64,000 bases of DNA from NCBI GenBank assembly GCA_021204025.1, contig JAJQAC010000066.1:1-64000 (forward strand). Reading direction: 5' to 3'. A model generated the notes under the pieces. It saw only the letters and a program-made list of their open reading frames with translations, was not told the origin of the DNA and made no database searches. Within the stretch, counting starts at the first letter, position 1. Every line of letters begins with the position of its first letter. Of the stretch, positions 1-64,000 are shown in pieces. Position numbers and translations under genes: made by a program. The stretch is from Clostridiales bacterium (GTDB taxonomy: Bacteria > Bacillota > Clostridia > Lachnospirales > Lachnospiraceae).

Positions 1-1522
1 ACTTCACTTCCATAACAATACCAATCTCTTCCTCTTCAATCTCGACTGCAATGTCGTAGTATCCATCTCCGGATTCTCTGTTCGAGTCAACACTCCAACC
101 GTCTTTAAAACCAAGGATGCCAAGAAGTAAACCGTGGTAGAATCTTTCTTTGAACTCTTTCCTGACAGCAGTATCTCTGATGCTGACGGTATTCTTCATA
201 AGATCTTTGAATGACTTCTCTACCTCTGGTGCATTGCCGCTCTTTAAATCTTCACAAAAAGCTGATACGGTCACACCATCCTGCTCGATTTTCTTTTCAA
301 ACAGTTTTAACACAAAATCTCGGAAAATACTGCGAACTTCTGTGTTTGGTATTGCCAGCCGCACCAGATTACCGGATGGAGTTTCACTCTGGGTCAGATA
401 ACCTGTAGCATACAGCAGACTCCACATGTTCTCTACGCTGTCATACATTGTGTCATAAGTGAGCTGTTCTTCTATCCTTTTCTGGACGGTTTCTCCTGAG
501 ATAAGCCTTTCTATCTGAGTCTTTGTTATCCCATTGCCCATTTTCTGTACAAATTTCTGTACTTCCTCATTACCGCTTGAATTTGCCCAGTAACTCTTGG
601 GCACTTTATTTGGGTTGGTCAGCAGCTGATTGCACCAGTTAATAACATCCCATGGATTGTATACATTGGCACGCCCGATTTGGTATCCGTCATACCACTC
701 TTTCGTTATGTCGTAATACTCACTCAAATCATAGTAAGCAAGCATTTTCCGGACTTCTTCATCCGTGAAGCCAAACTGCTCATCGCATTCAGCTTCGAGC
801 AGTGTGTACATCTTCGGATTGTTGAGCCCAGTGAAAATACTCTCTTTGGATACCCGCAGGCAGCCTGTTAAAACTGCGAATTCAAGAGCGGAATTGGTTT
901 TAAGTGCCTGTTCGAACAGATTTTGAATCAACAACACCATTTTTTTGTAATAATTTTGCTTACTTGCTTTCGCCAGTGGAACATCGTATTCATCAATCAG
1001 TATAACGACTTTTCTTCCATAATGTTTCTGGAGCAGTCCTGACAATGTTTTCAGGCTTCTATAAAGTGTTTCGTCATCGATCTCTCTCTGAAGGAGGCTG
1101 TCATAAGATTTCTTTTCACTTACAGTCAGCTTATCACTTCCCGCCAGGAAGCTCATCTTTTCAGCCTCATCACGGATTTCCATTGCAATTAAATTACGGC
1201 TTGTCTCGAAATTACCGGCTTCTGTAGCTTTCAATGTAATGGAGATCACGGGGTACTGACCCATATATTTTTCGCAAAGCTCAGTTTCCTTTAAAATTTC
1301 CAATCCATCAAACAGGCTTTTGTCTGTGCCGATTTCAAAGAAGTACTTGAGCATACTCATATTTATGCTTTTTCCAAAGCGGCGCGGACGTGTGAAAAGA
1401 TTCACTTCTCCCCAATTACTTAAAAGCTCTTTTATCATCCCGGACTTATCTACATAATAAAAATTATTCGTTCGTAATTTTGCAAAGTCCTCTATGCCAA
1501 TCGGCATCCGCTTCTTTTCCAC
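1..1522 (-). CDS. AAA-ATPase-like / PD-(D/E)XK nuclease family protein, C-terminus cut by window
   Basis: Minus-strand reading from a GTG at 1522 stays open for 507 codons to the window edge, so the C-terminus is missing. A good ribosome site (GAGAGGTGAG) precedes the GTG; an in-frame ATG lies five codons later at 1507. The N-terminal domain has an RPRRFGKS P-loop at residues 45-52 and a hydrophobic Walker B ending in DEYD at about 172-180. The last visible residues form an acidic stretch ending in EVK, as in the PD-(D/E)XK fold. This combination matches the AAA-ATPase_like plus PDDEXK_9 (DUF1703) family, common in many copies in gut anaerobes. Its biological role is not established; a link to nucleic-acid metabolism or defence is inference only. 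Confidence 0.85.
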   Translation of the reverse strand, partial: MEKKRMPIGIEDFAKLRTNNFYYVDKSGMIKELLSNWGEVNLFTRPRRFGKSINMSMLKYFFEIGTDKSLFDGLEILKETELCEKYMGQYPVISITLKATEAGNFETSRNLIAMEIRDEAEKMSFLAGSDKLTVSEKKSYDSLLQREIDDETLYRSLKTLSGLLQKHYGRKVVILIDEYDVPLAKASKQNYYKKMVLLIQNLFEQALKTNSALEFAVLTGCLRVSKESIFTGLNNPKMYTLLEAECDEQFGFTDEEVRKMLAYYDLSEYYDITKEWYDGYQIGRANVYNPWDVINWCNQLLTNPNKVPKSYWANSSGNEEVQKFVQKMGNGITKTQIERLISGETVQKRIEEQLTYDTMYDSVENMWSLLYATGYLTQSETPSGNLVRLAIPNTEVRSIFRDFVLKLFEKKIEQDGVTVSAFCEDLKSGNAPEVEKSFKDLMKNTVSIRDTAVRKEFKERFYHGLLLGILGFKDGWSVDSNRESGDGYYDIAVEIEEEEIGIVMEVK

Positions 1523-1646
1523 ACCGCTCACCTCTCTTCTCAGGCTGTAAAGCACAATAAATCTGTAATACCTATAACTTACCATAGAAGCGATCCTTAA
1601 ATCAAGGTCTATATCGGGGTTTCTAAAACACCTTGCCCATTATCCG

Positions 1647-1686
1647 TTACAGGCCACACGTCAGTTGGCTGACTTATGACCTGTAA
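1647..1686. repeat. Nested inverted repeat
   Basis: Outer arms TTACAGG and CCTGTAA enclose, with equal 6-base spacers on each side, inner arms GTCAG and CTGAC around a TTGG loop. It lies between the lacI stop and the start of the AAA-ATPase gene, both on the minus strand. No T-run follows on either strand, so a standard intrinsic terminator is unlikely. It could be a protein-binding palindrome or a dispersed repeat. Confidence 0.6.
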
Positions 1687-1742
1687 TAAATTCAAAAATT
1701 TCATTGCAATATTCCTTCTCTATTGACAAAAATCAATTTTCA

Positions 1743-2738
1743 TCAAAAGTGTGAATCTGTTCGAATTGATTCTGCCATAACAAGTTCAAATCCGATTTTT
1801 AATTCCTTGCACACCGCATGATCTTCCTCCATCTGCTCCACCAGGATCTTCGCGGCTTCCCGCCCACAGGTCTTATAATGAAGATGTACGGTCGAAAGCG
1901 CCGGAGTTACAATCCGGCACACCGGCGTATCGTCCATCCCGGCGATCTGGACATCCTGTGGGATCGATTTTCCACATTCCCGCAGGTACAGCATCGCTCC
2001 CGTGGCGATATTATCCGTGGCGCACAACACGGAATCCACCCCCGGCTCAGTCTCCAGGATCTCCTTCATTTTCTGATATCCGGACTCAATATGGAAATCC
2101 CCCTCCACAAGCTGACCATCCTTCCATGGGATTCCCAGTTCCCGCAGCGCGCTTTCTACGCCTTCTCGTCGATTGCGCCCCACAGCCTCGTCCTTTGTCG
2201 TCACCCCGATATATCCCGGTATCTTCCCGTGCTCCATCAGCACTTTCATCATCTGACCGGCCGCCTCAAAGTCCTCATGATACACACAGGAAAATCCCTT
2301 CAGATATTGCCCCAGGATCACAACCGGCACCCGGCACTCCTTCAGCAGTTTTTTATGTCTCGTGGTAAAAATCGTCGCAATCAGAATAATTCCGTCCACC
2401 TGATTGTCGCGAAAAATCTCCAAATATTTCAGTTCCTCATCCAGATTGTTCGAGGTATTGGCAAGCAGCAGCCCATACCCGTTTTTTGACAGCACATCGC
2501 TGATACCCTCCACCATCCGGCTGACTGTGTGGGAATTGATCTTTGGCAGGATCACTCCCACCAGCTTTGTCTTTTTTGTCCTCAGCATCTGAGCCTGACT
2601 CGACGGCTGATAGCCGGTCTCTTCGATCACCCGGCGGATACTCTCACGCTTTTCCTCGCTGACATAACCGTCATTGAGGTACCGGGAGACCGTAGCCCGC
2701 GAAACTCCGGCCAGCTTCGCGATTTCATTAATATTCAA
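1743..2738 (-). CDS. LacI family transcriptional regulator
   Basis: This 331-residue protein has the LacI-family layout. The N-terminal helix-turn-helix and hinge (INEIAKLAGVSRATVSRYLN, about residues 3-22) precede a periplasmic-binding-protein-like ligand domain from about residue 60. The start is TTG at 2738, eight bases after an AAAGGAAG ribosome site; no ATG is equally well placed. Such proteins usually repress sugar-use genes when ligand is absent. No sugar transporter or hydrolase is adjacent, so the regulated genes and ligand cannot be named. It is divergent from the Y-family polymerase gene across a 373-bp gap. Confidence 0.92.
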   Translation of the reverse strand: MNINEIAKLAGVSRATVSRYLNDGYVSEEKRESIRRVIEETGYQPSSQAQMLRTKKTKLVGVILPKINSHTVSRMVEGISDVLSKNGYGLLLANTSNNLDEELKYLEIFRDNQVDGIILIATIFTTRHKKLLKECRVPVVILGQYLKGFSCVYHEDFEAAGQMMKVLMEHGKIPGYIGVTTKDEAVGRNRREGVESALRELGIPWKDGQLVEGDFHIESGYQKMKEILETEPGVDSVLCATDNIATGAMLYLRECGKSIPQDVQIAGMDDTPVCRIVTPALSTVHLHYKTCGREAAKILVEQMEEDHAVCKELKIGFELVMAESIRTDSHF

Positions 2739-3111
2739 GACAACTTCTTCCTTTCTTAATCATCCAAGAGGTATTCCTTTATCCAACCAATTGATTGCCA
2801 GCATACTGCTTTTATATCCTGTCAGGGAAGTGGGCCGATCCGCTAAAAAATTCTTCGAGCGAAGCACTGAATGTCAATAGCGACTGGTTAGCCAATGTGC
2901 AGGAATACCCTGATACATTTCTTTTCTGGATTATAGCAAAAAAAATACAGGAAGGAAAGACTCCTTTTACCAGGCATCCGATCATTGAAATCCTCATCTG
3001 GTTCGAGTATAATGGAAACGGATTTATTCTGTAAACGGCAAATTTCAGGCGCCATGCCTGTGTGCAATTCTGAACGAATAAAACAGATATCGTAACCGGA
3101 GGTGAAACGTT
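2739..3111. other. Intergenic region between divergent lacI and polymerase genes
   Basis: These 373 bases hold no convincing gene. A minus-strand open frame entering from the polymerase gene is a shadow. A sigma-A promoter for the polymerase lies at 2985-3013. A short palindrome with arms CTTCG and CGAAG at 2853-2864 could be a LacI-family operator, but there is only one copy and no clear minus-strand promoter beside it. A TTGACA on the minus strand at 2872-2877 lacks a good -10 partner. Confidence 0.5.
2985..3013 (+). promoter_or_regulatory. Sigma-A promoter of the Y-family polymerase gene
   Basis: TTGAAA (2985-2990) and TATAAT (3008-3013) are separated by exactly 17 bases, about 100 bases before the TTG start of the polymerase. 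I saw no LexA box of the form GAACNNNNGTTC around it, so SOS control is not supported by the sequence. Confidence 0.75.
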
Positions 3112-4620
3112 TTGTCCGAGCGTTCCTATATTGCCATTGATCTGAAATCCTTCTACGCTTCTGTAGAATGTGTCGAGCGAGGACTTGACCCGCTGACTAC
3201 TAATCTGGTAGTGGCGGATCAAAGCCGCACGGAAAAGACAATCTGCCTCGCAGTATCCCCATCTCTCAAATCCTTTGGCATCTCCGGGAGAGCAAGACTG
3301 TTTGAGGTCGTACAGCAGGTAAAAAAAGTCAATCAGGTCCGGCAGCACCTTGCGCCCGGACATACCTTTTCCGGTTCCTCATGCAACATCGATGAACTAA
3401 ACGCCAATCCGTCCCTGTCTATCGATTATATCGTAGCCACGCCGCAGATGGCTCATTATATGAAGCGAAGCACAGAAATTTATCAGATCTACCTTCGATT
3501 CATCGCTCCGGAGGATATCCATGTTTACAGCATTGACGAGGTATTTCTGGATGTGACCAGCTATTTGCCAACCTATCATCTCACGCCACATGAGCTGGCC
3601 ATGAAGATCATCCGGGATGTTTTAAAAGAAACCGGTATCACAGCTACCGCCGGTATCGGCACCAATCTCTATCTTTGTAAGATCGCCATGGACATCGTCG
3701 CCAAACATATCCCGGCAGACAAAGACGGCGTCCGCATTGCCGAACTGGACGAGATGACTTACCGGCAAAAATTATGGGCGCATCAGCCCATTACCGATTT
3801 CTGGCGGGTCGGACGCGGCTACGCTGCACGTCTGGAGAAGCTGGGCCTTACCACCATGGGCGATATCGCCCGATACTGCCTGAGCAGCTATGGGGAAGAC
3901 CGGCTGTACCTGGAATTTGGCGTCAACGCCGAACTTCTGATTGACCATGCCTGGGGCTGGGAGCCTTGCGGCATCGCAGACATCAAGGCCTTTAAACCGG
4001 AAAATAACAGCATCAGTTCCGGCCAGGTTCTGCAGTCCCCCTATGAATTTGAAAAAGCAAAACTGGTAGTCCGGGAAATGGCTGACGCGCTCTCATTGGA
4101 CCTGGTCGATAAGGGTCTGGTCGCCGACCAGATTGTACTGACGATCGGGTATGATACGGAAAATCTGACTGATCCGAAGCGAAGAAAAGTCTATCAAGGC
4201 GAAATAACTACTAACCGTTACGGCAGGAAAATACCGAAACAGGCTCATGGTTCGATCAATCTGGGTCGTCAGACTGCTTCTACCACATTCATTACCAACG
4301 CGACCATGGAGCTTTTTGACCGTATCGTTGATCCCGGCCTGCTGGTGCGCCGGATGTACGTTGTGGCAAATCATGTCGTCACAGAAGACCGGATCAAACC
4401 ACCTAAGCCGGAACAACTGGACTTATTCACGGATTATACTGCTCTGGAAAAGCAGCGCAAAATAGAAAAGGAAACCTTAGAGAAAGAGAAACGCCGTCAG
4501 AAAGCAATTCTGGAAATTCAGAAAAAATTTGGAAAGAATGCCCTGCTAAAGGGAATGAATCTCAGAGAGGGAGCAACCGGCAAAGACCGCAACGCACAGA
4601 TCGGCGGTCACAGAAAATAA
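3112..4620 (+). CDS. Y-family (DinB/UmuC-type) translesion DNA polymerase
   Basis: The 502-residue product has the catalytic palm motifs of Y-family polymerases: AIDLKSFYASVE with D10, and YSIDEVFLD with D142 and E143. A helix-hairpin-helix region follows, then the little-finger domain. QLDLF at about residues 435-439 is a beta-clamp binding motif. The C-terminal tail is lysine- and glutamate-rich. The start is TTG at 3112, eight bases after GGAGGT. The enzyme copies past damaged template bases at low fidelity. The downstream YolD-like gene follows after 18 bases; Bacillus polymerases YqjW and UvrX have the same partner. A rare start codon may keep the level low (inference). Confidence 0.92.
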   Translation: MSERSYIAIDLKSFYASVECVERGLDPLTTNLVVADQSRTEKTICLAVSPSLKSFGISGRARLFEVVQQVKKVNQVRQHLAPGHTFSGSSCNIDELNANPSLSIDYIVATPQMAHYMKRSTEIYQIYLRFIAPEDIHVYSIDEVFLDVTSYLPTYHLTPHELAMKIIRDVLKETGITATAGIGTNLYLCKIAMDIVAKHIPADKDGVRIAELDEMTYRQKLWAHQPITDFWRVGRGYAARLEKLGLTTMGDIARYCLSSYGEDRLYLEFGVNAELLIDHAWGWEPCGIADIKAFKPENNSISSGQVLQSPYEFEKAKLVVREMADALSLDLVDKGLVADQIVLTIGYDTENLTDPKRRKVYQGEITTNRYGRKIPKQAHGSINLGRQTASTTFITNATMELFDRIVDPGLLVRRMYVVANHVVTEDRIKPPKPEQLDLFTDYTALEKQRKIEKETLEKEKRRQKAILEIQKKFGKNALLKGMNLREGATGKDRNAQIGGHRK

Positions 4621-4638
4621 GGAGGCAGAGCTCAAACC

Positions 4639-5091
4639 ATGCCCAACAGAACAATCGAAGACTATCAGGACATCATCAACCTGCCCCATTTTGTTTCTAA
4701 GAACCGGACGCATCTGTCCATGATCGAACGCGCGGCGCAGTTTTCTCCGTTTGCGGCGCTCACCGGCTATGAATCCGCTGTACAGGAGACCGCGCGCCTG
4801 ACCGGTCAGCGGCTGGAACTGGCAGAAGATGAAAAGGAAATCATCGCCCGGCGGCTCACTCTCCTTCATTCCCGGCTGGCGGAAACGCCCGTCGTGGACG
4901 TCACCTTCTTCATTCCTGATGAAATAAAAGATGGCGGCGAATATCGCACCGTGAGCGGAGTTGTGAAAAAGCTGGATGAATTTCAAAGGCTCCTCTGCAT
5001 GATGGACGGAACAAAAATCCCTGTCGATGATATTACCAGTGTGGAGGGAGCGATATTTCACACTGTGACAGAAAATACAGATATCGTATAG
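4639..5091 (+). CDS. YolD-like protein, partner of the Y-family polymerase
   Basis: This 150-residue protein contains the YolD-family core (MIERAAQFSPFAALTGY, about residues 31-47), then a charged helical segment and a small beta-rich C-terminal part. It follows the polymerase gene with an 18-base gap carrying AAGGAGG, so the two are likely co-transcribed. YolD-like proteins are repeatedly found beside UmuC/DinB-type polymerases in Firmicutes. Their biochemical role is unproven; a modulator of the polymerase is inference. Confidence 0.85.
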   Translation: MPNRTIEDYQDIINLPHFVSKNRTHLSMIERAAQFSPFAALTGYESAVQETARLTGQRLELAEDEKEIIARRLTLLHSRLAETPVVDVTFFIPDEIKDGGEYRTVSGVVKKLDEFQRLLCMMDGTKIPVDDITSVEGAIFHTVTENTDIV

Positions 5092-5100
5092 GAGAAAGGT

Positions 5101-5145
5101 CAAAAAATCCCCTGAAAATGCCAAAACACAGCACATTCAGGGGTA
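5101..5145 (-). terminator. Intrinsic terminator after ybeY
   Basis: On the minus strand, arms CCCCTGAA and TTCAGGGG with a loop of about 18 bases are followed by ATTTTTTT. It sits between the convergent ends of the yolD-like gene and ybeY. The T-run fits only minus-strand transcription. Confidence 0.75.
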
Positions 5146-5175
5146 TCGTATCGATTATCTGCCAGACTCCTCATC

Positions 5176-5673
5176 TCACCGCGGAAACCCCGCCTCATCC
5201 AGGATCGTCCGCTGCCGTTCTTCCATCTCTGCCCGCTCTTCTTCATCGATATGGTCATATCCGCACAGGTGCAGAACGCTGTGCGCCACCAGAAACGCCA
5301 GTTCCCTCTCCTGAGAATGTCCATATAATTCCGCCTGCTCGACAACCTTTTCCACGGAAACTACAATATCGCCCAGCATCAGTTCTCCCGTATCCGGGTC
5401 AAAGGTATCCTCAAAGGCTTCTTCAACATGGCTGAAATCAGACGGGGTCTCATACTCAATCATCGGGAAAGACAGGACGTCTGTCGGCGCGTCAATCCCT
5501 CTCTGCTCCCGGTTAATCTCCCGGATCGAGGCATTGTCCGTCAAAAGTACCGATACTTCCGTCTCATAAGGACATCCCTCATAGTCCAGCACCGCCGGAA
5601 TCACCTTCTCGATGATCTCCGTATAAGGAATCTGCAATTTCTTATCGGTATCATAATCAATCTCTATACTCAT
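5176..5673 (-). CDS. ybeY: Endoribonuclease YbeY, rRNA maturation
   Basis: The 165-residue protein carries the metal-binding signature HSVLHLCGYDH, with histidines at 131, 135 and 141, that defines the UPF0054/YbeY family. YbeY is a single-strand-specific, zinc-dependent endonuclease needed for 16S rRNA 3'-end maturation and 70S quality control. Its start overlaps the phoH stop by four bases (ATGA), so the two are translationally coupled. The phoH-ybeY pairing is conserved widely in bacteria, which supports both calls. Confidence 0.96.
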   Translation of the reverse strand: MSIEIDYDTDKKLQIPYTEIIEKVIPAVLDYEGCPYETEVSVLLTDNASIREINREQRGIDAPTDVLSFPMIEYETPSDFSHVEEAFEDTFDPDTGELMLGDIVVSVEKVVEQAELYGHSQERELAFLVAHSVLHLCGYDHIDEEERAEMEERQRTILDEAGFPR

Positions 5674-6665
5674 TTTTTTGTCCGCTGTCTGCGTGCTTCT
5701 GCCGCAGCGCTCTTCCTCTCATAGTCATCATAAGCCTGTACAATCTTCTGCACCAGCGGATGCCGTACGACATCGCTGGCTGTCAGGGTACAAAAACCAA
5801 TATCTTCTATCTTTCCCAGAACCTTTTTTGCCATATCCAGGCCGGAAACCGCTCCCGATGGCAGATCTTTCTGGGTCTGGTCTCCCGTCACCACGACTTT
5901 GGAACCAAAGCCGATCCGGGTAAGAAACATCTTCATCTGCGCCGGAGTCGTATTCTGCGCCTCGTCCAGAATAATATAAGCGTTATCCAACGTGCGCCCT
6001 CTCATATACGCAAGCGGCGCCACCTCGATCAACCCCTTTTCCTGATTATGCAGAAAGCTCTCCGCTCCCATAATCTGATACAGAGCGTCATACAGGGGCC
6101 GCAGATAAGGGTCAATCTTACTCTGAAGATCACCGGGCAAAAACCCCAGTTTCTCGCCCGCCTCGATTGCCGGACGTGTCAGGATGATGCGGTTCACTTC
6201 TCCGCTCTTAAAGGCCTGAATTGCCATCGCCATCGCCAGATAGGTCTTCCCGGTACCGGCCGGACCGATACCGAAAACAATCATCTTCTTACGGATCATG
6301 TCCACATATTCCTTTTGTCCTAACGTCTTTGGTTTTACCGGTTTGCCATTTACCGTACGGCAGATAATATCCTGATCGATCTCAAGAATCTTACTGTCAG
6401 ACTCAGTAAATGAAAGAGCCAGCGCATAATCAACATTCTGCTCAGTAATCGGAGTCCCCCGGCGGGACAGCTCAGTCAGCGTCTGAAATACGCTTTTTGC
6501 CCTGGAGATCATATGCTCCGGTCCGATCAACCGGATCTCTCCGTCTCTGGCTACAATCGTCACATGCAGAGTGCGTTCTATTTTTTTCAAATGTGCGTCA
6601 AACTGACCGCAGACATTTCTCGCATGGTCAACAGGTATATCAATGATAGTTTCCGTTACGCTCAT
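5670..6665 (-). CDS. PhoH family ATPase (PhoL/YbeZ type)
   Basis: The 331-residue protein has an N-terminal KH-like region, a Walker A loop GPAGTGKT at residues 134-141 and a Walker B IILDEAQN at 231-238, the layout of PhoH-like ATPases. Homologues bind RNA and hydrolyse ATP and work with YbeY in rRNA processing. The gene lies between yqfD and ybeY, an order seen in other Firmicutes. The ATG at 6665 is preceded by GAGGAG at a rather long distance (about 13 bases). Confidence 0.95.
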   Translation of the reverse strand: MSVTETIIDIPVDHARNVCGQFDAHLKKIERTLHVTIVARDGEIRLIGPEHMISRAKSVFQTLTELSRRGTPITEQNVDYALALSFTESDSKILEIDQDIICRTVNGKPVKPKTLGQKEYVDMIRKKMIVFGIGPAGTGKTYLAMAMAIQAFKSGEVNRIILTRPAIEAGEKLGFLPGDLQSKIDPYLRPLYDALYQIMGAESFLHNQEKGLIEVAPLAYMRGRTLDNAYIILDEAQNTTPAQMKMFLTRIGFGSKVVVTGDQTQKDLPSGAVSGLDMAKKVLGKIEDIGFCTLTASDVVRHPLVQKIVQAYDDYERKSAAAEARRQRTKK

Positions 6666-6686
6666 CCGGCTGTGTTGTCTCCTCTG

Positions 6687-7910
6687 TTATTTCTGATCGT
6701 TCCTGTCCAATTGGACCGCATCCAGTCTTTGTCGCTTCCCGGCCGGTTCTTCAGAAACAAAAGTTCCACGAAGTTCGCAGCCATTAAGACTATCTAATAT
6801 TTTAACATCATTTTGAATTATTACTACCCCTTTTTGCGCAAAATTTTGCTGCACCTCCTGAGTGAAATGCAGGATCTCACTCTCCTGTTCCTTTTCTGTC
6901 CGTGGTCGCTCATAGATCTGATATTCCTCTGATCGAATCATACTGACCCAGACAGGCAGATAAAAATCACCAAAAAGCGTCACCTGCCATGTCTCCCGAA
7001 ATGTTTTCCACAGACTGCCCTCACTTTTCGGAATCATCCAGACAAAAGACAACGAGCCGATTTTCACTCCCATGCCGCGCCTGCCTTTCCCGGTACTGCT
7101 CCGGATCGATATCAGTGTTGGAATCTTCTTTGTCACTTCCCTGACTGTGAGGACTTTGATATCAGCATCTGCGCATACGTATTGCCAGGATACCGTCTCT
7201 CCCGAATCATCGGTAATCGGAATCGCACCGCTTACCAGAATCTGCCCTTCCGTTACCGTATCTCCCACTCTGACCTGGGCCTTCCCCTGTCGGACTATCA
7301 TATCCGTAATTACGCCATCACAATCAGCGATCAGATCGGCCGCTTCTTCTTCCTGCCGGATCGTCTCATCCGGCAAAGTGTTTTCTTTTACCCGGATAAT
7401 CAGACGATTGCCCGATATCCGTGCGGACACCCAGATGATATCCGGAAAATCCAGGCGGATATTTTCTTCCAGCCGCTCACAATCCACCAGCTTTTTTCTC
7501 ACTCCATAACCAATATTCTGATCCGCAAGATAATGAAGCATGGTATCGTCCGTAACGGATCGGTTATCCAGAATCGTAACATCCCAGATAAATCGACTCA
7601 TACATCCCAACATCAGGAAAAACAGCAGCAGCCCCGCTGCAAATAACTTTCGTTTACGGTTGCGGTATAAAAGAAATGGCAATCCATATTTTCCTATAAT
7701 CTTACAATGCATACGGGATTTGCGCACCACCGGCCGGATTCCCCGATAATCCGGAAACGATACCAGAAAATCATGACAATGCTCTCTGCATCGAATATCC
7801 CAGATCTCGATCTGATGAAAGCGGCAGAGATTAAAAAAACGTTCCGGCATACAGCCGCTTACCCGTACCCACAGATATCCACGCAGGAAATGTGTCAGGC
7901 TCTGCCTCAT
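6687..7910 (-). CDS. yqfD: Sporulation protein YqfD
   Basis: The 407-residue protein matches the YqfD family. It has a basic N-terminal cytoplasmic domain (to about residue 90), one transmembrane helix near residues 90-110 (LFAAGLLLFFLMLGC) and a large extracytoplasmic domain. The start overlaps the yqfC stop as ATGA, with GGGAG nine bases upstream. In Bacillus subtilis yqfC and yqfD are mother-cell genes transcribed by sigma-E; the molecular function is unknown. The yqfC-yqfD-phoH-ybeY order is conserved. Confidence 0.93.
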   Translation of the reverse strand: MRQSLTHFLRGYLWVRVSGCMPERFFNLCRFHQIEIWDIRCREHCHDFLVSFPDYRGIRPVVRKSRMHCKIIGKYGLPFLLYRNRKRKLFAAGLLLFFLMLGCMSRFIWDVTILDNRSVTDDTMLHYLADQNIGYGVRKKLVDCERLEENIRLDFPDIIWVSARISGNRLIIRVKENTLPDETIRQEEEAADLIADCDGVITDMIVRQGKAQVRVGDTVTEGQILVSGAIPITDDSGETVSWQYVCADADIKVLTVREVTKKIPTLISIRSSTGKGRRGMGVKIGSLSFVWMIPKSEGSLWKTFRETWQVTLFGDFYLPVWVSMIRSEEYQIYERPRTEKEQESEILHFTQEVQQNFAQKGVVIIQNDVKILDSLNGCELRGTFVSEEPAGKRQRLDAVQLDRNDQK

Positions 7911-8191
7911 GTCAAAGATCTCCCATCATCAAAAACAAGCTCCCGGATCTGTCCGCTGATCCTCATTTCTTCCTGATTATAATAATCAATCCGCAGGTGC
8001 TTTCCCCGGATCTCAACCTTCCCACTCTGTGTCTGCAGCCGCACGGTCTGATCATCGTATGCCAGGATACTGCGGTAATTTTCAATGCTCACCTGATGTT
8101 TCCCGACAAAAGAGATCAGAACTTCTCCCAGAATCACATCCCTGGGAATCTTTAATTCTTCCGCAGCAGTCCGCCGGATCCGTTTCAGCAT
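7907..8191 (-). CDS. yqfC: Sporulation protein YqfC
   Basis: A protein of 94 residues belonging to the YqfC/YabP-like family of small beta-rich sporulation proteins. The ATG at 8191 is preceded by GGAGAG six bases away and gives the family's usual length (about 93). An in-frame GTG at 8215 would add eight residues but lacks a ribosome site. It overlaps yqfD by four bases and lies only 39 bases after the rpsU terminator. I could not identify a clear sigma-E promoter in that short gap. Confidence 0.92.
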   Translation of the reverse strand: MLKRIRRTAAEELKIPRDVILGEVLISFVGKHQVSIENYRSILAYDDQTVRLQTQSGKVEIRGKHLRIDYYNQEEMRISGQIRELVFDDGRSLT

Positions 8192-8230
8192 TTGATTCTC
8201 TCCACTCCGCAGCACCTTACTGTATTCTAC

Positions 8231-8261
8231 GAAAAAATCCCCGATCCTATGACCGGGGATT
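8231..8261 (-). terminator. Intrinsic terminator of rpsU
   Basis: On the minus strand, AATCCCCG and CGGGGATT pair around a loop of about ten bases and are followed by six T. It begins eight bases after the rpsU stop codon. Confidence 0.88.
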
Positions 8262-8268
8262 GTAGCAA

Positions 8269-8445
8269 TTAGTTAAATTTGCGTTTTCTTGCAGCTTCGG
8301 ACTTCTTTTTGCGTCGTACGCTGGGCTTTTCGTAATGCTCTCTCTTACGAATTTCCTGCTGAATACCCGCCTTTGCACAGTTTCTCTTGAATCTGCGCAA
8401 AGCACTGTCCAGACTTTCGTTCTCTTTAACGATAACGTTAGACAT
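8269..8445 (-). CDS. rpsU: 30S ribosomal protein S21
   Basis: A 58-codon gene whose product starts [19 protein letters not shown] and ends in the arginine/lysine-rich tail ([15 protein letters not shown]) typical of bacterial S21. The length equals the usual Firmicutes protein. AGGTG lies six bases before the ATG, and a GGAGG further up. It has its own promoter at 8521-8548 and a terminator at 8231-8261, so it is a single-gene unit between alaS and yqfC. S21 sits on the small-subunit platform near the 16S rRNA 3' end and assists initiation. Confidence 0.97.
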
Positions 8446-8520
8446 CGCTCACACCTGACCTCCCTCCAGTTGTGTACTTGTGCATAAAACAACTGTTTGG
8501 GTATTTATAGCACTAAAACG

Positions 8521-8548
8521 ATTATAGCATAAAATTCCTGTTCGTCAA
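8521..8548 (-). promoter_or_regulatory. Sigma-A promoter of rpsU
   Basis: On the minus strand TTGACG (8548-8543) and TATAAT (8526-8521) are 16 bases apart. The leader to the rpsU start is about 70 bases long. Confidence 0.75.
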
Positions 8549-8585
8549 CAATTATTTCAAAAGAACCGTCATAAAATCAGCCAGA

Positions 8586-11228
8586 TTAACCAGAAATCTG
8601 CTGTTCTGCCGTTTCATATACCTTTTCCAGCGCCACGTCAATACCAGACGGATTTTTACCTCCCGCCTGAGCCATGTTTGGACGTCCGCCGCCGCCCCCT
8701 CCAACAAGGGAAGCAATCGACTGAATCAGTTTTCCTGCATGAGCGCCCTTCTTCTGAGCAGAATCCGTTACCATTGCCATCAGGTTGACACGTCCGCCCT
8801 GCACAGACGCAAGTACGACAACGCTGTCTCCCAGCTTATCTTTCAGCTGGTCACCGAGATTACGCAGACCATTCATGTCCGCCTCCGGCACCTGCGCCGC
8901 AAGTACTTTTACACCCTTGATTTCCCGTACCTGATTCATGACATCTCCCAGGGAATCATGAGCGAGACGGTTCTTTAACTTTTCATTCTCCGACTTTAAT
9001 ACGCGAAGTTCCTCCAACATGGACTGAATCTTCGTATTCAGTTCATTTGGTGTTGTCTTGACTGTCCTGGACGCGCAGTTAAGCTCCTCCTCAACCTTAC
9101 GGTAGTAAGCCATCAGACCGCTTCCGGTCAGCGCTTCGATCCGGCGGACGCCTGCCGCGATTCCTGCCTCTGACAAAATTTTAAACGCATGAATGGAGCC
9201 AGTATTGCCAACATGAGTACCGCCGCAAAGTTCCGTGGAGAAGTCCCCCATCTTGACGACACGTACCACTTCGCCGTATTTTTCCCCAAAAAGCGCCATA
9301 GCGCCCGTTTTTTTCGCTTCATCAAGGCTCATCTCCTGTGTGCATACATCCAGAGCTTCCTCAATCTCCTGATTGACCAATTTCTCTGTTGCTTCAATCT
9401 CCTGCGGCGTCATCGCTGAGAAATGAGTGAAGTCAAAACGAAGTCTGTCTTCTGTAACAAGAGAACCTGCCTGCTCGACATGATCACCCAGTACCGTGCG
9501 CAGCGCCTTCTGCAACAGGTGCGTAGCACTGTGATTCTTTGCGATGGAAAGCCGGCGTTCCTCGTTGACCTTTAGTGTCACGGTTTCGCCAACCGCAAAC
9601 ATACCTCCGGTCATCCTGCCGACATGTCCGACCTTGCCGCCCTGCAGATGAATCGTGTCCTGAACCTCAAAACTTCCGTGAGCGCCCTCGATGATACCTG
9701 TATCACCGATCTGACCGCCCATCGTGCCGTAAAACGGCGTCTCATCTGTGATAATCGTGCCGGTCTGCCCATCAGTCAGTGCTTCTACCAGTTCGGTTTC
9801 TGTCGTCAGAACGGAAATCTTTGAATCATAAACCAGATGATCATAACCGGTAAATTTCGTCGTAATCGCTGCCGGGATAGACTGGTAAACTGTCACATCG
9901 GCTCCCATATAGTTCGTCGTCTTACGAGCCTTTCTCGCCTTTTCCCGCTGCTCCTTCATCGCCTTCTGGAAACCCTCCTGATCAACGGACAGCCCTTTCT
10001 CTTCCAGGATCTCGATTGTCAGATCAATCGGGAAACCATAGGTATCATAAAGTTTAAAGGAGTTCTCGCCGGAAAGGACGGTCTCATTGTTCGCCGCCAT
10101 CTCCGCTTCCATATCCGCAAGAATTGACAGTCCCTGGTCGATCGTCCGGTTGAACTTTTCTTCTTCCTCAGAAAGCACCTTCAGGATCATCGGTTTTTTC
10201 TCTTCCAGCTCCGGATAACCGTCTTTTGACAGTTCAATCACGGTTTTGGAAAGTTCTGCCATAAACCGGCCTTCGATGCCAAGCAGTCTCCCATGACGGG
10301 CCGCGCGGCGCAGCAGCCGGCGCAGCACGTATCCCCGTCCTTCATTGGAAGGCATGATGCCGTCCGAGATCATAAATGTGCAGGACTTGACATGATCCGC
10401 GATAATACGGAGAGAAATATCCTTTTTCTCATCCGCCAGATACTGCGTATGAGCCATCTCGCAGACCTCGTCCAGAAGCGCTTTATTCGTATCAACGGTG
10501 AAAAGAGAATCCACATCCTGTACGACTACCGCCAGACGTTCCAGTCCCATACCGGTATCAATATTCTTCTGCTTCAGTTCCGTATAATTATTATGTCCAT
10601 CGTTATCAAACTGCGTAAATACGTTGTTCCAGACTTCGATATAACGGTCACAATCACAGCCTACGGTGCAGGTCGGCTTCCCACAGCCATACTTCTCGCC
10701 TCTGTCATAATAAATCTCAGAACACGGGCCGCAGGGACCGGCGCCATGCTCCCAGAAGTTATCTTCTTTGCCAAAGCGGAAAATCTTTTCCTTTGGAATC
10801 CCGATCTTTTTATTCCAGATATCATATGCCTCATCGTCATCCAGATAAACCGATGGATATAACCGCTCCGGATCAAGACCGACCACTTCGGTTAAGAACT
10901 CCCATGACCAGTGAATCGCCTCGTCCTTAAAATAATCGCCGAATGAGAAATTGCCAAGCATCTCAAAAAATGTGCCATGCCGCGCGGTTTTCCCGATATT
11001 CTCGATATCGCCGGTACGGATGCACTTCTGGCAGGTGGTCACGCGACGGCGCGGCGGAATCTCCTGTCCGGTAAAATAAGGCTTTAACGGCGCCATGCCG
11101 GAATTAATCAGTAAAAGACTGTTATCATTGTGCGGAACCAGAGAAAAACTCTTCATCTTCAGATGGCCCTTGCTCTCCATGAAATCAAGAAACATTTTTC
11201 TCAGTTCATTAACACCATACTTCTCCAC
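8586..11228 (-). CDS. alaS: Alanyl-tRNA synthetase
   Basis: The 880-residue protein is full length for bacterial AlaRS. It has the class II catalytic core at the N-terminus (MRKMFLDFMESKGH-like start, TCQKCIRTGDIENIG motif), then the tRNA-recognition region. The editing domain has zinc ligands in NHSATHLL and CGGTH. A coiled-coil linker leads to the C-Ala domain ending in a glycine-rich GGGGGGRPNMAQAGG stretch. It charges tRNA-Ala and hydrolyses mischarged Ser and Gly. The 42-residue membrane protein gene lies 43 bases upstream on the same strand, probably on the same transcript. No T-box leader was found in front of it. Confidence 0.98.
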   Translation of the reverse strand: MEKYGVNELRKMFLDFMESKGHLKMKSFSLVPHNDNSLLLINSGMAPLKPYFTGQEIPPRRRVTTCQKCIRTGDIENIGKTARHGTFFEMLGNFSFGDYFKDEAIHWSWEFLTEVVGLDPERLYPSVYLDDDEAYDIWNKKIGIPKEKIFRFGKEDNFWEHGAGPCGPCSEIYYDRGEKYGCGKPTCTVGCDCDRYIEVWNNVFTQFDNDGHNNYTELKQKNIDTGMGLERLAVVVQDVDSLFTVDTNKALLDEVCEMAHTQYLADEKKDISLRIIADHVKSCTFMISDGIMPSNEGRGYVLRRLLRRAARHGRLLGIEGRFMAELSKTVIELSKDGYPELEEKKPMILKVLSEEEEKFNRTIDQGLSILADMEAEMAANNETVLSGENSFKLYDTYGFPIDLTIEILEEKGLSVDQEGFQKAMKEQREKARKARKTTNYMGADVTVYQSIPAAITTKFTGYDHLVYDSKISVLTTETELVEALTDGQTGTIITDETPFYGTMGGQIGDTGIIEGAHGSFEVQDTIHLQGGKVGHVGRMTGGMFAVGETVTLKVNEERRLSIAKNHSATHLLQKALRTVLGDHVEQAGSLVTEDRLRFDFTHFSAMTPQEIEATEKLVNQEIEEALDVCTQEMSLDEAKKTGAMALFGEKYGEVVRVVKMGDFSTELCGGTHVGNTGSIHAFKILSEAGIAAGVRRIEALTGSGLMAYYRKVEEELNCASRTVKTTPNELNTKIQSMLEELRVLKSENEKLKNRLAHDSLGDVMNQVREIKGVKVLAAQVPEADMNGLRNLGDQLKDKLGDSVVVLASVQGGRVNLMAMVTDSAQKKGAHAGKLIQSIASLVGGGGGGRPNMAQAGGKNPSGIDVALEKVYETAEQQISG

Positions 11229-11271
11229 TTTCCTACGTCCTCCGTATTACTTTACTGATGCCGCCAATCAC

Positions 11272-11400
11272 CTATCTGGCCTTGTCCGCATCCTTTTTAT
11301 CTCTGAATTTCTTACCGCATAGGATACCTGCGTAAGCAATCACTGCAAAAATAATGACCTTGATCGCATAACCGATGAAACTACCTGCTACTGCTGCCAT
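11272..11400 (-). CDS. Small hypothetical single-pass membrane protein (42 residues)
   Basis: This small open frame has strong start signals: AGGAGG six bases before ATG at 11400. It encodes MAAVAGSFIGYAIKVIIFAV..., a glycine/alanine-rich transmembrane helix over about residues 5-30, then a short basic/acidic tail (KKFRDKKDADKAR). It lies upstream of alaS on the same strand, after a promoter at 11505-11533. I do not recognise a characterised family; small inner-membrane proteins of this kind are common in Lachnospiraceae. Function unknown. Confidence 0.75.
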   Translation of the reverse strand: MAAVAGSFIGYAIKVIIFAVIAYAGILCGKKFRDKKDADKAR

Positions 11401-11504
11401 ATAAACCTCCTATGTCGTATTCTATCATGTATGTCATGAAAAGCGCCGGATCCATGACAAAAGTCCACGGCCACGTTCCTTCCATACGATGTTTCCATCG
11501 TTTT

Positions 11505-11533
11505 ATCTTAGCACAGCTGTTCTTATTAATCAA
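11505..11533 (-). promoter_or_regulatory. Promoter for the small membrane protein and alaS
   Basis: On the minus strand TTGATT (11533-11528) and TAAGAT (11510-11505) are 17 bases apart. The leader of about 95 bases starts with a small hairpin (ACGATG/CATCGT, 11486-11501). There is no T-box consensus (AGGGTGGNACCGCG). Confidence 0.6.
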
Positions 11534-11568
11534 GTTGTAAAATCGATACTTCTAAATCAAAAAAATTT

Positions 11569-12030
11569 TTATAAAAGATCCAAACCTTCGGCCGCAGCGA
11601 CCGCCAGACGATCACAGCGTTCATTCTGCGGGTGCCCGTCATGACCCTTGATCCAGATAAACGTAACCCTGTGAGGAGCTTTTGCCTTTAACAGGCGCTC
11701 CCAGAGGTCGATGTTTTTGACCGGTCCGCTCTTCCCTCTCTTCCAGTTATTTTTGACCCAGTTATCGATCCACCCCTGATTAAACGCGTCTGTCAGGTAT
11801 TTGGAATCCGAGTATAATTCTACATCGCAGGGGCGATTTAATGCCTCCAGGCCTGCAATCGCCGCCATAAGCTCCATCCGATTATTCGATGTCTTTTTAT
11901 ACCCCTGCGACAGTTCTCTCTCATGGAGCTGCCCCTTGCTGTCCGTAAACTGCAGGATGGTCCCGTAACCTCCCGGGCCTTCCGGATTGCCCTTGGCCGC
12001 CCCATCCGTGTAAATCTGTACTGATGTCAT
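11569..12030 (-). CDS. rnhA: Ribonuclease HI
   Basis: From the ATG at 12030 the product is 153 residues, the usual length for RNase HI. Catalytic acidic residues are visible in IYTDGAAKGNPEGPGG (D), ELMAAIAGLEAL (E), SDSKYL (D) and NERCDRLA (D). A farther in-frame ATG at 12111 would overlap the upstream metallo-hydrolase gene and add 27 unrelated residues. The 12030 start has GGGAG eight bases away and is preferred. The enzyme cuts the RNA strand of RNA/DNA hybrids. This genome also has RNase HII (rnhB). Confidence 0.95.
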   Translation of the reverse strand: MTSVQIYTDGAAKGNPEGPGGYGTILQFTDSKGQLHERELSQGYKKTSNNRMELMAAIAGLEALNRPCDVELYSDSKYLTDAFNQGWIDNWVKNNWKRGKSGPVKNIDLWERLLKAKAPHRVTFIWIKGHDGHPQNERCDRLAVAAAEGLDLL

Positions 12031-12098
12031 ATTGGTATCTCCCTCATCTCTGTCAAAGAGTGGACCATGTCCGCTGTCAAAAATCGAAAAAGACCATT

Positions 12099-13697
12099 TT
12101 ACCGGTCCCATTTATCACACAGAGCATTGATCTGATCCGCGAACCTCGCAAGGTCCTTGTTGGCTCCGCCCTGATTTCTCTCAATCACCCGCATCAGGCG
12201 CTCTCCTGCCCCCACAAGTCTGGCAAAGACACCCTGAGCCTTCTTCGCTGGAGCTGCTTTTTCAATACGAATGCCTTCCGTTTCGCGGATCCAGCAGCCC
12301 GCGATCAGATCATACTCGGAACCACTGAACGGCGCCTTCGCCGGGCGGCCTGTCTCCTTACTGACCAGCTCTGCAAAACGATCACAGACGTCATCGCTGC
12401 CATGAACAATAAAATACTGATCCGGTTTCTTTTCAAAAGCATCCGCCCATGCAAGCAGACCAGCCTGATCCGCGTGACCACTGATATCATGAAGCTGGGT
12501 AATCTCTGCCTCCACCTCAATCGACTCGCCAAAGAGTTTTACCTTTTTTGTCCCATCGACAAGACTGCGTCCCAGCGTCCCCTCTGCCTGGTAACCGGCG
12601 AAAACCACGCAGCACTCCTTCCGCCAGAGGTTGTGTTTCAGATGATGGCGGATGCGCCCGGCATCACACATTCCGGATGCCGAGATAATGACCTTGGGTC
12701 GCGGATCAAAATTAATATTGACGGACTCATCGGTTGTCACAGAAAGTTTCAGACCCGGGAACGAAATCGGGTTAATCCCGCACCGGACAAGTTCTCTCGT
12801 CTCCTCATCATAGCACTCTGACTGATTTTCCTTAAAGACATGCGTCGCCTCAACTGCCATCGGGCTGTCAACATAAACCTCAAAATTATCATGTCCGTGG
12901 ATCAGACGCTCTGCCTTGATATGGCGATAGAAGTAAAGCAGCTCCTGGGTCCGGCCTACAGCAAACGCGGGGATGACAACATTGCCGCCGCGGTCCAGAG
13001 TTCTCTGTGTAATCGCCGCCAGTTCCGCGATGTGATCGCCGCCTTTCTGATGAAGCCGGTCGCCGTAGGTGGATTCCATCACCGCGTAATCAGCCACCTG
13101 GGTATACTGGGGATCCCGGATCAGCGGTTTATGGAAATTGCCGATATCTCCTGAAAAAACAATTTTCTTCTCGATCCCATCTTCGCGCAGCCACACTTCA
13201 ATCGAAGCAGACCCCAGCAGATGGCCGATATCACTGAAACGGACTGTGACATGATCATTCAGACGATGAATCTCCCCATAATCCACAGCAAGAAAATGCT
13301 GAAGCACCCCCAGCGCGTCATTCATATCATAAAGCGGCGTAACCTCCGGTTCACCGGCCCGCTTTGCCTTACGGTTCTTCCACTCAGCCTCCTGCTCCTG
13401 GATATGCGCGCTGTCCTTTAACATAATGTCGCATAGGTCACTGGTCGCGTGAGTCGTAATGATCTGTCCGCGGAAACCGCGGGCATAGATAAATGGCAAG
13501 CGTCCGCTGTGATCGATGTGCGCATGTGTCAGGAGCACATACTCGATGGCTGAAAAAGGTACCGGAATTTCGATATTCTCATAAATATTAACTCCCTGTT
13601 CCAGTCCGCAGTCCACCAGAATCTTTGTATCCCCTGCTTCCAGATAATGACAGCTCCCTGTTACTTCATGTGCAGCCCCGCTGAAAAATAAACGCAT
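12099..13697 (-). CDS. Beta-CASP metallo-beta-lactamase-fold hydrolase (RNA-processing type)
   Basis: The 532-residue protein begins with a metallo-beta-lactamase domain carrying HAHIDH at residues 58-63 and the later metal motif FSGDIG. A beta-CASP insertion follows with RTQELLYF and SASGMCDAGRIRHHL motifs, and then the RMMBL-type ISGHADQAGL motif. This is the YSH1/CPSF73-like family of exo- or endoribonucleases, probably metal-dependent and cytoplasmic. A C-terminal extension of about 70 residues has no recognised domain. GAGGAGG precedes the ATG at 13697. Substrate unknown. Confidence 0.9.
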   Translation of the reverse strand: MRLFFSGAAHEVTGSCHYLEAGDTKILVDCGLEQGVNIYENIEIPVPFSAIEYVLLTHAHIDHSGRLPFIYARGFRGQIITTHATSDLCDIMLKDSAHIQEQEAEWKNRKAKRAGEPEVTPLYDMNDALGVLQHFLAVDYGEIHRLNDHVTVRFSDIGHLLGSASIEVWLREDGIEKKIVFSGDIGNFHKPLIRDPQYTQVADYAVMESTYGDRLHQKGGDHIAELAAITQRTLDRGGNVVIPAFAVGRTQELLYFYRHIKAERLIHGHDNFEVYVDSPMAVEATHVFKENQSECYDEETRELVRCGINPISFPGLKLSVTTDESVNINFDPRPKVIISASGMCDAGRIRHHLKHNLWRKECCVVFAGYQAEGTLGRSLVDGTKKVKLFGESIEVEAEITQLHDISGHADQAGLLAWADAFEKKPDQYFIVHGSDDVCDRFAELVSKETGRPAKAPFSGSEYDLIAGCWIRETEGIRIEKAAPAKKAQGVFARLVGAGERLMRVIERNQGGANKDLARFADQINALCDKWDR

Positions 13698-13864
13698 AAA
13701 ACTCCTCCTCTCGTATGTCTGGCTGTCTTCGATACCGATCCGATCGCAATTCCCGGTTGCATCGGACCTCCCCCTGTATCTTTTTCTTTATCAAATATCC
13801 TGTCATCCCAGATTATTTCGAACAAAACAGGACGAACTTTACTATAAGATGATACGATACCTTT

Positions 13865-15340
13865 TTAAATGATAATACAGATCATACCCCCGTTACTGTC
13901 ATTGATAATCTTCTGTAACGCGTCCTGCAGCTTCATCTGGCACTCCTCTGTCATCTGGCTGATCTTGGTCTGTATACCGTCTTCCACGATCTGTTCAATG
14001 GATTTGCCGAAAATATTGGTTTCCCATATCCCATTCTCTCCGGAACGGGCGTTTTCCCTCATATAAGCGATCAGATCCTGCGCCTGCTGCTCACTCCCGA
14101 CAATCGGAGCGATCTCCGTCTGGATCTGCGCTTTGATCAGATTAATCAGCGGCGCCTGCGCGCGCATCTTAACTCCGTAACGGTTGCCCTGCCGCAATAC
14201 CTCCGGTTCGTCCAGAATGATTTCTTCCCTGTCGGGAACCACAACGCCGTACCCCTTCATCCGTACCTGACTGACCGCGTTTTGCACCCTCTCGTATTCA
14301 TCCTGCATGGCCGCCAGACTTTTTAACTTCTGCATCAGCTGATATTCATCCTCAATGGGTATGCCCGCATAATCACTCAGGATCTGATAATAATAACCAT
14401 CCTGCATTTCCATGCGCATCCGGACTCTTCCATTAGAAAGGTCCATCGCGTCCACTTTCATCTGACGGACAGACTCCGGCATACCCTCGGTCGAATCCGA
14501 AGAAACGTCTTTCATCTGACGCACACCGGACATCAACGTCTTCACAGCGTCGATCACCTGTTCTTTTAACCAGTGTGTGGACGGCAGGATCTCCAGCCAC
14601 TTCGGGATCGAAAAATCGATCTCCGACACCGGAAATTCTTTCAGCACACATTCCAGAATCTTTGTAATGTCATCTTTTTTTAACTGTTCACAGTTCACCG
14701 GCAGAACAGATACCCCATACTGTTTCTCCATCTCATGCGCCAGACGGACAGTATCCTCCGAATATGGACGTTCAGAATTGAGCAGAACGATGAATGGTTT
14801 CCCGATCTCCTTCAGTTCCCGGATCGCCATCTCCTGCGCGTTTATGTATGCCGGATATTTCAGATCGCCAAAGGTTCCGTCCGCTGTAATCACGATCCCG
14901 ATATTCGAATGATCCTGAATCACCTTCCGCGTCCCGATCTCTGCCGCTTTTGTAAAAGGAATCTCCTCCTCATACCAGGGTGTCTTCACCAGTCGTTCCT
15001 GATCATTCTCAATGTGTCCGGCCGCGCCATCCACCATAAAACCAACGCAGTCAATCAGCCGGATCCGCGCGTGGATCCCGTCAGGCAGCACAATTTCCGC
15101 CGCTTCTTTGGGGATGAACTTCGGCTCGGTCGTCATGATGGTACGCCCCGCCGAACTCTGCGGCAGTTCATCTCTGGTACGTTTTTTCTGATACTCATCC
15201 TCGATCTGCGGCAAAACCAGCTGCTCCATAAAACGCTTGATAAACGTGGATTTTCCGGTTCTTACCGGTCCAACAACCCCCAGATATATATCTCCGCCGG
15301 TCCTCGTCTCGATATCCTTATATACATGATACTGTTCCAT
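13865..15340 (-). CDS. spoIVA: Stage IV sporulation protein A, spore coat morphogenetic ATPase
   Basis: The 491-residue protein matches SpoIVA (492 in B. subtilis) over its full length. The Walker A loop GPVRTGKS is at residues 24-31, a TRAFAC-like nucleotide domain fills the N-terminal half, and the end is the hydrophobic GMICIII tail. SpoIVA hydrolyses ATP and polymerises on the outer forespore membrane as the base of the coat. GGGGG lies seven bases before the ATG. A candidate sigma-E promoter is present at 15368-15397, fitting mother-cell expression. Confidence 0.97.
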   Translation of the reverse strand: MEQYHVYKDIETRTGGDIYLGVVGPVRTGKSTFIKRFMEQLVLPQIEDEYQKKRTRDELPQSSAGRTIMTTEPKFIPKEAAEIVLPDGIHARIRLIDCVGFMVDGAAGHIENDQERLVKTPWYEEEIPFTKAAEIGTRKVIQDHSNIGIVITADGTFGDLKYPAYINAQEMAIRELKEIGKPFIVLLNSERPYSEDTVRLAHEMEKQYGVSVLPVNCEQLKKDDITKILECVLKEFPVSEIDFSIPKWLEILPSTHWLKEQVIDAVKTLMSGVRQMKDVSSDSTEGMPESVRQMKVDAMDLSNGRVRMRMEMQDGYYYQILSDYAGIPIEDEYQLMQKLKSLAAMQDEYERVQNAVSQVRMKGYGVVVPDREEIILDEPEVLRQGNRYGVKMRAQAPLINLIKAQIQTEIAPIVGSEQQAQDLIAYMRENARSGENGIWETNIFGKSIEQIVEDGIQTKISQMTEECQMKLQDALQKIINDSNGGMICIII

Positions 15341-15367
15341 GAAGATACCCCCTTGATGTACTGATAC

Positions 15368-15397
15368 AGTATATGCGAAGGGTCACCGAAGATATGC
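15368..15397 (-). promoter_or_regulatory. Candidate sigma-E promoter of spoIVA
   Basis: On the minus strand GCATATC (15397-15391) and CATATACT (15375-15368) are 15 bases apart. They resemble the sigma-E consensus (-35 KMATATT, spacer about 14, -10 CATACAHT). The predicted start is about 20 bases before the spoIVA ATG. No sigma-A promoter was seen there. Confidence 0.55.
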
Positions 15398-15447
15398 GGG
15401 AACGGTTCCTTCCGGTTGATTTTCCATCGATTATCTCCATTTTAACA

Positions 15448-15488
15448 TAAGAAACGGGCAAAAGTCTATATACTCCTGCCCGCTTTTC
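15448..15488 (-). terminator. Putative terminator of the liv operon
   Basis: On the minus strand CGGGCA and GCCCG arms enclose about 17 bases and are followed by TTTCTT. It lies about 20 bases beyond the livF stop and before the spoIVA promoter. Confidence 0.5.
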
Positions 15489-15504
15489 GTCTATCGCTCT
15501 GCAT

Positions 15505-16215
15505 TTATTCACTCAGGTACGCTTTCTTTACCTGATCGTTATTCATCAGCTCCTTCGCGTCGCCGCTCAGCACGATTTTGCCGGTTTCCAGCACATATGC
15601 GCGATCAGCGATCGACAATGCCTTCTTTGCGTTCTGCTCGACCAGCAGCACGGTCGTCCCATCGGCGTTGATCTTCTGGATAATGTCAAAGATTTCATTA
15701 ACATAGATCGGTGATAAGCCCATCGACGGCTCATCCATAACAATCAGCTTTGGGTGCGACATCAGCGCCCTTCCCATCGCAAGCATCTGCTGCTCGCCAC
15801 CGGACAGGGTACCCGCTGACTGGTTTTTGCGTTCTTCCAGCCGGGGGAACCTCTCGTAAACCAGTTGAAGCGTCTGATCCAGTTCGTTCTTATCTTTCCT
15901 TGTATAAGCGCCAAGTTTCAGATTCTGTAAGACAGTCAGCTGGGCAAAGACACGGCGGCCCTCCGGCACATGCGCCATTCCCATCGAGACCAGTTTGTGT
16001 CCCGGTATATGAGTGATCTCCTTCCCCTCATAAAAGATAGAACCGGCCTTGGACGGAATCAGTCCTGTGATCGTCTGCAGCGTGGTTGTCTTGCCTGCGC
16101 CATTAGCTCCGATCAGCGCGATGATCTCCCCCTGATTCACTTCAAATGAGATCCCCTTGATCGCCTGGATGACGCCATAATAGACTTCGAGATCTTTTAC
16201 TTCCAATATTGCCAT
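15505..16215 (-). CDS. livF: Branched-chain amino acid ABC transporter ATP-binding protein LivF
   Basis: A 236-residue ABC ATPase with Walker A GANGAGKTT, signature LSGGEQQMLAMGRALM, Walker B LIVMDEPSMGLSP and an H-loop region. The family-typical sequence DLEVYYGVIQAIKGISFEV identifies LivF. With LivG it powers uptake of leucine, isoleucine and valine through LivH/LivM. AGGAGGAG precedes the ATG. It is the last gene of the livJHMGF operon, 11 bases after livG. Confidence 0.96.
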   Translation of the reverse strand: MAILEVKDLEVYYGVIQAIKGISFEVNQGEIIALIGANGAGKTTTLQTITGLIPSKAGSIFYEGKEITHIPGHKLVSMGMAHVPEGRRVFAQLTVLQNLKLGAYTRKDKNELDQTLQLVYERFPRLEERKNQSAGTLSGGEQQMLAMGRALMSHPKLIVMDEPSMGLSPIYVNEIFDIIQKINADGTTVLLVEQNAKKALSIADRAYVLETGKIVLSGDAKELMNNDQVKKAYLSE

Positions 16216-16226
16216 AATCTCTCCTC

Positions 16227-16985
16227 CTACTCGCCCAGATAAGCCGTTATCACACGACGGTCATTCAGCACTTCCGACGTCTCGCCCTGTGTCAGCACCT
16301 GACCAAAGTTTAAGACGGTAAGTTTTTCGCAGATACCCGAAACCAGCTTCATGTCATGCTCGATCAGAAGAATCGTCATATCAAAATGATCCCGTACAAA
16401 ACGGATCGTTTCCATCAGTTCAGCCGTCTCATTCGGATTCATACCCGCTGCCGGCTCGTCCAGCAGAAGGAGCTTTGGTTCCGTCGCCATTGCGCGTGCG
16501 ATTTCCAGCTTACGCTGCTTGCCGTAGGGCAGATTCGACGCTTTCATATCATATTCCCCATCCAGATCAAAAACCTTCAGAAGTTCCATGACCCGTTCAT
16601 TCATTGCCTTCTCCATCTTAAAATAACGCGGCAGGCGCAGGATCCCCTCGATGGTCGAATACTGGTAATGATTGTGCAGTCCGGCCTTGACATTGTCCAG
16701 TACGGACAGATCCCGGAACAGGCGGATATTCTGGAATGTACGCGCGATTCCCGCCATATTGATCCCGATCGTGCTCTTACCGGTAATATCCTGTCCGTCC
16801 AGAATGATTTTGCCGGAATCCGGCTTATACACTCCGGTGAGCAGGTTAAAAACTGTCGTCTTACCGGCGCCGTTCGGACCAATCAGGCCATAGAGCTGTC
16901 CTTTCTCAATCTCTACCGTAAAATCATCCACTGCTTTCAGGCCGCCAAACGCGATACTGAGATGTTTTACTTCCAGCATATTCAT
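16227..16985 (-). CDS. livG: Branched-chain amino acid ABC transporter ATP-binding protein LivG
   Basis: An ABC ATPase of 252 residues with Walker A GPNGAGKTTVFNLLTG, the LivG-type RTFQNIRLF motif and Walker B LLLLDEPAAGMNP. The ABC signature is degenerate (NLPYGKQRKLEIARA), as usual in LivG. The ATG at 16985 lies one base after the livM stop, with AGGAGG inside the end of livM. An upstream in-frame start at 17060 would overlap livM by 74 bases and is rejected. The protein forms the ATPase heterodimer with LivF. Confidence 0.96.
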   Translation of the reverse strand: MNMLEVKHLSIAFGGLKAVDDFTVEIEKGQLYGLIGPNGAGKTTVFNLLTGVYKPDSGKIILDGQDITGKSTIGINMAGIARTFQNIRLFRDLSVLDNVKAGLHNHYQYSTIEGILRLPRYFKMEKAMNERVMELLKVFDLDGEYDMKASNLPYGKQRKLEIARAMATEPKLLLLDEPAAGMNPNETAELMETIRFVRDHFDMTILLIEHDMKLVSGICEKLTVLNFGQVLTQGETSEVLNDRRVITAYLGE

Positions 16986-16986
16986 A

Positions 16987-18039
16987 TCACGCAGCCTCCT
17001 TTTTCCTGTGGAAACGTTCCAGCAGTCTCTCTCTGGCAGCAATCGCACCCGGAGAAGCATTCAGAATCATCATCACGATCAATACGATGGCATAAATCAA
17101 CATACGATAATCATTCAAGCCACGCAGCAATTCCGGAAGCATCGTCAGCACAACTGCCGCGATGATCGACCCGGAAATATTGCCGATGCCCCCCAGTACA
17201 ACATAAACCAGGATCAGAATAGACATATTATAATCAAATTTTTCCGCCGCGAGACTCGCAAGGTTATGCGCGTACAGGACGCCGGCTACACCAGCCAGAG
17301 CCGCGGAAATGCTGAATGCCATCAGCTTATATTTGGTAATATTCAGACCAATCGACTCCGCAGCGATACGATTGTCACGAATCGCCATAATCGCACGTCC
17401 GGATCTTGACCGGATCAGGTTCTGCACGATAAAGAGTGTGAGCAGTACGAGGATAATACCTGCTGTAAACGTAGATGCTTTGGGCGTCTTTGCAATTCCC
17501 TTGGCGCCCTCGATGATACACTGGCCAGTCTCGCTTAATCCCAGATTAGACTTTTTTTCCAACGCAAACCTGATACCGTTTTCATCCACACCGATATAAA
17601 CAATATTAAGAATGTTTTTAATAATCTCACCAAACGCGAGCGTCACAATCGCCAGATAATCGCCCCGGAGGCGCAGCACAGGAATGCCAATCAGGATACC
17701 AAAGATACCCGCGACCACAGCGCCGATCAGAATCGCGATCACAAATCTTACCTGCAGGCTGGTAATCGCATCCGCCGAAACCTTCGTAAAAAAAGCCCCC
17801 GCAAAAGCTCCGACACACATAAAACCGGCATGTCCCAGACTCAGTTCACCGGAAATCCCTACTACAAGATTCAGAGAAACTGCCAGAATCACATATACGC
17901 AAAGCGGCACGAGCAGACCCTTCATCTGGTTTGTAATATTTCCTGTCCGGATCAGCAGCTGCACGATCACCCAGGCAAGGATCACAATCCCATAGGTCAT
18001 AAAATTATCCCTGAGCCATTTTTTTGTCTTGTTATTCAT
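16987..18039 (-). CDS. livM: Branched-chain amino acid ABC transporter permease LivM
   Basis: The permease of about 350 residues has eight to ten hydrophobic segments and the LivM-family stretch GISGELSLGHAGFMCVGAF. The loop GRAIMAIRDNRIAAESIGLN couples to the ATPases. The ATG at 18039 has AGGTG six bases upstream; a GTG at 18048, directly after the livH stop, is an alternative adding three residues. It pairs with LivH to form the membrane channel. Confidence 0.95.
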   Translation of the reverse strand: MNNKTKKWLRDNFMTYGIVILAWVIVQLLIRTGNITNQMKGLLVPLCVYVILAVSLNLVVGISGELSLGHAGFMCVGAFAGAFFTKVSADAITSLQVRFVIAILIGAVVAGIFGILIGIPVLRLRGDYLAIVTLAFGEIIKNILNIVYIGVDENGIRFALEKKSNLGLSETGQCIIEGAKGIAKTPKASTFTAGIILVLLTLFIVQNLIRSRSGRAIMAIRDNRIAAESIGLNITKYKLMAFSISAALAGVAGVLYAHNLASLAAEKFDYNMSILILVYVVLGGIGNISGSIIAAVVLTMLPELLRGLNDYRMLIYAIVLIVMMILNASPGAIAARERLLERFHRKKEAA

Positions 18040-18048
18040 CCCTGTCAC

Positions 18049-18930
18049 CTACACTTTCTCATGAATCTTCCTGCCCAGAAGACCCGTAGGACGTACCAGC
18101 AGCACGATAATCAGCACAGCAAACACAATTGCGTCCGCCAGCTGAGAGGAGATGTATTTTTTCGTCATCTGCTCAATGATACCCATTGCAATGCCTCCGA
18201 TAAAGGCTCCGGGAATGGAGCCGATCCCGCCAAATACCGCCGCTACAAAAGCCTTGATGCCGGGCATCGAGCCGATATACGGAGTCAGCGTATCATAAGC
18301 TGAGCAATACAGTACTCCGGCAACTGCCGCCAGTGCCGAACCAATAGCGAAAGTCAGCGCAATCGTACCGTTGACATTGATTCCCATCAGCGTCGCAGCG
18401 CCTCTGTCCTCAGAAACCGCCAGCATCGCCTGTCCCATCTTTGTCCTGTTGATAAAAGTAGTCAGTACAGCCATGACAAGAAGACAGGTAACGACTGTAA
18501 TGATTGTCACAGCGGATATCGAAAGTTCTCCCCCAGCCAGTTTCAGTCCCGGAAGAGATACCACAGACTGAAATTTCTTAGGATTCGGGCCAAAAATCAG
18601 TAAAACGACATTCTGCAGGAAATAGCTGACGCCGATAGCCGTAATCAGCACTGCCAGTGAAGACGCGCCGCGCAGCGGCTTATAAGCAATCCGCTCAACC
18701 GTCACACCCAATGCCGTACAGAGTATGATGGCAGTCAGCACTCCCATCATAGACGGCATTCCCAAACTGCTGACAATCGTAAACGCGGTAAAGGCGCCCA
18801 CCATAATAATATCGCCGTGGGCGAAATTCAGCATTTTGGCAATACCGTATACCATAGTATAGCCGAGAGCAATGATCGCGTAAACGCTCCCAAGGCTGAT
18901 GCCGCTGATCAGACAGGACAAAAAACTCAT
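18049..18930 (-). CDS. livH: Branched-chain amino acid ABC transporter permease LivH
   Basis: A permease of 293 residues with the family start GISLGSVYAIIALGYTMVYG, MLNFAHGDIIMVGAF and the coupling loop GQAMLAVSEDRGAATLMGIN. It is predicted to cross the membrane eight times. The ATG at 18930 has GGGGAG seven bases upstream. A longer frame from 18963 would run into the intercistronic stem-loop and lacks a ribosome site. It follows livJ after a hairpin at 18976-19002. Confidence 0.95.
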   Translation of the reverse strand: MSFLSCLISGISLGSVYAIIALGYTMVYGIAKMLNFAHGDIIMVGAFTAFTIVSSLGMPSMMGVLTAIILCTALGVTVERIAYKPLRGASSLAVLITAIGVSYFLQNVVLLIFGPNPKKFQSVVSLPGLKLAGGELSISAVTIITVVTCLLVMAVLTTFINRTKMGQAMLAVSEDRGAATLMGINVNGTIALTFAIGSALAAVAGVLYCSAYDTLTPYIGSMPGIKAFVAAVFGGIGSIPGAFIGGIAMGIIEQMTKKYISSQLADAIVFAVLIIVLLVRPTGLLGRKIHEKV

Positions 18931-18975
18931 AAGTACACTCCCCTTTTTACTAGTATTTCTCACCTGTGTGCAGAA

Positions 18976-19002
18976 AGAGGGTTATCCTTGCGACAACCCT
19001 CT
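18976..19002 (-). terminator. Intercistronic stem-loop between livJ and livH
   Basis: On the minus strand AGAGGGTT and AACCCTCT pair around an 11-base loop, followed by TTCTG rather than a long T-run. In ABC operons such a hairpin after the binding-protein gene commonly reduces or protects transcripts, so that more binding protein than permease is made; this is inference here. Confidence 0.65.
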
Positions 19003-19028
19003 GTTGGGCCTGTTTTCACTTTTACCGA

Positions 19029-20258
19029 TTACTGCATCACATATGCGCCGTCGACGATCATTGCCGCCTTCGGAGCCTTCTCCGGCTCACCGGACGCACT
19101 CCAGGTCATGCCGGTACCGGTCAGTCCATCGATGGAGATCTCGGTCATGGCAACCTTCATCGCTTCACAGATATCGGAAATCTCCATATCCGGAGTCACA
19201 TTTGCCTGCTCCGCAGCAGCCTTGATCGCATAAACCGCGTCATAAGCATCAGCCGCAAACTGGTTCGGGATTTCTCCATAAGCAGCCTCATAAGATTCTA
19301 CAAAATCTTTGCTGCTGTCCTCATCCGCTGAGAACGGTGTCAGAAGCATCACGCCCTCTGCCAGAGAAGCGTCAAAGTTCTCAACTGTCAGGATTCCGTC
19401 CATACCGTCAACGCCAAAGAAAATCGGCTTATAATCCTTATCCGCGCACTGTTTCAGTACTGTGGAAGCCTCTGTATAATAGAAGGGCATGAACATTAGT
19501 TCCGCACCGGCTTCCCGGCAGTTATCAATCTGTACGGAGAAGTCTGTCGCGTTGTCAGCGGTGAACGCTTCTTCAGCCACAATCTCAAGTCCCTGTGCTT
19601 CGGCCTCTGCCTGGAAAGACTCCAGAATACCGGTGGAATACTCGGTAGAGCTGTCATAAATTACGCCGATCTTGGTAGCCAGATTGTTGTCCGCGATGTA
19701 CTGCGCAGACGCCTTACCCTGATCCGGATCGGAGAAGCATACGCGGAATACATTATCCTCCGCGATACACTCAACCGCAGAACCGGAAGGAGTGATCTGG
19801 AACATATTATCTGCTGCTGTCTCAGCAGAAACTGCGATACAGGGTTTGGAAGTAACAGCGCCAATCAGCATCTGCATTCCCCAGTCCTTTAAAGTATTGT
19901 AAGCATTGACACATTTTTCTGCGTCATGCTCATCATCCTGCGCGTTGTACTCTACCTGATAACCATTGATACCGCCGGCCGCGTTGACTTCCGCAATTGC
20001 AAGTTCAGCCGCGTTTCTGACCCCCAGGCCATAAGCCGCCGCACCGCCGGTCAGCGGTCCGATCATGCCGATCTTAAATGCCGCGTCAGAATCCGCCGCC
20101 TCTGCCTGAGCATCTTCTGCCGCTTCTGTTTCTTCTGCTTCCGCAGCTGCCTCTGTCTCAGCTGCCGCTGCTGTGGTTGTCTCAGAACTGCTGCCGCCAC
20201 AGGCAGTCAGGGATGCCGCGAGAACCGCTGCAAGACCTAAACTGAGAATCTTTTTCAT
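19029..20258 (-). CDS. livJ: Branched-chain amino acid ABC transporter substrate-binding lipoprotein
   Basis: The 409-residue protein starts with a lipoprotein signal peptide with a lipobox ending at Cys20 (LTACGG). An alanine/glutamate-rich linker covers about residues 25-60. A type I periplasmic-binding-protein domain of the Leu/Ile/Val family follows (IGMIGPLTGGAAAYGLGVRNAAELA). It is anchored outside the membrane and delivers amino acids to LivH/LivM. It is first in the livJHMGF operon, with a strong promoter at 20415-20444 and a long structured leader. Confidence 0.95.
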   Translation of the reverse strand: MKKILSLGLAAVLAASLTACGGSSSETTTAAAAETEAAAEAEETEAAEDAQAEAADSDAAFKIGMIGPLTGGAAAYGLGVRNAAELAIAEVNAAGGINGYQVEYNAQDDEHDAEKCVNAYNTLKDWGMQMLIGAVTSKPCIAVSAETAADNMFQITPSGSAVECIAEDNVFRVCFSDPDQGKASAQYIADNNLATKIGVIYDSSTEYSTGILESFQAEAEAQGLEIVAEEAFTADNATDFSVQIDNCREAGAELMFMPFYYTEASTVLKQCADKDYKPIFFGVDGMDGILTVENFDASLAEGVMLLTPFSADEDSSKDFVESYEAAYGEIPNQFAADAYDAVYAIKAAAEQANVTPDMEISDICEAMKVAMTEISIDGLTGTGMTWSASGEPEKAPKAAMIVDGAYVMQ

Positions 20259-20299
20259 AATGGGTGTCCTCCTCTGAAATTATTGATCATCCCGGACGA

Positions 20300-20322
20300 C
20301 AAGAAGCATCGGAAATTCATCC
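20300..20322 (-). repeat. Small hairpin in the livJ leader
   Basis: Arms CATCGGA and TCCGATG enclose about six bases, directly downstream of the large leader stem and some 50 bases before the livJ start. It may form part of the leader structure. Confidence 0.5.
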
Positions 20323-20327
20323 GATGA

Positions 20328-20388
20328 GAATGAGGGCAGGAGAAACTGCTTACAAGCGAGCCTGACGCAGTTTTCCCTGCCCTCATTC
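20328..20388 (-). promoter_or_regulatory. Large stem-loop in the livJ 5' leader
   Basis: A 22-base stem encloses a 17-base loop. On the minus strand it begins GAATGAGGGCAGG and continues GAAAACTGC; the opposite arm is GCAGTTTCT then CCTGCCCTCATTC. One near-central pair is mismatched. It starts about 20 bases after the predicted transcription start, so it is in the mRNA leader. There is no T-run and no T-box motif. It may stabilise the mRNA or act as a regulatory fold. Confidence 0.65.
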
Positions 20389-20414
20389 CCGCCGTCCCGA
20401 ACAATTACAAACCA

Positions 20415-20444
20415 TTATAGTGTCCAATTTTTTGGTTTGTCAAG
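20415..20444 (-). promoter_or_regulatory. Strong sigma-A promoter of the liv operon
   Basis: On the minus strand TTGACA (20444-20439) and TATAAT (20420-20415), both perfect, are 18 bases apart. The -35 box overlaps the gpsA stop codon. The leader to livJ is about 150 bases. Confidence 0.82.
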
Positions 20445-21432
20445 AACTTTCTGACGTTTTATCGCGAAGCATCAGATCCAGAACCGCGGCCTTTGCCGGT
20501 TTACCCTCAAACAGTACCTGATTCACCTCATCGATAATCGGCACGGGTACCTGATACTTCTCCGCCAGGAGTTGTCCGGCCCGCGCAGAGTAAACACCCT
20601 CTACCACCATCTGAACTTCATCCATCGCCTGCTGCATCGTATATCCCTGACCGATCAGGATCCCGGCGCGGCGATTCCGGCTGTGCATACTGGCACAAGT
20701 AACGATCAGGTCTCCAATCCCGGTCAAACCGCCAAAAGTTGCCTCTTTTCCTCCCATCGCCGTTCCCAGCCGCGAAATCTCATGGATTCCCCGCGTAATC
20801 AACGCCGCTTTGGTATTGTCGCCATAGCCCAGACCATCCGCGATGCCGGCGGCAAGGGCAATGACATTTTTCAGCGCTCCTCCGATCTCCATGCCCAGCA
20901 TGTCCGTACTGGTATAAACGCGGAATACCGGACTCATGAACTGATTCTGAATATAACCGGCAGTTTCCATATTCTCCGCTCCTACGACACAAGTGGTCGG
21001 AAGCAGCCGGCTGACTTCCTCCGCATGACTTGGTCCTGAAAGCACTGCCGTCACGCACTGAGGAATCTCTTCTTTTATAATATCTGTAAGAATCATCAGT
21101 GTAGCTTCTTCGATCCCCTTCGCGACATTGATAATCAGTTGGCCCTCTCTGCACCAGGGACGCATACGAGCCGCTGTGGAACGTGTATAAATCGACGGCA
21201 CAGCCAGAACCAGAAAATCTTTGTCTCTCATAGCTTCTTCCAGGTTCGCCGTAAAAACCATCGATTCCGGCAGGATCAGCCCCGGAAGCGTTTTCAGTTG
21301 ACGGGTATCCTGCAGCGACGTGATTTCCTGTGGAATTGCAGACCACACAGTCACCTCATGTCCGTTTACTGAGAGAAGGTTCGCCAGCGCGATCCCCCAG
21401 CTGCCCGATCCGATAATTGCTGTTTTTGCCAT
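20440..21432 (-). CDS. gpsA: Glycerol-3-phosphate dehydrogenase [NAD(P)+]
   Basis: A protein of 330 residues with the N-terminal dinucleotide-binding loop GSGSWGIALANLL, the central GPSHAEE motif and the C-terminal helical domain with ALKNVIALAAGI and GIGDLIVTC. This is GpsA, which reduces dihydroxyacetone phosphate to sn-glycerol-3-phosphate. It lies 23 bases after plsY, whose product acylates glycerol-3-phosphate, so consecutive phospholipid steps are encoded side by side. Confidence 0.97.
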   Translation of the reverse strand: MAKTAIIGSGSWGIALANLLSVNGHEVTVWSAIPQEITSLQDTRQLKTLPGLILPESMVFTANLEEAMRDKDFLVLAVPSIYTRSTAARMRPWCREGQLIINVAKGIEEATLMILTDIIKEEIPQCVTAVLSGPSHAEEVSRLLPTTCVVGAENMETAGYIQNQFMSPVFRVYTSTDMLGMEIGGALKNVIALAAGIADGLGYGDNTKAALITRGIHEISRLGTAMGGKEATFGGLTGIGDLIVTCASMHSRNRRAGILIGQGYTMQQAMDEVQMVVEGVYSARAGQLLAEKYQVPVPIIDEVNQVLFEGKPAKAAVLDLMLRDKTSESS

Positions 21433-21455
21433 ATGCTTATTACTCCTTATATCGA

Positions 21456-22100
21456 TCAGATCTTCTGTTTTTTCGATCCGAATTTATTTTCCGTTCCATT
21501 TAACAGCCGTACAATATTGGGTCGGTGGCGCCAGATCGCCATGAGGCAGATACAAACTGCGACCGCGTATAATTCCGGAAGATGTTCTTTTCCCACTCCG
21601 TAATCTCCGTGTGAGCCAAAAACGATGATGCACACCGCAAAAATCGTGACAATCAGTATGGAGCCAACCGAAACATACCGGGTAACAGCTACTGCCAACA
21701 CAAAGACAACCAGACAGATCAAAGCAATCCGTATATCAGTCGCCGCAAAAAGTCCCGCTGTCGCCGCGATCCCTTTTCCTCCCTTGAATCCCATATAAAA
21801 AGGAAAATTATGCCCAAGAATCACGCCGAATCCCGTATATAGCAGATAAACATACAAAAGTTCCGGCTGATCCCGGAAAAGGAACCTTGTAAGCAAACAG
21901 GCAAAAATCGCCTTAAAGGAATCTCCCAGAAAGACAATCAGTCCTGCTTTCTTCCCCATCACACGGAGGACATTGGTTGCCCCTGAATTGCCGCTCCCGT
22001 AATTACGGATATCCGTATGGTGATATCTGCTGTAAAGATAACCCGTCTGAAACAGACCAAACAGATATCCGATGATGAGACAAACCGCTCTCTCCATCAT
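21456..22100 (-). CDS. plsY: Glycerol-3-phosphate acyltransferase PlsY
   Basis: The 214-residue membrane protein has the PlsY glycine-rich loops [30 protein letters not shown] and a C-terminal [13 protein letters not shown]. Several hydrophobic helices fit the family's seven-pass topology. It transfers the acyl group from acyl-phosphate to glycerol-3-phosphate, the first step of phospholipid synthesis in most Firmicutes. Its ATG overlaps the der stop by four bases. Confidence 0.96.
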
Positions 22101-23428
22101 GTTGTCTCCTTTCCCTTTCTCTCCCGGATCAGGAATCTCAACGCGGTTCCCTTAAATCCAAACGTTTTGCGGATGCAGTTTTCCAGATAACGGTTATAGG
22201 AAAAATGCATCAGCTTCTTATCATTGACAAAAATGACAAAAGTCGGCGGCGCCACTCCCACCTGCGTAATATAATACAGGCGAAGCTGCTTCCCCTTATC
22301 GGACGGCGGCTGCTGCATAACGACTGCCTCGGAAAGGATCTCATTTAACACTCCGGTCGCGATCCGCTGGTTCTGGTTCTGACGGACCATATCAATCACC
22401 GAGTACAGTTTTTCCAGACGCTGCCCGGTTACCGCCGAAATAAAAACGATTTCCGCATAGGCCATAAACGAAAGGACACTGCGGATTTTCTTCTCATACT
22501 CATAAATGGTCTTGTCATTTTTTTCAATGGCATCCCATTTATTAACCGCTACGATAATGCCCTTTCCCCGGTCGTGCGCGATTCCGGCAATCTTCGCGTC
22601 CTGTTCGGTCACACCCTCTACGGCATCGATGACCAGCACGGCAATATCCGCACGCTCGATCGCGGAAACCGCGCGGATCACACTGAAACGCTCCAGTTCT
22701 TCCCTGATCTTACTCTTACGGCGAAGACCTGCGGTATCGATAAAGACATATTCCGTTCCGTTATGAACGACCACCGAATCTACTGCGTCCCTCGTCGTAC
22801 CCGCGATGTCCGAGACAATCATCCGGTTTTTCCCGACCAGCTTATTGACCAGTGAGGATTTTCCGACATTCGGCTTGCCAATGATCGCGATCCTTGGACG
22901 GTCGCCATCGTCCTCCTCCAGCTGTTCCACCGAAAAGTGATTGGCTACCGCATCGAGCAGATCGCCCAGGCCCAGGCGGGACGCCGCAGACACCGGACAG
23001 GGGTCTCCGATTCCCAGATTATAAAACTCATAAATATCATTTCCAAATTTTTCAAAATTATCAACCTTATTGACTGCGAGAACAATCGGTTTGCGTGATT
23101 TCCGCAGCATATCCGCCACTTTGGCGTCCGCGTCCTGCATTCCCTGCCGCACATCCACGATAAATATAATGACATCTGCAGTCTCAATCGCAATCTGCGC
23201 CTGCTCTCTCATCTGTGAGAGGATAATATCTTTGCTGTCCGGTTCAATTCCGCCGGTATCAATCAGCGTGTAATTCATATCCAGCCAGGTACAATCCGCG
23301 TAGATACGGTCTCTCGTCACCCCCGGCGTATCCTTTACAATGGAGATGGTGTCGCCCGCCAGCGCGTTAAAAAGTGTCGATTTCCCTACATTCGGCCGCC
23401 CCACGATCGCCACGATCGGTTTACTCAT
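22097..23428 (-). CDS. der: GTPase Der (EngA), ribosome assembly
   Basis: The 443-residue protein has the diagnostic tandem GTPase domains, with P-loops GRPNVGKST near residue 9 and GKPNVGKSS near residue 185. Each is followed by a DTAG/DTGG motif and NKVD/NKWD. A C-terminal KH-like domain ([13 protein letters not shown]) follows. Der is essential for 50S subunit maturation. It sits between the DUF512 gene (3-base gap) and plsY (overlap). Confidence 0.97.
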
Positions 23429-23431
23429 CTT

Positions 23432-24796
23432 TTATATCTCCTTTAATTCATATCCCTCATAGGTTACCGGTTCCTCCGGTGTGCGGAAAAGCACCGCGTC
23501 CACCAGATTCTGCCCGCTTGATTTTACAATAGTAACCGGAACTTGTAAAGCATTTTGAAGGTCCTCACGGGTCACATCATCCAGCAGAACTTCTTCCCCG
23601 CTTCGGAACATATTCATCGGCAGCAGCAGACGCTCTCCCAGCTTCTGTCCCTTTAACTGACTGATAAGATCTCTGCCGGTAACAAGACCCGAAACCGTAA
23701 TCATCTCACCGAAAAAATCATTCCGAATCGGATATATATGCACGTCAATCTGCGGAAAAACCTCATGAATCTTATCAATCTGGCGCGACAACGACGCATA
23801 GGCAAGCTGTCCCGTAGCAATGGAAATCGTACCTTCGCATGGAGATTTCTCCGGCTTCAACGCCTCCAGCGCTTCGCTTACCTCCGTATCGAGGAGCCGC
23901 AGCATCCCCACTCCGTTCTCAATCTGCGGATATCCGTCATAGCGTTCTTCCTCCGGCAGTTCCCGGCCCGCGAGAAGATAAAACTCATCACTTGCATGGA
24001 TAAAATGAGTTCCATGCTCACGGTAAATCACATCCTGCCACCTCTCGATAATCCGGATTGCCGCCGCGGCGGAAGGCGCGTCAAAAGGATCTAACGGATA
24101 AAGCCCCTCCCGGTATCTTGTCAGGCCCACAGGAACCACAGACACACTCTCCATATAAGGAAGATAGGCAGACAGATCCCGTATGGTCCGGTCCAGTTCT
24201 TCCCCATCATTGATCCCCCGGCAAAGCACAATCTGCCCGTTCATAGGTATCCCGGAACGATAAAGAAGATCGATCTTTTTCAGAGAATCTCCGGCAAAAC
24301 GGTTATGAAGCATCCGGCACCGAAGCTCCGGATTGGTCGTGTGTACCGAAATATTGATCGGCGCCAGGTGAAAATCAATAATACGCTTCAGATCGTGATC
24401 GCTCATATTTGTCAGGGTAACATAATTTCCCTGCAAAAAGGACAACCGGGAATCATCATCCTTAAAATACAGAGTTTCCCGCATTCCCGGCGGCATCTGA
24501 TCAATAAAGCAGAAAATGCAGTGATTGCTGCAGGATTTGTAATCGCTCATCAGTCCTTTTTCAAAATTAATGCCCGGATCCTCATATTCATTTTCGATTT
24601 CCAGCTCCCATAATTCCCCGTCTTTCTTCTCGACCACCATCAGCATCTGAGGACTGTTTACATAATATTCATAATCGAAAATATCCTCAATCTCATTTCC
24701 GTTAATCGTCAGCAGACGGTCACCCGGCTCTAACTCCAGTTCCTCCGCAATCGAACCGGGATCAACAGATCTGATTACATGTCCCTGATCGCTCAT
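23432..24796 (-). CDS. DUF512 / PDZ-containing radical-SAM-like protein
   Basis: A 454-residue protein. It starts with a PDZ-like domain (about residues 1-65), then a cysteine cluster CSNHCIFCF with Cys89, Cys93 and Cys96 in the CxxxCxxC spacing of radical-SAM iron-sulfur sites. A barrel region and the C-terminal DUF512 domain follow. The family is widespread in Clostridia and cyanobacteria, but its reaction is unknown. It leads the der-plsY-gpsA operon from a promoter at 24829-24857. Confidence 0.9.
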   Translation of the reverse strand: MSDQGHVIRSVDPGSIAEELELEPGDRLLTINGNEIEDIFDYEYYVNSPQMLMVVEKKDGELWELEIENEYEDPGINFEKGLMSDYKSCSNHCIFCFIDQMPPGMRETLYFKDDDSRLSFLQGNYVTLTNMSDHDLKRIIDFHLAPINISVHTTNPELRCRMLHNRFAGDSLKKIDLLYRSGIPMNGQIVLCRGINDGEELDRTIRDLSAYLPYMESVSVVPVGLTRYREGLYPLDPFDAPSAAAAIRIIERWQDVIYREHGTHFIHASDEFYLLAGRELPEEERYDGYPQIENGVGMLRLLDTEVSEALEALKPEKSPCEGTISIATGQLAYASLSRQIDKIHEVFPQIDVHIYPIRNDFFGEMITVSGLVTGRDLISQLKGQKLGERLLLPMNMFRSGEEVLLDDVTREDLQNALQVPVTIVKSSGQNLVDAVLFRTPEEPVTYEGYELKEI

Positions 24797-24828
24797 CCAT
24801 ATGCTCCTCTTTCTGCGATTTCGTCCTT

Positions 24829-24857
24829 ATCATAACAACTTTTCTTCATTTTGTAAA
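24829..24857 (-). promoter_or_regulatory. Sigma-A promoter of the DUF512-der-plsY-gpsA operon
   Basis: On the minus strand TTTACA (24857-24852) and TATGAT (24834-24829) are 17 bases apart, about 30 bases before the DUF512 gene start. It is back-to-back with the prs promoter. Confidence 0.7.
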
Positions 24858-24865
24858 GGAACTCA

Positions 24866-24895
24866 TTGACGAGCCCTCTTTTTCAATGATATAAA
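24866..24895 (+). promoter_or_regulatory. Sigma-A promoter of prs
   Basis: TTGACG (24866-24871) and TATAAA (24890-24895) are 18 bases apart. The predicted start lies about 35 bases before the preferred ATG at 24937. Confidence 0.7.
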
Positions 24896-24936
24896 TAAAT
24901 CAGTTATGGAATATGATATCAGAGGTAGTGAAACGC

Positions 24937-26148
24937 ATGTCCAATAATTATGTAATGACTGATGTGCTGCCTGTGGCGCCTTTAAAGATCGCAGCATTAA
25001 AAAGCAGCCGCCCTCTGGCGGAAAAGATTAATGACCATATTGTTCAGTTTCGCAAAAATGACACCGAAGAACTGATCCGTCGTAAAAAAGATTTAAACTA
25101 TCGTGGATATAATGTCGACTCCTATCTCTTGCAGTGCGACTGTCCACGGTTTGGTACCGGTGAAGCAAAGGGCGAGATCCATGAGTCTGTCCGCGGCTGT
25201 GACCTGTATGCGATGGTGGATATCATGAATTACAGCATCACATACAAAGTCAGCGGGTTTACCAACCATATGTCTCCGGATGATCATTATCAGGATCTCA
25301 AGCGAATCATTGGCGCTACCGTCGCGACCGCGCATCGTGTCAATGTCATCCTGCCTTTCTTATATGAGGGCCGTCAGCACAAACGCACCAAGCGGGAATC
25401 TCTCGACTGCGCAATGGCGCTCGAGGAACTGGTGCGGATGGGCGTCGCCAATATCATTACCTTCGACGCGCATGATCCACGGGTACAGAACGCGATTCCC
25501 CTGCATGGATTTGATAATTTCATGCCAACTTACCAGTTTATCCAGACCCTGTTCCGCCATGACCGGACACTGAAGATCGACAAGGAACATCTGATGGTCA
25601 TCAGCCCGGATGAAGGCGCCATGAGCCGCGCCGTTTATCTGGCAAACAACTTAAGTGTTGATATGGGAATGTTTTACAAACGCCGCGACTATTCCCGTGT
25701 CATCAATGGCCGCAACCCGATCGTAGCGCATGAATTTCTCGGTTCTTCTGTGGAGGGAAAGACAGTTCTGATCATCGACGATATGATTGCATCCGGTGAA
25801 AGTATGCTGGATACCGCGAGGGCTTTAAAAGAGCGAAAAGCGAAAAAAATTATTATCTGCTGTACCTTCGGCCTGTTTACCTCCGGTCTTGATAAATTTG
25901 ACGAATTTTATCACAAAGGCTATATCGACTACGTCATTACCACAAACCTGAACTATCGGCCGCAGGAACTGCTCGACCGCCCCTGGTACATGGAAGCCGA
26001 CATGAGCAAATACCTTGCAACCATTATCAACTGCCTGAATCACGACGTATCCATCAGCACCGCTCTCAATCCGACAAAGAAGATCCAGAAGCTCGTGCGC
26101 CAATACCAGAATAACGACGGATACGAATATTTTCAGACGATTATATAA
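24937..26148 (+). CDS. prs: Ribose-phosphate pyrophosphokinase, long divergent form
   Basis: From ATG 24937 (GAGGT upstream) the product is 403 residues, clearly longer than the usual 310-320 of Prs. Conserved PRPP-synthetase features are present: the TFDAHDPRVQN region, corresponding to the canonical DLHAxQIQGF flexible-loop area, and the PRPP-binding loop VLIIDDMIASGES. The loop differs from the standard DDMIDTAGT. The enzyme should make PRPP from ribose-5-phosphate and ATP for nucleotide, His and Trp synthesis. The long form is common in Lachnospiraceae. An ATG at 24913 is too close to the predicted transcription start. It stands alone between convergent pgeF and the divergent der operon. 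Confidence 0.88.
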   Translation: MSNNYVMTDVLPVAPLKIAALKSSRPLAEKINDHIVQFRKNDTEELIRRKKDLNYRGYNVDSYLLQCDCPRFGTGEAKGEIHESVRGCDLYAMVDIMNYSITYKVSGFTNHMSPDDHYQDLKRIIGATVATAHRVNVILPFLYEGRQHKRTKRESLDCAMALEELVRMGVANIITFDAHDPRVQNAIPLHGFDNFMPTYQFIQTLFRHDRTLKIDKEHLMVISPDEGAMSRAVYLANNLSVDMGMFYKRRDYSRVINGRNPIVAHEFLGSSVEGKTVLIIDDMIASGESMLDTARALKERKAKKIIICCTFGLFTSGLDKFDEFYHKGYIDYVITTNLNYRPQELLDRPWYMEADMSKYLATIINCLNHDVSISTALNPTKKIQKLVRQYQNNDGYEYFQTII

Positions 26149-26170
26149 CATGATCTTCTATACGTCATAA

Positions 26171-27073
26171 TTATGATTTCAGACACAGAAACGCGGCAAG
26201 ATTGCCGCGTTTCTCTCCCTGAGCGCGGTGAGAAAAGAGCCTCTGCGGATTGCAGCGGGTGCAGATATCCGTCACATGGATATTCTGTGGGAGAACTCCG
26301 GCTTCCTGAAAAACAACCCGGTTTGCCTCCCAGAGATTCAGCTGATATTTTCCATTCTTTTTCTGATAAAAAATTCTTTTCTGATCATCAGGCGCAAAGG
26401 TTTCCGAAAATTCACGCACAACCTCCTCTCCTACCTCATAACAATCCTGACAGATACTGGGACCAATCGCTGCAATCACATCCTCCGCGCATGTTCCGTA
26501 CTCCTGCCGCATGACCTCAAGAGTCGCTTTTCCCATACGACAAACCGTACCTCTCCAGCCCGAATGAGACAGTCCGATCGCCCGGTGAACCGGATCGATC
26601 AGATACAGTGGCACACAGTCCGCGAAAAAAGTGACGAGGGTAACATCCGCAAGATTCGTCACCAGACCGTCAACATCCCGATAATCCCTTTCCCGCGTAA
26701 TACCCTTTCCCATGTCCCCCTCACGGACCACCCGCACATTCGTTGTATGCGTCTGATGAGATAAGACCATCCTTTCTGCGGAAACTCCCAGAACATCCGC
26801 CATTATCCGGTAATTTTCGCGTACACACTCTGGGTCATCGCCCCGTGTAAAAGAAAAATTCATCGTCGCAAACTGCCCCCGGCTGACTCCTCCCAGGCGG
26901 GTAGAAAAGGCATGCTTTACCAGACCCATCCCATCCAGCGCCGGAAATGTAAAATAGATCACGCCGTCCTGATCATGCAGTTTCAGACGCTCGTCCGCTT
27001 CCGGTTTTCTGATCCATCCTTTTTCCTGTTGTTCCCTCTTCTGAGCATTATCTCTTATAGAAAAATTTTTCAA
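26171..27073 (-). CDS. pgeF: Peptidoglycan editing factor PgeF (YfiH/laccase-fold)
   Basis: The 300-residue protein matches the PgeF/YfiH family: HAFSTRLGGVS near residue 54, SHQTHTTNV with a metal-binding His, FADCVPLYL with the conserved Cys, and SHSGWRGT. Family members bind zinc/copper and remove wrongly incorporated L-Ser from peptidoglycan precursors; older annotation calls them polyphenol oxidases. The first 30 residues are charged and not conserved, so the true start may be later. The 3' end contains a perfect 12-bp inverted repeat. Confidence 0.92.
   Translation of the reverse strand: MKNFSIRDNAQKREQQEKGWIRKPEADERLKLHDQDGVIYFTFPALDGMGLVKHAFSTRLGGVSRGQFATMNFSFTRGDDPECVRENYRIMADVLGVSAERMVLSHQTHTTNVRVVREGDMGKGITRERDYRDVDGLVTNLADVTLVTFFADCVPLYLIDPVHRAIGLSHSGWRGTVCRMGKATLEVMRQEYGTCAEDVIAAIGPSICQDCYEVGEEVVREFSETFAPDDQKRIFYQKKNGKYQLNLWEANRVVFQEAGVLPQNIHVTDICTRCNPQRLFSHRAQGEKRGNLAAFLCLKS
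26188..26213. repeat. Perfect inverted repeat inside the 3' end of pgeF
   Basis: GAAACGCGGCAA and TTGCCGCGTTTC are exact reverse complements separated by two bases. It is coding for pgeF and lies 40 bases beyond the stop of convergent prs. It may act as a 3' mRNA barrier for prs; there is no T-run. Confidence 0.6.
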
Positions 27074-27103
27074 AGATCTTTTCCTTTCCGACTGACCTGT
27101 CCG

Positions 27104-27457
27104 TCAGAACGCATTTTTAATCCAACGGATCCGATCGCCAAGAATGCTGATCACATCAAAACGGCAGCAGGTTGTGCCGTCGTCATGGCACATATAAAGA
27201 TACCACTGCGCGACCGAGCGGATCTTTCGCTGTTTGCGGATATCGACGGATTCTGACGGGAAACCAAGTCTGCTGTCCTTCCGGTACTTCACCTCAACAA
27301 ATACAATGGTATCGCCATCCCGCACAATCAGATCAATCTCGCCCTTTTTACAGCGATAATTCCGCGCCAGGATCGTCAGTCCCTGCCCTCTAAGATAGCT
27401 GCCGGCGATCTGCTCATAACCGGCTCCCTGCAGTCTCCGGTTGCGAATTTCAGACAT
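27104..27457 (-). CDS. YraN family (UPF0102) nuclease-like protein
   Basis: From ATG 27457 the product is 117 residues, the family's usual size. It contains the PD-(D/E)XK-type core GEIDLIVRDGDTIVFVEVKYRK seen in YraN proteins. A longer in-frame reading up to 27649 would run into rnhB and is not conserved. AAAGGG precedes the ATG. The function is unproven; a nuclease linked to replication or repair is assumed from the fold. The rnhB-yraN neighbourhood is conserved in Firmicutes. Confidence 0.9.
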   Translation of the reverse strand: MSEIRNRRLQGAGYEQIAGSYLRGQGLTILARNYRCKKGEIDLIVRDGDTIVFVEVKYRKDSRLGFPSESVDIRKQRKIRSVAQWYLYMCHDDGTTCCRFDVISILGDRIRWIKNAF

Positions 27458-27518
27458 AAATACCCTTTCCGGCCATGAATGAAACGGCAGCGGCCCTTTC
27501 CTCCTGCGAAAGGGTCCG

Positions 27519-28163
27519 TCATCGAAAGTTCCTGATAAACGTCTGCCGGTGAATCGGACATGGGCCATATTTTTTAATTGCGGCAATGTGCTCCGCGGTG
27601 CCATATCCTTTGTGTTTTGCAAATCCATATTCCGGATAAATTTTATCATATTCCCTCATCAGATGATCCCTGGTGACCTTTGCCAGAATGCTTGCCGCCG
27701 CGATCGAAACACTCTTTGCATCCCCCTTGATAATCGGGATCTGAGGGATCGTCACCTCGGGAATCGTTACCGCATCATTCAGCAGCAGATCCGGCTGCAG
27801 ACTGAGCTTTCGGATCGCCTCACGCATAGCCTCATAAGTCGCCTGCAGAATATTGATCTCATCAATCCGCTCCCAGCCCGCAATCCCCACTGCCCATGCG
27901 GACGCTTTCTCCTGTATCTCCGGGTAAAGCGCCTCTCTTCTGGCTTCGGAAAGTTTTTTGGAATCATTTAAAAACAGGATCTCGCAATCCTCCGGCAGAA
28001 TCACCGCGCCGGCGACAACCGGACCGGCTAATGGGCCGCGCCCTGCCTCGTCGATCCCGCAGATCGCGGAATAAGACCCATATTGCCTCTCATATGCTTT
28101 CATTCCCTCCAGACGGTCCCGCTCCGCCTGAAGTTTTTCTCCCTTCAGAATTCTCAACGCCAT
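27519..28163 (-). CDS. rnhB: Ribonuclease HII
   Basis: A protein of 214 residues with the RNase HII signature GIDEAGRGPLAGPVV (catalytic Asp-Glu) and SVSIAAASILAKVTRDHLM. It removes single ribonucleotides and RNA primers from DNA duplexes. It follows ylqF after a 130-base gap that carries no gene. The order ylqF-rnhB-yraN is typical for Clostridia. Confidence 0.96.
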   Translation of the reverse strand: MALRILKGEKLQAERDRLEGMKAYERQYGSYSAICGIDEAGRGPLAGPVVAGAVILPEDCEILFLNDSKKLSEARREALYPEIQEKASAWAVGIAGWERIDEINILQATYEAMREAIRKLSLQPDLLLNDAVTIPEVTIPQIPIIKGDAKSVSIAAASILAKVTRDHLMREYDKIYPEYGFAKHKGYGTAEHIAAIKKYGPCPIHRQTFIRNFR

Positions 28164-28293
28164 CGCTGCTTCCCTTTTCCCGTTCGTTTATGTATACTTT
28201 GTTTTATCGTGTGCTATTCTGAAAGCTCTCTGCATGATTTCACAAAAATACGCAAACCGATGCCGTCCGTATCTCATGGCACAATGCACCGGC

Positions 28294-29169
28294 TCACGCC
28301 GCGTCCCCGGACGGAGGAGCTTCCAGCGTGATCGCGCCCAGTCTCCCTGCGCGAAAATCATCTAACAGGATACCGGCCGCCTTTTCCATCTCCGGCTCTC
28401 CTCCCTTTGCCAGGAGTCCCCGCCTGCGCGCAATGGTTTCCAGCATTTTCATCATCACGGGAATGTCCGGCGTTTCTCCGCAGATTTCCAGGTCGTATCT
28501 GCGTTTCAACCCTTCGGGCGCATATCGGCAAAGATGACGGAGCAGTTCAAGAGCCAGCTCCTCCTTATTCAGGATCTCGTCATTAATCGAACCGATCAGC
28601 GCCAGAGACACGCCGATTTGCGGATCCTCGAACTTTGGCCAGAGAACCCCCGGCGTATCCAGAAGTTCCAGCGACGGATTGAGACGAATCCACTGATTGG
28701 CACGAGTCACTCCCGGTTTATTACCCGTTTTTGCCCTGGATTTCCCGACGAAGGAATTAATAAAAGTCGATTTTCCCACATTAGGAATGCCGACAACCAT
28801 CGCGCGGATCGGCCGGTTCAGGATCCCCCTCCTGCGGTTTCTCTCGATCTTTTCCCGGCAGGCTTCCTGCACCGCAGGAAGAATCTGCCTGATCCCAACG
28901 CCATTTTTTGCATTGATCTTCAGCACAGAGAAACCCTTGCTTTTAAAATACCAGATCCATGCCTCATTCATCCGGTCATCCGCCAGATCCGCTTTATTCA
29001 GAAGAACCAGTCTTGACTTTCCGCGTCCCAGCTCGTCAATGTCCGGATTCCGGCTGGCAAATGGCGCACGCGCATCCAGAAGTTCAATAATCACATCTAC
29101 CATTGCGATATCTGCTTTCATCGCCCGCATCGCCTTTGTCATATGTCCGGGATACCATTGTATATTCAC
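28294..29169 (-). CDS. ylqF: Ribosome biogenesis GTPase YlqF/RbgA
   Basis: The 291-residue protein has the circularly permuted GTPase motif order of RbgA: NKADLAD (G4) near residue 58, then GIPNVGKST (G1) near 125, then DTPGVLWP (G3) near 175. The N-terminal IQWYPGHMTKAMRAM is characteristic. RbgA acts late in 50S assembly. The C-terminal RNA-binding helical domain is present. It lies 29 bases after lepB. Confidence 0.96.
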   Translation of the reverse strand: MNIQWYPGHMTKAMRAMKADIAMVDVIIELLDARAPFASRNPDIDELGRGKSRLVLLNKADLADDRMNEAWIWYFKSKGFSVLKINAKNGVGIRQILPAVQEACREKIERNRRRGILNRPIRAMVVGIPNVGKSTFINSFVGKSRAKTGNKPGVTRANQWIRLNPSLELLDTPGVLWPKFEDPQIGVSLALIGSINDEILNKEELALELLRHLCRYAPEGLKRRYDLEICGETPDIPVMMKMLETIARRRGLLAKGGEPEMEKAAGILLDDFRAGRLGAITLEAPPSGDAA

Positions 29170-29198
29170 GTTGTTTGATCTCCTGTCTTACCACGATA

Positions 29199-29753
29199 TC
29201 AGGAATGTATCAGTTTGACATCCAGAAGCGGCAGAAGCCGCAGCCAGACCTTCCCGATAATCTGTTCTTTTTTTACATTACCAATATTGGTAAAGCGACT
29301 GTCCTCACTGCTGTTGCGATTGTCTCCCAGCAGAAAATATTCGCCTTTCTCCAGTTCTACCGGATTTTCCGCAAGTCCTGCCGACGATACCGGACCGAGC
29401 TCCTCATCCTCCACCTTTTCCCCGTTCAGATAGAGCCAGCCGTCGATGATCTGGACGACATCACCCGGGACGCCAATCACCCGCTTGACATTCAGCTTCT
29501 CGTCCTCTCGCTGAAAAACAACGATGTCATTACGGGAAGGCGCCGAAAGGTCATAGATCAGACGATTCATCAGAACTACATCGCCGGAACGCAGCAAAGG
29601 CATCATGGACTGACCGGCAATCGTAATCTGCGTACCGAATGAATACAGAAAAAACCACGCGAACGCTATGGCTACAATAATATCAACCGTCCAGTTGATG
29701 ACCCGGCGGAGCGCGTTTGGACTCTCGCTTTCATAGAAGTTCATGCCGTTCAC
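29199..29753 (-). CDS. lepB: Signal peptidase I
   Basis: The 184-residue membrane protease has one N-terminal membrane segment (about residues 20-40), catalytic Ser49 in GQSMMPLL and Lys90 in LNVKRVIGVPGD. The C-terminal GDNRNSSEDSRF box is also present. It cleaves signal peptides of exported proteins outside the membrane. It is separated from upstream rplS by a terminator at 29766-29800. Confidence 0.96.
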   Translation of the reverse strand: MNGMNFYESESPNALRRVINWTVDIIVAIAFAWFFLYSFGTQITIAGQSMMPLLRSGDVVLMNRLIYDLSAPSRNDIVVFQREDEKLNVKRVIGVPGDVVQIIDGWLYLNGEKVEDEELGPVSSAGLAENPVELEKGEYFLLGDNRNSSEDSRFTNIGNVKKEQIIGKVWLRLLPLLDVKLIHS

Positions 29754-29765
29754 CTCCGGTTATCT

Positions 29766-29800
29766 CTAAAAAGGAAGGGACAATTTTCATTGTCCCTTTT
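29766..29800 (-). terminator. Intrinsic terminator after rplS
   Basis: On the minus strand GGGACAAT and ATTGTCCC pair around a four-base GAAA loop and are followed by TTCCTTTTT. lepB beyond it would depend on read-through or another promoter. Confidence 0.8.
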
Positions 29801-29816
29801 CCTGCGTGTTCATGAA

Positions 29817-30164
29817 TTATTTTACCAGTTCTTTCAGCTTTGCCGCTTTTCCTACACGATCTCTCAGATAGAAAAGTTTTGCACGTCTTGCCTTACCATG
29901 ACGGACAACCTCAATATTCTCAACAAACGGAGAATGCACCGGCCAGGTTTTCTCTACCCCGATACCGTTGGAAGTCTTACGTACGGTAAAAGTCTCTCTC
30001 ACTCCGCCATTCTGTCTCTTGATTACGGTTCCCTCAAAGATCTGGATTCTCTCGCGATTACCCTCTTTAATCTTGTTGTGTACGCGGACGGTATCGCCTA
30101 CACGAAACTCCGGTACGGATTCCTTTAACTGGCTTGCTTCGATCTGCTTAATAATATCATTCAT
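29817..30164 (-). CDS. rplS: 50S ribosomal protein L19
   Basis: From ATG 30164, with AGGAGG eight bases upstream, the product is 115 residues, exactly the L19 size. It starts [14 protein letters not shown] and contains [16 protein letters not shown] and [11 protein letters not shown]. An upstream extension to 30260 is in frame but not part of the protein. L19 sits at the 30S-50S interface. It ends the rimM-trmD-rplS group. Confidence 0.97.
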
Positions 30165-30270
30165 CTGTGTGAACCTCCTGTTATTATTTGACGTTCTTAC
30201 ACGCTTATCGAAGGCGTCAGCGGAACATCTCTCTAAGTCACAACAAGTAAATGATAGCATATTCCGTGAT

Positions 30271-31017
30271 TTATTGCAAGCTGTTTTTCGCCTCTATCAG
30301 CGCGTCCAGATATTGTTTTTCCTTTTTGCTCAGATTTGCCTGTGCAAGAAGGTCAGGACGCCGTTCCAGCGTACGGCAAATCGACTGCTCTCTCCGCCAT
30401 TTTTCGATGTTGGCATGATGTCCTGACAGAAGTACCTCCGGCACACGTAATTCTTTGTAGACCTCCGGACGGGTATACTGTGGATATTCCAGCAGATTAT
30501 CATGAAACGACTCGATTTCCGCGGAAACATCATTGTTTAAGACGCCCGGAATCAGCCGTGCGATACAATCGATCATCACCATCGCCGGAAGCTCTCCTCC
30601 TGTCAGCACATAGTCCCCGATCGAAAGCTCATCTGTTACAATCAGTTCCAGCGCACGTTCATCGATTCCCTCATAATGACCGCACAAAAAAACCAGATCT
30701 TCTTCTTTTGACAGTTCCTCCGCGATCGCCTGGTTAAATACACGCCCCTGGGGCGTCATATAGAGGACTCGCGGCCTTTTGCCGATTCTCATACAAAGTG
30801 CGTCGTAAGCGTCACAGACCGGCGCCGCCTGCATCACCATACCGGCACCGCCGCCATAAGGAGCATCATCCACATGCCCATGCTTTTCCGTCGTGTAATC
30901 ACGGATATTGACTGCATGAACCGACAGGAGACCACGCGCTGCCGCGCGCCCCAGGATGCTTGTACCACAGCCATTTTCCACCATCTCCGGAAATAAAGTC
31001 AGAACATGAAAATTCAT
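30271..31017 (-). CDS. trmD: tRNA (guanine-N1)-methyltransferase TrmD
   Basis: The 248-residue SPOUT methyltransferase shows [10 protein letters not shown] at the start, [22 protein letters not shown] and the trefoil-knot SAM site [15 protein letters not shown]. It makes m1G37 in tRNAs reading CUN, CCN and CGG, preventing frameshifting. The gene lies 13 bases after rimM and about 107 bases before the rplS start. Confidence 0.97.
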
Positions 31018-31029
31018 CCCGTCTCCTCC

Positions 31030-31557
31030 TTATAAATCCAACAGACCATCCATGATATGAACCGTGACTGTTTCCTGCTCAAGATCAACGTTTAAGATGC
31101 ACTGCGGGATCGCCGGAAAAAGATATTCTCTGCCGTCCGATCCGTCAATTACATAAACATCGTTAGCGCCGGTCTGCATCACATCTTTCAATATACCAAA
31201 TTTCTTTCCTTCGTCTGTGATCACCGTCAATCCGATCAGGTCGGCGATAAAGTTCTCATTTGGCTCCAGCTTTACCGCCTGATCCCGCCTGATCAGAAGA
31301 TCGCAGTTTCGCAGCCGCTCCACCTGGCTGATGTCAGTAAATTCTTCAAATCCAACGATCACCATATTTTTAAAGAAACGGACGCCCTTGATCTTAAGCG
31401 TGATCAATTCCGAACCCTCGTCCAGTATCACTGTTTTCAAATCCCTGAAACGCTGCGGATCATCCGTCGTCGGATAGACCTTGACCTCTCCGCGCAGTCC
31501 ATGCGTGGAGCTGATTACGCCTACTCGGAGCAGATGATCTCTCTGTAATTCTTCCAT
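31030..31557 (-). CDS. rimM: 16S rRNA processing protein RimM
   Basis: A protein of 175 residues with the N-terminal RimM domain (RVGVISSTHGLRGEVKVYPTTDD) and the C-terminal PRC-barrel domain (ADLIGLTVITDEGKKFG and the AIPQCILNVDLE end). RimM binds S19 and assists 30S head maturation. It begins downstream of an intra-operon hairpin at 31586-31622. Confidence 0.96.
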   Translation of the reverse strand: MEELQRDHLLRVGVISSTHGLRGEVKVYPTTDDPQRFRDLKTVILDEGSELITLKIKGVRFFKNMVIVGFEEFTDISQVERLRNCDLLIRRDQAVKLEPNENFIADLIGLTVITDEGKKFGILKDVMQTGANDVYVIDGSDGREYLFPAIPQCILNVDLEQETVTVHIMDGLLDL

Positions 31558-31585
31558 ACCTTATCCTTTCAAAATAAAAGAATTT

Positions 31586-31622
31586 ATAAAAAGCTGCCGT
31601 GATCACACGCGGCAGCTTTTTA
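31586..31622 (-). terminator. Intrinsic terminator between khpA and rimM
   Basis: On the minus strand AAAAGCTGCCG and CGGCAGCTTTT pair around a ten-base loop, ending in TTTTT. It splits the usual rpsP-khpA-rimM-trmD-rplS operon into two expression segments. Confidence 0.78.
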
Positions 31623-31627
31623 TACAG

Positions 31628-31864
31628 CTATTGAATATCAACAATAACCTTTTTTTCTTCTTTGGAAGCGGCTGCCTTGACAACAGACCGGATCGCTTTC
31701 GCAATGCGCCCCTGTTTGCCAATCACCTTTCCCATATCGGACGGAGCGACCTTTAACTCAATCTGAATCTCCCCATCCTTTTCTGTTTCATTTACAACAA
31801 CTTCTTCCGGATTGTCAACTAATGCTTTCGCGATTACTTCGACTAATTCTTTCAAACCATTCAC
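31628..31864 (-). CDS. khpA: KH domain RNA-binding protein KhpA (YlqC)
   Basis: The 78-residue protein consists of a single KH domain with the GxxG loop GKQG in DMGKVIGKQGRIAKAIRS. KhpA forms an RNA chaperone with KhpB (Jag) in Gram-positive bacteria. It follows rpsP by seven bases, its standard position. Confidence 0.94.
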   Translation of the reverse strand: MNGLKELVEVIAKALVDNPEEVVVNETEKDGEIQIELKVAPSDMGKVIGKQGRIAKAIRSVVKAAASKEEKKVIVDIQ

Positions 31865-31871
31865 CTCACTA

Positions 31872-32111
31872 TTACATTACGCCGGCGATCTTGAGAAGTT
31901 TTGCCACGCGGTCTGTCGGCTGCGCGCCGTTTGCGAGCCACTTTTTGGCAACCTCTTCGTTGATCTTGACAGCGCTCTGCTCAAGGTTGGGATCATAAGT
32001 TCCTACCTGCTCGATGAATCTGCCGTCTCTCGGAGAATTTGCGTCAGAAACAACGATTCTATAGAAAGGTTTCTTCTTTGCACCCATTCTTCTTAATCTC
32101 ATTTTAACCAT
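31872..32111 (-). CDS. rpsP: 30S ribosomal protein S16
   Basis: From ATG 32111 the product is 79 residues ([20 protein letters not shown]), the typical start of S16. AGGAGG lies eight bases upstream and decides against the in-frame GTG at 32120. S16 is a primary 30S assembly protein. A promoter is present at 32161-32190. Confidence 0.97.
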
Positions 32112-32160
32112 ATCTTTCACCTCCTGCCTGCAAAATATTTATCGTCAAATGCAGTTGTGC

Positions 32161-32190
32161 ATTGTACGCATAGGAATCTGCCGTGGACAA
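32161..32190 (-). promoter_or_regulatory. Promoter of rpsP-khpA
   Basis: On the minus strand TTGTCC (32190-32185) and TACAAT (32166-32161) are 18 bases apart, about 45 bases before the rpsP start. Confidence 0.6.
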
Positions 32191-32231
32191 CGAATTTCCT
32201 TTGCCCAATCCTCCGTCAGCAAAACCGCTCA

Positions 32232-33602
32232 TCAAAACGGCATCTTAAACCTGCCGCCGCCAAACATACTGCCCAGACCGGACATACCGCGGCCTTTCTT
32301 GCTGTTCATCATCCCGTTCATCTGTTTCATCATTTTTTTCATCTGATCAAACTGTTTGACGATCCGGTTGACCTCACTGATATCAACGCCCGCCCCTTTT
32401 GCAATACGGCGTTTTCTGGACGGATTCATCAGAGCGGGATTTGCTCGCTCCTGCGGGGTCATCGAAAGAATCATCGCTTCCACTCGTTTCAGTGCGGACT
32501 CATCTGCCTCCGGCATCCCTTTCATCTGGTTCATACCGGGAAGCATTCCCATGATACTCGCAATGCCGCCCATTTTCTTAATCTGGCTCATCTGATCCAG
32601 GAAATCATTATAATCGAACTCTGCTTTCCGCAGCTTCTGACTCATCTCGCGGGCTTTTTCTTCATCTACTTCCATCTCCGCTTTTTCGATCAGCGTCAGG
32701 ATGTCGCCCATCCCCAGGATCCGGGATGCCATGCGATCCGGATAAAACGCTTCCAGATCGGAAAGTTTTTCTCCCATGCCGACATAGAGTATCGGTTTGC
32801 CCGTGACTGCGCGGATCGACAACGCCGCGCCGCCTCTGGTATCACCGTCAAGTTTTGTGAGAATAACGCCGTCGATGCCAATCTTTTCATGGAACATCCC
32901 GGCCACGTTAACCGCGTCCTGTCCGGTCATCGCGTCAACCACCAGAATGGTCTGATCTACCGACACCGCTTCTTTGATATGAATCAGTTCGTCCATCATA
33001 TCTTCGTCTATATGAAGGCGTCCCGCCGTGTCCAGAATCACGACATTATAACCATTCTTCCCCGCATGCTCGATCGAAGCCTTTGCAATATTAACCAGAT
33101 TCTGGCGGTCCCCCATCGCAAATACCGGCAAGCCCTGACGTTCTCCGTTAATCTGCAGCTGCTGAATCGCTGCCGGCCGATAGACATCACAGGCCACAAG
33201 AAGAGGTTTTCTTCCGGCAGCTTTCAGTTTACCGCCGATCTTCGCTACCGTCGTCGTTTTGCCTGCGCCCTGCAGGCCGATCATCATAATGACTGTGATC
33301 TCGCCGGAAGGCTTTAACGCAATCTCCGTCATATCGGAACCCATCAGACGGATCATCTCTTCGTGTACGATCTTGATCACCATCTGTCCGGGCTGGAGCG
33401 AACCAAGCACTTCTTCCCCAACTGCCCGATCCTGCACAGATTTGATAAACTGCTTCACCACTTTGAAGCTGACATCCGCCTCCAGCAGCGCCATCTTGAC
33501 TTCTTTTAAAGCCGCCTTGACATCTGCCTCTGAAAGTCTTCCCTTACCGCGAAGATTTTTGAATACATTCTGAAGTTTATCCGATAAGCTCTCAAAAGCC
33601 AT
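32232..33602 (-). CDS. ffh: Signal recognition particle protein Ffh
   Basis: From ATG 33602, with AGGAGG six bases upstream, the product is 456 residues. It has the N domain, the GTPase G domain with GLQGAGKTTT, DTAGR and TKLDGD, and the methionine-rich M domain. The C-terminus is Met/Gly-rich (KKMMKQMNGMM). A 15-residue in-frame extension reaching into the ylxM gap is unlikely. Ffh binds 4.5S RNA and delivers nascent membrane proteins to FtsY. It follows ylxM by ten bases. Confidence 0.97.
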   Translation of the reverse strand: MAFESLSDKLQNVFKNLRGKGRLSEADVKAALKEVKMALLEADVSFKVVKQFIKSVQDRAVGEEVLGSLQPGQMVIKIVHEEMIRLMGSDMTEIALKPSGEITVIMMIGLQGAGKTTTVAKIGGKLKAAGRKPLLVACDVYRPAAIQQLQINGERQGLPVFAMGDRQNLVNIAKASIEHAGKNGYNVVILDTAGRLHIDEDMMDELIHIKEAVSVDQTILVVDAMTGQDAVNVAGMFHEKIGIDGVILTKLDGDTRGGAALSIRAVTGKPILYVGMGEKLSDLEAFYPDRMASRILGMGDILTLIEKAEMEVDEEKAREMSQKLRKAEFDYNDFLDQMSQIKKMGGIASIMGMLPGMNQMKGMPEADESALKRVEAMILSMTPQERANPALMNPSRKRRIAKGAGVDISEVNRIVKQFDQMKKMMKQMNGMMNSKKGRGMSGLGSMFGGGRFKMPF

Positions 33603-33612
33603 AGGTATCCTC

Positions 33613-33954
33613 CTATAAATCCATGATATCGTTGGAAATCCTTTCAATCTGCCGGATCAGCGATTCATCCTTTGTCGCGTCAAATTCGCGCGTAAGCTTA
33701 TGAATCTCTCCTACCATGCGCTTTGTCTCACGAAATTTGCTGACCAGATGCAGCTTTTCCTCATATCCGGCCAGAATCCGATCACATCGCCGGATCAGAT
33801 CGTGGACACCCTGACGGCTGATTCCCAGTTCCTGAGCCGCCTCTCCCAGTGAAAGATCCTGAAAGACCACTTCCTCATATACGGAGCGCTGATGCTCCGT
33901 CAGAAGCTCACCGTAAAAATCATACAGCAAGCTCTGCATTTCCAGACTTTCCAT
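33613..33954 (-). CDS. ylxM: YlxM family DNA-binding protein
   Basis: From ATG 33954 the product is 113 residues, matching YlxM. It is helical with a sigma-70 region-4-like helix-turn-helix (LSLGEAAQELGISRQGVHDLIRRC). YlxM is nearly always encoded before ffh in Firmicutes and has been linked to SRP function. A longer frame to 34020 would pass the promoter and is rejected. The predicted leader is only about ten bases, with a weak GGTGATG site. Confidence 0.93.
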   Translation of the reverse strand: MESLEMQSLLYDFYGELLTEHQRSVYEEVVFQDLSLGEAAQELGISRQGVHDLIRRCDRILAGYEEKLHLVSKFRETKRMVGEIHKLTREFDATKDESLIRQIERISNDIMDL

Positions 33955-33970
33955 AACATCACCGCAGGCT

Positions 33971-33999
33971 ATCATACACGAAACTCCGCATGGTGTCAA
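33971..33999 (-). promoter_or_regulatory. Strong sigma-A promoter of ylxM-ffh
   Basis: On the minus strand TTGACA (33999-33994) and TATGAT (33976-33971) are 17 bases apart. The predicted transcript starts about ten bases before the ylxM ATG, giving an unusually short leader. Confidence 0.78.
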
Positions 34000-34039
34000 G
34001 TATTTTTTCTTTACAGCCAAAAACTTTTTTAAAATCCGC

Positions 34040-34068
34040 TTGCCCTTTCTCCTGTATTGTGTTACAAT
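34040..34068 (+). promoter_or_regulatory. Promoter of tRNA-Val
   Basis: TTGCCC (34040-34045) and TACAAT (34063-34068) are 17 bases apart, about 55 bases before the tRNA. Confidence 0.62.
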
Positions 34069-34123
34069 ATTTTCGCTGTGAGGATGTTTCTTTTAGGGAG
34101 TCTTCGCAACGGATATCCCATAT

Positions 34124-34196
34124 GGAGATATAGCTCAGCTGGGAGAGCATCTGCTTGACGTGTAGAGGGTCACAGGTTCGAGTCCTGCTATCTCCA
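34124..34196 (+). tRNA. tRNA-Val (anticodon GAC)
   Basis: A 73-base cloverleaf. The acceptor GGAGATA pairs with TATCTCC, the D-arm is GCTC/GAGC, the anticodon stem TCTGC/GTAGA carries loop TTGACGT (anticodon GAC), and the T-loop is TTCGAGT. The outermost T-stem pair is an A-C mismatch. The CCA end is not encoded. It decodes GUC/GUU valine codons and has its own promoter and a strong terminator. Confidence 0.95.
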
Positions 34197-34197
34197 T

Positions 34198-34246
34198 AAC
34201 CCCTGAATCAGAGTTCATTTTATGATTGTTGATTCAGGGGTTTTTC
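34198..34246 (+). terminator. Intrinsic terminator of tRNA-Val
   Basis: Arms AACCCCTGAATCA and TGATTCAGGGGTT pair perfectly over 13 bases around a 19-base loop and are followed by TTTCTTTT. It starts two bases after the tRNA. Confidence 0.88.
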
Positions 34247-34291
34247 TTTTCCGCAAATCAGTCAAGTGAACTGTATTTTTTATAAAAATAC

Positions 34292-34320
34292 TTGTAATCC
34301 ATCCGATAATCAGATACAAT
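34292..34320 (+). promoter_or_regulatory. Sigma-A promoter of pyrBI
   Basis: TTGTAA (34292-34297) and TACAAT (34315-34320) are 17 bases apart. The short leader of about 35 bases contains a hairpin TGGCAG/CTGCCA just before the ribosome site. No PyrR-binding leader or attenuator is visible. Confidence 0.65.
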
Positions 34321-34362
34321 AGCTTCAAATCCATGGCAGGACTGCCAGGAAGGAGATTTTTA

Positions 34363-35286
34363 ATGAGACACCTGTTAAACCCTCTGGATCTTTCAGTGGA
34401 GGAAATCGATCAGCTGATCGATCTTGCTCACGATATTGAGCATCATCTTTCCAAATATTCTCACGTATGTGACGGAAAAAAATTAGCAACTTTATTTTAT
34501 GAACCAAGTACCCGCACCCGCCTCAGTTTTGAATCTGCAATGTTGAATCTGGGCGGCAGCGTACTTGGTTTTTCTTCGGCCGATTCCAGTTCAGCCGCCA
34601 AAGGTGAGAGTGTTGCAGACACCATCCGCGTGATTTCCTGCTACGCGGATATCGCAGCCATGCGCCATCCAAAGGAGGGCGCCGCATTAGTCGCGTCGCA
34701 GTTTGCGGGAATCCCGGTCATTAACGCCGGCGACGGCGGCCATCAGCATCCGACACAGACCCTTACCGACCTGATGACCATCCATTCTTTAAAGGGTACA
34801 TTTTCGAATATGACCATCGGTATGTGCGGAGACCTTAAATTCGGGCGCACAGTCCATTCCCTGATTGAGGCAATGGTTCGTTATCCCAATGTAAAATTTG
34901 TCCTGATCTCCCCGGATGAACTGCGGGTGCCAAGCTACATCCGTCAGGATGTTCTTCTTGCCAATCACATCGAATTTAAAGAAGTCGACAACCTTGACGA
35001 GGCTCTCCCTGAACTTGACATTCTTTATATGACCCGTGTCCAGAAGGAACGATTCTTCAACGAAGAAGATTATGTACGCCTGAAGGATTTTTACATTCTG
35101 AACAAAAAGAAAATGAAACTGGCCAAAGAGGATATGTATGTTCTGCATCCGCTCCCCAGAGTGAATGAAATTTCCGTGGAAGTAGACAACGATCCCCGCG
35201 CCGCCTATTTCCGACAGGCTCAATATGGTGTATATATCCGTATGGCCCTGATTATGACATTACTGGAGGTGGAAAAGCCATGCTGA
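34363..35286 (+). CDS. pyrB: Aspartate carbamoyltransferase catalytic subunit
   Basis: From ATG 34363, with AAGGAG eight bases upstream, the product is 307 residues. It contains the carbamoyl-phosphate loop [12 protein letters not shown], the HPTQTLTDL motif and HPLPRVNE. It catalyses the committed step of pyrimidine synthesis. A ten-residue upstream extension in frame lacks a ribosome site. pyrI overlaps its end by seven bases, so this is the regulated class B type with a separate regulatory chain. Confidence 0.97.
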
Positions 35287-35714
35287 ATATCAGCGGATTA
35301 AAAGAAGGCATTGTACTGGATCACATCAAGGCCGGCATGAGCCTTTATGTCTATTATAAGCTGGGACTGGACAAGCTGGATGTCCAGGTAGCAATTATTA
35401 AAAACGCGCACAGCAATAAGATGGGACGCAAAGATATCATCAAGATCGAAAGCGGACTTGACCGGATCGACCTGGATGTTCTGGGATATATCGATCATAA
35501 TATTACTGTAAATATTATCCGGAATGACAGGATCGTCGAGAAGAAGCGTCTGGATCTGCCCAAACGCATCACCAATGTCGTCACCTGCAAAAATCCACGC
35601 TGCATCACTTCCATCGAACAGGAACTTCCCCAGATCTTTTATCTGGCGGATCCCGCAAAGGAAACTTATCGCTGCCTTTACTGTGAGCAGAAATACACCC
35701 CGCATAATAAGTAA
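35280..35714 (+). CDS. pyrI: Aspartate carbamoyltransferase regulatory subunit
   Basis: The 144-residue protein has the N-terminal allosteric domain binding CTP/ATP ([24 protein letters not shown]) and a C-terminal zinc domain. The four cysteines are in CKNPRC and CLYC. PyrI is typical of Enterobacteria and Clostridia but absent from Bacillus. It overlaps pyrB by seven bases, so translation is probably coupled. Confidence 0.97.
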
Positions 35715-35741
35715 AGTAACAAAGAAATAAAATAATAGAGC

Positions 35742-35785
35742 AATAAAGAACCGGATCTGTGAATATCGGATCCGGTTCTTTGTTA
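35742..35785. terminator. Bidirectional terminator between pyrI and carD
   Basis: AAAGAACCGGATC and GATCCGGTTCTTT pair perfectly over 13 bases around an 11-base loop between the convergent genes. T-rich stretches follow on both strands. Confidence 0.82.
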
Positions 35786-35826
35786 TTTCGTTTAATTTTT
35801 ATGATAATGATTTGATTCTAATGACT

Positions 35827-36339
35827 TTATTCTGCCAGACTCTTTGAAATTCTTTCTGAGATTACCTGTTCCATCTGCTCCTTAGGTACTTCCAACGGAA
35901 TCTCAAGCTCCGAATAGAGGTACTGCTCTGCCATCCTCAGATATTTTTCATCTGTAGCAGTGATTTTCTTTCCCTGCGCGCTCCGCTCAATTCTGCGGGT
36001 ATACAGCGTTTTAATGATACGAACCCACTCGCGGCAATCGCACGATTTCATACATTCTTTGTATTTTTCCTCGCGAAGTTTTTCATTGCCGATCCATAGT
36101 CCCTCGATACCGGGAATCGCTTCAATCAGACGGTCTGCCTCCTCCCGGTTCATAACCCTGCGCATCGGGGTCTTGCCATTGTCAACTGGTGTGAATATCT
36201 TTCCGCCTTTCTGGCTGGAAGGAATCAATACGTAATACAGGCGGTCATTTGGAATACCCTTCATCTGCATCTTTGTAATATCTTCCACCTGGCAGACTCC
36301 TGAAGTTCCATAAATAATAAATTCACCCTTTTTAAACAT
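35827..36339 (-). CDS. CarD family transcriptional regulator
   Basis: The 170-residue protein has the N-terminal CarD/TRCF RNA-polymerase-interaction domain (FKKGEFIIYGTSGVCQVEDI) and a basic helical C-terminal domain (REWVRIIKTLYTRR). CarD-family proteins bind the RNA polymerase beta subunit and affect open-complex stability at promoters, often those of rRNA or stress genes. It is a single gene, convergent with pyrI. Upstream is a 549-bp non-coding region holding two structured repeats. Confidence 0.9.
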   Translation of the reverse strand: MFKKGEFIIYGTSGVCQVEDITKMQMKGIPNDRLYYVLIPSSQKGGKIFTPVDNGKTPMRRVMNREEADRLIEAIPGIEGLWIGNEKLREEKYKECMKSCDCREWVRIIKTLYTRRIERSAQGKKITATDEKYLRMAEQYLYSELEIPLEVPKEQMEQVISERISKSLAE

Positions 36340-36518
36340 AACTAACCATCCTTTACCTGGGTGCCAATGTTAACCGGTTATACTTTCTCGTTGTTTTTAT
36401 TTTACCAAAAAACACAGGTACTTTTCCAATGTTTTTCTTAAAATTTCGAAATTTCGTAAATATTGCACGAATATACCCAGGAAAATTGCGGCTGAATTTC
36501 GTAAAAATGAAGAGAATA

Positions 36519-36694
36519 GAGAATGCGCCTAAGCGCATTCTCGCGCCGAGCGCGGTCGCTTTAGCGACATAATTCCTTACGCGCGAGTGCGCATCTACAC
36601 TCCGTTTCGATCGGCGCTAAACGAGCGCCACTGGCGCTCAGCGCTCCGCTCGGAGGGCTTTTGTCTTATAGGATGAATTTCCTATAAGACAAAA
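36519..36694 (+). repeat. Structured intergenic repeat, copy A (with 3' hairpin module)
   Basis: The core is 36519-36592. Hairpin P1 is GAGAATGCGC/GCGCATTCTC with a CTAA loop. Stem P2 pairs GCGCG with CGCGC plus outer GC pairs around a G-A internal loop. Hairpin P3 is GTCGC/GCGAC with a TTTA loop. The 3'-side bulge contains ATTCC. A further hairpin GAGCGCC/GGCGCTC (36623-36639) follows. The 3' module has CGGAGGGCTTTT leading into a perfect 15-bp inverted repeat with arms at 36659-36673 and 36680-36694. Confidence 0.75.
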
Positions 36695-36751
36695 CCGCCT
36701 GACAGTTTTTCAACATCAAGCGGTTTTCTGATCATCGTAAATTATTTTTCA

Positions 36752-36874
36752 TTCCATAGGAAAGTACGTCCTATGGAACAAAAAGCCCTCCGGGCGGGAT
36801 CGCACTGCGGCGGAGTGGAAATATGTCACTAAAGCGACCCGCCGCAGGCGGAGAATCCTGCTTTGCAGGATTCT
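36752..36874 (-). repeat. Structured intergenic repeat, copy B (with 3' hairpin module)
   Basis: The minus-strand core is 36874-36801. P1 is AGAATCCTGC/GCAGGATTCT. P2 is a perfect 9-bp CTGCGGCGG/CCGCCGCAG. P3 is GTCGC/GTGAC with a TTTA loop. The bulge contains ATTTCC. The 3' module repeats CGGAGGGCTTTTTG followed by the hairpin TTCCATAGGA/TCCTATGGAA (36778-36752). It begins 14 bases after the pckA stop and faces copy A. Confidence 0.75.
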
Positions 36875-36888
36875 TTTTAAATAGAGAT

Positions 36889-38493
36889 TCAGATCTGCGG
36901 ACCTGCGGATACCAGTGCCTTGCCCAGTTCATTGCCTTCATACTTGGCAAAATTCTTAACGAAGCGCTGTGCCAGATCCTTTGCCTTGGTCTCCCACTCG
37001 GAAGCATCCGCATAAGTATCACGAGGATCGAGGATCTTCGGATCAACACCCGGAAGCTCAGTCGGAACCTCAAAGTTAAAGTGCGGGATCATCTTGGTCG
37101 GAGTATTCAGGATCGAACCATCCAGAATCGCGTCAATAATACCGCGGGTATCCTTGATGGAGATACGCTTGCCCGTGCCGTTCCATCCGGTGTTAACCAG
37201 ATAAGCCTTAGCACCGCTTTGCTCCATTCTCTTAACCAGCTCTTCCGCGTATTTGGTCGGATGCAGCTCAAGGAACGCCTGGCCAAAGCATGCCGAGAAG
37301 GTTGGGGTCGGCTCGGTGATACCGCGCTCGGTACCAGCCAGCTTAGCCGTAAATCCGGACAGGAAATAATACTTGGTCTGCTCCGGAGTCAGGATCGATA
37401 CCGGAGGAAGTACGCCGAACGCATCTGCAGACAGGAAGATAACCTGCTTTGCAGCCGGTGCGGAAGATACCGGACGTACAATATTCTCAATATGATCGAT
37501 CGGATAAGATACACGGGTATTCTCTGTTACGCTCTTATCTGCGAAATCAATCTTGCCGTTCTCATCCAGAGTAACATTTTCCAGCAGCGCGTTGCGTTTA
37601 ATCGCATTGTAGATATCAGGCTCTGCGTCCTTATCCAGATTGATTACCTTTGCGTAGCAGCCACCCTCAAAGTTGAAGACGCCGTTGTCATCCCAGCCGT
37701 GCTCATCATCGCCGATCAGCAGACGCTTCGGATCGGTGGAAAGCGTGGTCTTGCCGGTTCCGGAAAGTCCGAAGAAAATAGCGGTATTCTCGCCGTTCAT
37801 ATCCGTATTGGCAGAACAATGCATGGAAGCGATGCCCTTCAGCGGCAGGTAGTAGTTCATCATGGAGAACATACCCTTTTTCATCTCTCCGCCGTACCAG
37901 GTATTGATAATTACGGATTCACGGCTTGTAATGTTGAAGACAACAACAGTCTCAGAATTCAGTCCCAGCTCCTTATAATTCTCTACCTTCGCCTTGGAAG
38001 CGTTGTAAACGACAAAATCCGGCTCAAAGTTTGCCAGCTCCTCATCGGTCGGAGTGATAAACATATTCTTCACAAAATGAGCCTGCCAGGCTACCTCAAC
38101 GATAAAGCGGACTGCCATGCGGGTATCCTTATTCGCACCGCAAAATGCGTCAACAACATAAAGTTTTTTATCAGAAAGTTCCTTTTTTGCGATCTCTTTT
38201 ACAGCCTCCCAGGTCTCCTTGGATGCCGGATGGTTATCATTCTTATACTCATCGGAAGTCCACCAGATGGTGTCTTTGGAATTTTCATCCATAACGATGA
38301 ACTTATCCTTCGGTGAACGGCCTGTATAAATACCGGTCATTACGTTTACTGCGCCCAGTTCACTCACCTGGCCCTTATCATACCCCTCAAGCGCCGGATT
38401 CATCTCCTCCTCAAAGAGCATCTCATAAGAAGGATTGTACACGATTTCAGTAGTTCCTGTGATGCCATACTTAGTTAAATCAATCTTTGCCAT
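36889..38493 (-). CDS. pckA: Phosphoenolpyruvate carboxykinase (ATP)
   Basis: From ATG 38493 the protein has 534 residues. It has the ATP-type signature, the P-loop [11 protein letters not shown], the metal/oxaloacetate site motifs ([21 protein letters not shown] region) and RVSYPIDHI. An ATG at 38502 has GAGG directly abutting it, whereas the ATG at 38493 has proper nine-base spacing and is preferred. In anaerobic gut Firmicutes the enzyme often runs toward oxaloacetate, conserving ATP (inference). It is monocistronic, with a promoter at 38572-38600. Confidence 0.97.
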
Positions 38494-38571
38494 AGTTTTC
38501 ATCCTCTTTTCTTTGACTTTGTAACTTTGTATATTTTCTTAATGTTGAAAACAAAAACCGTATCGTATATA

Positions 38572-38600
38572 ATTTTATAATACCTTCCACATACTGTCAA
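38572..38600 (-). promoter_or_regulatory. Sigma-A promoter of pckA
   Basis: On the minus strand TTGACA (38600-38595) and TAAAAT (38577-38572) are 17 bases apart, about 75 bases before the start codon. Confidence 0.7.
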
Positions 38601-38661
38601 GAATTTTTCGTTAAATTTTTCACCAAAATTTTTGTAAAAAATCGTCGTTTTTATAGTACGA

Positions 38662-38690
38662 TTGAAAAGTTCTCCGCCGGAGTGTATAAT
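38662..38690 (+). promoter_or_regulatory. Sigma-A promoter of the pectinesterase gene
   Basis: TTGAAA (38662-38667) and TATAAT (38685-38690) are 17 bases apart. The spacer holds a small palindrome CTCCGCCGGAG, a possible operator. The leader is about 25 bases. Confidence 0.72.
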
Positions 38691-38720
38691 CATAACAACT
38701 CAAATGAGGAGGACAAAAAA

Positions 38721-39695
38721 ATGAAGCAAATCCGGATCCGACCGGACAAAACAGGAGATTATCCTGATATAACAGCCGCGCTTAAGGCCCTGCAAGATAC
38801 CGACAGCAGTATTCCTGTAACCATTCTGCTGGCAAACGGCGTCTACCACGAGCGACTCGTCATCACGCGTCCCCATCTGACTCTGATCGGAGAAAATCCG
38901 GACAAAACCATCTTAACCGGAGTTCTCTATGCCCGAATGCCCTGCCCGGATATCGGAAAACTCGGCACGTTCCGTACTTATTCCTGTATGATTGATACTC
39001 ATGACTTTACCGCAGTCGGCATCACCTTTGAAAATACTGCCGGAAAGGGTCCGGACGTCGGGCAGGCACTTGCGCTTTATGCAGACGGCGACCGGCTTGT
39101 ATTTGATCACTGTCGTTTCCTCGGCGGTCAGGATACGCTCTTTACCGCTCCGCTCCCTCCAGCAGAACGGGAAGCGCACGGGTTTACCGGTCCCGGCGAA
39201 CATCGTCCGAGACGTCCCGGACGCCATTATTATAAAAGCTGCTACATCGAAGGGGATATTGACTTTGTCTTTGGCGGCGCCGCGGCCTACTTTGAAAACT
39301 GTGAATTTTTTTCCAAAGATATCGGCAAACCTGTCAACAGTTTTGTCACCGCAGCCTCCACTCCCCAGAACCAGACATATGGTTACGTGATGCAAAGCTG
39401 CCGTTTCACCGGAAACTGTCCGCCGCACTCCGCCTATCTCGGACGTCCCTGGCGTGAATACGCGAAAACCGTCCTTCTGAACTGTGAAATCGGTGCCCAC
39501 ATCCGGCCCGAAGGATGGGATGACTGGAATCGGCCAGAGGATCATAAAACGGTCTTTTTCGCCGAATATCAGAGCGTCGGACCTTCTTCTGATATAACAA
39601 AACGCCCCGGCTGGGTCCATCAGCTGACCCATACCGAAGCGTCACAATATACCAGAGAACTTGTCCTGCGTGGCAGCGACGGATGGCATCCCTGA
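38721..39695 (+). CDS. Pectinesterase family protein (CE8), probably cytoplasmic
   Basis: From ATG 38721, with GAGGAGG upstream, the product is 324 residues. Right-handed beta-helix pectin methylesterase motifs are visible: GQALALYADGDR, FLGGQDTLF (catalytic Asp), GDIDFVFGGAAAYFENC (second Asp) and LGRPWREYAKTV. It removes methyl esters from galacturonan, releasing methanol. No signal peptide or membrane segment is present, so it probably acts on imported oligogalacturonides (inference). No other pectin genes are nearby. Start choice: an in-frame upstream ATG at 38682 lies inside the promoter. Confidence 0.9.
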   Translation: MKQIRIRPDKTGDYPDITAALKALQDTDSSIPVTILLANGVYHERLVITRPHLTLIGENPDKTILTGVLYARMPCPDIGKLGTFRTYSCMIDTHDFTAVGITFENTAGKGPDVGQALALYADGDRLVFDHCRFLGGQDTLFTAPLPPAEREAHGFTGPGEHRPRRPGRHYYKSCYIEGDIDFVFGGAAAYFENCEFFSKDIGKPVNSFVTAASTPQNQTYGYVMQSCRFTGNCPPHSAYLGRPWREYAKTVLLNCEIGAHIRPEGWDDWNRPEDHKTVFFAEYQSVGPSSDITKRPGWVHQLTHTEASQYTRELVLRGSDGWHP

Positions 39696-39698
39696 AAA

Positions 39699-40457
39699 TC
39701 ACCTGTAAAATTCATGCCCGTCATGCTGAAACAGATAGGTAAGCTGTCCGTCAAACCAGCGCACATTACCGGAATACGACGCGCTTCGATTCATAAAGTA
39801 AAGGGCTCCCTGCGAATAATCCTCACCCGCCAGCGCGCGGTCAACCGCTTCCATCGTCTGCCTGCTCACACTACATGTATTAATACTGCCATTTTTAACC
39901 GGAGAAAACTGAGACTTCTGATAAACAACATCGGTAATGCTGTCGGGAAACTCTCCGGCTTTCACCCGGTTCAGCACAACATTTGCCACCAGGATCTTTC
40001 CTTTCATATCGCATCCCCCGGCTTCTGCCTGAACAATCCGGGTCAGGACCCGATAATCTTCCTCCGAGCAGGGGACTACTACGGATCTGTGCTTCTCTGC
40101 CTCTGCCGCCGCGGCAGCTTCTTTTGCCTGACGGCTACGTTCTTCTTCTATCTCAGAAATTGCTTTCTGTGCTTCTCTTACCTTCTCCCGCTGCGTCTCT
40201 CTTAATTTTTGCCTGTCTTCTACACTTTTGGTCAGCGTATTACCGACCAGCTGCTGTCCTTCCTGAGAAATCAAACGTTCTGATAACCGGATCGGAGCCG
40301 TCGCCTGCGTACTTATAAAGTTTTCTTTGGACACTTCTTCCTGTATATCCATCGAACTGACCGTCTGACCGGGAGCTGCCCCGGCCGCAGTCAGAACCAT
40401 GAAAGAAAGGACTGCCGCCCCGGCCGCAGCCGTCATGGCTGATCTTACTGCCAGCAT
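39699..40457 (-). CDS. Cell wall hydrolase, SleB-like (Hydrolase_2), secreted
   Basis: The 252-residue protein has an N-terminal signal peptide (MLAVRSAMTAAAGAAVLSFM...), a charged coiled-coil-like stretch at about residues 75-120, and a C-terminal SleB/CwlJ-type domain. That domain begins LTRIVQAEAGG with the catalytic Glu. Such enzymes are lytic transglycosylases acting on spore cortex or vegetative wall. ATG 40457 has AGGTG five bases upstream; GTG 40463 is an alternative. It is convergent with the pectinesterase gene, with only three bases between the stops. Promoter at 40563-40591. Confidence 0.9.
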   Translation of the reverse strand: MLAVRSAMTAAAGAAVLSFMVLTAAGAAPGQTVSSMDIQEEVSKENFISTQATAPIRLSERLISQEGQQLVGNTLTKSVEDRQKLRETQREKVREAQKAISEIEEERSRQAKEAAAAAEAEKHRSVVVPCSEEDYRVLTRIVQAEAGGCDMKGKILVANVVLNRVKAGEFPDSITDVVYQKSQFSPVKNGSINTCSVSRQTMEAVDRALAGEDYSQGALYFMNRSASYSGNVRWFDGQLTYLFQHDGHEFYR

Positions 40458-40562
40458 ACTCACACCTCACTTTTATATAACGTTCCCCGAAAAATCACTC
40501 AAATTGTGTCGAAAGTGGGGACGCAGAGCCTTTATTTCCTTGTTTTTTACGGCTTAGTGGAT

Positions 40563-40591
40563 ATTATAGTGGGAGTATGGTGTTTTTGCAA
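40563..40591 (-). promoter_or_regulatory. Sigma-A promoter of the SleB-like gene
   Basis: On the minus strand TTGCAA (40591-40586) and TATAAT (40568-40563) are 17 bases apart, about 100 bases before the start. Confidence 0.68.
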
Positions 40592-40666
40592 CGGATATTT
40601 TACATTTTTGTTACAATTTTTATTGATTTTGTGATAATTGCAGACTGTTTTATAAGGTTTCCATAA

Positions 40667-40707
40667 AAACAAACCGCCAAAAGCCTTGCAATTTGGCGGT
40701 TTTTCTT
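40667..40707 (-). terminator. Intrinsic terminator of ybaK
   Basis: On the minus strand AAACCGCCAAA and TTTGGCGGTTT pair around about ten bases, followed by GTTTTTA. It lies about 40 bases after the ybaK stop. Confidence 0.75.
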
Positions 40708-40743
40708 TTCTTATTTCCAATTATATATTACTTTTTTGTTAAA

Positions 40744-41229
40744 TCAGATCGTCAGATTCTCATACTTACCATCTACATAAGCCCTCAGATCCTCCGGTTT
40801 CAGGATAATCTGAACGCCACGCATCCCGGCGCTCACTGCGATCTCATCAAAAAGCTGAGCGGTTTCTTCAATATAAGTGGGGAATTTTTTCTTCATTCCG
40901 ATCGGCGAACAACCGCCGCGAATATAACCGGTCACCGCAAGCAGATCCCGCACAGGAATCATCTCTGCCTTCTTGTCGCCGGATGCTTTTGCGACTTTTT
41001 TCAGGTCCAGTTCCTCAGCAACCGGAATACAGCACACCAGATATCCCGTTCTCTCTCCCTTTAAAACCAGGGTCTTAAAACAGGTATCCGGATCCTGACC
41101 CAGCTGCGCTGCCACATGGACACCGGACAGGTCTTTCTCATCGACTTCATATTCCATTGTCCGGTAGGAAATCCCTGCCGCATCCATCAGCCGCATCACA
41201 TTCGTTTTTTCCTTTTTCTGGACCTTCAT
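40744..41229 (-). CDS. ybaK: Cys-tRNA(Pro) deacylase YbaK
   Basis: A protein of 161 residues with the YbaK/ProX editing-domain fold: DPDTCFKTLVLKG, the catalytic Lys region, and GGCSPIGMKKKFPTYIEE. YbaK hydrolyses Cys-tRNA(Pro) made by prolyl-tRNA synthetase. The gene starts 20 bases after the leuC-like gene on the same strand and may be read from that operon. Confidence 0.94.
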   Translation of the reverse strand: MKVQKKEKTNVMRLMDAAGISYRTMEYEVDEKDLSGVHVAAQLGQDPDTCFKTLVLKGERTGYLVCCIPVAEELDLKKVAKASGDKKAEMIPVRDLLAVTGYIRGGCSPIGMKKKFPTYIEETAQLFDEIAVSAGMRGVQIILKPEDLRAYVDGKYENLTI

Positions 41230-41248
41230 AACGCCCTCTTAAGTCCTT

Positions 41249-42499
41249 TCAGCCGCATACCGCGGTAATCTTTCCCGCCACCGCACAGGCCGCCGCAGTC
41301 GCCGGAGACGCCAGATAAATCTGTACCTTTGAGGTACCCATCCGACCCAGAAAATTGCGGTTATTTGTAGCAACAACGGTCTCATAATCACTCAGAATGC
41401 CGCCGGTACGTCCACAGCACAGCCCGCAGCCGGCATGCGTGATCATCGCGCCCGACTCTGCCAGAGTCTCCAGAATTCCTTCTTCTAATGCCTCGCGATA
41501 TACCTTACGGCTTGCCGGAGTCACAATCAGCTTCACGAACGGGGCGACTTTTTTCCCGCGGAGCACATTCGCCGCTGCCCGCAGATCCTCCAAACGCCCA
41601 TTCGTACAGGATCCGATAAAGACCTGATCAATCGGAGTTCCCTCCAGCTCACTCACATCGCGAATCTGATCCACCTGCGACGGACAGGCCATCACCGGGA
41701 CAAAGTTCTCCGCCTGATAAGTCAACGTCCGGATATACCCGGCGTCCGCGTCTCCGACAAGGCTCTTCTGAAAATCATTTAATTCCATCTCACAATAAGC
41801 CGCTGTCTTTTCATCCGGCGTAAACATCGCGCACTTTGCCCCCGCTTCAATCGCCATGTTCGCCATCGTCATACGGCTCGCAACGCTCATCTCCCGGATC
41901 GTATCACCGGTAAATTCAAGAGAACAGTAGGTAGCTCCGTCCGCCCGAAGATCCCCGATAATCCGCAGAATGACGTCTTTGGACATCACACCTTCCGGGA
42001 GTCTGCCGTTGATCTCCACCCGGATCGTCTCCGGCACTTTCACCCAGAGTGTGCCGGTTCCCAGAATCGCCGCCATCTCCGTGTAGCCGATTCCCGTGGA
42101 AAAAGCTCCCACACAACCGTACGTTGTCGTATGGCTGTCCGTACCAAATACCACATCACCCGGTTTTACATAACCGGCCTCCGTCATCAGCTGATGACAG
42201 ATACCATCACTGCGGTGGACATGGGTCAGGCCATATTTTGACGCAAAAGCATCTCCGACCTTATAGTGTCTGGTATCATCCTGCTGGCTTGCCGGCACAA
42301 GATGATCATAAATCATAACCACCTTGTCCGGATCCCAGACCCGATCAAAGCCCATCTCCTCAAACTTGCCAACGATAAACGGCATCATGATATCATCCAC
42401 CATCACCCGATCAACCTGAACGGTTACGATCTGGCCTGGTTTTACCTCATCTGCTCCAATATTATGTGCAATGATCTTTTCAATAATTGTCTGTCCCAT
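41249..42499 (-). CDS. 3-isopropylmalate dehydratase-type large subunit (pair 1)
   Basis: From ATG 42499 (GGGAG upstream) the product is 416 residues, the short archaeal-type LeuC/HacA class rather than the 466-residue bacterial LeuC. [4Fe-4S] ligands are visible: Cys in FIGSCTNGR and a CGLC pair in HAGCGLCCGR. Substrate loops HRSDGICHQL and GTDSHTTTYG are present. The enzyme isomerises or dehydrates hydroxy acids. Given ilvC and ilvH upstream, leucine synthesis is plausible. A second pair lies directly upstream, so one pair may use another substrate such as citramalate or dimethylmalate. Confidence 0.88.
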   Translation of the reverse strand: MGQTIIEKIIAHNIGADEVKPGQIVTVQVDRVMVDDIMMPFIVGKFEEMGFDRVWDPDKVVMIYDHLVPASQQDDTRHYKVGDAFASKYGLTHVHRSDGICHQLMTEAGYVKPGDVVFGTDSHTTTYGCVGAFSTGIGYTEMAAILGTGTLWVKVPETIRVEINGRLPEGVMSKDVILRIIGDLRADGATYCSLEFTGDTIREMSVASRMTMANMAIEAGAKCAMFTPDEKTAAYCEMELNDFQKSLVGDADAGYIRTLTYQAENFVPVMACPSQVDQIRDVSELEGTPIDQVFIGSCTNGRLEDLRAAANVLRGKKVAPFVKLIVTPASRKVYREALEEGILETLAESGAMITHAGCGLCCGRTGGILSDYETVVATNNRNFLGRMGTSKVQIYLASPATAAACAVAGKITAVCG

Positions 42500-42518
42500 C
42501 CCTGTCTCCCTTCTGCCG

Positions 42519-43010
42519 TCAGGCAAGTCCGTTGCGGCGGCGCATCGCCTTTACCAGTCCGCCTTCCCTGATAATCTCCACCAGATTATCCGGCAGAGAA
42601 TGGATAGGATACTTTTTGCCATGATACTCAACCGCTTCATTGACAGTTACCGTAATCTTCTCACCTTCCAGAATATCGTCATACAGATCCGGCTGCTCGA
42701 TCAGCAGCAGGCCGTTATTGATCGAATTGCGGAAAAAAATGCGGGCAAAAGATTTCGCAATGACACAGCGGATGCCCAGGGCTTTGACAACCTCCGGCGC
42801 CTGCTCACGGGAAGAACCACAGCCGAAATTTTTGCCGGCCACAATGATATCTCCCTCATGGATCTGTGCCGCAAGTTCCGGCCGCAGCGGAGAAAAACCA
42901 TACTGCTTCATATCTTCAATCGTCTTTAACGCCAGATATTCTGTCGGAATAATGATATCGGTATCGATATCATCTCCCAGAACCCATACGTTTCCTGTAA
43001 ACTTTTCCAT
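42519..43010 (-). CDS. 3-isopropylmalate dehydratase-type small subunit (pair 1)
   Basis: The 163-residue swivel-domain protein has DDIDTDIIIPTEYL, FGCGSSREQAPEVVKALG and FARIFFRNSINNGLLL, all typical for LeuD-like subunits of the archaeal type. It precedes its large-subunit partner by 19 bases. It shares about the same layout as the small subunit at 44281-44763 but is clearly diverged, so the pairs are not a recent duplication. Confidence 0.9.
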   Translation of the reverse strand: MEKFTGNVWVLGDDIDTDIIIPTEYLALKTIEDMKQYGFSPLRPELAAQIHEGDIIVAGKNFGCGSSREQAPEVVKALGIRCVIAKSFARIFFRNSINNGLLLIEQPDLYDDILEGEKITVTVNEAVEYHGKKYPIHSLPDNLVEIIREGGLVKAMRRRNGLA

Positions 43011-43027
43011 CCTGTCTCCGCCCTTTC

Positions 43028-44278
43028 TTACAGCTTATCCACAGTGCAGATTTTTCCCTTCACCGCTGATGCCGCTACTGTCGCCGCAGAAGCGAGATAA
43101 ACCTTTGAACTCGGATGTCCGGCACGCCCTTTAAAGTTACGGGTACCGGTACTGATCAGTACCTCATTCTCACCGATAACACCCTGACAGCTCCCCCAGC
43201 ATACACTGCAGTTCGGATTCATCACAATCGCGCCGCTCCCAATAAAGATATCGATCAGACCCTCTCTGACTGCCTGCAGATAAATCTTCTGGCTGGCCGG
43301 TACCACCAGGAAACGCACATGATCGGAGATCCTGCGTCCTTTGACGATCGCCGCTCCGACACGCAGATCCTCAATCCGGCCATTATTGCAGGAACCAAGG
43401 AACGCTTCGTCAATCCGTCTTCCCTCCACTTCATCGACCGGGGCAAGCGCGTCGACAAAATCCGGCTTTGCTACTACCGGGCGGATCTTCGACAGGTCAA
43501 ACGTATATTCTTTTACATAATGCGCGTCCGCGTCACTCTTAAATACTGCTTTCGGCTCGCGGCCCCTTGCCCGCAGATACTCCAGGGCGATCTCATCTGC
43601 CTCAAAAATCGCGGTCTTTGCTCCGGCTTCCACCGCAAGATTGCACAGAACCATCCGCTCATCAACGTTCAGGGTCTTCGCTCCGTCCCCACAGAATTCC
43701 ATCACCTGATAATTCGCTCCGTTTGCGCCGATGGTGCCGATGATGGTCAGCATCAGATCTCTCGGGTAAACGCCCTCGCTCAGTTTTCCCGTCAGGTTAA
43801 ACTTAATCGTCTCCGGAACCAGCACCCAGGATGTCCCTGTTACCATCGCGTACAGAAGATCCGTGCATCCCACGCCGGTGCCAAATGCTCCCAGCGCTCC
43901 ATAGGTACAGGTATGGCTGTCGGCAGCGAAAATCAACTCGCCTGGGCAGACATAATGTTCCATCATAATCTGATGGCAAACACCCTTGCCCTCCCAGAAA
44001 TCAATCCCGTACTCTTTTGCGAAATCCCGCATCTTCTTCTGAGATGCCGCGGTCTTGGGACTGTCTGACGGTACATTGTGATCTACAATAAAGACCATCT
44101 TTTTTACATCTGCAATACGGGGATGTTTTAATTTGTTATAATACATGTCAACCGTCAGGTGCGTCGTCCCGTCATTGCTCATCATACGGTCCAGCGTAAC
44201 CGTATGGATATCACCCGGTCTGACCGTTTCCACACCTGCTGCGCGCGCGATGATCTTTTCCGCAATTGTCATTCCCAT
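43028..44278 (-). CDS. 3-isopropylmalate dehydratase-type large subunit (pair 2)
   Basis: The 416-residue aconitase-superfamily protein has iron-sulfur ligands in FLGSCNNGR and NCSVCWGSC, and substrate loops GKGVCHQIM and AADSHTCTYG. Small differences from pair 1 (CNNGR for CTNGR, CSVC for CGLC) suggest a different substrate or a separate origin. It starts three bases after the pair 2 small-subunit gene, with GGAGG in that gene's last codons. It resembles the family containing LeuC and 2,3-dimethylmalate dehydratase; which reaction applies cannot be decided from sequence alone. Confidence 0.88.
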   Translation of the reverse strand: MGMTIAEKIIARAAGVETVRPGDIHTVTLDRMMSNDGTTHLTVDMYYNKLKHPRIADVKKMVFIVDHNVPSDSPKTAASQKKMRDFAKEYGIDFWEGKGVCHQIMMEHYVCPGELIFAADSHTCTYGALGAFGTGVGCTDLLYAMVTGTSWVLVPETIKFNLTGKLSEGVYPRDLMLTIIGTIGANGANYQVMEFCGDGAKTLNVDERMVLCNLAVEAGAKTAIFEADEIALEYLRARGREPKAVFKSDADAHYVKEYTFDLSKIRPVVAKPDFVDALAPVDEVEGRRIDEAFLGSCNNGRIEDLRVGAAIVKGRRISDHVRFLVVPASQKIYLQAVREGLIDIFIGSGAIVMNPNCSVCWGSCQGVIGENEVLISTGTRNFKGRAGHPSSKVYLASAATVAASAVKGKICTVDKL

Positions 44279-44280
44279 AA

Positions 44281-44763
44281 TTATGCCTCCTCCTGATTCA
44301 GCGATGCGATCAGACCGCCCTGATTTAAGATCTGCTGCATATAGGCCGGCAGTCTGGTACAGGAAAAGGTCCGGCCATTTGCGCGGGCCACCCCTTCTTC
44401 CATTGACAATTCCATCTCATCTCCGGTGTTTACCGCATCCGGCAGTTCCTTACAGACAATCACCGGCAGACCGATATTGATCGCATTGCGATAAAAAATG
44501 CGGGCAAACGACTTGGCAACGATCGCCTGGACTCCCAGAGCCTTTAAAACACTCGGCGCCTGTTCACGGGAAGAACCGCAGCCAAAATTTTCTCCCCCTA
44601 CCACAAAATCGCCCGGTCTGACTTTCTGCGGAAACTGCGGATCCAGCGATTCAAACGTATGCCCCTTCATCTCGTCGATCGTCGGAAGAAGCAGATACTG
44701 TGACGCAATGATCTGGTCAGTATCCAGATCGTTGTGAAATTTAAAAATCTTACCGCATGACAT
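44281..44763 (-). CDS. 3-isopropylmalate dehydratase-type small subunit (pair 2)
   Basis: A 160-residue LeuD-like subunit with FHNDLDTDQIIASQYLLL, FGCGSSREQAPSVLKALG and FARIFYRNAINIGLP. It is first in a four-gene run: small 2, large 2, small 1, large 1. Two structured repeats and a terminator separate it from ilvC. No strong promoter was seen directly upstream, so transcription may start in or after the repeats. Confidence 0.9.
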   Translation of the reverse strand: MSCGKIFKFHNDLDTDQIIASQYLLLPTIDEMKGHTFESLDPQFPQKVRPGDFVVGGENFGCGSSREQAPSVLKALGVQAIVAKSFARIFYRNAINIGLPVIVCKELPDAVNTGDEMELSMEEGVARANGRTFSCTRLPAYMQQILNQGGLIASLNQEEA

Positions 44764-44791
44764 GACTTATCCTCCCTTTTCCCCTGACGCC

Positions 44792-44879
44792 CCTGCGATC
44801 GAGTAGGAGGCGGCCTTTTGCCTCATACTCGCCGCGCGGGCCGGGTGCGGCATAAGCCGCAAAATTCCTTACCCGGTCC
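44792..44879 (+). repeat. Structured intergenic repeat, copy C (first tandem unit)
   Basis: P1 is CGAGTAGGAGGC/GCCTCATACTCG (44800-44831). P2 is GGGCCGGGT/ACCCGGTCC (44838-44846, 44871-44879). P3 is GCGGC/GCCGC with an ATAA loop (44847-44860). The bulge AAAATTCCTT is on the 3' side. It is followed at an 86-base period by copy D. Confidence 0.8.
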
Positions 44880-44970
44880 TGCGATCGAGTAGGAGGCAGC
44901 TTTTCGCCTCTTACTCGCCGCGCGGATCGGGTGCGGCGCAAGCCGCAAAATTTCCTTACCCGGTCCTGCG
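44878..44970 (+). repeat. Structured intergenic repeat, copy D (second tandem unit)
   Basis: P1 is CGAGTAGGAGGC/GCCTCTTACTCG (44886-44917). P2 is GGATCGGGT/ACCCGGTCC (44924-44932, 44958-44966) with one G-U pair. P3 has a GCAA (GNRA) loop (44933-44946). The bulge is AAAATTTCCTT. Differences from copy C fall mainly in loops or keep pairing. Confidence 0.8.
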
Positions 44971-44973
44971 CAT

Positions 44974-45008
44974 AAAAGGGCAGGAGGTTAAATCTCTCCT
45001 GCCTTTTT
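44974..45008 (-). terminator. Terminator of ilvC next to the tandem repeat
   Basis: GGCAGGAG and CTCCTGCC pair perfectly around about nine bases, with T-runs on both strands (AAAAG on the left arm, TTTTT on the right). It lies about 50 bases beyond the ilvC stop on the minus strand and could also end any plus-strand transcript of the repeats. Confidence 0.75.
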
Positions 45009-45058
45009 CGCATTTAACCTGTTCTTCCAGGGTTCTTATTCATCTGCAACGACAACCA

Positions 45059-46090
<1,032 letters not shown>

Positions 46091-46169
46091 CTAAGGATTT
46101 TTAAATAAATGATCTATGCGTAAAAGGTCTGACGCCGATGTCCATCCCGGCGCTCCTTACCGCCCATAC

Positions 46170-46199
46170 TGAAAAAAACGACAGATTATTTTTGTCGTT
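46170..46199 (-). terminator. Intrinsic terminator between ilvH and ilvC
   Basis: On the minus strand AACGACA and TGTCGTT pair around nine bases and are followed by TTTTTC. It lies about 20 bases after the ilvH stop. Confidence 0.75.
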
Positions 46200-46221
46200 C
46201 ATCATAAATTGTCGATCCGTA

Positions 46222-46722
46222 TTACGGAAGCCAGCGGACATCGTCCGCTCCACGGGATAGCCCGGTCAGCCCGGTTCTCGCCAGTTCAAGGATCTCATAA
46301 TCCTCCAGCAGCGTAATTAACGCGTCCATCTTTGACTGATCTCCGGTCACCATAACCGTCAGCGAATCCTTCCCCACGTCTACGATCGTCGCACGGAAAA
46401 TATTCGCCACAGCGTTGATCGCCTGACGGTCATTGGCGTTCGCCTTTACCTTCACCAGAATCAGCTCCCGGTATACCGATTTACCGGGAATCAGTTCCTT
46501 GATATCCCGGACGTCTTCCAGCTTGCTGAGCTGGCTCTCGATCTGTGCGAGCGTCACCTTATCTCCGTTAGAAACAACCGTCATACGGGAATACTTCGGA
46601 TCCGCAGTTTCTCCTACAGTCAGGCTTTCAATATTATAACCGCGCCGGCTGAACAGGCCCGCAACCCGGCTCAGCACTCCAGCAGTATTGTCAACCAATA
46701 ATGATAATACGATTCTGTCCAT
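46222..46722 (-). CDS. ilvH: Acetolactate synthase small subunit
   Basis: From ATG 46722, with AAGGAG five bases upstream, the product is 166 residues. It has an N-terminal ACT domain (LSLLVDNTAGVLSRVAGLFSRRG, about residues 5-27) and a C-terminal regulatory domain. It binds valine and activates the catalytic subunit IlvB, which is not encoded in this window. A 41-residue in-frame extension upstream is not family sequence. It has its own promoter and terminator, so it is a single-gene unit. Confidence 0.95.
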   Translation of the reverse strand: MDRIVLSLLVDNTAGVLSRVAGLFSRRGYNIESLTVGETADPKYSRMTVVSNGDKVTLAQIESQLSKLEDVRDIKELIPGKSVYRELILVKVKANANDRQAINAVANIFRATIVDVGKDSLTVMVTGDQSKMDALITLLEDYEILELARTGLTGLSRGADDVRWLP

Positions 46723-46809
46723 GGATTCTCCTTCATCCGCTATTGAAAATGAATAAACAGGAAACGACAATTTGTTTTTGCCATTTTCCATAACAACTTT
46801 ATCTTTTAT

Positions 46810-46838
46810 TATATAACAATCCTCCCCTGATTTGTCAA
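46810..46838 (-). promoter_or_regulatory. Sigma-A promoter of ilvH
   Basis: On the minus strand TTGACA (46838-46833) and TATATA (46815-46810) are 17 bases apart. The leader of about 80 bases shows no T-box or long leader peptide. Confidence 0.7.
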
Positions 46839-46847
46839 CCGCCATTA

Positions 46848-47621
46848 TCAGCCGAGAGCTACGTCAAGACTCATCATAATCAAAAATCCGGCTGCAAATC
46901 CAATGGTTCCCAGATCCGCCTGTTCCCCACCGGATGATGCCGGTATCAGTTCTTCCACCACAACGTAAATCATGGCTCCTGCTGCGAATGACAGCAAAAG
47001 AGGAAGCACAGGCGTCAGCACACGCGCCATCCATACAGTCGCTACAGCGCCCAGTGGCTCTACGGCACCGGACAGCGTCCCCATGAGGAAAGCCTTTTTT
47101 CTGCTCTGTCCGCCGCTTCGAAGCGGCAGCGAAATAATCGCGCCCTCCGGGAAATTCTGGGCCGCAATCCCTGCGGACAATACAAAAGCCTCCGCCATCG
47201 TGATCCGGGAATCTCCCGCCATGAGTCCGGCAAATACCGCACCCACGGCCATCCCCTCCGGCAGGTTATGAATCGTCACCGCCAGAGTCAGCATCGTCGT
47301 CCGGGCCAGCCTGCTGTGGATCCCCTCCGGCGCCTGCGCGCCGATATGCAGATGCGGCACCAGACGGTCAATCAACAGCAGGAAAAGGATACCCGCGCAG
47401 ATCCCGGACGCCGCCGGAAGGAAGCAGAGTCTTCCCAGCTTCTGAACAGTCATCTCCATTGCCGGGATCAGCAATGACCAGACTGACGCGGCTATCATAA
47501 CCCCCGAAGCAAATCCCATCAGTATTTTCTCAATCAGTGGATGGATTTCTCTCTTTACAAAAAATACACAGGCAGCTCCCAGCGAAGTGCCCATAAAAGG
47601 AAGTAAGATTCCTGCTAACAT
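46848..47621 (-). CDS. ZIP family metal transporter
   Basis: The 257-residue membrane protein has about eight hydrophobic helices. The ZIP metal-binding helices carry HNLPEGMAVG (residues near 117) and QNFPEGAIISLPL, and VVEELIP follows later. This is the bacterial ZupT/GufA-like group, importing zinc or other divalent cations. A short His-poor loop replaces the usual His-rich loop. It is probably an independent transcription unit upstream of ilvH. Confidence 0.93.
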   Translation of the reverse strand: MLAGILLPFMGTSLGAACVFFVKREIHPLIEKILMGFASGVMIAASVWSLLIPAMEMTVQKLGRLCFLPAASGICAGILFLLLIDRLVPHLHIGAQAPEGIHSRLARTTMLTLAVTIHNLPEGMAVGAVFAGLMAGDSRITMAEAFVLSAGIAAQNFPEGAIISLPLRSGGQSRKKAFLMGTLSGAVEPLGAVATVWMARVLTPVLPLLLSFAAGAMIYVVVEELIPASSGGEQADLGTIGFAAGFLIMMSLDVALG

Positions 47622-47686
47622 CCTTCACGGCTCCACTTTTTTCGTCATGCACAGAATATGCGCTCTGCTGACAGAAGGAACCTTGT

Positions 47687-47953
47687 CTACCAGTGAAATC
47701 CGTTTTCCCGATCCCGGACCGGTATCACCGTCGCTTTGATATCGTCAATCCGCAGATAGGGCTGCTGATTCAGCATCACCGTCAGACGGTCAACTGCCCT
47801 CTCCTCTCCCTGAGCCTCCAGCTCCACACGCCCATCCGAAAGGTTCTGCACATATCCGGTCAGCCCCAGCGATCTCGCCAGTCTGCATGCCTGGAACCGG
47901 AATCCAACTCCCTGTACCCGACCTGAAAAATAAAAATGCTTTCTTATGATCAT
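47687..47953 (-). CDS. acyP: Acylphosphatase
   Basis: From ATG 47953 (GGGAG eight bases upstream) the product is 88 residues. Both family signatures are present: FSGRVQGVGFRFQA with the phosphate-binding Arg, and GYVQNLSDGRVELEAQG with the catalytic Asn. It hydrolyses carboxyl-phosphate bonds. It follows the ferredoxin-like gene on the same strand within 20 bases and is likely co-transcribed. Confidence 0.95.
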   Translation of the reverse strand: MIIRKHFYFSGRVQGVGFRFQACRLARSLGLTGYVQNLSDGRVELEAQGEERAVDRLTVMLNQQPYLRIDDIKATVIPVRDRENGFHW

Positions 47954-47971
47954 GCGATGATCTCCCTGCAA

Positions 47972-48757
47972 TCACAGATAATAAAATTCCGGCTGTTTCT
48001 GTCCGGCGCACATTTTCTTCAGTTTTTGCTTCGCTGCAAATTCCATCAGCGGTCCGAGTCCTCTTGCTTTTTTCGGACAAACAAAGACGCATCGCATACA
48101 GGAAATGCATCTTTCTTCATCTGTAATCCGCGGATCGGTACGCGAGATCGCCTGCACTGGGCATTCCCGGATACAAAGGCCGCAGCCCGAACAGCTGCCT
48201 CCCACTTTTATTTTAAATCCGACATTTTTTGCCGGCTGCTCCCGATATTTCCCCGGCACCTGCAGTTCACCGGCTCCGCTGCCTGTGGGAAGGGCTTTTA
48301 ACATCTCCTCTGTCTTTCTGACAAAAGCCTGAATCTCCCTGATATCAGACGCCGAAGGCCGATCCGCCGCAATCGTCGGAACGATATTGTGCCGACAGAT
48401 CACAGCCGCCGCCGCGACCGGCACAAATCCCTGCTCTCTCATCACGCCGGCCAGCTCCGCCAGCGCGTCATCATACGCTCGGTTTCCGTAAGTCACGATC
48501 AGAATCGCAGGCGTATGATACCCACGAAGCTGCCGGAAACGCTCTACTGCCGTCCGCGGGATCCGCCCCGCATATACGGGCGCGCCTGCGACGACCACTT
48601 CATTTTCCCGGAAACCATATACCGGTCTCATCCCGGCGCCGGTCAGATCCAGCGTCTCCGTCCGTCCGGCAAAACCGGAAAGCATCGTCTCAACTACATT
48701 TTTTGTCCCTCCTGTGGGACTGAAGTAAATACCTGTTGTCTGCAAGAAGTTCATCAT
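47972..48757 (-). CDS. EFR1-type flavodoxin-ferredoxin fusion
   Basis: A protein of about 261 residues. The N-terminal half is flavodoxin-like with the FMN phosphate loop YFSPTGGTKN near residue 12. The C-terminal half has two [4Fe-4S] motifs, CSGCGLCIRECP and CISCMRCVFVCP. This matches the EFR1 family of electron carriers in anaerobes. ATG 48757 has GGAG six bases upstream; a TTG one codon earlier is possible. The redox partner is unknown. Confidence 0.92.
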   Translation of the reverse strand: MMNFLQTTGIYFSPTGGTKNVVETMLSGFAGRTETLDLTGAGMRPVYGFRENEVVVAGAPVYAGRIPRTAVERFRQLRGYHTPAILIVTYGNRAYDDALAELAGVMREQGFVPVAAAAVICRHNIVPTIAADRPSASDIREIQAFVRKTEEMLKALPTGSGAGELQVPGKYREQPAKNVGFKIKVGGSCSGCGLCIRECPVQAISRTDPRITDEERCISCMRCVFVCPKKARGLGPLMEFAAKQKLKKMCAGQKQPEFYYL

Positions 48758-48806
48758 CAAGTTCTCCGTGTTCTGGTAATCCCATGTTCCTGTGTAACTG
48801 TCTTTT

Positions 48807-48842
48807 GCGGCACGATCCGCCGGTAAGCCGGATCCCTGCCGC
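48807..48842. repeat. Inverted repeat upstream of the EFR1-type gene
   Basis: Outer arms GCGGC/GCCGC and inner arms GATCCG/CGGATC form an imperfect hairpin about 50 bases before the start codon. It could be an operator or leader hairpin; no T-run follows. Confidence 0.4.
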
Positions 48843-48885
48843 TTCTGCCGCTCTTTTCTCCTCCGACCTGCCGTCTTACCAGCAT

Positions 48886-49179
48886 TCAGAAATGCCTCGC
48901 CTCGTATTCGGAGTTCAGCCAGGCAACAGCTTCTGTGAGTCCCTCCCGGTCAAACGTAAAATTTCTGCCGTGCTTTTTCTCCTTCGGAGTACATTCATAA
49001 TTCATCGGTTCCGGCCAGATCTCCGCCCGAAGCACAATCTCTCCGCCAGCGCCTTCTTTCTGCTCATCCGGATCCACACTCTCGCATCGGAAAAGTACAT
49101 AACGCATTCCCCGGTAGCTGCCCGTAAAACGGCTTTTTTTTAAAAAAGGGATCGTGATCATTCCGCTTAGATCAATCAT
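48886..49179 (-). CDS. Conserved hypothetical protein (97 residues)
   Basis: AGGAG lies seven bases before the ATG at 49179, and codon use looks like that of its neighbours, so it is probably real. The product starts MIDLSGMITIPFLKKSRFTGSYRGMRY and contains a WPEPMNYECTP stretch and a helical end. Similar small proteins occur in many Lachnospiraceae but have no established function. No membrane segment or signal peptide is present. Confidence 0.75.
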   Translation of the reverse strand: MIDLSGMITIPFLKKSRFTGSYRGMRYVLFRCESVDPDEQKEGAGGEIVLRAEIWPEPMNYECTPKEKKHGRNFTFDREGLTEAVAWLNSEYEARHF

Positions 49180-49269
49180 CTTAAGTCTCCTGTATTATAA
49201 CACCATTTTTTCCTGTTCTGCAACGTGAAAAAGAGGACTCTTATGTAAAATCTCCGTTTTTCGGCCGAA

Positions 49270-50199
49270 TTACAAGACCAGCAAAATCACCGTAATCATA
49301 CATGCAATACTGATAATAATCGAAATGGAATTCATCGCGCTCGACAGACCAGTATCACTTTTTAATTCTGCTGTAAACGGGAGCGCTGCAGAGGTAACCG
49401 GTGAAAAAGCAATGATAGCCAGCGTCTGCCTGTAAATCAGCGGAAGCGGTAACAGGAAAAAACAGGAAAGCGAGATCGCGAGCGCAACCGCATAACGCAG
49501 GATCAGCATTCTCCCCAGAGAGCGAATCTGCGAAATACCTCCACTCAGTTTCAACCCGACTCCGATTGCCAGCATCGCCACAAACGCATTCGCATTGGCG
49601 ATCACCTGGGCAAATGAGATCACCGGTGAAGGCAGCGCGATCCGCAGCAAACTAAGTACAGACATAATCAAATAAACGTCAAACGGGACTGAACGAACCA
49701 GTTTCCCAAGAATTGACGTTACCACAGCAGCAGGAGATAACCTCCCGTCATTTCCCTTAATCAAGGACGCAATACTGTAGCACACGCCCAGACTGATAAA
49801 CGCATTTCCGACATCAAACAGGCTTGTCACAACCCCGCCTGTCGCCCCTAAAAATCCCTGTGCGAACGGCATCGTAAAACTGCCTATATTATAGCCGCTG
49901 CAATTTAACACCGCAAAAGCCCGTTTCTCACGATCGGAATGAATATGCGTCAGCCAGGCAAGCACAATATACAAAACACCCAACACAAATCCCAGCACAC
50001 TGAATCCCAGCATCGCAACGGAGATCTCTCTCCCGTTAAAATTGCAGATAATCGACGCAGGAAGCGTAACTTTCAGCGCAATATTTGCCAGTAAACGAAA
50101 ATCGCTCTCCTGAAAAAATCCGATTTTACGAAGGAAAGACCCCATCAAAATCACACAAATAAAACAGCCGGACTGTATCAAAATCTGCGACATCTCCAT
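49270..50199 (-). CDS. AEC family transporter (auxin efflux carrier-like permease)
   Basis: The 309-residue protein has about ten hydrophobic segments in the two halves typical of AEC/BASS-fold permeases, for example FLRKIGFFQESDFRLLANIALKVTLPASIICNF and CSGYNIGSFTMPFAQG. Relatives move organic acids such as malate or malonate, or act as efflux carriers; the substrate cannot be told. GGGAGG precedes the ATG. It is divergent from the SpoIID-like gene at 50290. Confidence 0.9.
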   Translation of the reverse strand: MEMSQILIQSGCFICVILMGSFLRKIGFFQESDFRLLANIALKVTLPASIICNFNGREISVAMLGFSVLGFVLGVLYIVLAWLTHIHSDREKRAFAVLNCSGYNIGSFTMPFAQGFLGATGGVVTSLFDVGNAFISLGVCYSIASLIKGNDGRLSPAAVVTSILGKLVRSVPFDVYLIMSVLSLLRIALPSPVISFAQVIANANAFVAMLAIGVGLKLSGGISQIRSLGRMLILRYAVALAISLSCFFLLPLPLIYRQTLAIIAFSPVTSAALPFTAELKSDTGLSSAMNSISIIISIACMITVILLVL

Positions 50200-50289
50200 A
50201 ATTTTTATCTTTCCTCCCGTCTGAATGGTTATCCTTTCTTTTTCTTCATCATATAATAGTCATGAGAAATTCCCTTTCAGGAGGCTCCC

Positions 50290-51576
50290 ATGCCCCAAAA
50301 TACCACTCAAAAGTCTGCCGAAATCCAGAAAGCAGATTTTACCGGCAATGGCTTTCTTCAAATCACTGTCGTCAACACGGAAAATAATTTCCCGGTCACC
50401 AATGCTCAGATCTCCATCGTCTCCGCGGATAATCCTCAAAAAATCCTCGACGAAATTTCAACGAATCTCTCCGGTCAGACTTCTGAGATCACACTGCCCG
50501 CCCCGCCTCTCGAATACAGCCTGGCACCCGGTTCCGGCCGGCCTTACAGCGAATACAATCTTCATATATCCGCTCCCGGCTATCAGACCACTGAAATCAC
50601 CGGCACAGAGATCCTTCCGGATACCACTGCCATCCAGCCTGTCCGGCTGAAACCTCTGGGAGACTCCGACGATATGCCGGACCGGATCGATATCCCCGGG
50701 CATACACTCTACAGGGAATATCCGCCCAAGACTGTTGAAAATGAGATTCAGCCTGTCAACGAGAGCGGAGAGATTGTCCTGAGCCGGGTTGTCGTCCCAC
50801 AGACGATCATTGTCCATGACGGTTCTCCCTCAGACTCCACAGCGCAGGATTACTATGTACCCTATCGGGATTATATCAAAAATGTCGCCTCCAGTGAGAT
50901 CTACGCGACCTGGCCACAGTCTGCCATCACTGCCAATATTCTCGCCATCATGAGTTTTACGCTGAACCGCGTCTATACCGAACACTATCGCAACCGGGGC
51001 TATGAGTTTACCATCACATCCTCGACCGCCTACGACCACAAGTGGATCTATGGACGCAACATCTATGACAGTATCTCTGTGATCACCGATGATATTTTTG
51101 ATAATTATCTCTCGCGTCCCGGCGTCCGCCAGCCGATTCTCACACAATACTGTGACGGACGGCAGGTGCAGTGCCGGGACCGGGGATGGATGACCCAGTG
51201 GGGCTCCTGCGAACTTGGGGAAATGGGATATTCCCCGATCGAAATCCTGCGGTATTTTTACGGAGATGATCTCTATATCAATACCGCGGAAGGGATTGCC
51301 GGTATTCCGGCTTCCTGGCCGGGCTATGATCTTGCCGCCGGCTCTTCCGGCGACAAGGTGCGGCAGCTGCAGGAGCAGCTTGACACCGTTGCGACCATCT
51401 ACACCGCGATTCCGCGTGTAGCGCAGGATGGCATCTATGGAAACGGCACAGCCGGCGCGGTCCGCCAGTTTCAATCCATCTTCGGACTGCCCGTAACCGG
51501 GATCACCGACTTTGCAACCTGGTACCGCATCTCACATATCTATGTTACCGTATCCGGTATCGGGGAACTGCAGTAG
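50290..51576 (+). CDS. SpoIID/LytB-like protein with C-terminal peptidoglycan-binding domain
   Basis: The 428-residue protein begins with a carboxypeptidase-regulatory-like beta fold (about residues 18-118). A SpoIID-like region follows with WPQSAITANILAIMSFTLNR near residue 206 and LTQYCDGRQVQCRDRGWMTQWGS. The C-terminal PG_binding_1 domain is LAAGSSGDKVRQLQEQL...GIYGNGTAGAVRQFQ (about 355-405). No signal peptide or membrane helix is visible at the N-terminus, unusual for a wall-acting protein. AGGAGG lies five bases before the ATG. A role in sporulation cell-wall remodelling is inferred. Confidence 0.82.
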   Translation: MPQNTTQKSAEIQKADFTGNGFLQITVVNTENNFPVTNAQISIVSADNPQKILDEISTNLSGQTSEITLPAPPLEYSLAPGSGRPYSEYNLHISAPGYQTTEITGTEILPDTTAIQPVRLKPLGDSDDMPDRIDIPGHTLYREYPPKTVENEIQPVNESGEIVLSRVVVPQTIIVHDGSPSDSTAQDYYVPYRDYIKNVASSEIYATWPQSAITANILAIMSFTLNRVYTEHYRNRGYEFTITSSTAYDHKWIYGRNIYDSISVITDDIFDNYLSRPGVRQPILTQYCDGRQVQCRDRGWMTQWGSCELGEMGYSPIEILRYFYGDDLYINTAEGIAGIPASWPGYDLAAGSSGDKVRQLQEQLDTVATIYTAIPRVAQDGIYGNGTAGAVRQFQSIFGLPVTGITDFATWYRISHIYVTVSGIGELQ

Positions 51577-51615
51577 AAACGCTTCCTGCGGAAGTCACCT
51601 GATTGTGTTGCTGCT

Positions 51616-52875
51616 TCAATTGCTCCGCAGAATCAGCTTTGTATATAATTCCACAGGCACATAAGCCTTTACCCGGATCCCCTGCTCTCCGTACTCTTCA
51701 CTGACCAGTTGCCCGGATCTGCGTATTTCCTGGATCTGGCCGGCCTGCGCATAGGAAAACATCCTCTCCAGAAGGATCGTCCGGCTCCTGAGAATTTCCT
51801 CCAGTAAGGCTTTCAGCTCATCCAGATGCTCCCCCGTCGCAGCGGAAATCCCGATCTGATAATCTGACTGGGAATCCCGCAGAGGATCCTGGTCTGTGCG
51901 CCGGTCGATCTTATTAAATATCGTCACAATCGTTTTTTCTCCGATCTCCAGATCACGCAACGTCTGATAGACGACCTGCATCTGCAGCTCCATCTGCGGA
52001 TTAGCGCAATCAACGACATGCAGGATGATATCGCTGTAACGGACTTCCTCCAGTGTACTCTTAAACGCTTCGATCAGGTGATGCGGAAGTTTGTGAATAA
52101 AACCAACCGTATCAGTAAGCAACATCTGCTGTCCGCTTCCCAGCTCCACCATCCTGGTCGTGGGATCAAGCGTGGCAAACAGCTTATCCTCCGCCAGAAT
52201 CCCGGCTCCTGTCAGCGCGTTAAGAAGCGTTGATTTCCCCGCATTGGTATAACCTACAATCGCCGCCACCGGAATATGGGATTTTTCCCTGCGGCGGCGC
52301 AGCCGTTCCCGGTGGCTTTTGACCTCTCTCAGCTCTCCGCTTAGCTGGCTGATCCTATGCCGGATCACACGCCGGTCGATCTCGATTTTCTTTTCTCCGG
52401 GGCCGCGGGTACCGATCCCTCCGCCAAGCCGCGACAGGGAACTTCGAAGACCAATCAGCCGGGATGCGCTGTACTTAAGCTGCGCAAGTTCCACCTGAAT
52501 CTTCCCTTCGCTGGTTACCGCATGTCCCGCAAAAATATCAAGAATCACCATGGTGCGATCCATGATCTTCGTATCCAGCGCATCCTCAAGATTCTTCATC
52601 TGTTCCGGAGACAGTTCATCGTCGCAGACCACACCGGTCGCGTCCAGTTCCCAGATACGTTCCTTTACTTCTTCGATCTTTCCCCTGCCGATATAGGTCA
52701 CCGGATGGATCTGTTCCCGGTTCTGGATCATCTTATCCACGGTAACCGCCCCTGCCGTATCAACCAGATCTTCCAGTTCGTCCAGACTGGCTGCCGTCCG
52801 GGCTTCCTCCCCGGTACAGACCGCAAGCAGGATCACCCGCTCCGGGATCTCTTTTGTCTCCGTAAATTCCGCCAT
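51616..52875 (-). CDS. hflX: GTPase HflX, ribosome-associated
   Basis: The 419-residue protein has the N-terminal HflX domain, a glycine-rich GGGIGTRGPGEKKIEIDRR linker, and a G domain with P-loop GYTNAGKST, DTVGFI and NKID. It ends in a C-terminal helical domain. HflX splits stalled or hibernating 70S ribosomes under stress. It starts three bases after the TPR gene stop on the same strand. Confidence 0.96.
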   Translation of the reverse strand: MAEFTETKEIPERVILLAVCTGEEARTAASLDELEDLVDTAGAVTVDKMIQNREQIHPVTYIGRGKIEEVKERIWELDATGVVCDDELSPEQMKNLEDALDTKIMDRTMVILDIFAGHAVTSEGKIQVELAQLKYSASRLIGLRSSLSRLGGGIGTRGPGEKKIEIDRRVIRHRISQLSGELREVKSHRERLRRRREKSHIPVAAIVGYTNAGKSTLLNALTGAGILAEDKLFATLDPTTRMVELGSGQQMLLTDTVGFIHKLPHHLIEAFKSTLEEVRYSDIILHVVDCANPQMELQMQVVYQTLRDLEIGEKTIVTIFNKIDRRTDQDPLRDSQSDYQIGISAATGEHLDELKALLEEILRSRTILLERMFSYAQAGQIQEIRRSGQLVSEEYGEQGIRVKAYVPVELYTKLILRSN

Positions 52876-52878
52876 AGG

Positions 52879-53940
52879 CTACTCCTCCTGAGTTTCCTCC
52901 CCGCTTTCCGTATCGGATGATTCTCCCGTTCTTGATTTCAGGAATGTTATTTCTTTTTCTACATTTTCATCTGATCCGAAACGCGCGATATACTCCTCAA
53001 ATAATTCCAGCGCTTTCTCATATTCCCCGCGATACTCGTACGCCACAGCCTGATTATATGCCAGATCTGCCGCGGCGCTTCCATCATCCACGGCCATGCC
53101 CTGCTGGATCACCGACAAAGCTCCCTCATAGTCGCTGATCGCCAGTTTTTCCAGCGCCATCTTATTATAAATCCGGCTCTGCAGTACGCCCAGCTTCAAC
53201 GCTTCCTCATAGTCTCCGGTTTCCAGCATACAGAGTACTGCGTTTTCCTTATACTCCTCATTATCCGGATCTGCTTCTATCAGGCGCTGCCAGCTCTCCA
53301 GAGCCTGCTCATACTCCTCGATCTCATACAGAGCCTCCGCACGGCGCTCCAGAATATCCATTCCCGACTTTCCGAGTCTGCTGCCAGTCAGTTCCAGCGC
53401 CTGGTCAAAATACGTGACCGCATCTTCATTTTCGCCATCTTCCATAGCGGCGATTCCGGCCGCCGAATATTCCTCTATTTTTTTATTTTTCAGATGCACG
53501 CGCACTCCGATCACAGCTGCCACCAGAATGACCAGCACAAGCAAAATCGACAGGATCCTCCGGATCTGTCTTTTCCTCCGTCTCCGTCTCTTCGCCTGAG
53601 CCTGACGCGCCTTTGCCCGCGGATCCGCAGGCGTATTGCCCTGTGTCTGCTTCCGCTGGCCTGACATGGCGCGGCTGCGCCCGGAAACCGCACCGGCGCG
53701 ACCGGCTGGCCGGCTCTGACCGGCTGACCGGCTCCGTCCGGATGTCTGTCTCTGAACCGATGACGGATTCTGACCGGACCTTCTGCTCTGACCTGCCGAA
53801 CGGCTCTGTCCGGAAGCATGCGTGGAACTTTGCGGTGTCGTCAGACGCGGATACGTTTTCTGACTTCGGATATTCGGCGCGCTGATTTCCTCTCCCGATT
53901 TTTTGCTCCCTGTATTTTGTCTGTCCCTGTAATCGCTCAC
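52879..53940 (-). CDS. Membrane-anchored tetratricopeptide repeat protein
   Basis: The N-terminal 100-odd residues are low-complexity and basic, rich in SRSAGQSR-like repeats. A poly-basic run and one membrane helix (ILSILLVLVILVAAVIGV) follow. At least four TPR units (IAAMEDGENEDAVTYFDQAL, EYEQALESWQRLIE, DYEGALSVIQQG, EYEKALELFEEYI) make up the rest. I prefer the GTG at 53940 because the ATG-type start at 53994 would overlap dut by 47 bases; neither has a strong ribosome site. Its role is unknown; TPRs suggest a scaffold. It lies between dut and hflX. Confidence 0.82.
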   Translation of the reverse strand: MSDYRDRQNTGSKKSGEEISAPNIRSQKTYPRLTTPQSSTHASGQSRSAGQSRRSGQNPSSVQRQTSGRSRSAGQSRPAGRAGAVSGRSRAMSGQRKQTQGNTPADPRAKARQAQAKRRRRRKRQIRRILSILLVLVILVAAVIGVRVHLKNKKIEEYSAAGIAAMEDGENEDAVTYFDQALELTGSRLGKSGMDILERRAEALYEIEEYEQALESWQRLIEADPDNEEYKENAVLCMLETGDYEEALKLGVLQSRIYNKMALEKLAISDYEGALSVIQQGMAVDDGSAAADLAYNQAVAYEYRGEYEKALELFEEYIARFGSDENVEKEITFLKSRTGESSDTESGEETQEE

Positions 53941-53947
53941 GTTATTG

Positions 53948-54412
53948 TCACTTTCTGCCGGTAGTGCCAAAGCCTCCCCGGTCTTCATGCTCAAGACTTT
54001 TTACTTCCTCAAACTGTATCACCGGCTGATGCTCGATGATACGGAACTGACAGATGCGGTCACCCGCGTGAATCTTCGTATCGCGTATGGCATACGCTGG
54101 AAATCTCCACTGATCGTGATCTCCACAATAGCTTTCATCAATCACACCCATGTGATTGACCTGAATGACGCCGAAATTCTTAAAGGTGCTGCTGCGCGGC
54201 ACGATATGCGCCTCATAACCTCTGGGCAGTTCCATCGCCACTCCCAGTGGAATCAGACGGAACTCTCCTTTTTTCATTTCCACATCCTCTGACGCACGCA
54301 GATCGATCCAGTCCGATTTCCCGCCGATATACGTCAGCCGCTCCATCTGCTCATCAAAATACTTGATCTTTATTGTCTTCCGGAGCGGATTGTTCTTCGT
54401 TTCTTCCATCAT
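53948..54412 (-). CDS. dut: dUTP diphosphatase
   Basis: From ATG 54412 (GGGAG upstream) the product is 154 residues with the five trimeric-dUTPase motifs: [39 protein letters not shown] and the C-terminal RGGFGTTGR arm. It hydrolyses dUTP to dUMP, keeping uracil out of DNA. Its 5' end overlaps the 3' end of scpB by 59 bases in another frame, which is unusual. Motif 1 is slightly atypical (DLRA for DLRA/AGYDL forms). Confidence 0.93.
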
Positions 54413-55064
54413 CAACTCTCTCCCTTTTTTCCTGTCGGTCATCATCCGGCAGAACTCCCAGTTCTTCCTCTACCTCCTGCTCGATCTCAGCTTCTTCCTC
54501 AGGCAAAATCGTTGGCAGATCCGTGACAGATCCCAGCCCAAACCTTCTCAGAAACTCCTCCGTCGTCGCAAACAACGCCGGACGACCAGGCGCATCCATC
54601 CTGCCGGCCTCATATACCAGCCCATATTCAACTAGGCGGTTTACCGCATGGTCGGACGATACTCCGCGGATTCTGGAAATTTCCGTCTTTGTCACCGGCT
54701 GTTTATATGCGATAATCGACAGAGTCTCCAGCACCACTTCTGTCAGAACCTGTTTTTTCGGTGTAGCAGCGACCCGGATCAGATTTTCATAATATTCCGC
54801 TTTTGTGGTCATCTGATAGGAATCCTCCAGCGCAATGATCTGCATCCCACGGTTTTCCCGCCGATAGCGCTCCTGCAGTTTTTCTGTTACCTGCTGGGCA
54901 ATGCCCTCACACTGGCCAATCGCCGCCGCGAGCTGACGAAGCTCCACCGGATGACCCATCGTAAAAAGAACTGCCTCGATCACAGCCTCCCAGTCAGACT
55001 GTCCGTCCGGAGTCTTATCCTGGGTCATCCCGGCTGCTCTTTCTTCTTCGTTCCATTCTCCCAT
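54354..55064 (-). CDS. scpB: Segregation and condensation protein B
   Basis: The 236-residue protein has two winged-helix domains ([22 protein letters not shown] and [20 protein letters not shown]) ending in [18 protein letters not shown]. An acidic, low-complexity tail of about 55 residues makes it longer than usual and runs 59 bases into dut. ScpB with ScpA and SMC forms the chromosome-compacting complex. It follows scpA by seven bases. Confidence 0.95.
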
Positions 55065-55071
55065 CGCTGCA

Positions 55072-55869
55072 CTATCCTTCCAGTCCGGACAGATCTGTCA
55101 GATCCAGCTCCGTCTCATCGCCTTCTTTTTCCAGTGTCTCTATGTAAATTTCATCAAAAAGCTCTTCCTGCGTCAAAGCGATTTTTCCCAGCTTCATCAA
55201 TTCCAGCACAGCAAGGAAGGTTACCACAATCTCCATACGGTCTCCCTGCCGTTCCAGCGTCTGGCGGAAACTGAATTTCGGATGTCTGCGCGCATAGGCC
55301 ATGACATCATAAATCCGCGTTTCCAATCGGACCGGTTCCTTCCTGATCTGGCTGAACTGACTGCGGATCGGGTCAATCCGATCTTCCCTCCGCTTCATGA
55401 CCGAATCAAAAATCCGCTGCATCTTTGCCAGAGTCAGTCCGTCCAGAAGCTGATCCAGATCCACCGGCGGTTCATACCGCTTCACCTCGGGCGGGATGGA
55501 AGGCTGCCGGCAGACGACGGCACCGGTCTCTTCTTCCAGCGTGACAAGTTCTCCTGCCATCCGTTTATATTTCTTATACTCCAGCAATCTTGCGACCAGT
55601 TCTGCCCTCGGATCTTCTTCTTCCCCTTCCTCGTCCGGTTCCACCGGCAGAAGCATCCGTGATTTGATATCCAGAAGTGTAGCTGCCATCACCAGGAAAT
55701 CACTAACCACATTCAGATCTTCCTGTTCCATGTGGCTGACATAATCCAGATACTGGCGGGTAATCTCCACGATCGGAATATCATAAATATCCACCTTACT
55801 GCGATCAATCAGATGCAGGAGCAGATCCAGCGGACCTTCAAACTTTTCCAGCTTATAATAAATCGCCAT
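55072..55869 (-). CDS. scpA: Segregation and condensation protein A
   Basis: From ATG 55869 (GGAGAG seven bases upstream) the product is 265 residues. It has the kleisin N-terminal motif YKLEKFEGPLDLLLHLIDRSKVDIYDIPI and a C-terminal winged helix (VTFLAVLELMKLGKIALTQEELFDEI). It bridges SMC heads. An in-frame 50-residue upstream extension crosses the promoter and is rejected. First gene of the scpA-scpB-dut-TPR-hflX run. Confidence 0.96.
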   Translation of the reverse strand: MAIYYKLEKFEGPLDLLLHLIDRSKVDIYDIPIVEITRQYLDYVSHMEQEDLNVVSDFLVMAATLLDIKSRMLLPVEPDEEGEEEDPRAELVARLLEYKKYKRMAGELVTLEEETGAVVCRQPSIPPEVKRYEPPVDLDQLLDGLTLAKMQRIFDSVMKRREDRIDPIRSQFSQIRKEPVRLETRIYDVMAYARRHPKFSFRQTLERQGDRMEIVVTFLAVLELMKLGKIALTQEELFDEIYIETLEKEGDETELDLTDLSGLEG

Positions 55870-55902
55870 TTCCCCGCTCTCCTTTTGCCAAACACATTCG
55901 TA

Positions 55903-55931
55903 AGTATAACAAAAAAGGAAGTTTCTGTAAA
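55903..55931 (-). promoter_or_regulatory. Sigma-A promoter of scpA
   Basis: On the minus strand TTTACA (55931-55926) and TATACT (55908-55903) are 17 bases apart, about 30 bases before the scpA start and after a terminator. Confidence 0.7.
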
Positions 55932-55955
55932 GACTCAACGAGCTTTGCCACAAAC

Positions 55956-55983
55956 GCAAAAACCGACCCTCACGGTCGGTTTC
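55956..55983 (-). terminator. Intrinsic terminator of the metallophosphoesterase gene
   Basis: On the minus strand ACCGACC and GGTCGGT pair around a five-base loop and are followed by TTTTG. Confidence 0.78.
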
Positions 55984-56061
55984 TCTCCGGTTTCTGATTT
56001 TCTTTTCCACACAACACATACCCGCAGGTACTTAACCGCCGGCAGCATACCTTTCCTTGAT

Positions 56062-56961
56062 TCACTTCTGCTGTCCGGACATTCCCGGTTCCAGCCGGAT
56101 CACACATACCTGCGGGAGATTACCCAGCCGGATATTGACAGAATGTGTCCCCAGCCCCCGTCCTACAAGCATCCGGCGCTCACCCTTTTCAAAGGTTCCC
56201 GCGCAGTAACGTGAAAAGAACTGATACTGTGGTGTCATAAGCCCGCCGAGCACCGGCAGCCGGATAGTACCGCCATGAAAATGACCAGCCAGCGTAAGAT
56301 CCGCGCCCCATCCAACATAAGCATCAAAAAACAGCGGATTGTGCGCCAGCAATATCTGATAACGTTCCGGCTCCGGTTTCCCCAGATGTGCCGTGACAAC
56401 ACGCGCCGACAGATTCGGCGGGAAGAAATTATCATAATACTTTTTATCGAGATTCAATCCGCTGATCCGCACATCATCCCACAGAAAGGCAGAACCGTCA
56501 GAAAGATATCTGATCCGGTTCTTATGCAGGATCCTGCGGAATTTCTGATAGAGTCCCCGGTACTCCTCCGGTTCCTGCCACATCCGTTGTTCATGATTTC
56601 CATTGGCATAATAAACCGGACATAACCCTGCCAGATCTTCCAGCAGATCTTCCGTTACCGCAAGCTCTGCTTTCCGGGGCTTTACCAGCATCATATCTCC
56701 GCCGATCAGAACCGCGTCCGGACGGATTTGCCGTACCGCATCCAGCAGGCGCCGGTTTCTCTGTCCAAATTCCCGGTCATGAAGATCTGTAAGAAATACC
56801 AGCGTATGGGCACTTCGAATCTTCGGAGACGCAATTTTCGTTTCCTCCACTACAAAATGAGCCCGTTCATATTCGGATCGCAGCAGCGCCGCTGCCAGCG
56901 CCGCGGTTCCCGCCGCTGCTCCCATTTCCAGAAACCGATGATTATGATTCACGAATCGCAT
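56062..56961 (-). CDS. Metallophosphoesterase, YkuE-like, possibly membrane-attached
   Basis: The 299-residue protein has the calcineurin-like metal motifs in order: FLTDLHD, IGGDMM, YANGNHE, LLAHNP and LAGHFHGG. An N-terminal hydrophobic, alanine-rich segment (about residues 12-27) may be an anchor or signal. YkuE-type enzymes act on phosphoesters outside the membrane. Its ATG immediately follows the HAD gene stop, with AGGAG inside that gene, so the two are coupled. Confidence 0.9.
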   Translation of the reverse strand: MRFVNHNHRFLEMGAAAGTAALAAALLRSEYERAHFVVEETKIASPKIRSAHTLVFLTDLHDREFGQRNRRLLDAVRQIRPDAVLIGGDMMLVKPRKAELAVTEDLLEDLAGLCPVYYANGNHEQRMWQEPEEYRGLYQKFRRILHKNRIRYLSDGSAFLWDDVRISGLNLDKKYYDNFFPPNLSARVVTAHLGKPEPERYQILLAHNPLFFDAYVGWGADLTLAGHFHGGTIRLPVLGGLMTPQYQFFSRYCAGTFEKGERRMLVGRGLGTHSVNIRLGNLPQVCVIRLEPGMSGQQK

Positions 56962-57648
56962 TCAACTCCTTCCGGATGCCGGATGATCCTTTTCTTTCAA
57001 CCATGTCGCCACCTCATGCAGAGAACGGTAGACAGCCGCTGCCCGTTGCCGGATCATCGGTGTCGGCGGCGTCAGATCCGGAACCATAATAACCGCAAAG
57101 CCTCCGGCAAATCCGGCCGCCACCCCGTTCAGGCTGTCTTCCAGTACCAGGCAGTTGGCAGGTCTTTCTCCTGCCAGTTCTGCCGCACGCAAAAAGATTT
57201 CCGGATCCGGCTTCGCGTGACTTACCATATTGCCCGTGATCATTCCGTCAAAATATGCTTCGACTCCGGCTTCTCTCAGATTATTGACTGTATATTCCGC
57301 GGAACTCGCGGTTGCCAGTATTATTTTATACCCGTTTTCCTTTAAATATTCAAGAAGTTCCCGAAGTCCCGGCTTAACCGGCACTCCCCGTTCTCTTAAA
57401 ATCTTCCTCACATATTCCCATTTGCGCTCTCTGAGCGGGGTTAACGGGAAATCCGCGCCAAAAGTTTCCCGGAAACGTATCGTCGCATCCTCAAGGTTCA
57501 TGCCCCGGATTGTGCTTAAAAAGGACTCTTCGAGATGGATCCCCATCTCCTGTCCCGCCAGATCCCAGGCCTCCGATGACACCCTCTCGGTATCAAACAT
57601 CAGTCCGTCCTGATCAAAAATCACCGCGCGAATATCCTGCTTCTTCAT
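56962..57648 (-). CDS. HAD superfamily hydrolase, beta-phosphoglucomutase-like
   Basis: From ATG 57648 (GGGGAGG nine bases upstream) the product is 228 residues. HAD motif I is FDQDGLMFDTE, motif II ILATAS, and motif III KPDPEIF with VLEDSLNGV. The helical cap of subclass I is present. Members are sugar-phosphate phosphatases or mutases; the substrate cannot be told. It starts 17 bases after the DD-carboxypeptidase stop and runs into the phosphoesterase gene. Confidence 0.92.
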   Translation of the reverse strand: MKKQDIRAVIFDQDGLMFDTERVSSEAWDLAGQEMGIHLEESFLSTIRGMNLEDATIRFRETFGADFPLTPLRERKWEYVRKILRERGVPVKPGLRELLEYLKENGYKIILATASSAEYTVNNLREAGVEAYFDGMITGNMVSHAKPDPEIFLRAAELAGERPANCLVLEDSLNGVAAGFAGGFAVIMVPDLTPPTPMIRQRAAAVYRSLHEVATWLKEKDHPASGRS

Positions 57649-57665
57649 TCTTTGATTCCTCCCCC

Positions 57666-59195
57666 TTACTGCCATATTCCATTCGCATCCACCGTATATC
57701 CGTCCGGCGTCACCGTATTGGTAAGCATTGCGCCATCACTGTCCAGATAATACCAGTTCCCGTTATCCTGGATCCACTGACCTTTCATCGTGTAGCCGAT
57801 CGTGGGCTTCAGATAATACCAGTTCCCGTTTACGTATTTCCAGCCTGTCGCCATCTTCCCATCAGACTCAAAATAATAGTCCAGTCCGCTGACAGTCACC
57901 CATTCGTCCGCAGCCAGACTTCCGTCGTCTTTATAATAATACCACTCTCCGCTCACCTGATTCCATCCGGACTGCACACTTGTCTGGCTCCCCGGACCTC
58001 CTGTCGATGCTGTCGACGGATTCGAGCTGCCTACAACAGCCGTACCACCCGGTCCTGTGACGACCCCCGTTGTCTGGGATGAAACTGCCGGACCTGTTAC
58101 CGTTGCCGTCGTCGAAGAACTCTGATCGGACGTTGAGGGATTTGCCTGAGCCGTCTGACTGCCCGCGATCACTACACTGCTCCCGCTCTGTCCGGATGCG
58201 CCCGGACCTGTCACCGTCGTCTGACCGGTCTGAGCAGTTTCCGACGTCCACGATGACGCGCTTCGACCGGTCAGCGTCTCGTAATTTTCAAATCCATAAT
58301 CCAGCATTGCTTTGGTATCTGTGTAATGAGTGCCCGATGATTTCAAAACCACCGCAACCAGACGCACGCCGTTACGCTCTACTCCTGTTACGAGAGTATT
58401 GCCTGCCGCGGATGTATAACCGGTCTTGCCGCCGATAATTCCCTCATAATAACGCGAATCTGAGGGATACATCATCTTGTGTCCCATCGTGATGGTATGC
58501 GCCGCCGCATTCTGCACAGCCGGGAATTCGTAACTCAATGTCGTATCAATCTTCTGAAAGGTCTCGCTCTCCAGCGCCGCGGCCAGTATCAGACACATAT
58601 CATAAGCCGTCGTCTTGTGTGTGGAATCTGTCAGCCCGTGCGGATTGGAAAAATGAGTATTCTTACAGCCAAGACTGGCCGCCTTCTGATTCATCAGATC
58701 CGCAAACGCACTGTTGCTCCCGGAAATATGCTCCGCAAGACCATTCCCGATCTCATTGGCAGACTTTAGAAGCAGTCCGTACAGCGCCTGCTCAACCGTA
58801 AGCTGATCGCCTTCCGAGATATCGAGCGATACCGCCCCGGACTCCAGATTGGTCGTCGCCGTCGCGGAAAACGTCACAATATCATCCAGGCTGCAGTACT
58901 CCAGCGTAAGCAGCGCTGTCATCACCTTGGTAATGCTTGCCGGATAAAACTGCTCATCCTGATTTTTCCCGTATAATACCTGCCCCGTCCTTGCATCCAT
59001 CAGACAGGCGCCCTGTGCCGAAACCGTCGGTTCCTCCAGGTCAGCCGACGATGATGAAGCATCGGAAGTCACTGTTGTCGGTGAGGACACCGTGATCGGC
59101 GTCAATACCGTTTCTGCATATACCGTCTGTCCCAAAAGCAGCGCGAAACCAAGTCCCAGCCCCGCAGCCCGCCTGCATATCTCCCTTAATCTCAT
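57666..59195 (-). CDS. D-alanyl-D-alanine carboxypeptidase with C-terminal cell-wall-binding repeats
   Basis: The 509-residue protein has a signal peptide and a penicillin-binding domain with SITK (87-90), SAN (145-147) and KTG (257-259). A Ser/Thr/Gly-rich linker covers about residues 315-410. Choline-binding-type aromatic repeats (GEWYYYKDDG, NWYYL, NWYYLDSDG) end the protein. It trims the terminal D-Ala of peptidoglycan stem peptides outside the cell; the repeats attach it to the wall. The linker sequence is simple and may vary between strains. AGGAG precedes the ATG. Confidence 0.94.
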   Translation of the reverse strand: MRLREICRRAAGLGLGFALLLGQTVYAETVLTPITVSSPTTVTSDASSSSADLEEPTVSAQGACLMDARTGQVLYGKNQDEQFYPASITKVMTALLTLEYCSLDDIVTFSATATTNLESGAVSLDISEGDQLTVEQALYGLLLKSANEIGNGLAEHISGSNSAFADLMNQKAASLGCKNTHFSNPHGLTDSTHKTTAYDMCLILAAALESETFQKIDTTLSYEFPAVQNAAAHTITMGHKMMYPSDSRYYEGIIGGKTGYTSAAGNTLVTGVERNGVRLVAVVLKSSGTHYTDTKAMLDYGFENYETLTGRSASSWTSETAQTGQTTVTGPGASGQSGSSVVIAGSQTAQANPSTSDQSSSTTATVTGPAVSSQTTGVVTGPGGTAVVGSSNPSTASTGGPGSQTSVQSGWNQVSGEWYYYKDDGSLAADEWVTVSGLDYYFESDGKMATGWKYVNGNWYYLKPTIGYTMKGQWIQDNGNWYYLDSDGAMLTNTVTPDGYTVDANGIWQ

Positions 59196-59373
59196 AACCC
59201 TTCTCCTGTCGTATTTTCTGAAGATCCGTCATTCCGTCATACAGCAGGCATCAAAGACAGTGCAGTGCCATCCTGCTCATTTCCGGAAGCTGTATTTAAG
59301 CATAACACAGAATCTGATAAAAAAGTATGACAAATCCATTAAATTTGCTGAAATACTTTTTTCACTCTGCAGC

Positions 59374-59420
59374 AAAAAAACGTCCCTATGGCATTCAGAC
59401 TCATCTGCCACAGGAACGTT
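59374..59420 (-). terminator. Intrinsic terminator of the serine-rich protein gene
   Basis: On the minus strand AACGTTCCTGTGGCA and TGCCATAGGGACGTT pair (two mismatches) around about 12 bases and are followed by TTTTT. It begins about 17 bases after the stop codon. Confidence 0.82.
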
Positions 59421-59436
59421 TCTTTATTCCGGATAA

Positions 59437-60213
59437 TTATTCCACTACGATAATCTGCAGGGTACACGAAGTCGGTATCTGGCAATGTACCAGCTGGTTT
59501 TCAATGTCTACAGAGGTCGGATCCAGATAGCTGTACTGCTGTGTCCAGTTATTATAGCACAGCACAACCAGCTTTCCGGCGTTCTCTGTCGTAATCGCCG
59601 AGCAGTAAATCGTTGCAGGACCGCCCGCCTCGTTTCTGGCAGCGAGCGTCGGACCCAGGGTAGTCTTTCCTGAAGTATCCAGACCTGTGATACCGCTCAG
59701 ATCTCCTTTGTCCGCCTTATCAAGAGCCGCTACCACTGCTTCCGGCAGACCTGCTCTCTTCGCCACTCCACTTGTTACATAGGTAGTTCCGGGATTGTTT
59801 ACCTCTTTGTGTTCGGCTGTATGTTCCGCAACCAGGGCGATCGTGATACCCGTAGCCGGATCATAATAGGCAGCACCGGCGTCATACGTAGAACCAGACT
59901 CGGTTGTAACAACAGCAGCTGTTGTCTCAATGATACCGCTGTCTGTCGTTGTGGTGCCGCTGCTCTCCGTCGAACTGACAGATGAACTCGATGTCGAGCC
60001 GCTAGGACCGCCTGCTACATACACGCTGCTGGAGCTGCTGGAACTGCTGCTACTGCTGGAGCCGCCGCCACCGCCACCGCCGCCGCTGCTGCTATTGCTG
60101 GAGGCCGGCCGGCTGGACCCACTCGATGTGCTCGTACTGCCTGCTGCAAACACAGCTGCCGGCATCGCTACCAGCACCATCGCAAGCAGAAGAGCTTTCA
60201 ATGATCGTTTCAT
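59437..60213 (-). CDS. Secreted serine/glycine-rich hypothetical protein
   Basis: From ATG 60213 the product is 258 residues. It starts with a clear signal peptide (MKRSLKALLLAMVLVAMPAAVFA). A low-complexity region follows with runs of eight Gly and twelve Ser, then a Ser/Thr-rich stretch. A C-terminal domain of about 130 residues has no family I recognise (GITIALVAEHTAEHKEVNNPG..., WTQQYSYLD). It lies 59 bases after the LCP gene, at the end of the capsule-control genes, so a surface role is plausible. The homopolymer-like codons (60020-60110) could be prone to length change. Confidence 0.8.
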   Translation of the reverse strand: MKRSLKALLLAMVLVAMPAAVFAAGSTSTSSGSSRPASSNSSSGGGGGGGGSSSSSSSSSSSSVYVAGGPSGSTSSSSVSSTESSGTTTTDSGIIETTAAVVTTESGSTYDAGAAYYDPATGITIALVAEHTAEHKEVNNPGTTYVTSGVAKRAGLPEAVVAALDKADKGDLSGITGLDTSGKTTLGPTLAARNEAGGPATIYCSAITTENAGKLVVLCYNNWTQQYSYLDPTSVDIENQLVHCQIPTSCTLQIIVVE

Positions 60214-60272
60214 TTTTATCACCATCCTTTTTTTATTTTCAATAAACGGCCCCATGCCGTATATTGCATTTA

Positions 60273-61541
60273 TCATGTTGTCTCACGGTAAAACAACTTT
60301 AAAACCATCGGGATCGCCTGATTGAAGTTTACATGATACTCGTCAAACGTATCTGTCGTGATCCCCAGACCCGGCAGAGTATAGAAAGAGTCATCCTCAA
60401 GTGTGCCGCTGTTTAAGGAATCAACCGCGATCTTAAGATACTGTGACTTATCCATATCCGTGATCATATAATCCTGAATCATGTCAAAGAGACGCACCAC
60501 GATACCGCTGTCTTCTTTTGACTTTTCCTGAAGTGTCTTAAAATACTGCCGGATATATTCCCGGTGCTGATCCATACGGTATACCGCGCTGTGATCTCTC
60601 TCGATATCCCGATAACGGACAAAGGCTTCCGCCTGGCTCCCTCGCAGAGTAACCTGACTTCCCATCACAAACTCCGGGTCTTTTTTCTCCATCCCGTCAG
60701 TCGGGATCGTAACGGTCACGCCGCCTACCGCATCATTTAGCTCTGCAATCACAGCGGTATCCACCGCCAGATAATGATCAATCTCAAGGCCGCACAACAC
60801 ATCAGAAGCCGCCTCCACCATCCGTTCACAACTGTCGGTACTGCCATCTCCGTAACCAAAGGCCAACGTCAGGTGATCGAGCCACAGTCCCAGATCATTG
60901 CCGTCCTCGTCTGTCTCCCTCACCGCAGTCATCGTATCTCTGGGAATCATCAGGACCTGAATCTGATTTCTCGCTGTATCCTGGGCAATCAGGAAAACAC
61001 CGTCTGCCTGTCCCGTCTCTCCAAACCCCCGGACTCCATCCATGGTGTCGTTCCGATCGATACCCATGCAGAGAATTGCTTTCATATAGCTGCTGCGTCG
61101 ATACGTTTTATCCTGCCAGGTAACCGTTCCGTCCTCATGATGAATCAGCTGCGCCTTCTGCTCCAGTCCCGCGCGATATAGCTGTCTGGATACCTCTGTT
61201 GTATCCGCACCAATCGATACTTCCTGAGTTGCCACACCAGCCGTCACGTCGCCTGTCCCGGTCTCCTGGGTCCCGGTACCAGCTGATTTTTCCTCTGCCA
61301 GTGCCGGTTCTGTCCCACTCTGTCCGGATTCTCCCGTCTGTGAACCGTCAGATGCCAGCTCCTGTCCCGGCACATTTTCCGCCTCAGCGGTCTGTCCGGT
61401 CCAAGCTGCGTACAACGCTTCCTGCGCTCTCCGCTCCTGATATTTCCCGATGCCATACCAGATAAAGACAGCTACGGCCGCCATGATTAAGCCGATCAGG
61501 GCATTTCTTATCTGGGTATAATGGCTTCGAAACCAGCTCAT
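60273..61541 (-). CDS. LytR-CpsA-Psr (LCP) family glycopolymer transferase
   Basis: The 422-residue protein has one membrane helix (ALIGLIMAAVAVFIWYGIG), a Gly/Thr-rich linker and an LCP domain. The domain is marked by CMGIDRND, QADGVFLIAQ, MIPRDTM and later RYRDIERDHSAVYRMDQHREYI. LCP enzymes attach capsule or wall polymers to peptidoglycan outside the membrane. Its start overlaps the kinase stop by four bases. It corresponds to CpsA of capsule operons. Confidence 0.94.
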   Translation of the reverse strand: MSWFRSHYTQIRNALIGLIMAAVAVFIWYGIGKYQERRAQEALYAAWTGQTAEAENVPGQELASDGSQTGESGQSGTEPALAEEKSAGTGTQETGTGDVTAGVATQEVSIGADTTEVSRQLYRAGLEQKAQLIHHEDGTVTWQDKTYRRSSYMKAILCMGIDRNDTMDGVRGFGETGQADGVFLIAQDTARNQIQVLMIPRDTMTAVRETDEDGNDLGLWLDHLTLAFGYGDGSTDSCERMVEAASDVLCGLEIDHYLAVDTAVIAELNDAVGGVTVTIPTDGMEKKDPEFVMGSQVTLRGSQAEAFVRYRDIERDHSAVYRMDQHREYIRQYFKTLQEKSKEDSGIVVRLFDMIQDYMITDMDKSQYLKIAVDSLNSGTLEDDSFYTLPGLGITTDTFDEYHVNFNQAIPMVLKLFYRETT

Positions 61542-62305
61542 GACTCTGCCTTATCCTCCCGGTCATACCGATTGTATTGGGCATATTTTCCGTATTTGCC
61601 ATACTTACCGTATTTGCCATATTTCGCATATTTGGAATATTTGCCGTAACGGTCATAGTACGAATCGTGATAGATATCAACCTTATTGAGCACCACGCCC
61701 AGGATCCGGCAGCCGGAACGTACCAGCTGTTCCTTTACTCTCTGTTCGAGACGATAGCTGATCGCTCCGCTCTCGATCACCAGAACGGCTCCGTCGCATT
61801 GACGCGCCACAATCGCTCCGTCGATCAGGTTTGCCATCGGGGGAGTATCGATAATCACATACTCATAGTTCTGCTTCGCATAAATCAGAAGCTCCGTAAA
61901 AAGATTTTCCTCCAGCAGCTCCGTCGGTTTCGGCGAATAGGGACCTGCAAAAATCACGTCCATATTATCGATGTTGGTTCCATAAATAATCTCATCCAGC
62001 ATTTTCTGTCCTGTCAGATAATGGGTCAGACCATTTACTTCTTCCAGAACATGATACCGGGTCACCAGAATACTCTTGCGGATATCGCAGTCGATCATCA
62101 GCGTCTTCTTGCCGATCTGTGCAAGCGACCGGGCGGCAGAGAAAGAAACATCGCTCTTACCCTCATCCGGCATCGCACTGGTAAACATAACGGTACGGAT
62201 ATTATTGCCGCAGAACTGCAAATTGGTTCTCAGAGTCTTGATCGCCTCATTATAGTTATAATCGTCCTTCGCCTCACTCTTAAGCGTAATTATCTGCTTT
62301 TCCAT
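61538..62305 (-). CDS. CpsD/CapB family tyrosine kinase with repetitive tyrosine tail
   Basis: The 255-residue BY-kinase has the Walker A variant SAMPDEGKSD near residue 47, Walker A' LMIDCDIRKS and Walker B VIIDTPP. The C-terminus is a striking cluster of 13 tyrosines, 11 of them spaced exactly three residues apart as YGK-type units. In this family the tail is autophosphorylated and controls capsule length. GKSD differs from the common GKST/GKSS. It overlaps both neighbours by a few bases and needs the adjacent chain-length protein as activator. Confidence 0.94.
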   Translation of the reverse strand: MEKQIITLKSEAKDDYNYNEAIKTLRTNLQFCGNNIRTVMFTSAMPDEGKSDVSFSAARSLAQIGKKTLMIDCDIRKSILVTRYHVLEEVNGLTHYLTGQKMLDEIIYGTNIDNMDVIFAGPYSPKPTELLEENLFTELLIYAKQNYEYVIIDTPPMANLIDGAIVARQCDGAVLVIESGAISYRLEQRVKEQLVRSGCRILGVVLNKVDIYHDSYYDRYGKYSKYAKYGKYGKYGKYGKYAQYNRYDREDKAES

Positions 62306-63102
62306 CAGCTTTTCCTCCGTTTCTCCGGCGCACGGTTTTTCCCGTGTTGATCCGACGAGGCCGGTTTATTCTTTGCCATCGCCTCTTTGTCTTCCGCCGT
62401 TTCATTTTCACGTACAGGAACCGCCGCAAGCACAGAGAGTTCCAGATACCTGACAACGTCCTCTTCTGTACGCACAGAATCATTCATAATCACTTCCAGA
62501 GTGATCAGGCCGCAGACAAGAACCATACCCGCTAACGCTCCGATCATCGCGTTTTTGGTATTGCTGGGGCTGGTTTTCTCTGTCGGTACCTCACCTGTCT
62601 CGATAATCTTCGGCGGCGCCATTTCCATAATATCAGCAATATAATCGGCTGATCTGGACGCTACCTCATCTACAATCTTCTTCGCTGTTTCCGGATCCGG
62701 ATCCGTAGCGGCAATCGTCAGGATACGTGTGTTCGTCGGATTATCAATCTTCAGCCTGCCTGCCAGCTGCCTGTATGTCATATCCAGGCCAAGGTTATGT
62801 ATGACGTCCTGCAACACCGGACGGCTTGTCACAATCACTTTATAATCCAATGTCAGCTGACTGCCGATCTGCAGATCCGCCAGCGAAGTAAGCGTTGTCT
62901 CCTTCGATAAAATATATACCATCGCGGAAGATGTATATTGCGGCGTCAACGCAAATACGCTATACGCACCCGCCAGTCCTCCGCCCAGTATCATCGCAGC
63001 AAGGATGATCCATATTCTCTTTTTAAATTCTAAAAGGATCTGTAGTAGATCGATCTCAATCACATCATCTCTGCCATTTCTCATGTTTTGTTTATTCTCC
63101 AT
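62305..63102 (-). CDS. Polysaccharide chain-length determinant (Wzz/CpsC) protein
   Basis: The 265-residue protein has the Wzz topology. An N-terminal membrane helix (IWIILAAMILGGGLAGAYSVFAL, about 31-53) precedes an extracellular domain, then a second helix (MIGALAGMVLVCGLITLEVI). A basic cytoplasmic tail (KKPASS...EKRRKS) ends it. In Firmicutes CpsC proteins activate the CpsD kinase. It follows the capsule phosphatase gene after a 187-base gap holding a structured repeat and an 18-base palindrome. Confidence 0.93.
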   Translation of the reverse strand: MENKQNMRNGRDDVIEIDLLQILLEFKKRIWIILAAMILGGGLAGAYSVFALTPQYTSSAMVYILSKETTLTSLADLQIGSQLTLDYKVIVTSRPVLQDVIHNLGLDMTYRQLAGRLKIDNPTNTRILTIAATDPDPETAKKIVDEVASRSADYIADIMEMAPPKIIETGEVPTEKTSPSNTKNAMIGALAGMVLVCGLITLEVIMNDSVRTEEDVVRYLELSVLAAVPVRENETAEDKEAMAKNKPASSDQHGKNRAPEKRRKS

Positions 63103-63116
63103 CCTGATTTCTCTTT

Positions 63117-63134
63117 GGTAACGGATCCGTTACC
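63117..63134. repeat. Perfect 18-base palindrome
   Basis: GGTAACGGATCCGTTACC is its own reverse complement. It lies 14 bases upstream of the chain-length gene start and about 16 bases from repeat copy E, in the position of the 3' hairpin module of the other copies. It may be an operator or part of the repeat. Confidence 0.6.
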
Positions 63135-63149
63135 TGCTCCCTCTTATTT

Positions 63150-63240
63150 ATGCACACGGGCGAATATGGAAATCTTGCAGCTCACGCTGCATCTGCCCGG
63201 CGCAGCGAGTATGAGACAAAAAAGCCGTCTCCTACTCGAT
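63150..63240 (-). repeat. Structured intergenic repeat, copy E
   Basis: On the minus strand P1 is CGAGTAGGAGAC/GTCTCATACTCG (63238-63206). P2 is GCGCCGGGC/GCCCGTGTGC with one bulged base. P3 is TGCAGC/GCTGCA with a GTGA (GNRA) loop (63191-63176). The bulge contains ATTTCC. It is clearly homologous to copies C and D with compensating base changes. Confidence 0.8.
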
Positions 63241-63289
63241 TTATCCATCAAGTTGCCATATAGAAAGGTTCACTCATCTTCTGTAACCT

Positions 63290-64000
63290 TTATACGATCA
63301 TCTCATTCTTTATGATACGCTCCGGATTCTTTCTGATCAGAAGATCTAAGGTGCCGGCATCGATATGCCTGCTAAGCCATGCCATCGCTTCCGTAATCGC
63401 CGGAGGTCGGAAATCCAGCCGATGCATATCACTCCCCAGCATATGAATATGCCCCTCCAGGATCTGCCTGCGGCACCACCGGGTCTGCCGGTCAAAAAGT
63501 CCTCCGACCAGACTCTCATAATTCATCTGCATCTTACTGCCGCAGTGGATCAGCTCCTCTGTCTTCCCTTTCTCATACAGACAGGGATAACGCTCGAGAT
63601 GCGCCAGAATCGGGATATAGCCCGCGTCAAGCAACCGGCGCTGCCCCCGACACAGTACAGAAAAGGGAACTGCCACATCATACTCGACCAGCACATACCT
63701 GCTCCCTGCCATCGGTAATCCCTGTCTCCGTCTTAACCGTTCAGGAAGCTCCTCATGATAATACGTCTCCTGACCAACAAAGATCCGAAAACCCGGATGA
63801 TCCTCCCGGAACTGCTCCTCCAGACGGGCCGCCAGTTCCTCGTAACCGCGATTCTCACCATTCCTGGAGTAATGAGGCGTCGCGATCACGGCACGTACGC
63901 CCTGTCCATATGCCATATCCAGAAGTCTCAGCGACTCCTCCATATCACGGGAGCCATCATCCACCCCAGGCAGGATATGCGCATGGACATCAATGATATC
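63290..64000 (-). CDS. CpsB/CapC family tyrosine phosphatase (PHP fold), N-terminus cut by window
   Basis: The frame is open to the window edge at 64000, where it reads DIIDVHAHILPGVDDG, the N-terminal PHP metal motif. So only the first few residues are missing. Further motifs are ATPHYSRN, a GQETYY region, AHLERYP and MLGSDMHRLDFRPP. CpsB dephosphorylates the tyrosine tail of CpsD, completing the capsule-control set with CpsC and LCP genes downstream. Confidence 0.92.
   Translation of the reverse strand, partial: DIIDVHAHILPGVDDGSRDMEESLRLLDMAYGQGVRAVIATPHYSRNGENRGYEELAARLEEQFREDHPGFRIFVGQETYYHEELPERLRRRQGLPMAGSRYVLVEYDVAVPFSVLCRGQRRLLDAGYIPILAHLERYPCLYEKGKTEELIHCGSKMQMNYESLVGGLFDRQTRWCRRQILEGHIHMLGSDMHRLDFRPPAITEAMAWLSRHIDAGTLDLLIRKNPERIIKNEMIV

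Follow-up and report, generated by a model that had tools for sequence, protein, structure and literature searches.

The dispersed repeats in the 64,000-nucleotide stretch of DNA analyzed here (the window) are probably copies of a non-autonomous mobile DNA element, with a build like that of REP and PATE elements and a choice of sites like that of group IIC introns. The element is about 80 to 93 nt long, longer when composite, and consists of two hairpins, P1 and P2/P3, of which the second has a bulge on one side and a hypervariable stem; some copies are truncated at the 5' end. The sequence-only reading had placed five repeats in the window and described their P1, P2, P3 and bulge, and a check of the sequence found both the positions and the descriptions correct. 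The predicted fold of every window copy is stronger than that of 200/200 dinucleotide shuffles, with z from -3.9 to -7.9.

The clearest copies are C and D, which form a head-to-tail pair. Copy C is the first unit (44798..44883, + strand) and copy D the unit nearer the terminator (44884..44970, + strand), and P1 of C-type copies is ATCGAGTAGG..CTACTCG. A covariance model, R1, was built from copies C, D and E with twelve further copies from the same genome. In the window it finds D with 104.8 bits, E (63153..63242, - strand) with 95.6 bits and, weakly, A, while C was found in the genome-wide search (C45:44796-44883, 103.1 bits). Directly past the pair is the intrinsic-terminator-like hairpin of the ORF at 45059-46078 (- strand), located at 44971..45003 on the - strand, whose T tract, CATAAAA on the + strand, adjoins the 3' end of copy D. 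Copy E has on its 3' side an 18-nt palindrome noted by eye (63117..63134, - strand), which has no clear T tract, so that E supports the terminator rule described below only weakly. Among the five window copies that rule is plain only in the C/D pair, as A and B have 3' modules of their own.

Copy A (36519..36592, + strand) matches R1 weakly at 29.6 bits and E = 5e-4, and further A-type places were found by blastn. Its stems are P1 GAGAATGCGC/GCGCATTCTC, a short P2, and P3 GTCGC-TTTA-GCGAC, with the bulge ATAATTCCTTA and the 3' end GTGCGCATC. The 3' modules of A (36593..36694, + strand) begin with a half M module, which is TCTACACTCCGTTTCGATC and a bulged hairpin, and continue with GGAGGGCTTTT and the hairpin TCTTATAGGA..TCCTATAAGA. 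Copy B (36801..36874, - strand) has P1 AGAATCCTGC/GCAGGATTCT, a P2 of 9 pairs, P3 GTCGC-TTTA-GTGAC and the bulge ATATTTCCACT, followed by a 3' module (36752..36800, - strand) made of CCGCCCGGAGGGCTTTTT and the hairpin TTCCATAGGA..TCCTATGGAA. The search of the window with R1 gave no match to copy B, and its place in the family rests on the architecture and on a 40-nt stretch that is 75% complementary to copy A (repeat I3). With their different P1 and additional 3' modules, A and B form a divergent subfamily.

That the repeats are a dispersed family holds well beyond the window. Further copies were looked for in the host genome and were found by the dozen, with at least 118 covariance-model matches at E ≤ 1 and at least 81 below 0.001, making this a high-copy family. 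Two copies on one contig are identical over 84 nt, and other pairs reach 98 to 99%. Presence across the order is patchy, with at least 10 of 61 genomes in one set and at least 5 of 295 in another, both lower bounds since a capped number of candidates was scored per genome (G001 and G011, at zero in the 61-genome survey, each hold an R1 match), and it is patchy even in the genus, where at least 7 of 24 genomes have a match. Two genomes from another family of the same order (G279 and G294) carry the same element end, and their terminator-like flank is also the same. No element match was found in 72,556 plasmid records or 50,697 phage records, and a viral collection gave one matching stretch. A larger set of at least 111 stretches, 100 of 111 of which were searched for model matches, was collected by a pattern fixing much of P1; it is unsuited to prevalence, and the constancy of P1 in it is partly built in because that pattern served to collect the loci.

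The covariation noted between the five copies is real. In 119 distinct copies, pairing is kept in 96.0% of pair cells, and two-sided changes occur at 22 of 28 pairs, most commonly in P2 and P3. P2 shows 56 different 9-mers in 110 copies with the fold retained, and subfamilies have both P2 arms changed together. The fixed bulge also generalizes, with a one-sided length of 10 to 11 nt in 112/115 copies and the motif TTCC in 82/115 (bulge and loop counts are from 115 of the 119 alignment rows). GNRA loops do not carry over as a family feature, being present in 10/115 copies only. An Rfam search of the window gives a tRNA hit only, in keeping with the earlier statement that the repeats match no named RNA class, and for 12 loci searched at E ≤ 1 no match was located on an element. 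To these we add the balance of mismatches in the distinct rows of alignments A3 and A4, in which G-T and A-C are equal at 104:99 with one terminal pair excluded that is G-T by rule (72 G-T and 1 A-C), and 176:100 with that pair added. The 104:99 balance does not favor selection on one RNA strand, although a G-T bias could be masked by neutral decay of dead copies. A functional RNA class is unsupported by the Rfam searches and the mismatch bias. Of the proposal that selection acts at the level of RNA or single-stranded DNA, the single fold and the covariation stand, while the mismatch balance and the scarcity of GNRA loops weaken the RNA side. The sequence-only reading had also named a known mobile repeat or an Rfam family as one of the findings that would tell against it, and in kind the repeats do largely belong with mobile repeats, as indicated by copies adjoining terminators, by a biased direction and by empty orthologous sites, although no named family matches.

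The main new result is a rule of insertion: the constant 3' end of the element, GTGCATAAAA, abuts a terminator-like hairpin. Once tandem-internal copies are removed, 88% of 108 3' flanks fold at ≤ -8 kcal/mol, versus 39% of left flanks and 36% of random sequences, and the 3' flank has the consensus CATAAAA (right flanks from 107 of 134 matches, left flanks from 89). A strict perfect-stem hairpin finder gives 47% right, 3% left and 2% random, and for 38 of the host's own copies 40%, 18% and 8%; folding energy was also used because the strict finder undercounts bulged terminators. On the opposite strand a gene is followed by the terminator hairpin, then by TTTTTAT(G) and then by the element. Most copies are found past the T tract, in antisense to the gene that ends there. 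Orientation relative to the neighbors is 44 '<<' versus 7 '>>' (p = 1.2e-7) for 93 copies in named genomes. These are the 93 of 121 matches that have both neighbors and flanks of 400 nt or longer, tandem copies being counted singly; gene calls are rough, as 31 copies share over 60 nt with a crude ORF of 70 aa or longer. The host's own copies give 18 versus 4 among the 35 of 40 with both neighbors in view. The 3' neighbor reads away from the element in 21 of the 93. Arrays are head-to-tail, the copy beside the terminator being as a rule preserved best, and the copy nearer the terminator scores higher in 26 of 29 neighbor pairs among the matches listed, with very short fragments and the cut L258 pair set aside and with copies of G006 and G013 only in part covered.

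Comparison with the sister species G006 covered 7 of 9 own sites inside L321-L323; the other two, C61:33618 and C61:48074, were left out where G006 contigs end. At 4 of the 7 orthologous loci the terminator is present in G006 and the element absent, and at the remaining 3 there is a remnant or another element. At the sites labelled A and B the difference from G006 exceeds one repeat unit, and at site 2 there is a short unmatched stretch. By eye, one possible target-site duplication of 10 nt was seen, at C66:82746, and none clear elsewhere.

We propose that a trans-acting DNA-processing enzyme would fold the element as a single strand, read the shape of the bulged P2/P3 hairpin more than its stem sequence, and attach the element behind the T tract of a terminator that lies exposed in single-stranded form. 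Such an insertion would spare the terminator, so that the next copy would land between the terminator and the older copy. As the class of enzyme we tentatively prefer, at somewhat less than an even chance, an HUH (Y1) transposase of the kind found in IS200/IS605 or REP systems; the reverse transcriptase of a group IIC intron, or some other enzyme, would be the alternative. The searches turned up neither an autonomous copy nor a partner gene. Co-occurrence does not nominate Y1_Tnp as the mobilizer, its presence not following copy number: G006 has at least 63 matches but Y1 only as a 60-aa fragment, G036 has at least 2 copies with neither Y1 nor RVT_1, and G016 has 7 Y1 matches with no copy at E ≤ 0.001 listed. 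Nor does it nominate a reverse transcriptase, RVT_1 not following copy number either, with 13 RVT_1 matches and at least 1 copy in G010. Y1_Tnp in the host genome amounts to two broken IS200-like copies. When these two copies and 10 Y1_Tnp loci from relatives were searched with R1, the only matches were to separate elements in the neighborhood (L273, L032). No recurrent transposase was recognized by eye in the 25 largest protein clusters from 111 loci, the largest being common families such as ABC-type proteins. Two long Y1 frames were observed in G027.

A competing route is spread through RNA, in which a reverse transcriptase, for instance one from a group IIC intron, would copy RNA of the element with priming at the terminator's T tract. 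Insertion behind intrinsic terminator motifs is reported for group IIC introns (PMC4424553), and the host has a group II intron following hairpin-TTTTTTATG on an A-type copy; by eye, a hairpin and T tract precede 2 of 3 further introns with the 5' side read. The constant end of the element is, moreover, the end at the T tract, and the 5'-truncated copies fit as well. We nevertheless consider this route unlikely, since most of the matches listed span the whole model, giving most copies a precise 5' end, while RVT_1 does not follow copy number (G036, G010), Rfam gives no intron match on the element, and G-U is not above A-C except at one pair. A bacterial counterpart of SINEs, that is, a 90-nt non-coding retroelement with neither ribozyme nor gene that borrows group IIC intron machinery, is more doubtful again; there the terminator T tract would be both landing site and primer for RNA copying.

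Two further explanations start from the fold itself. Stem arms some 25 nt apart are plausible substrates for template-switch correction, and spread could be real while the covariation is mutational, with template switching between the arms keeping P2 palindromic in the absence of function; palindrome correction could in this way yield covariation without selection. The two-sided changes are commonest in P2 and P3, and subfamilies change both arms together. The same process should also erase a one-sided bulge, yet the bulge keeps its length and, in most copies, its TTCC, and we rate this account as rather unlikely. It seems very improbable that selection keeps the copies near terminators as a cis-acting RNA or a structured element of 3' ends, for example for mRNA protection or as a back-up to termination. 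This idea draws on the covariation, the strong folds and the place beside terminator-like hairpins, but most copies lie past the T tract, in antisense to the gene that ends there, distribution is patchy even in the genus, orthologous sites are empty, G-U shows no excess over A-C except at one pair, and the largest clusters of neighboring proteins are, by eye, common families.

The mobile DNA element of the preferred explanation resembles several known systems. Like the REP, BIME and REPIN sequences served by TnpA-REP (RAYT), it has no coding capacity and occurs between genes in many copies, as imperfect palindromes that share a conserved bulge in the stem and form tandem arrays; the REP combination of a stem-loop with a bulge, repeated many times in intergenic DNA, is seen here. 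It differs from REP in its pair of dissimilar hairpins, arranged in direct order, a one-sided bulge of 10 to 11 nt, a fully changeable stem, insertion on the terminator side, and the lack of a GTAG tag on the 5' side of the bulged hairpin; inspection of the opposite strand shows GCACAGG or GCGCAGG in front of this hairpin, and GTAG lies inside the P1 stem. No intact TnpA-REP (RAYT) gene was found in the host genome. PATE, the ends-only derivatives of IS200/IS605, are described in one account (PMC7290912) as ending in a hairpin on both sides, lacking terminal inverted repeats, and inserting on the 3' side of a short, fixed target that is not duplicated. The element shares with them a hairpin near each end, the lack of inverted repeats and one constant flank, and of the PATE features the hairpins and a one-sided target are seen, along with the one possible 10-nt duplication; in contrast to PATE, no parent IS with such ends was found at the Y1_Tnp loci, and the ends of the resident IS200-like element are different.

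Group IIC introns are similarly placed directly past a hairpin and T tract in a single orientation, whereas the element is about 80 to 93 nt and has no intron domains and no reverse transcriptase gene. The integron attC site is also a folded single-strand site read by shape, with unpaired bases, a highly variable stem and ordered arrays, but no cassettes were seen here. MITEs are, as the element is, short, non-autonomous, multi-copy and intergenic, and have terminal inverted repeats and target duplication; the element has no terminal inverted repeats and, by eye, no consistent target duplication, with one possible case. For this non-coding element, present in many copies in Lachnospiraceae-type bacteria, we found no Rfam family and, in searches of open-licence PubMed Central, recognized no published description. 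Because most of one stem has changed with the fold kept, its copies are a natural experiment on the reading of hairpins by a DNA-processing enzyme, and they suggest that covariation, the usual sign of a functional RNA, can also mark a mobile DNA element. The element combines the palindromes of REP and attC, kept in shape and free in sequence, with the directional terminator-side insertion of group IIC introns.

The roughly 90-nt intergenic repeat is a mobile, non-coding element, terminator-side, biased in orientation and conserved in shape. Its five proposed window copies (A to E) are all confirmed in place, each folding more stably than every one of 200 shuffles, and Rfam searching of the window yields tRNA alone, in keeping with the sequence-only reading, which could not match the repeats to a named RNA class. 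On the top strand the unit reads (A)ATCGAG-P1-GCC-GCGC-P2-P3-bulge-P2'-T-GYGC-ATAAAA, where P1 and P3 are hairpins and P2 is a stem. In C-type copies P1 is ATCGAGTAGG..CTACTCG; the scan pattern itself specifies P1, which accounts for part of its constancy in the large set. P2 takes 56 different 9-mers among 110 copies, and P3 has five pairs, with TTTA, GTCA and CTTA as its commonest loops. The loop sequences GCAA and GTGA had been called GNRA type, a type present in just 10 of 115 copies; the bulge, said to be fixed, is indeed 10 or 11 nt long in 112 of the 115, with TTCC in 82.

Alignment A2, made from C, D, E and twelve copies of the same genome, has 97.8% of its paired cells pairing vs 92.7% in shuffles and two-sided changes at 9 pairs vs 3.9, and the pairing is destroyed once the partner is slid. 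The covariance model R1 was derived from it. The proposed covariation holds in 119 distinct copies from named genomes, where the paired fraction of cells is 96.0% (79.5% after shuffling), two-sided changes occur at 22 of 28 pairs, and the alignment reaches a covariation score of 0.42 vs 0.15 shuffled and at most 0.09 slid; this alignment was fitted to the model and leans towards it, a lean from which the slid controls and the single-copy folds are free. Among copies from another family (genomes G279 and G294) even P1 and P3 have changed, with the layout kept in three of the four read and P3 absent from the fold of one, L362.

The window's own genome (3.04 Mb in 91 contigs) has the further copies that had been anticipated: a BLASTN query with C and D returns 47 matches, and R1, with 150 candidates scored, gives at least 118 matches at E ≤ 1, 81 of them below 0.001, counts in which one composite copy may appear twice. 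Two copies on contig C61 share an 84-nt identity and several other pairs are 98-99% identical, which suggests from the sequences that the family spread recently. At E ≤ 0.001, carriers number at least 10 of 61 genomes (this one and 60 relatives), with at least 70 matches here, at least 63 in the sister species G006, at least 60 in G013, at least 11 in G027 and 1-5 in each remaining carrier; inside the genus they are at least 7 of 24, this genome included. The 10 of 61 is a lower bound: G001 (L273:2128-2203) and G011 (L282:1430-1507), both zero in that tally, each contain an R1 match, found near loci examined on other grounds, and the family extends further than the tallies indicate. An order-wide sample of 295 evenly drawn genomes gives at least 5 carriers at E ≤ 1e-5, belonging to two families. 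Pattern scanning of named genomes finds at least 111 stretches; among the 80 titles listed, many are Lachnospiraceae, and others are Butyrivibrio, Roseburia, Dorea, Hungatella, Eubacterium, Clostridium, Ruminococcus, uncultured bacterium and one Bacillus MAG. The listed carriers include the isolate Lachnospiraceae bacterium COE1 (L204, L219), for which an expanded 5S rRNA is described (PMC7812874).

Beyond the 3' end of the element, 107 non-internal copies share the consensus CATAAAAA (C 93%, A 94%, T 81%, then A 82-90%), and the left flank of 89 copies has no strong consensus beyond the element. In 88% of 108 copies the 3'-side 45 nt have a folding energy of -8 kcal/mol or lower, compared with 39% for the left flank and 36% of 513 random stretches, and on the opposite strand the order is gene, terminator hairpin, T tract, element. 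Of 93 copies with both neighbours in view, 72 have a 3'-side gene that points towards the element and 21 have one that points away, and same-direction arrangements split 44 vs 7 (p = 1.2e-7); the own-genome split is 18 vs 4, among the 35 copies out of 40 for which two neighbours are in view. Of 29 head-to-tail neighbour pairs, 26 have the higher score in the terminator-proximal copy (p = 1.5e-5). Within the window the rule is plain at the C/D pair only. About 20 nt past one copy there is a T-box leader (L136:1610-1839), which means that an adjoining hairpin can be part of a leader; at L289:3476-3724 another T-box match, scoring under the gathering threshold, is separated by about 2 kb from the copy at that locus.

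G006 is 90% identical to the window locus and syntenic across the stretches compared. At four of seven loci compared it lacks the element and has the terminator hairpin: C66:82746 (clean save for an A-rich stretch, possibly duplicated), C66:90720 (where a short stretch is unmatched), C85:14923 (also lacking a second repeat) and the array at C85:23609-23758. A remnant or different element occupies C66:99284, C61:31594 and C85:12097. By this sequence comparison, the terminator occurs at sites that have no element and is separate from it, not one of its parts. G006 also has many matches, on either strand, to a dispersed repeat of about 160 nt (L323:4206-4369, L323:11638-11812, L321:10098-10264).

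Copies A and B represent a second subfamily. Its P1, AAAAAGAATGCGCC..GGCGCATTCT, is terminator-like on the opposite strand, and it has extra 3' modules, which in many copies end in ATAAAAA before a native hairpin. Directly at A-type P1 hairpins we find a C-type copy (C89), a group II intron (C23) and an IS200-like copy (C14). The intron (RF02001, RF01998; L287, G000:C23, 1-1300) begins exactly where an A-type element's hairpin and TTTTTTATG stop, and its reverse transcriptase extends past the contig end. A third repeat, module M, combines a 19-nt head, TCTACNCTCCGYTTCGGTC, with a bulged hairpin and occurs singly or in REPIN-like inverted pairs, placed in or next to the P2 stem in some copies (window 36593-36650; L064-L072, L074, L075, L081, L106-L108). 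Elsewhere in the window, the ORF pairs 41249-42526/42519-43010 and 43028-44278/44281-44763 have similar lengths and long direct repeats in common (D1, D5, D8), suggesting tandem duplication of a two-gene unit.

Selection on one RNA strand would be expected to leave more G-T than A-C mismatches there. The counts are 104 and 99 (p = 0.78) with one terminal pair omitted (72 rows with G-T, one with A-C), and 176 and 100 with it included. Of the proposal of selection at RNA (or single-stranded DNA) level, the covariation stands; we read the mismatch counts as giving no support to an RNA strand as the selected molecule, although the omitted pair points towards RNA, and equal counts would also be expected from neutral decay of dead copies.

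Our first choice for moving the element would be an HUH enzyme. By co-occurrence, neither Y1 transposase nor reverse transcriptase follows the presence of copies, and a look for Y1 in the own genome gives nothing but broken IS200-like copies. Group IIC introns reportedly insert after intrinsic terminators (PMC4424553), the same type of landing site. Of four group II introns read on the 5' side, three (L281, L285, L287) are preceded by a hairpin and T tract, the fourth, L284, starting too close to its contig end for judging. A hairpin and T-rich stretch also precede all three IS200-like copies read (L031, L032 and, in G001, L273), which is why the HUH route is kept first. IS200/IS605 elements are described as inserting 3' of a short target with no duplication (PMC7290912), in line with a target confined to one side. 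In L031 and L032, both from the own genome, the frames are interrupted and nine consecutive G occur in the same region. As to identity, a known Rfam RNA and a group II intron were rejected, REP was rejected by the tag test and the partner-gene test, and no parent was found that would make the element a PATE. Status as a new class would require the enzyme; the element works like a passenger of REP/PATE type with a landing rule like that of group IIC introns.
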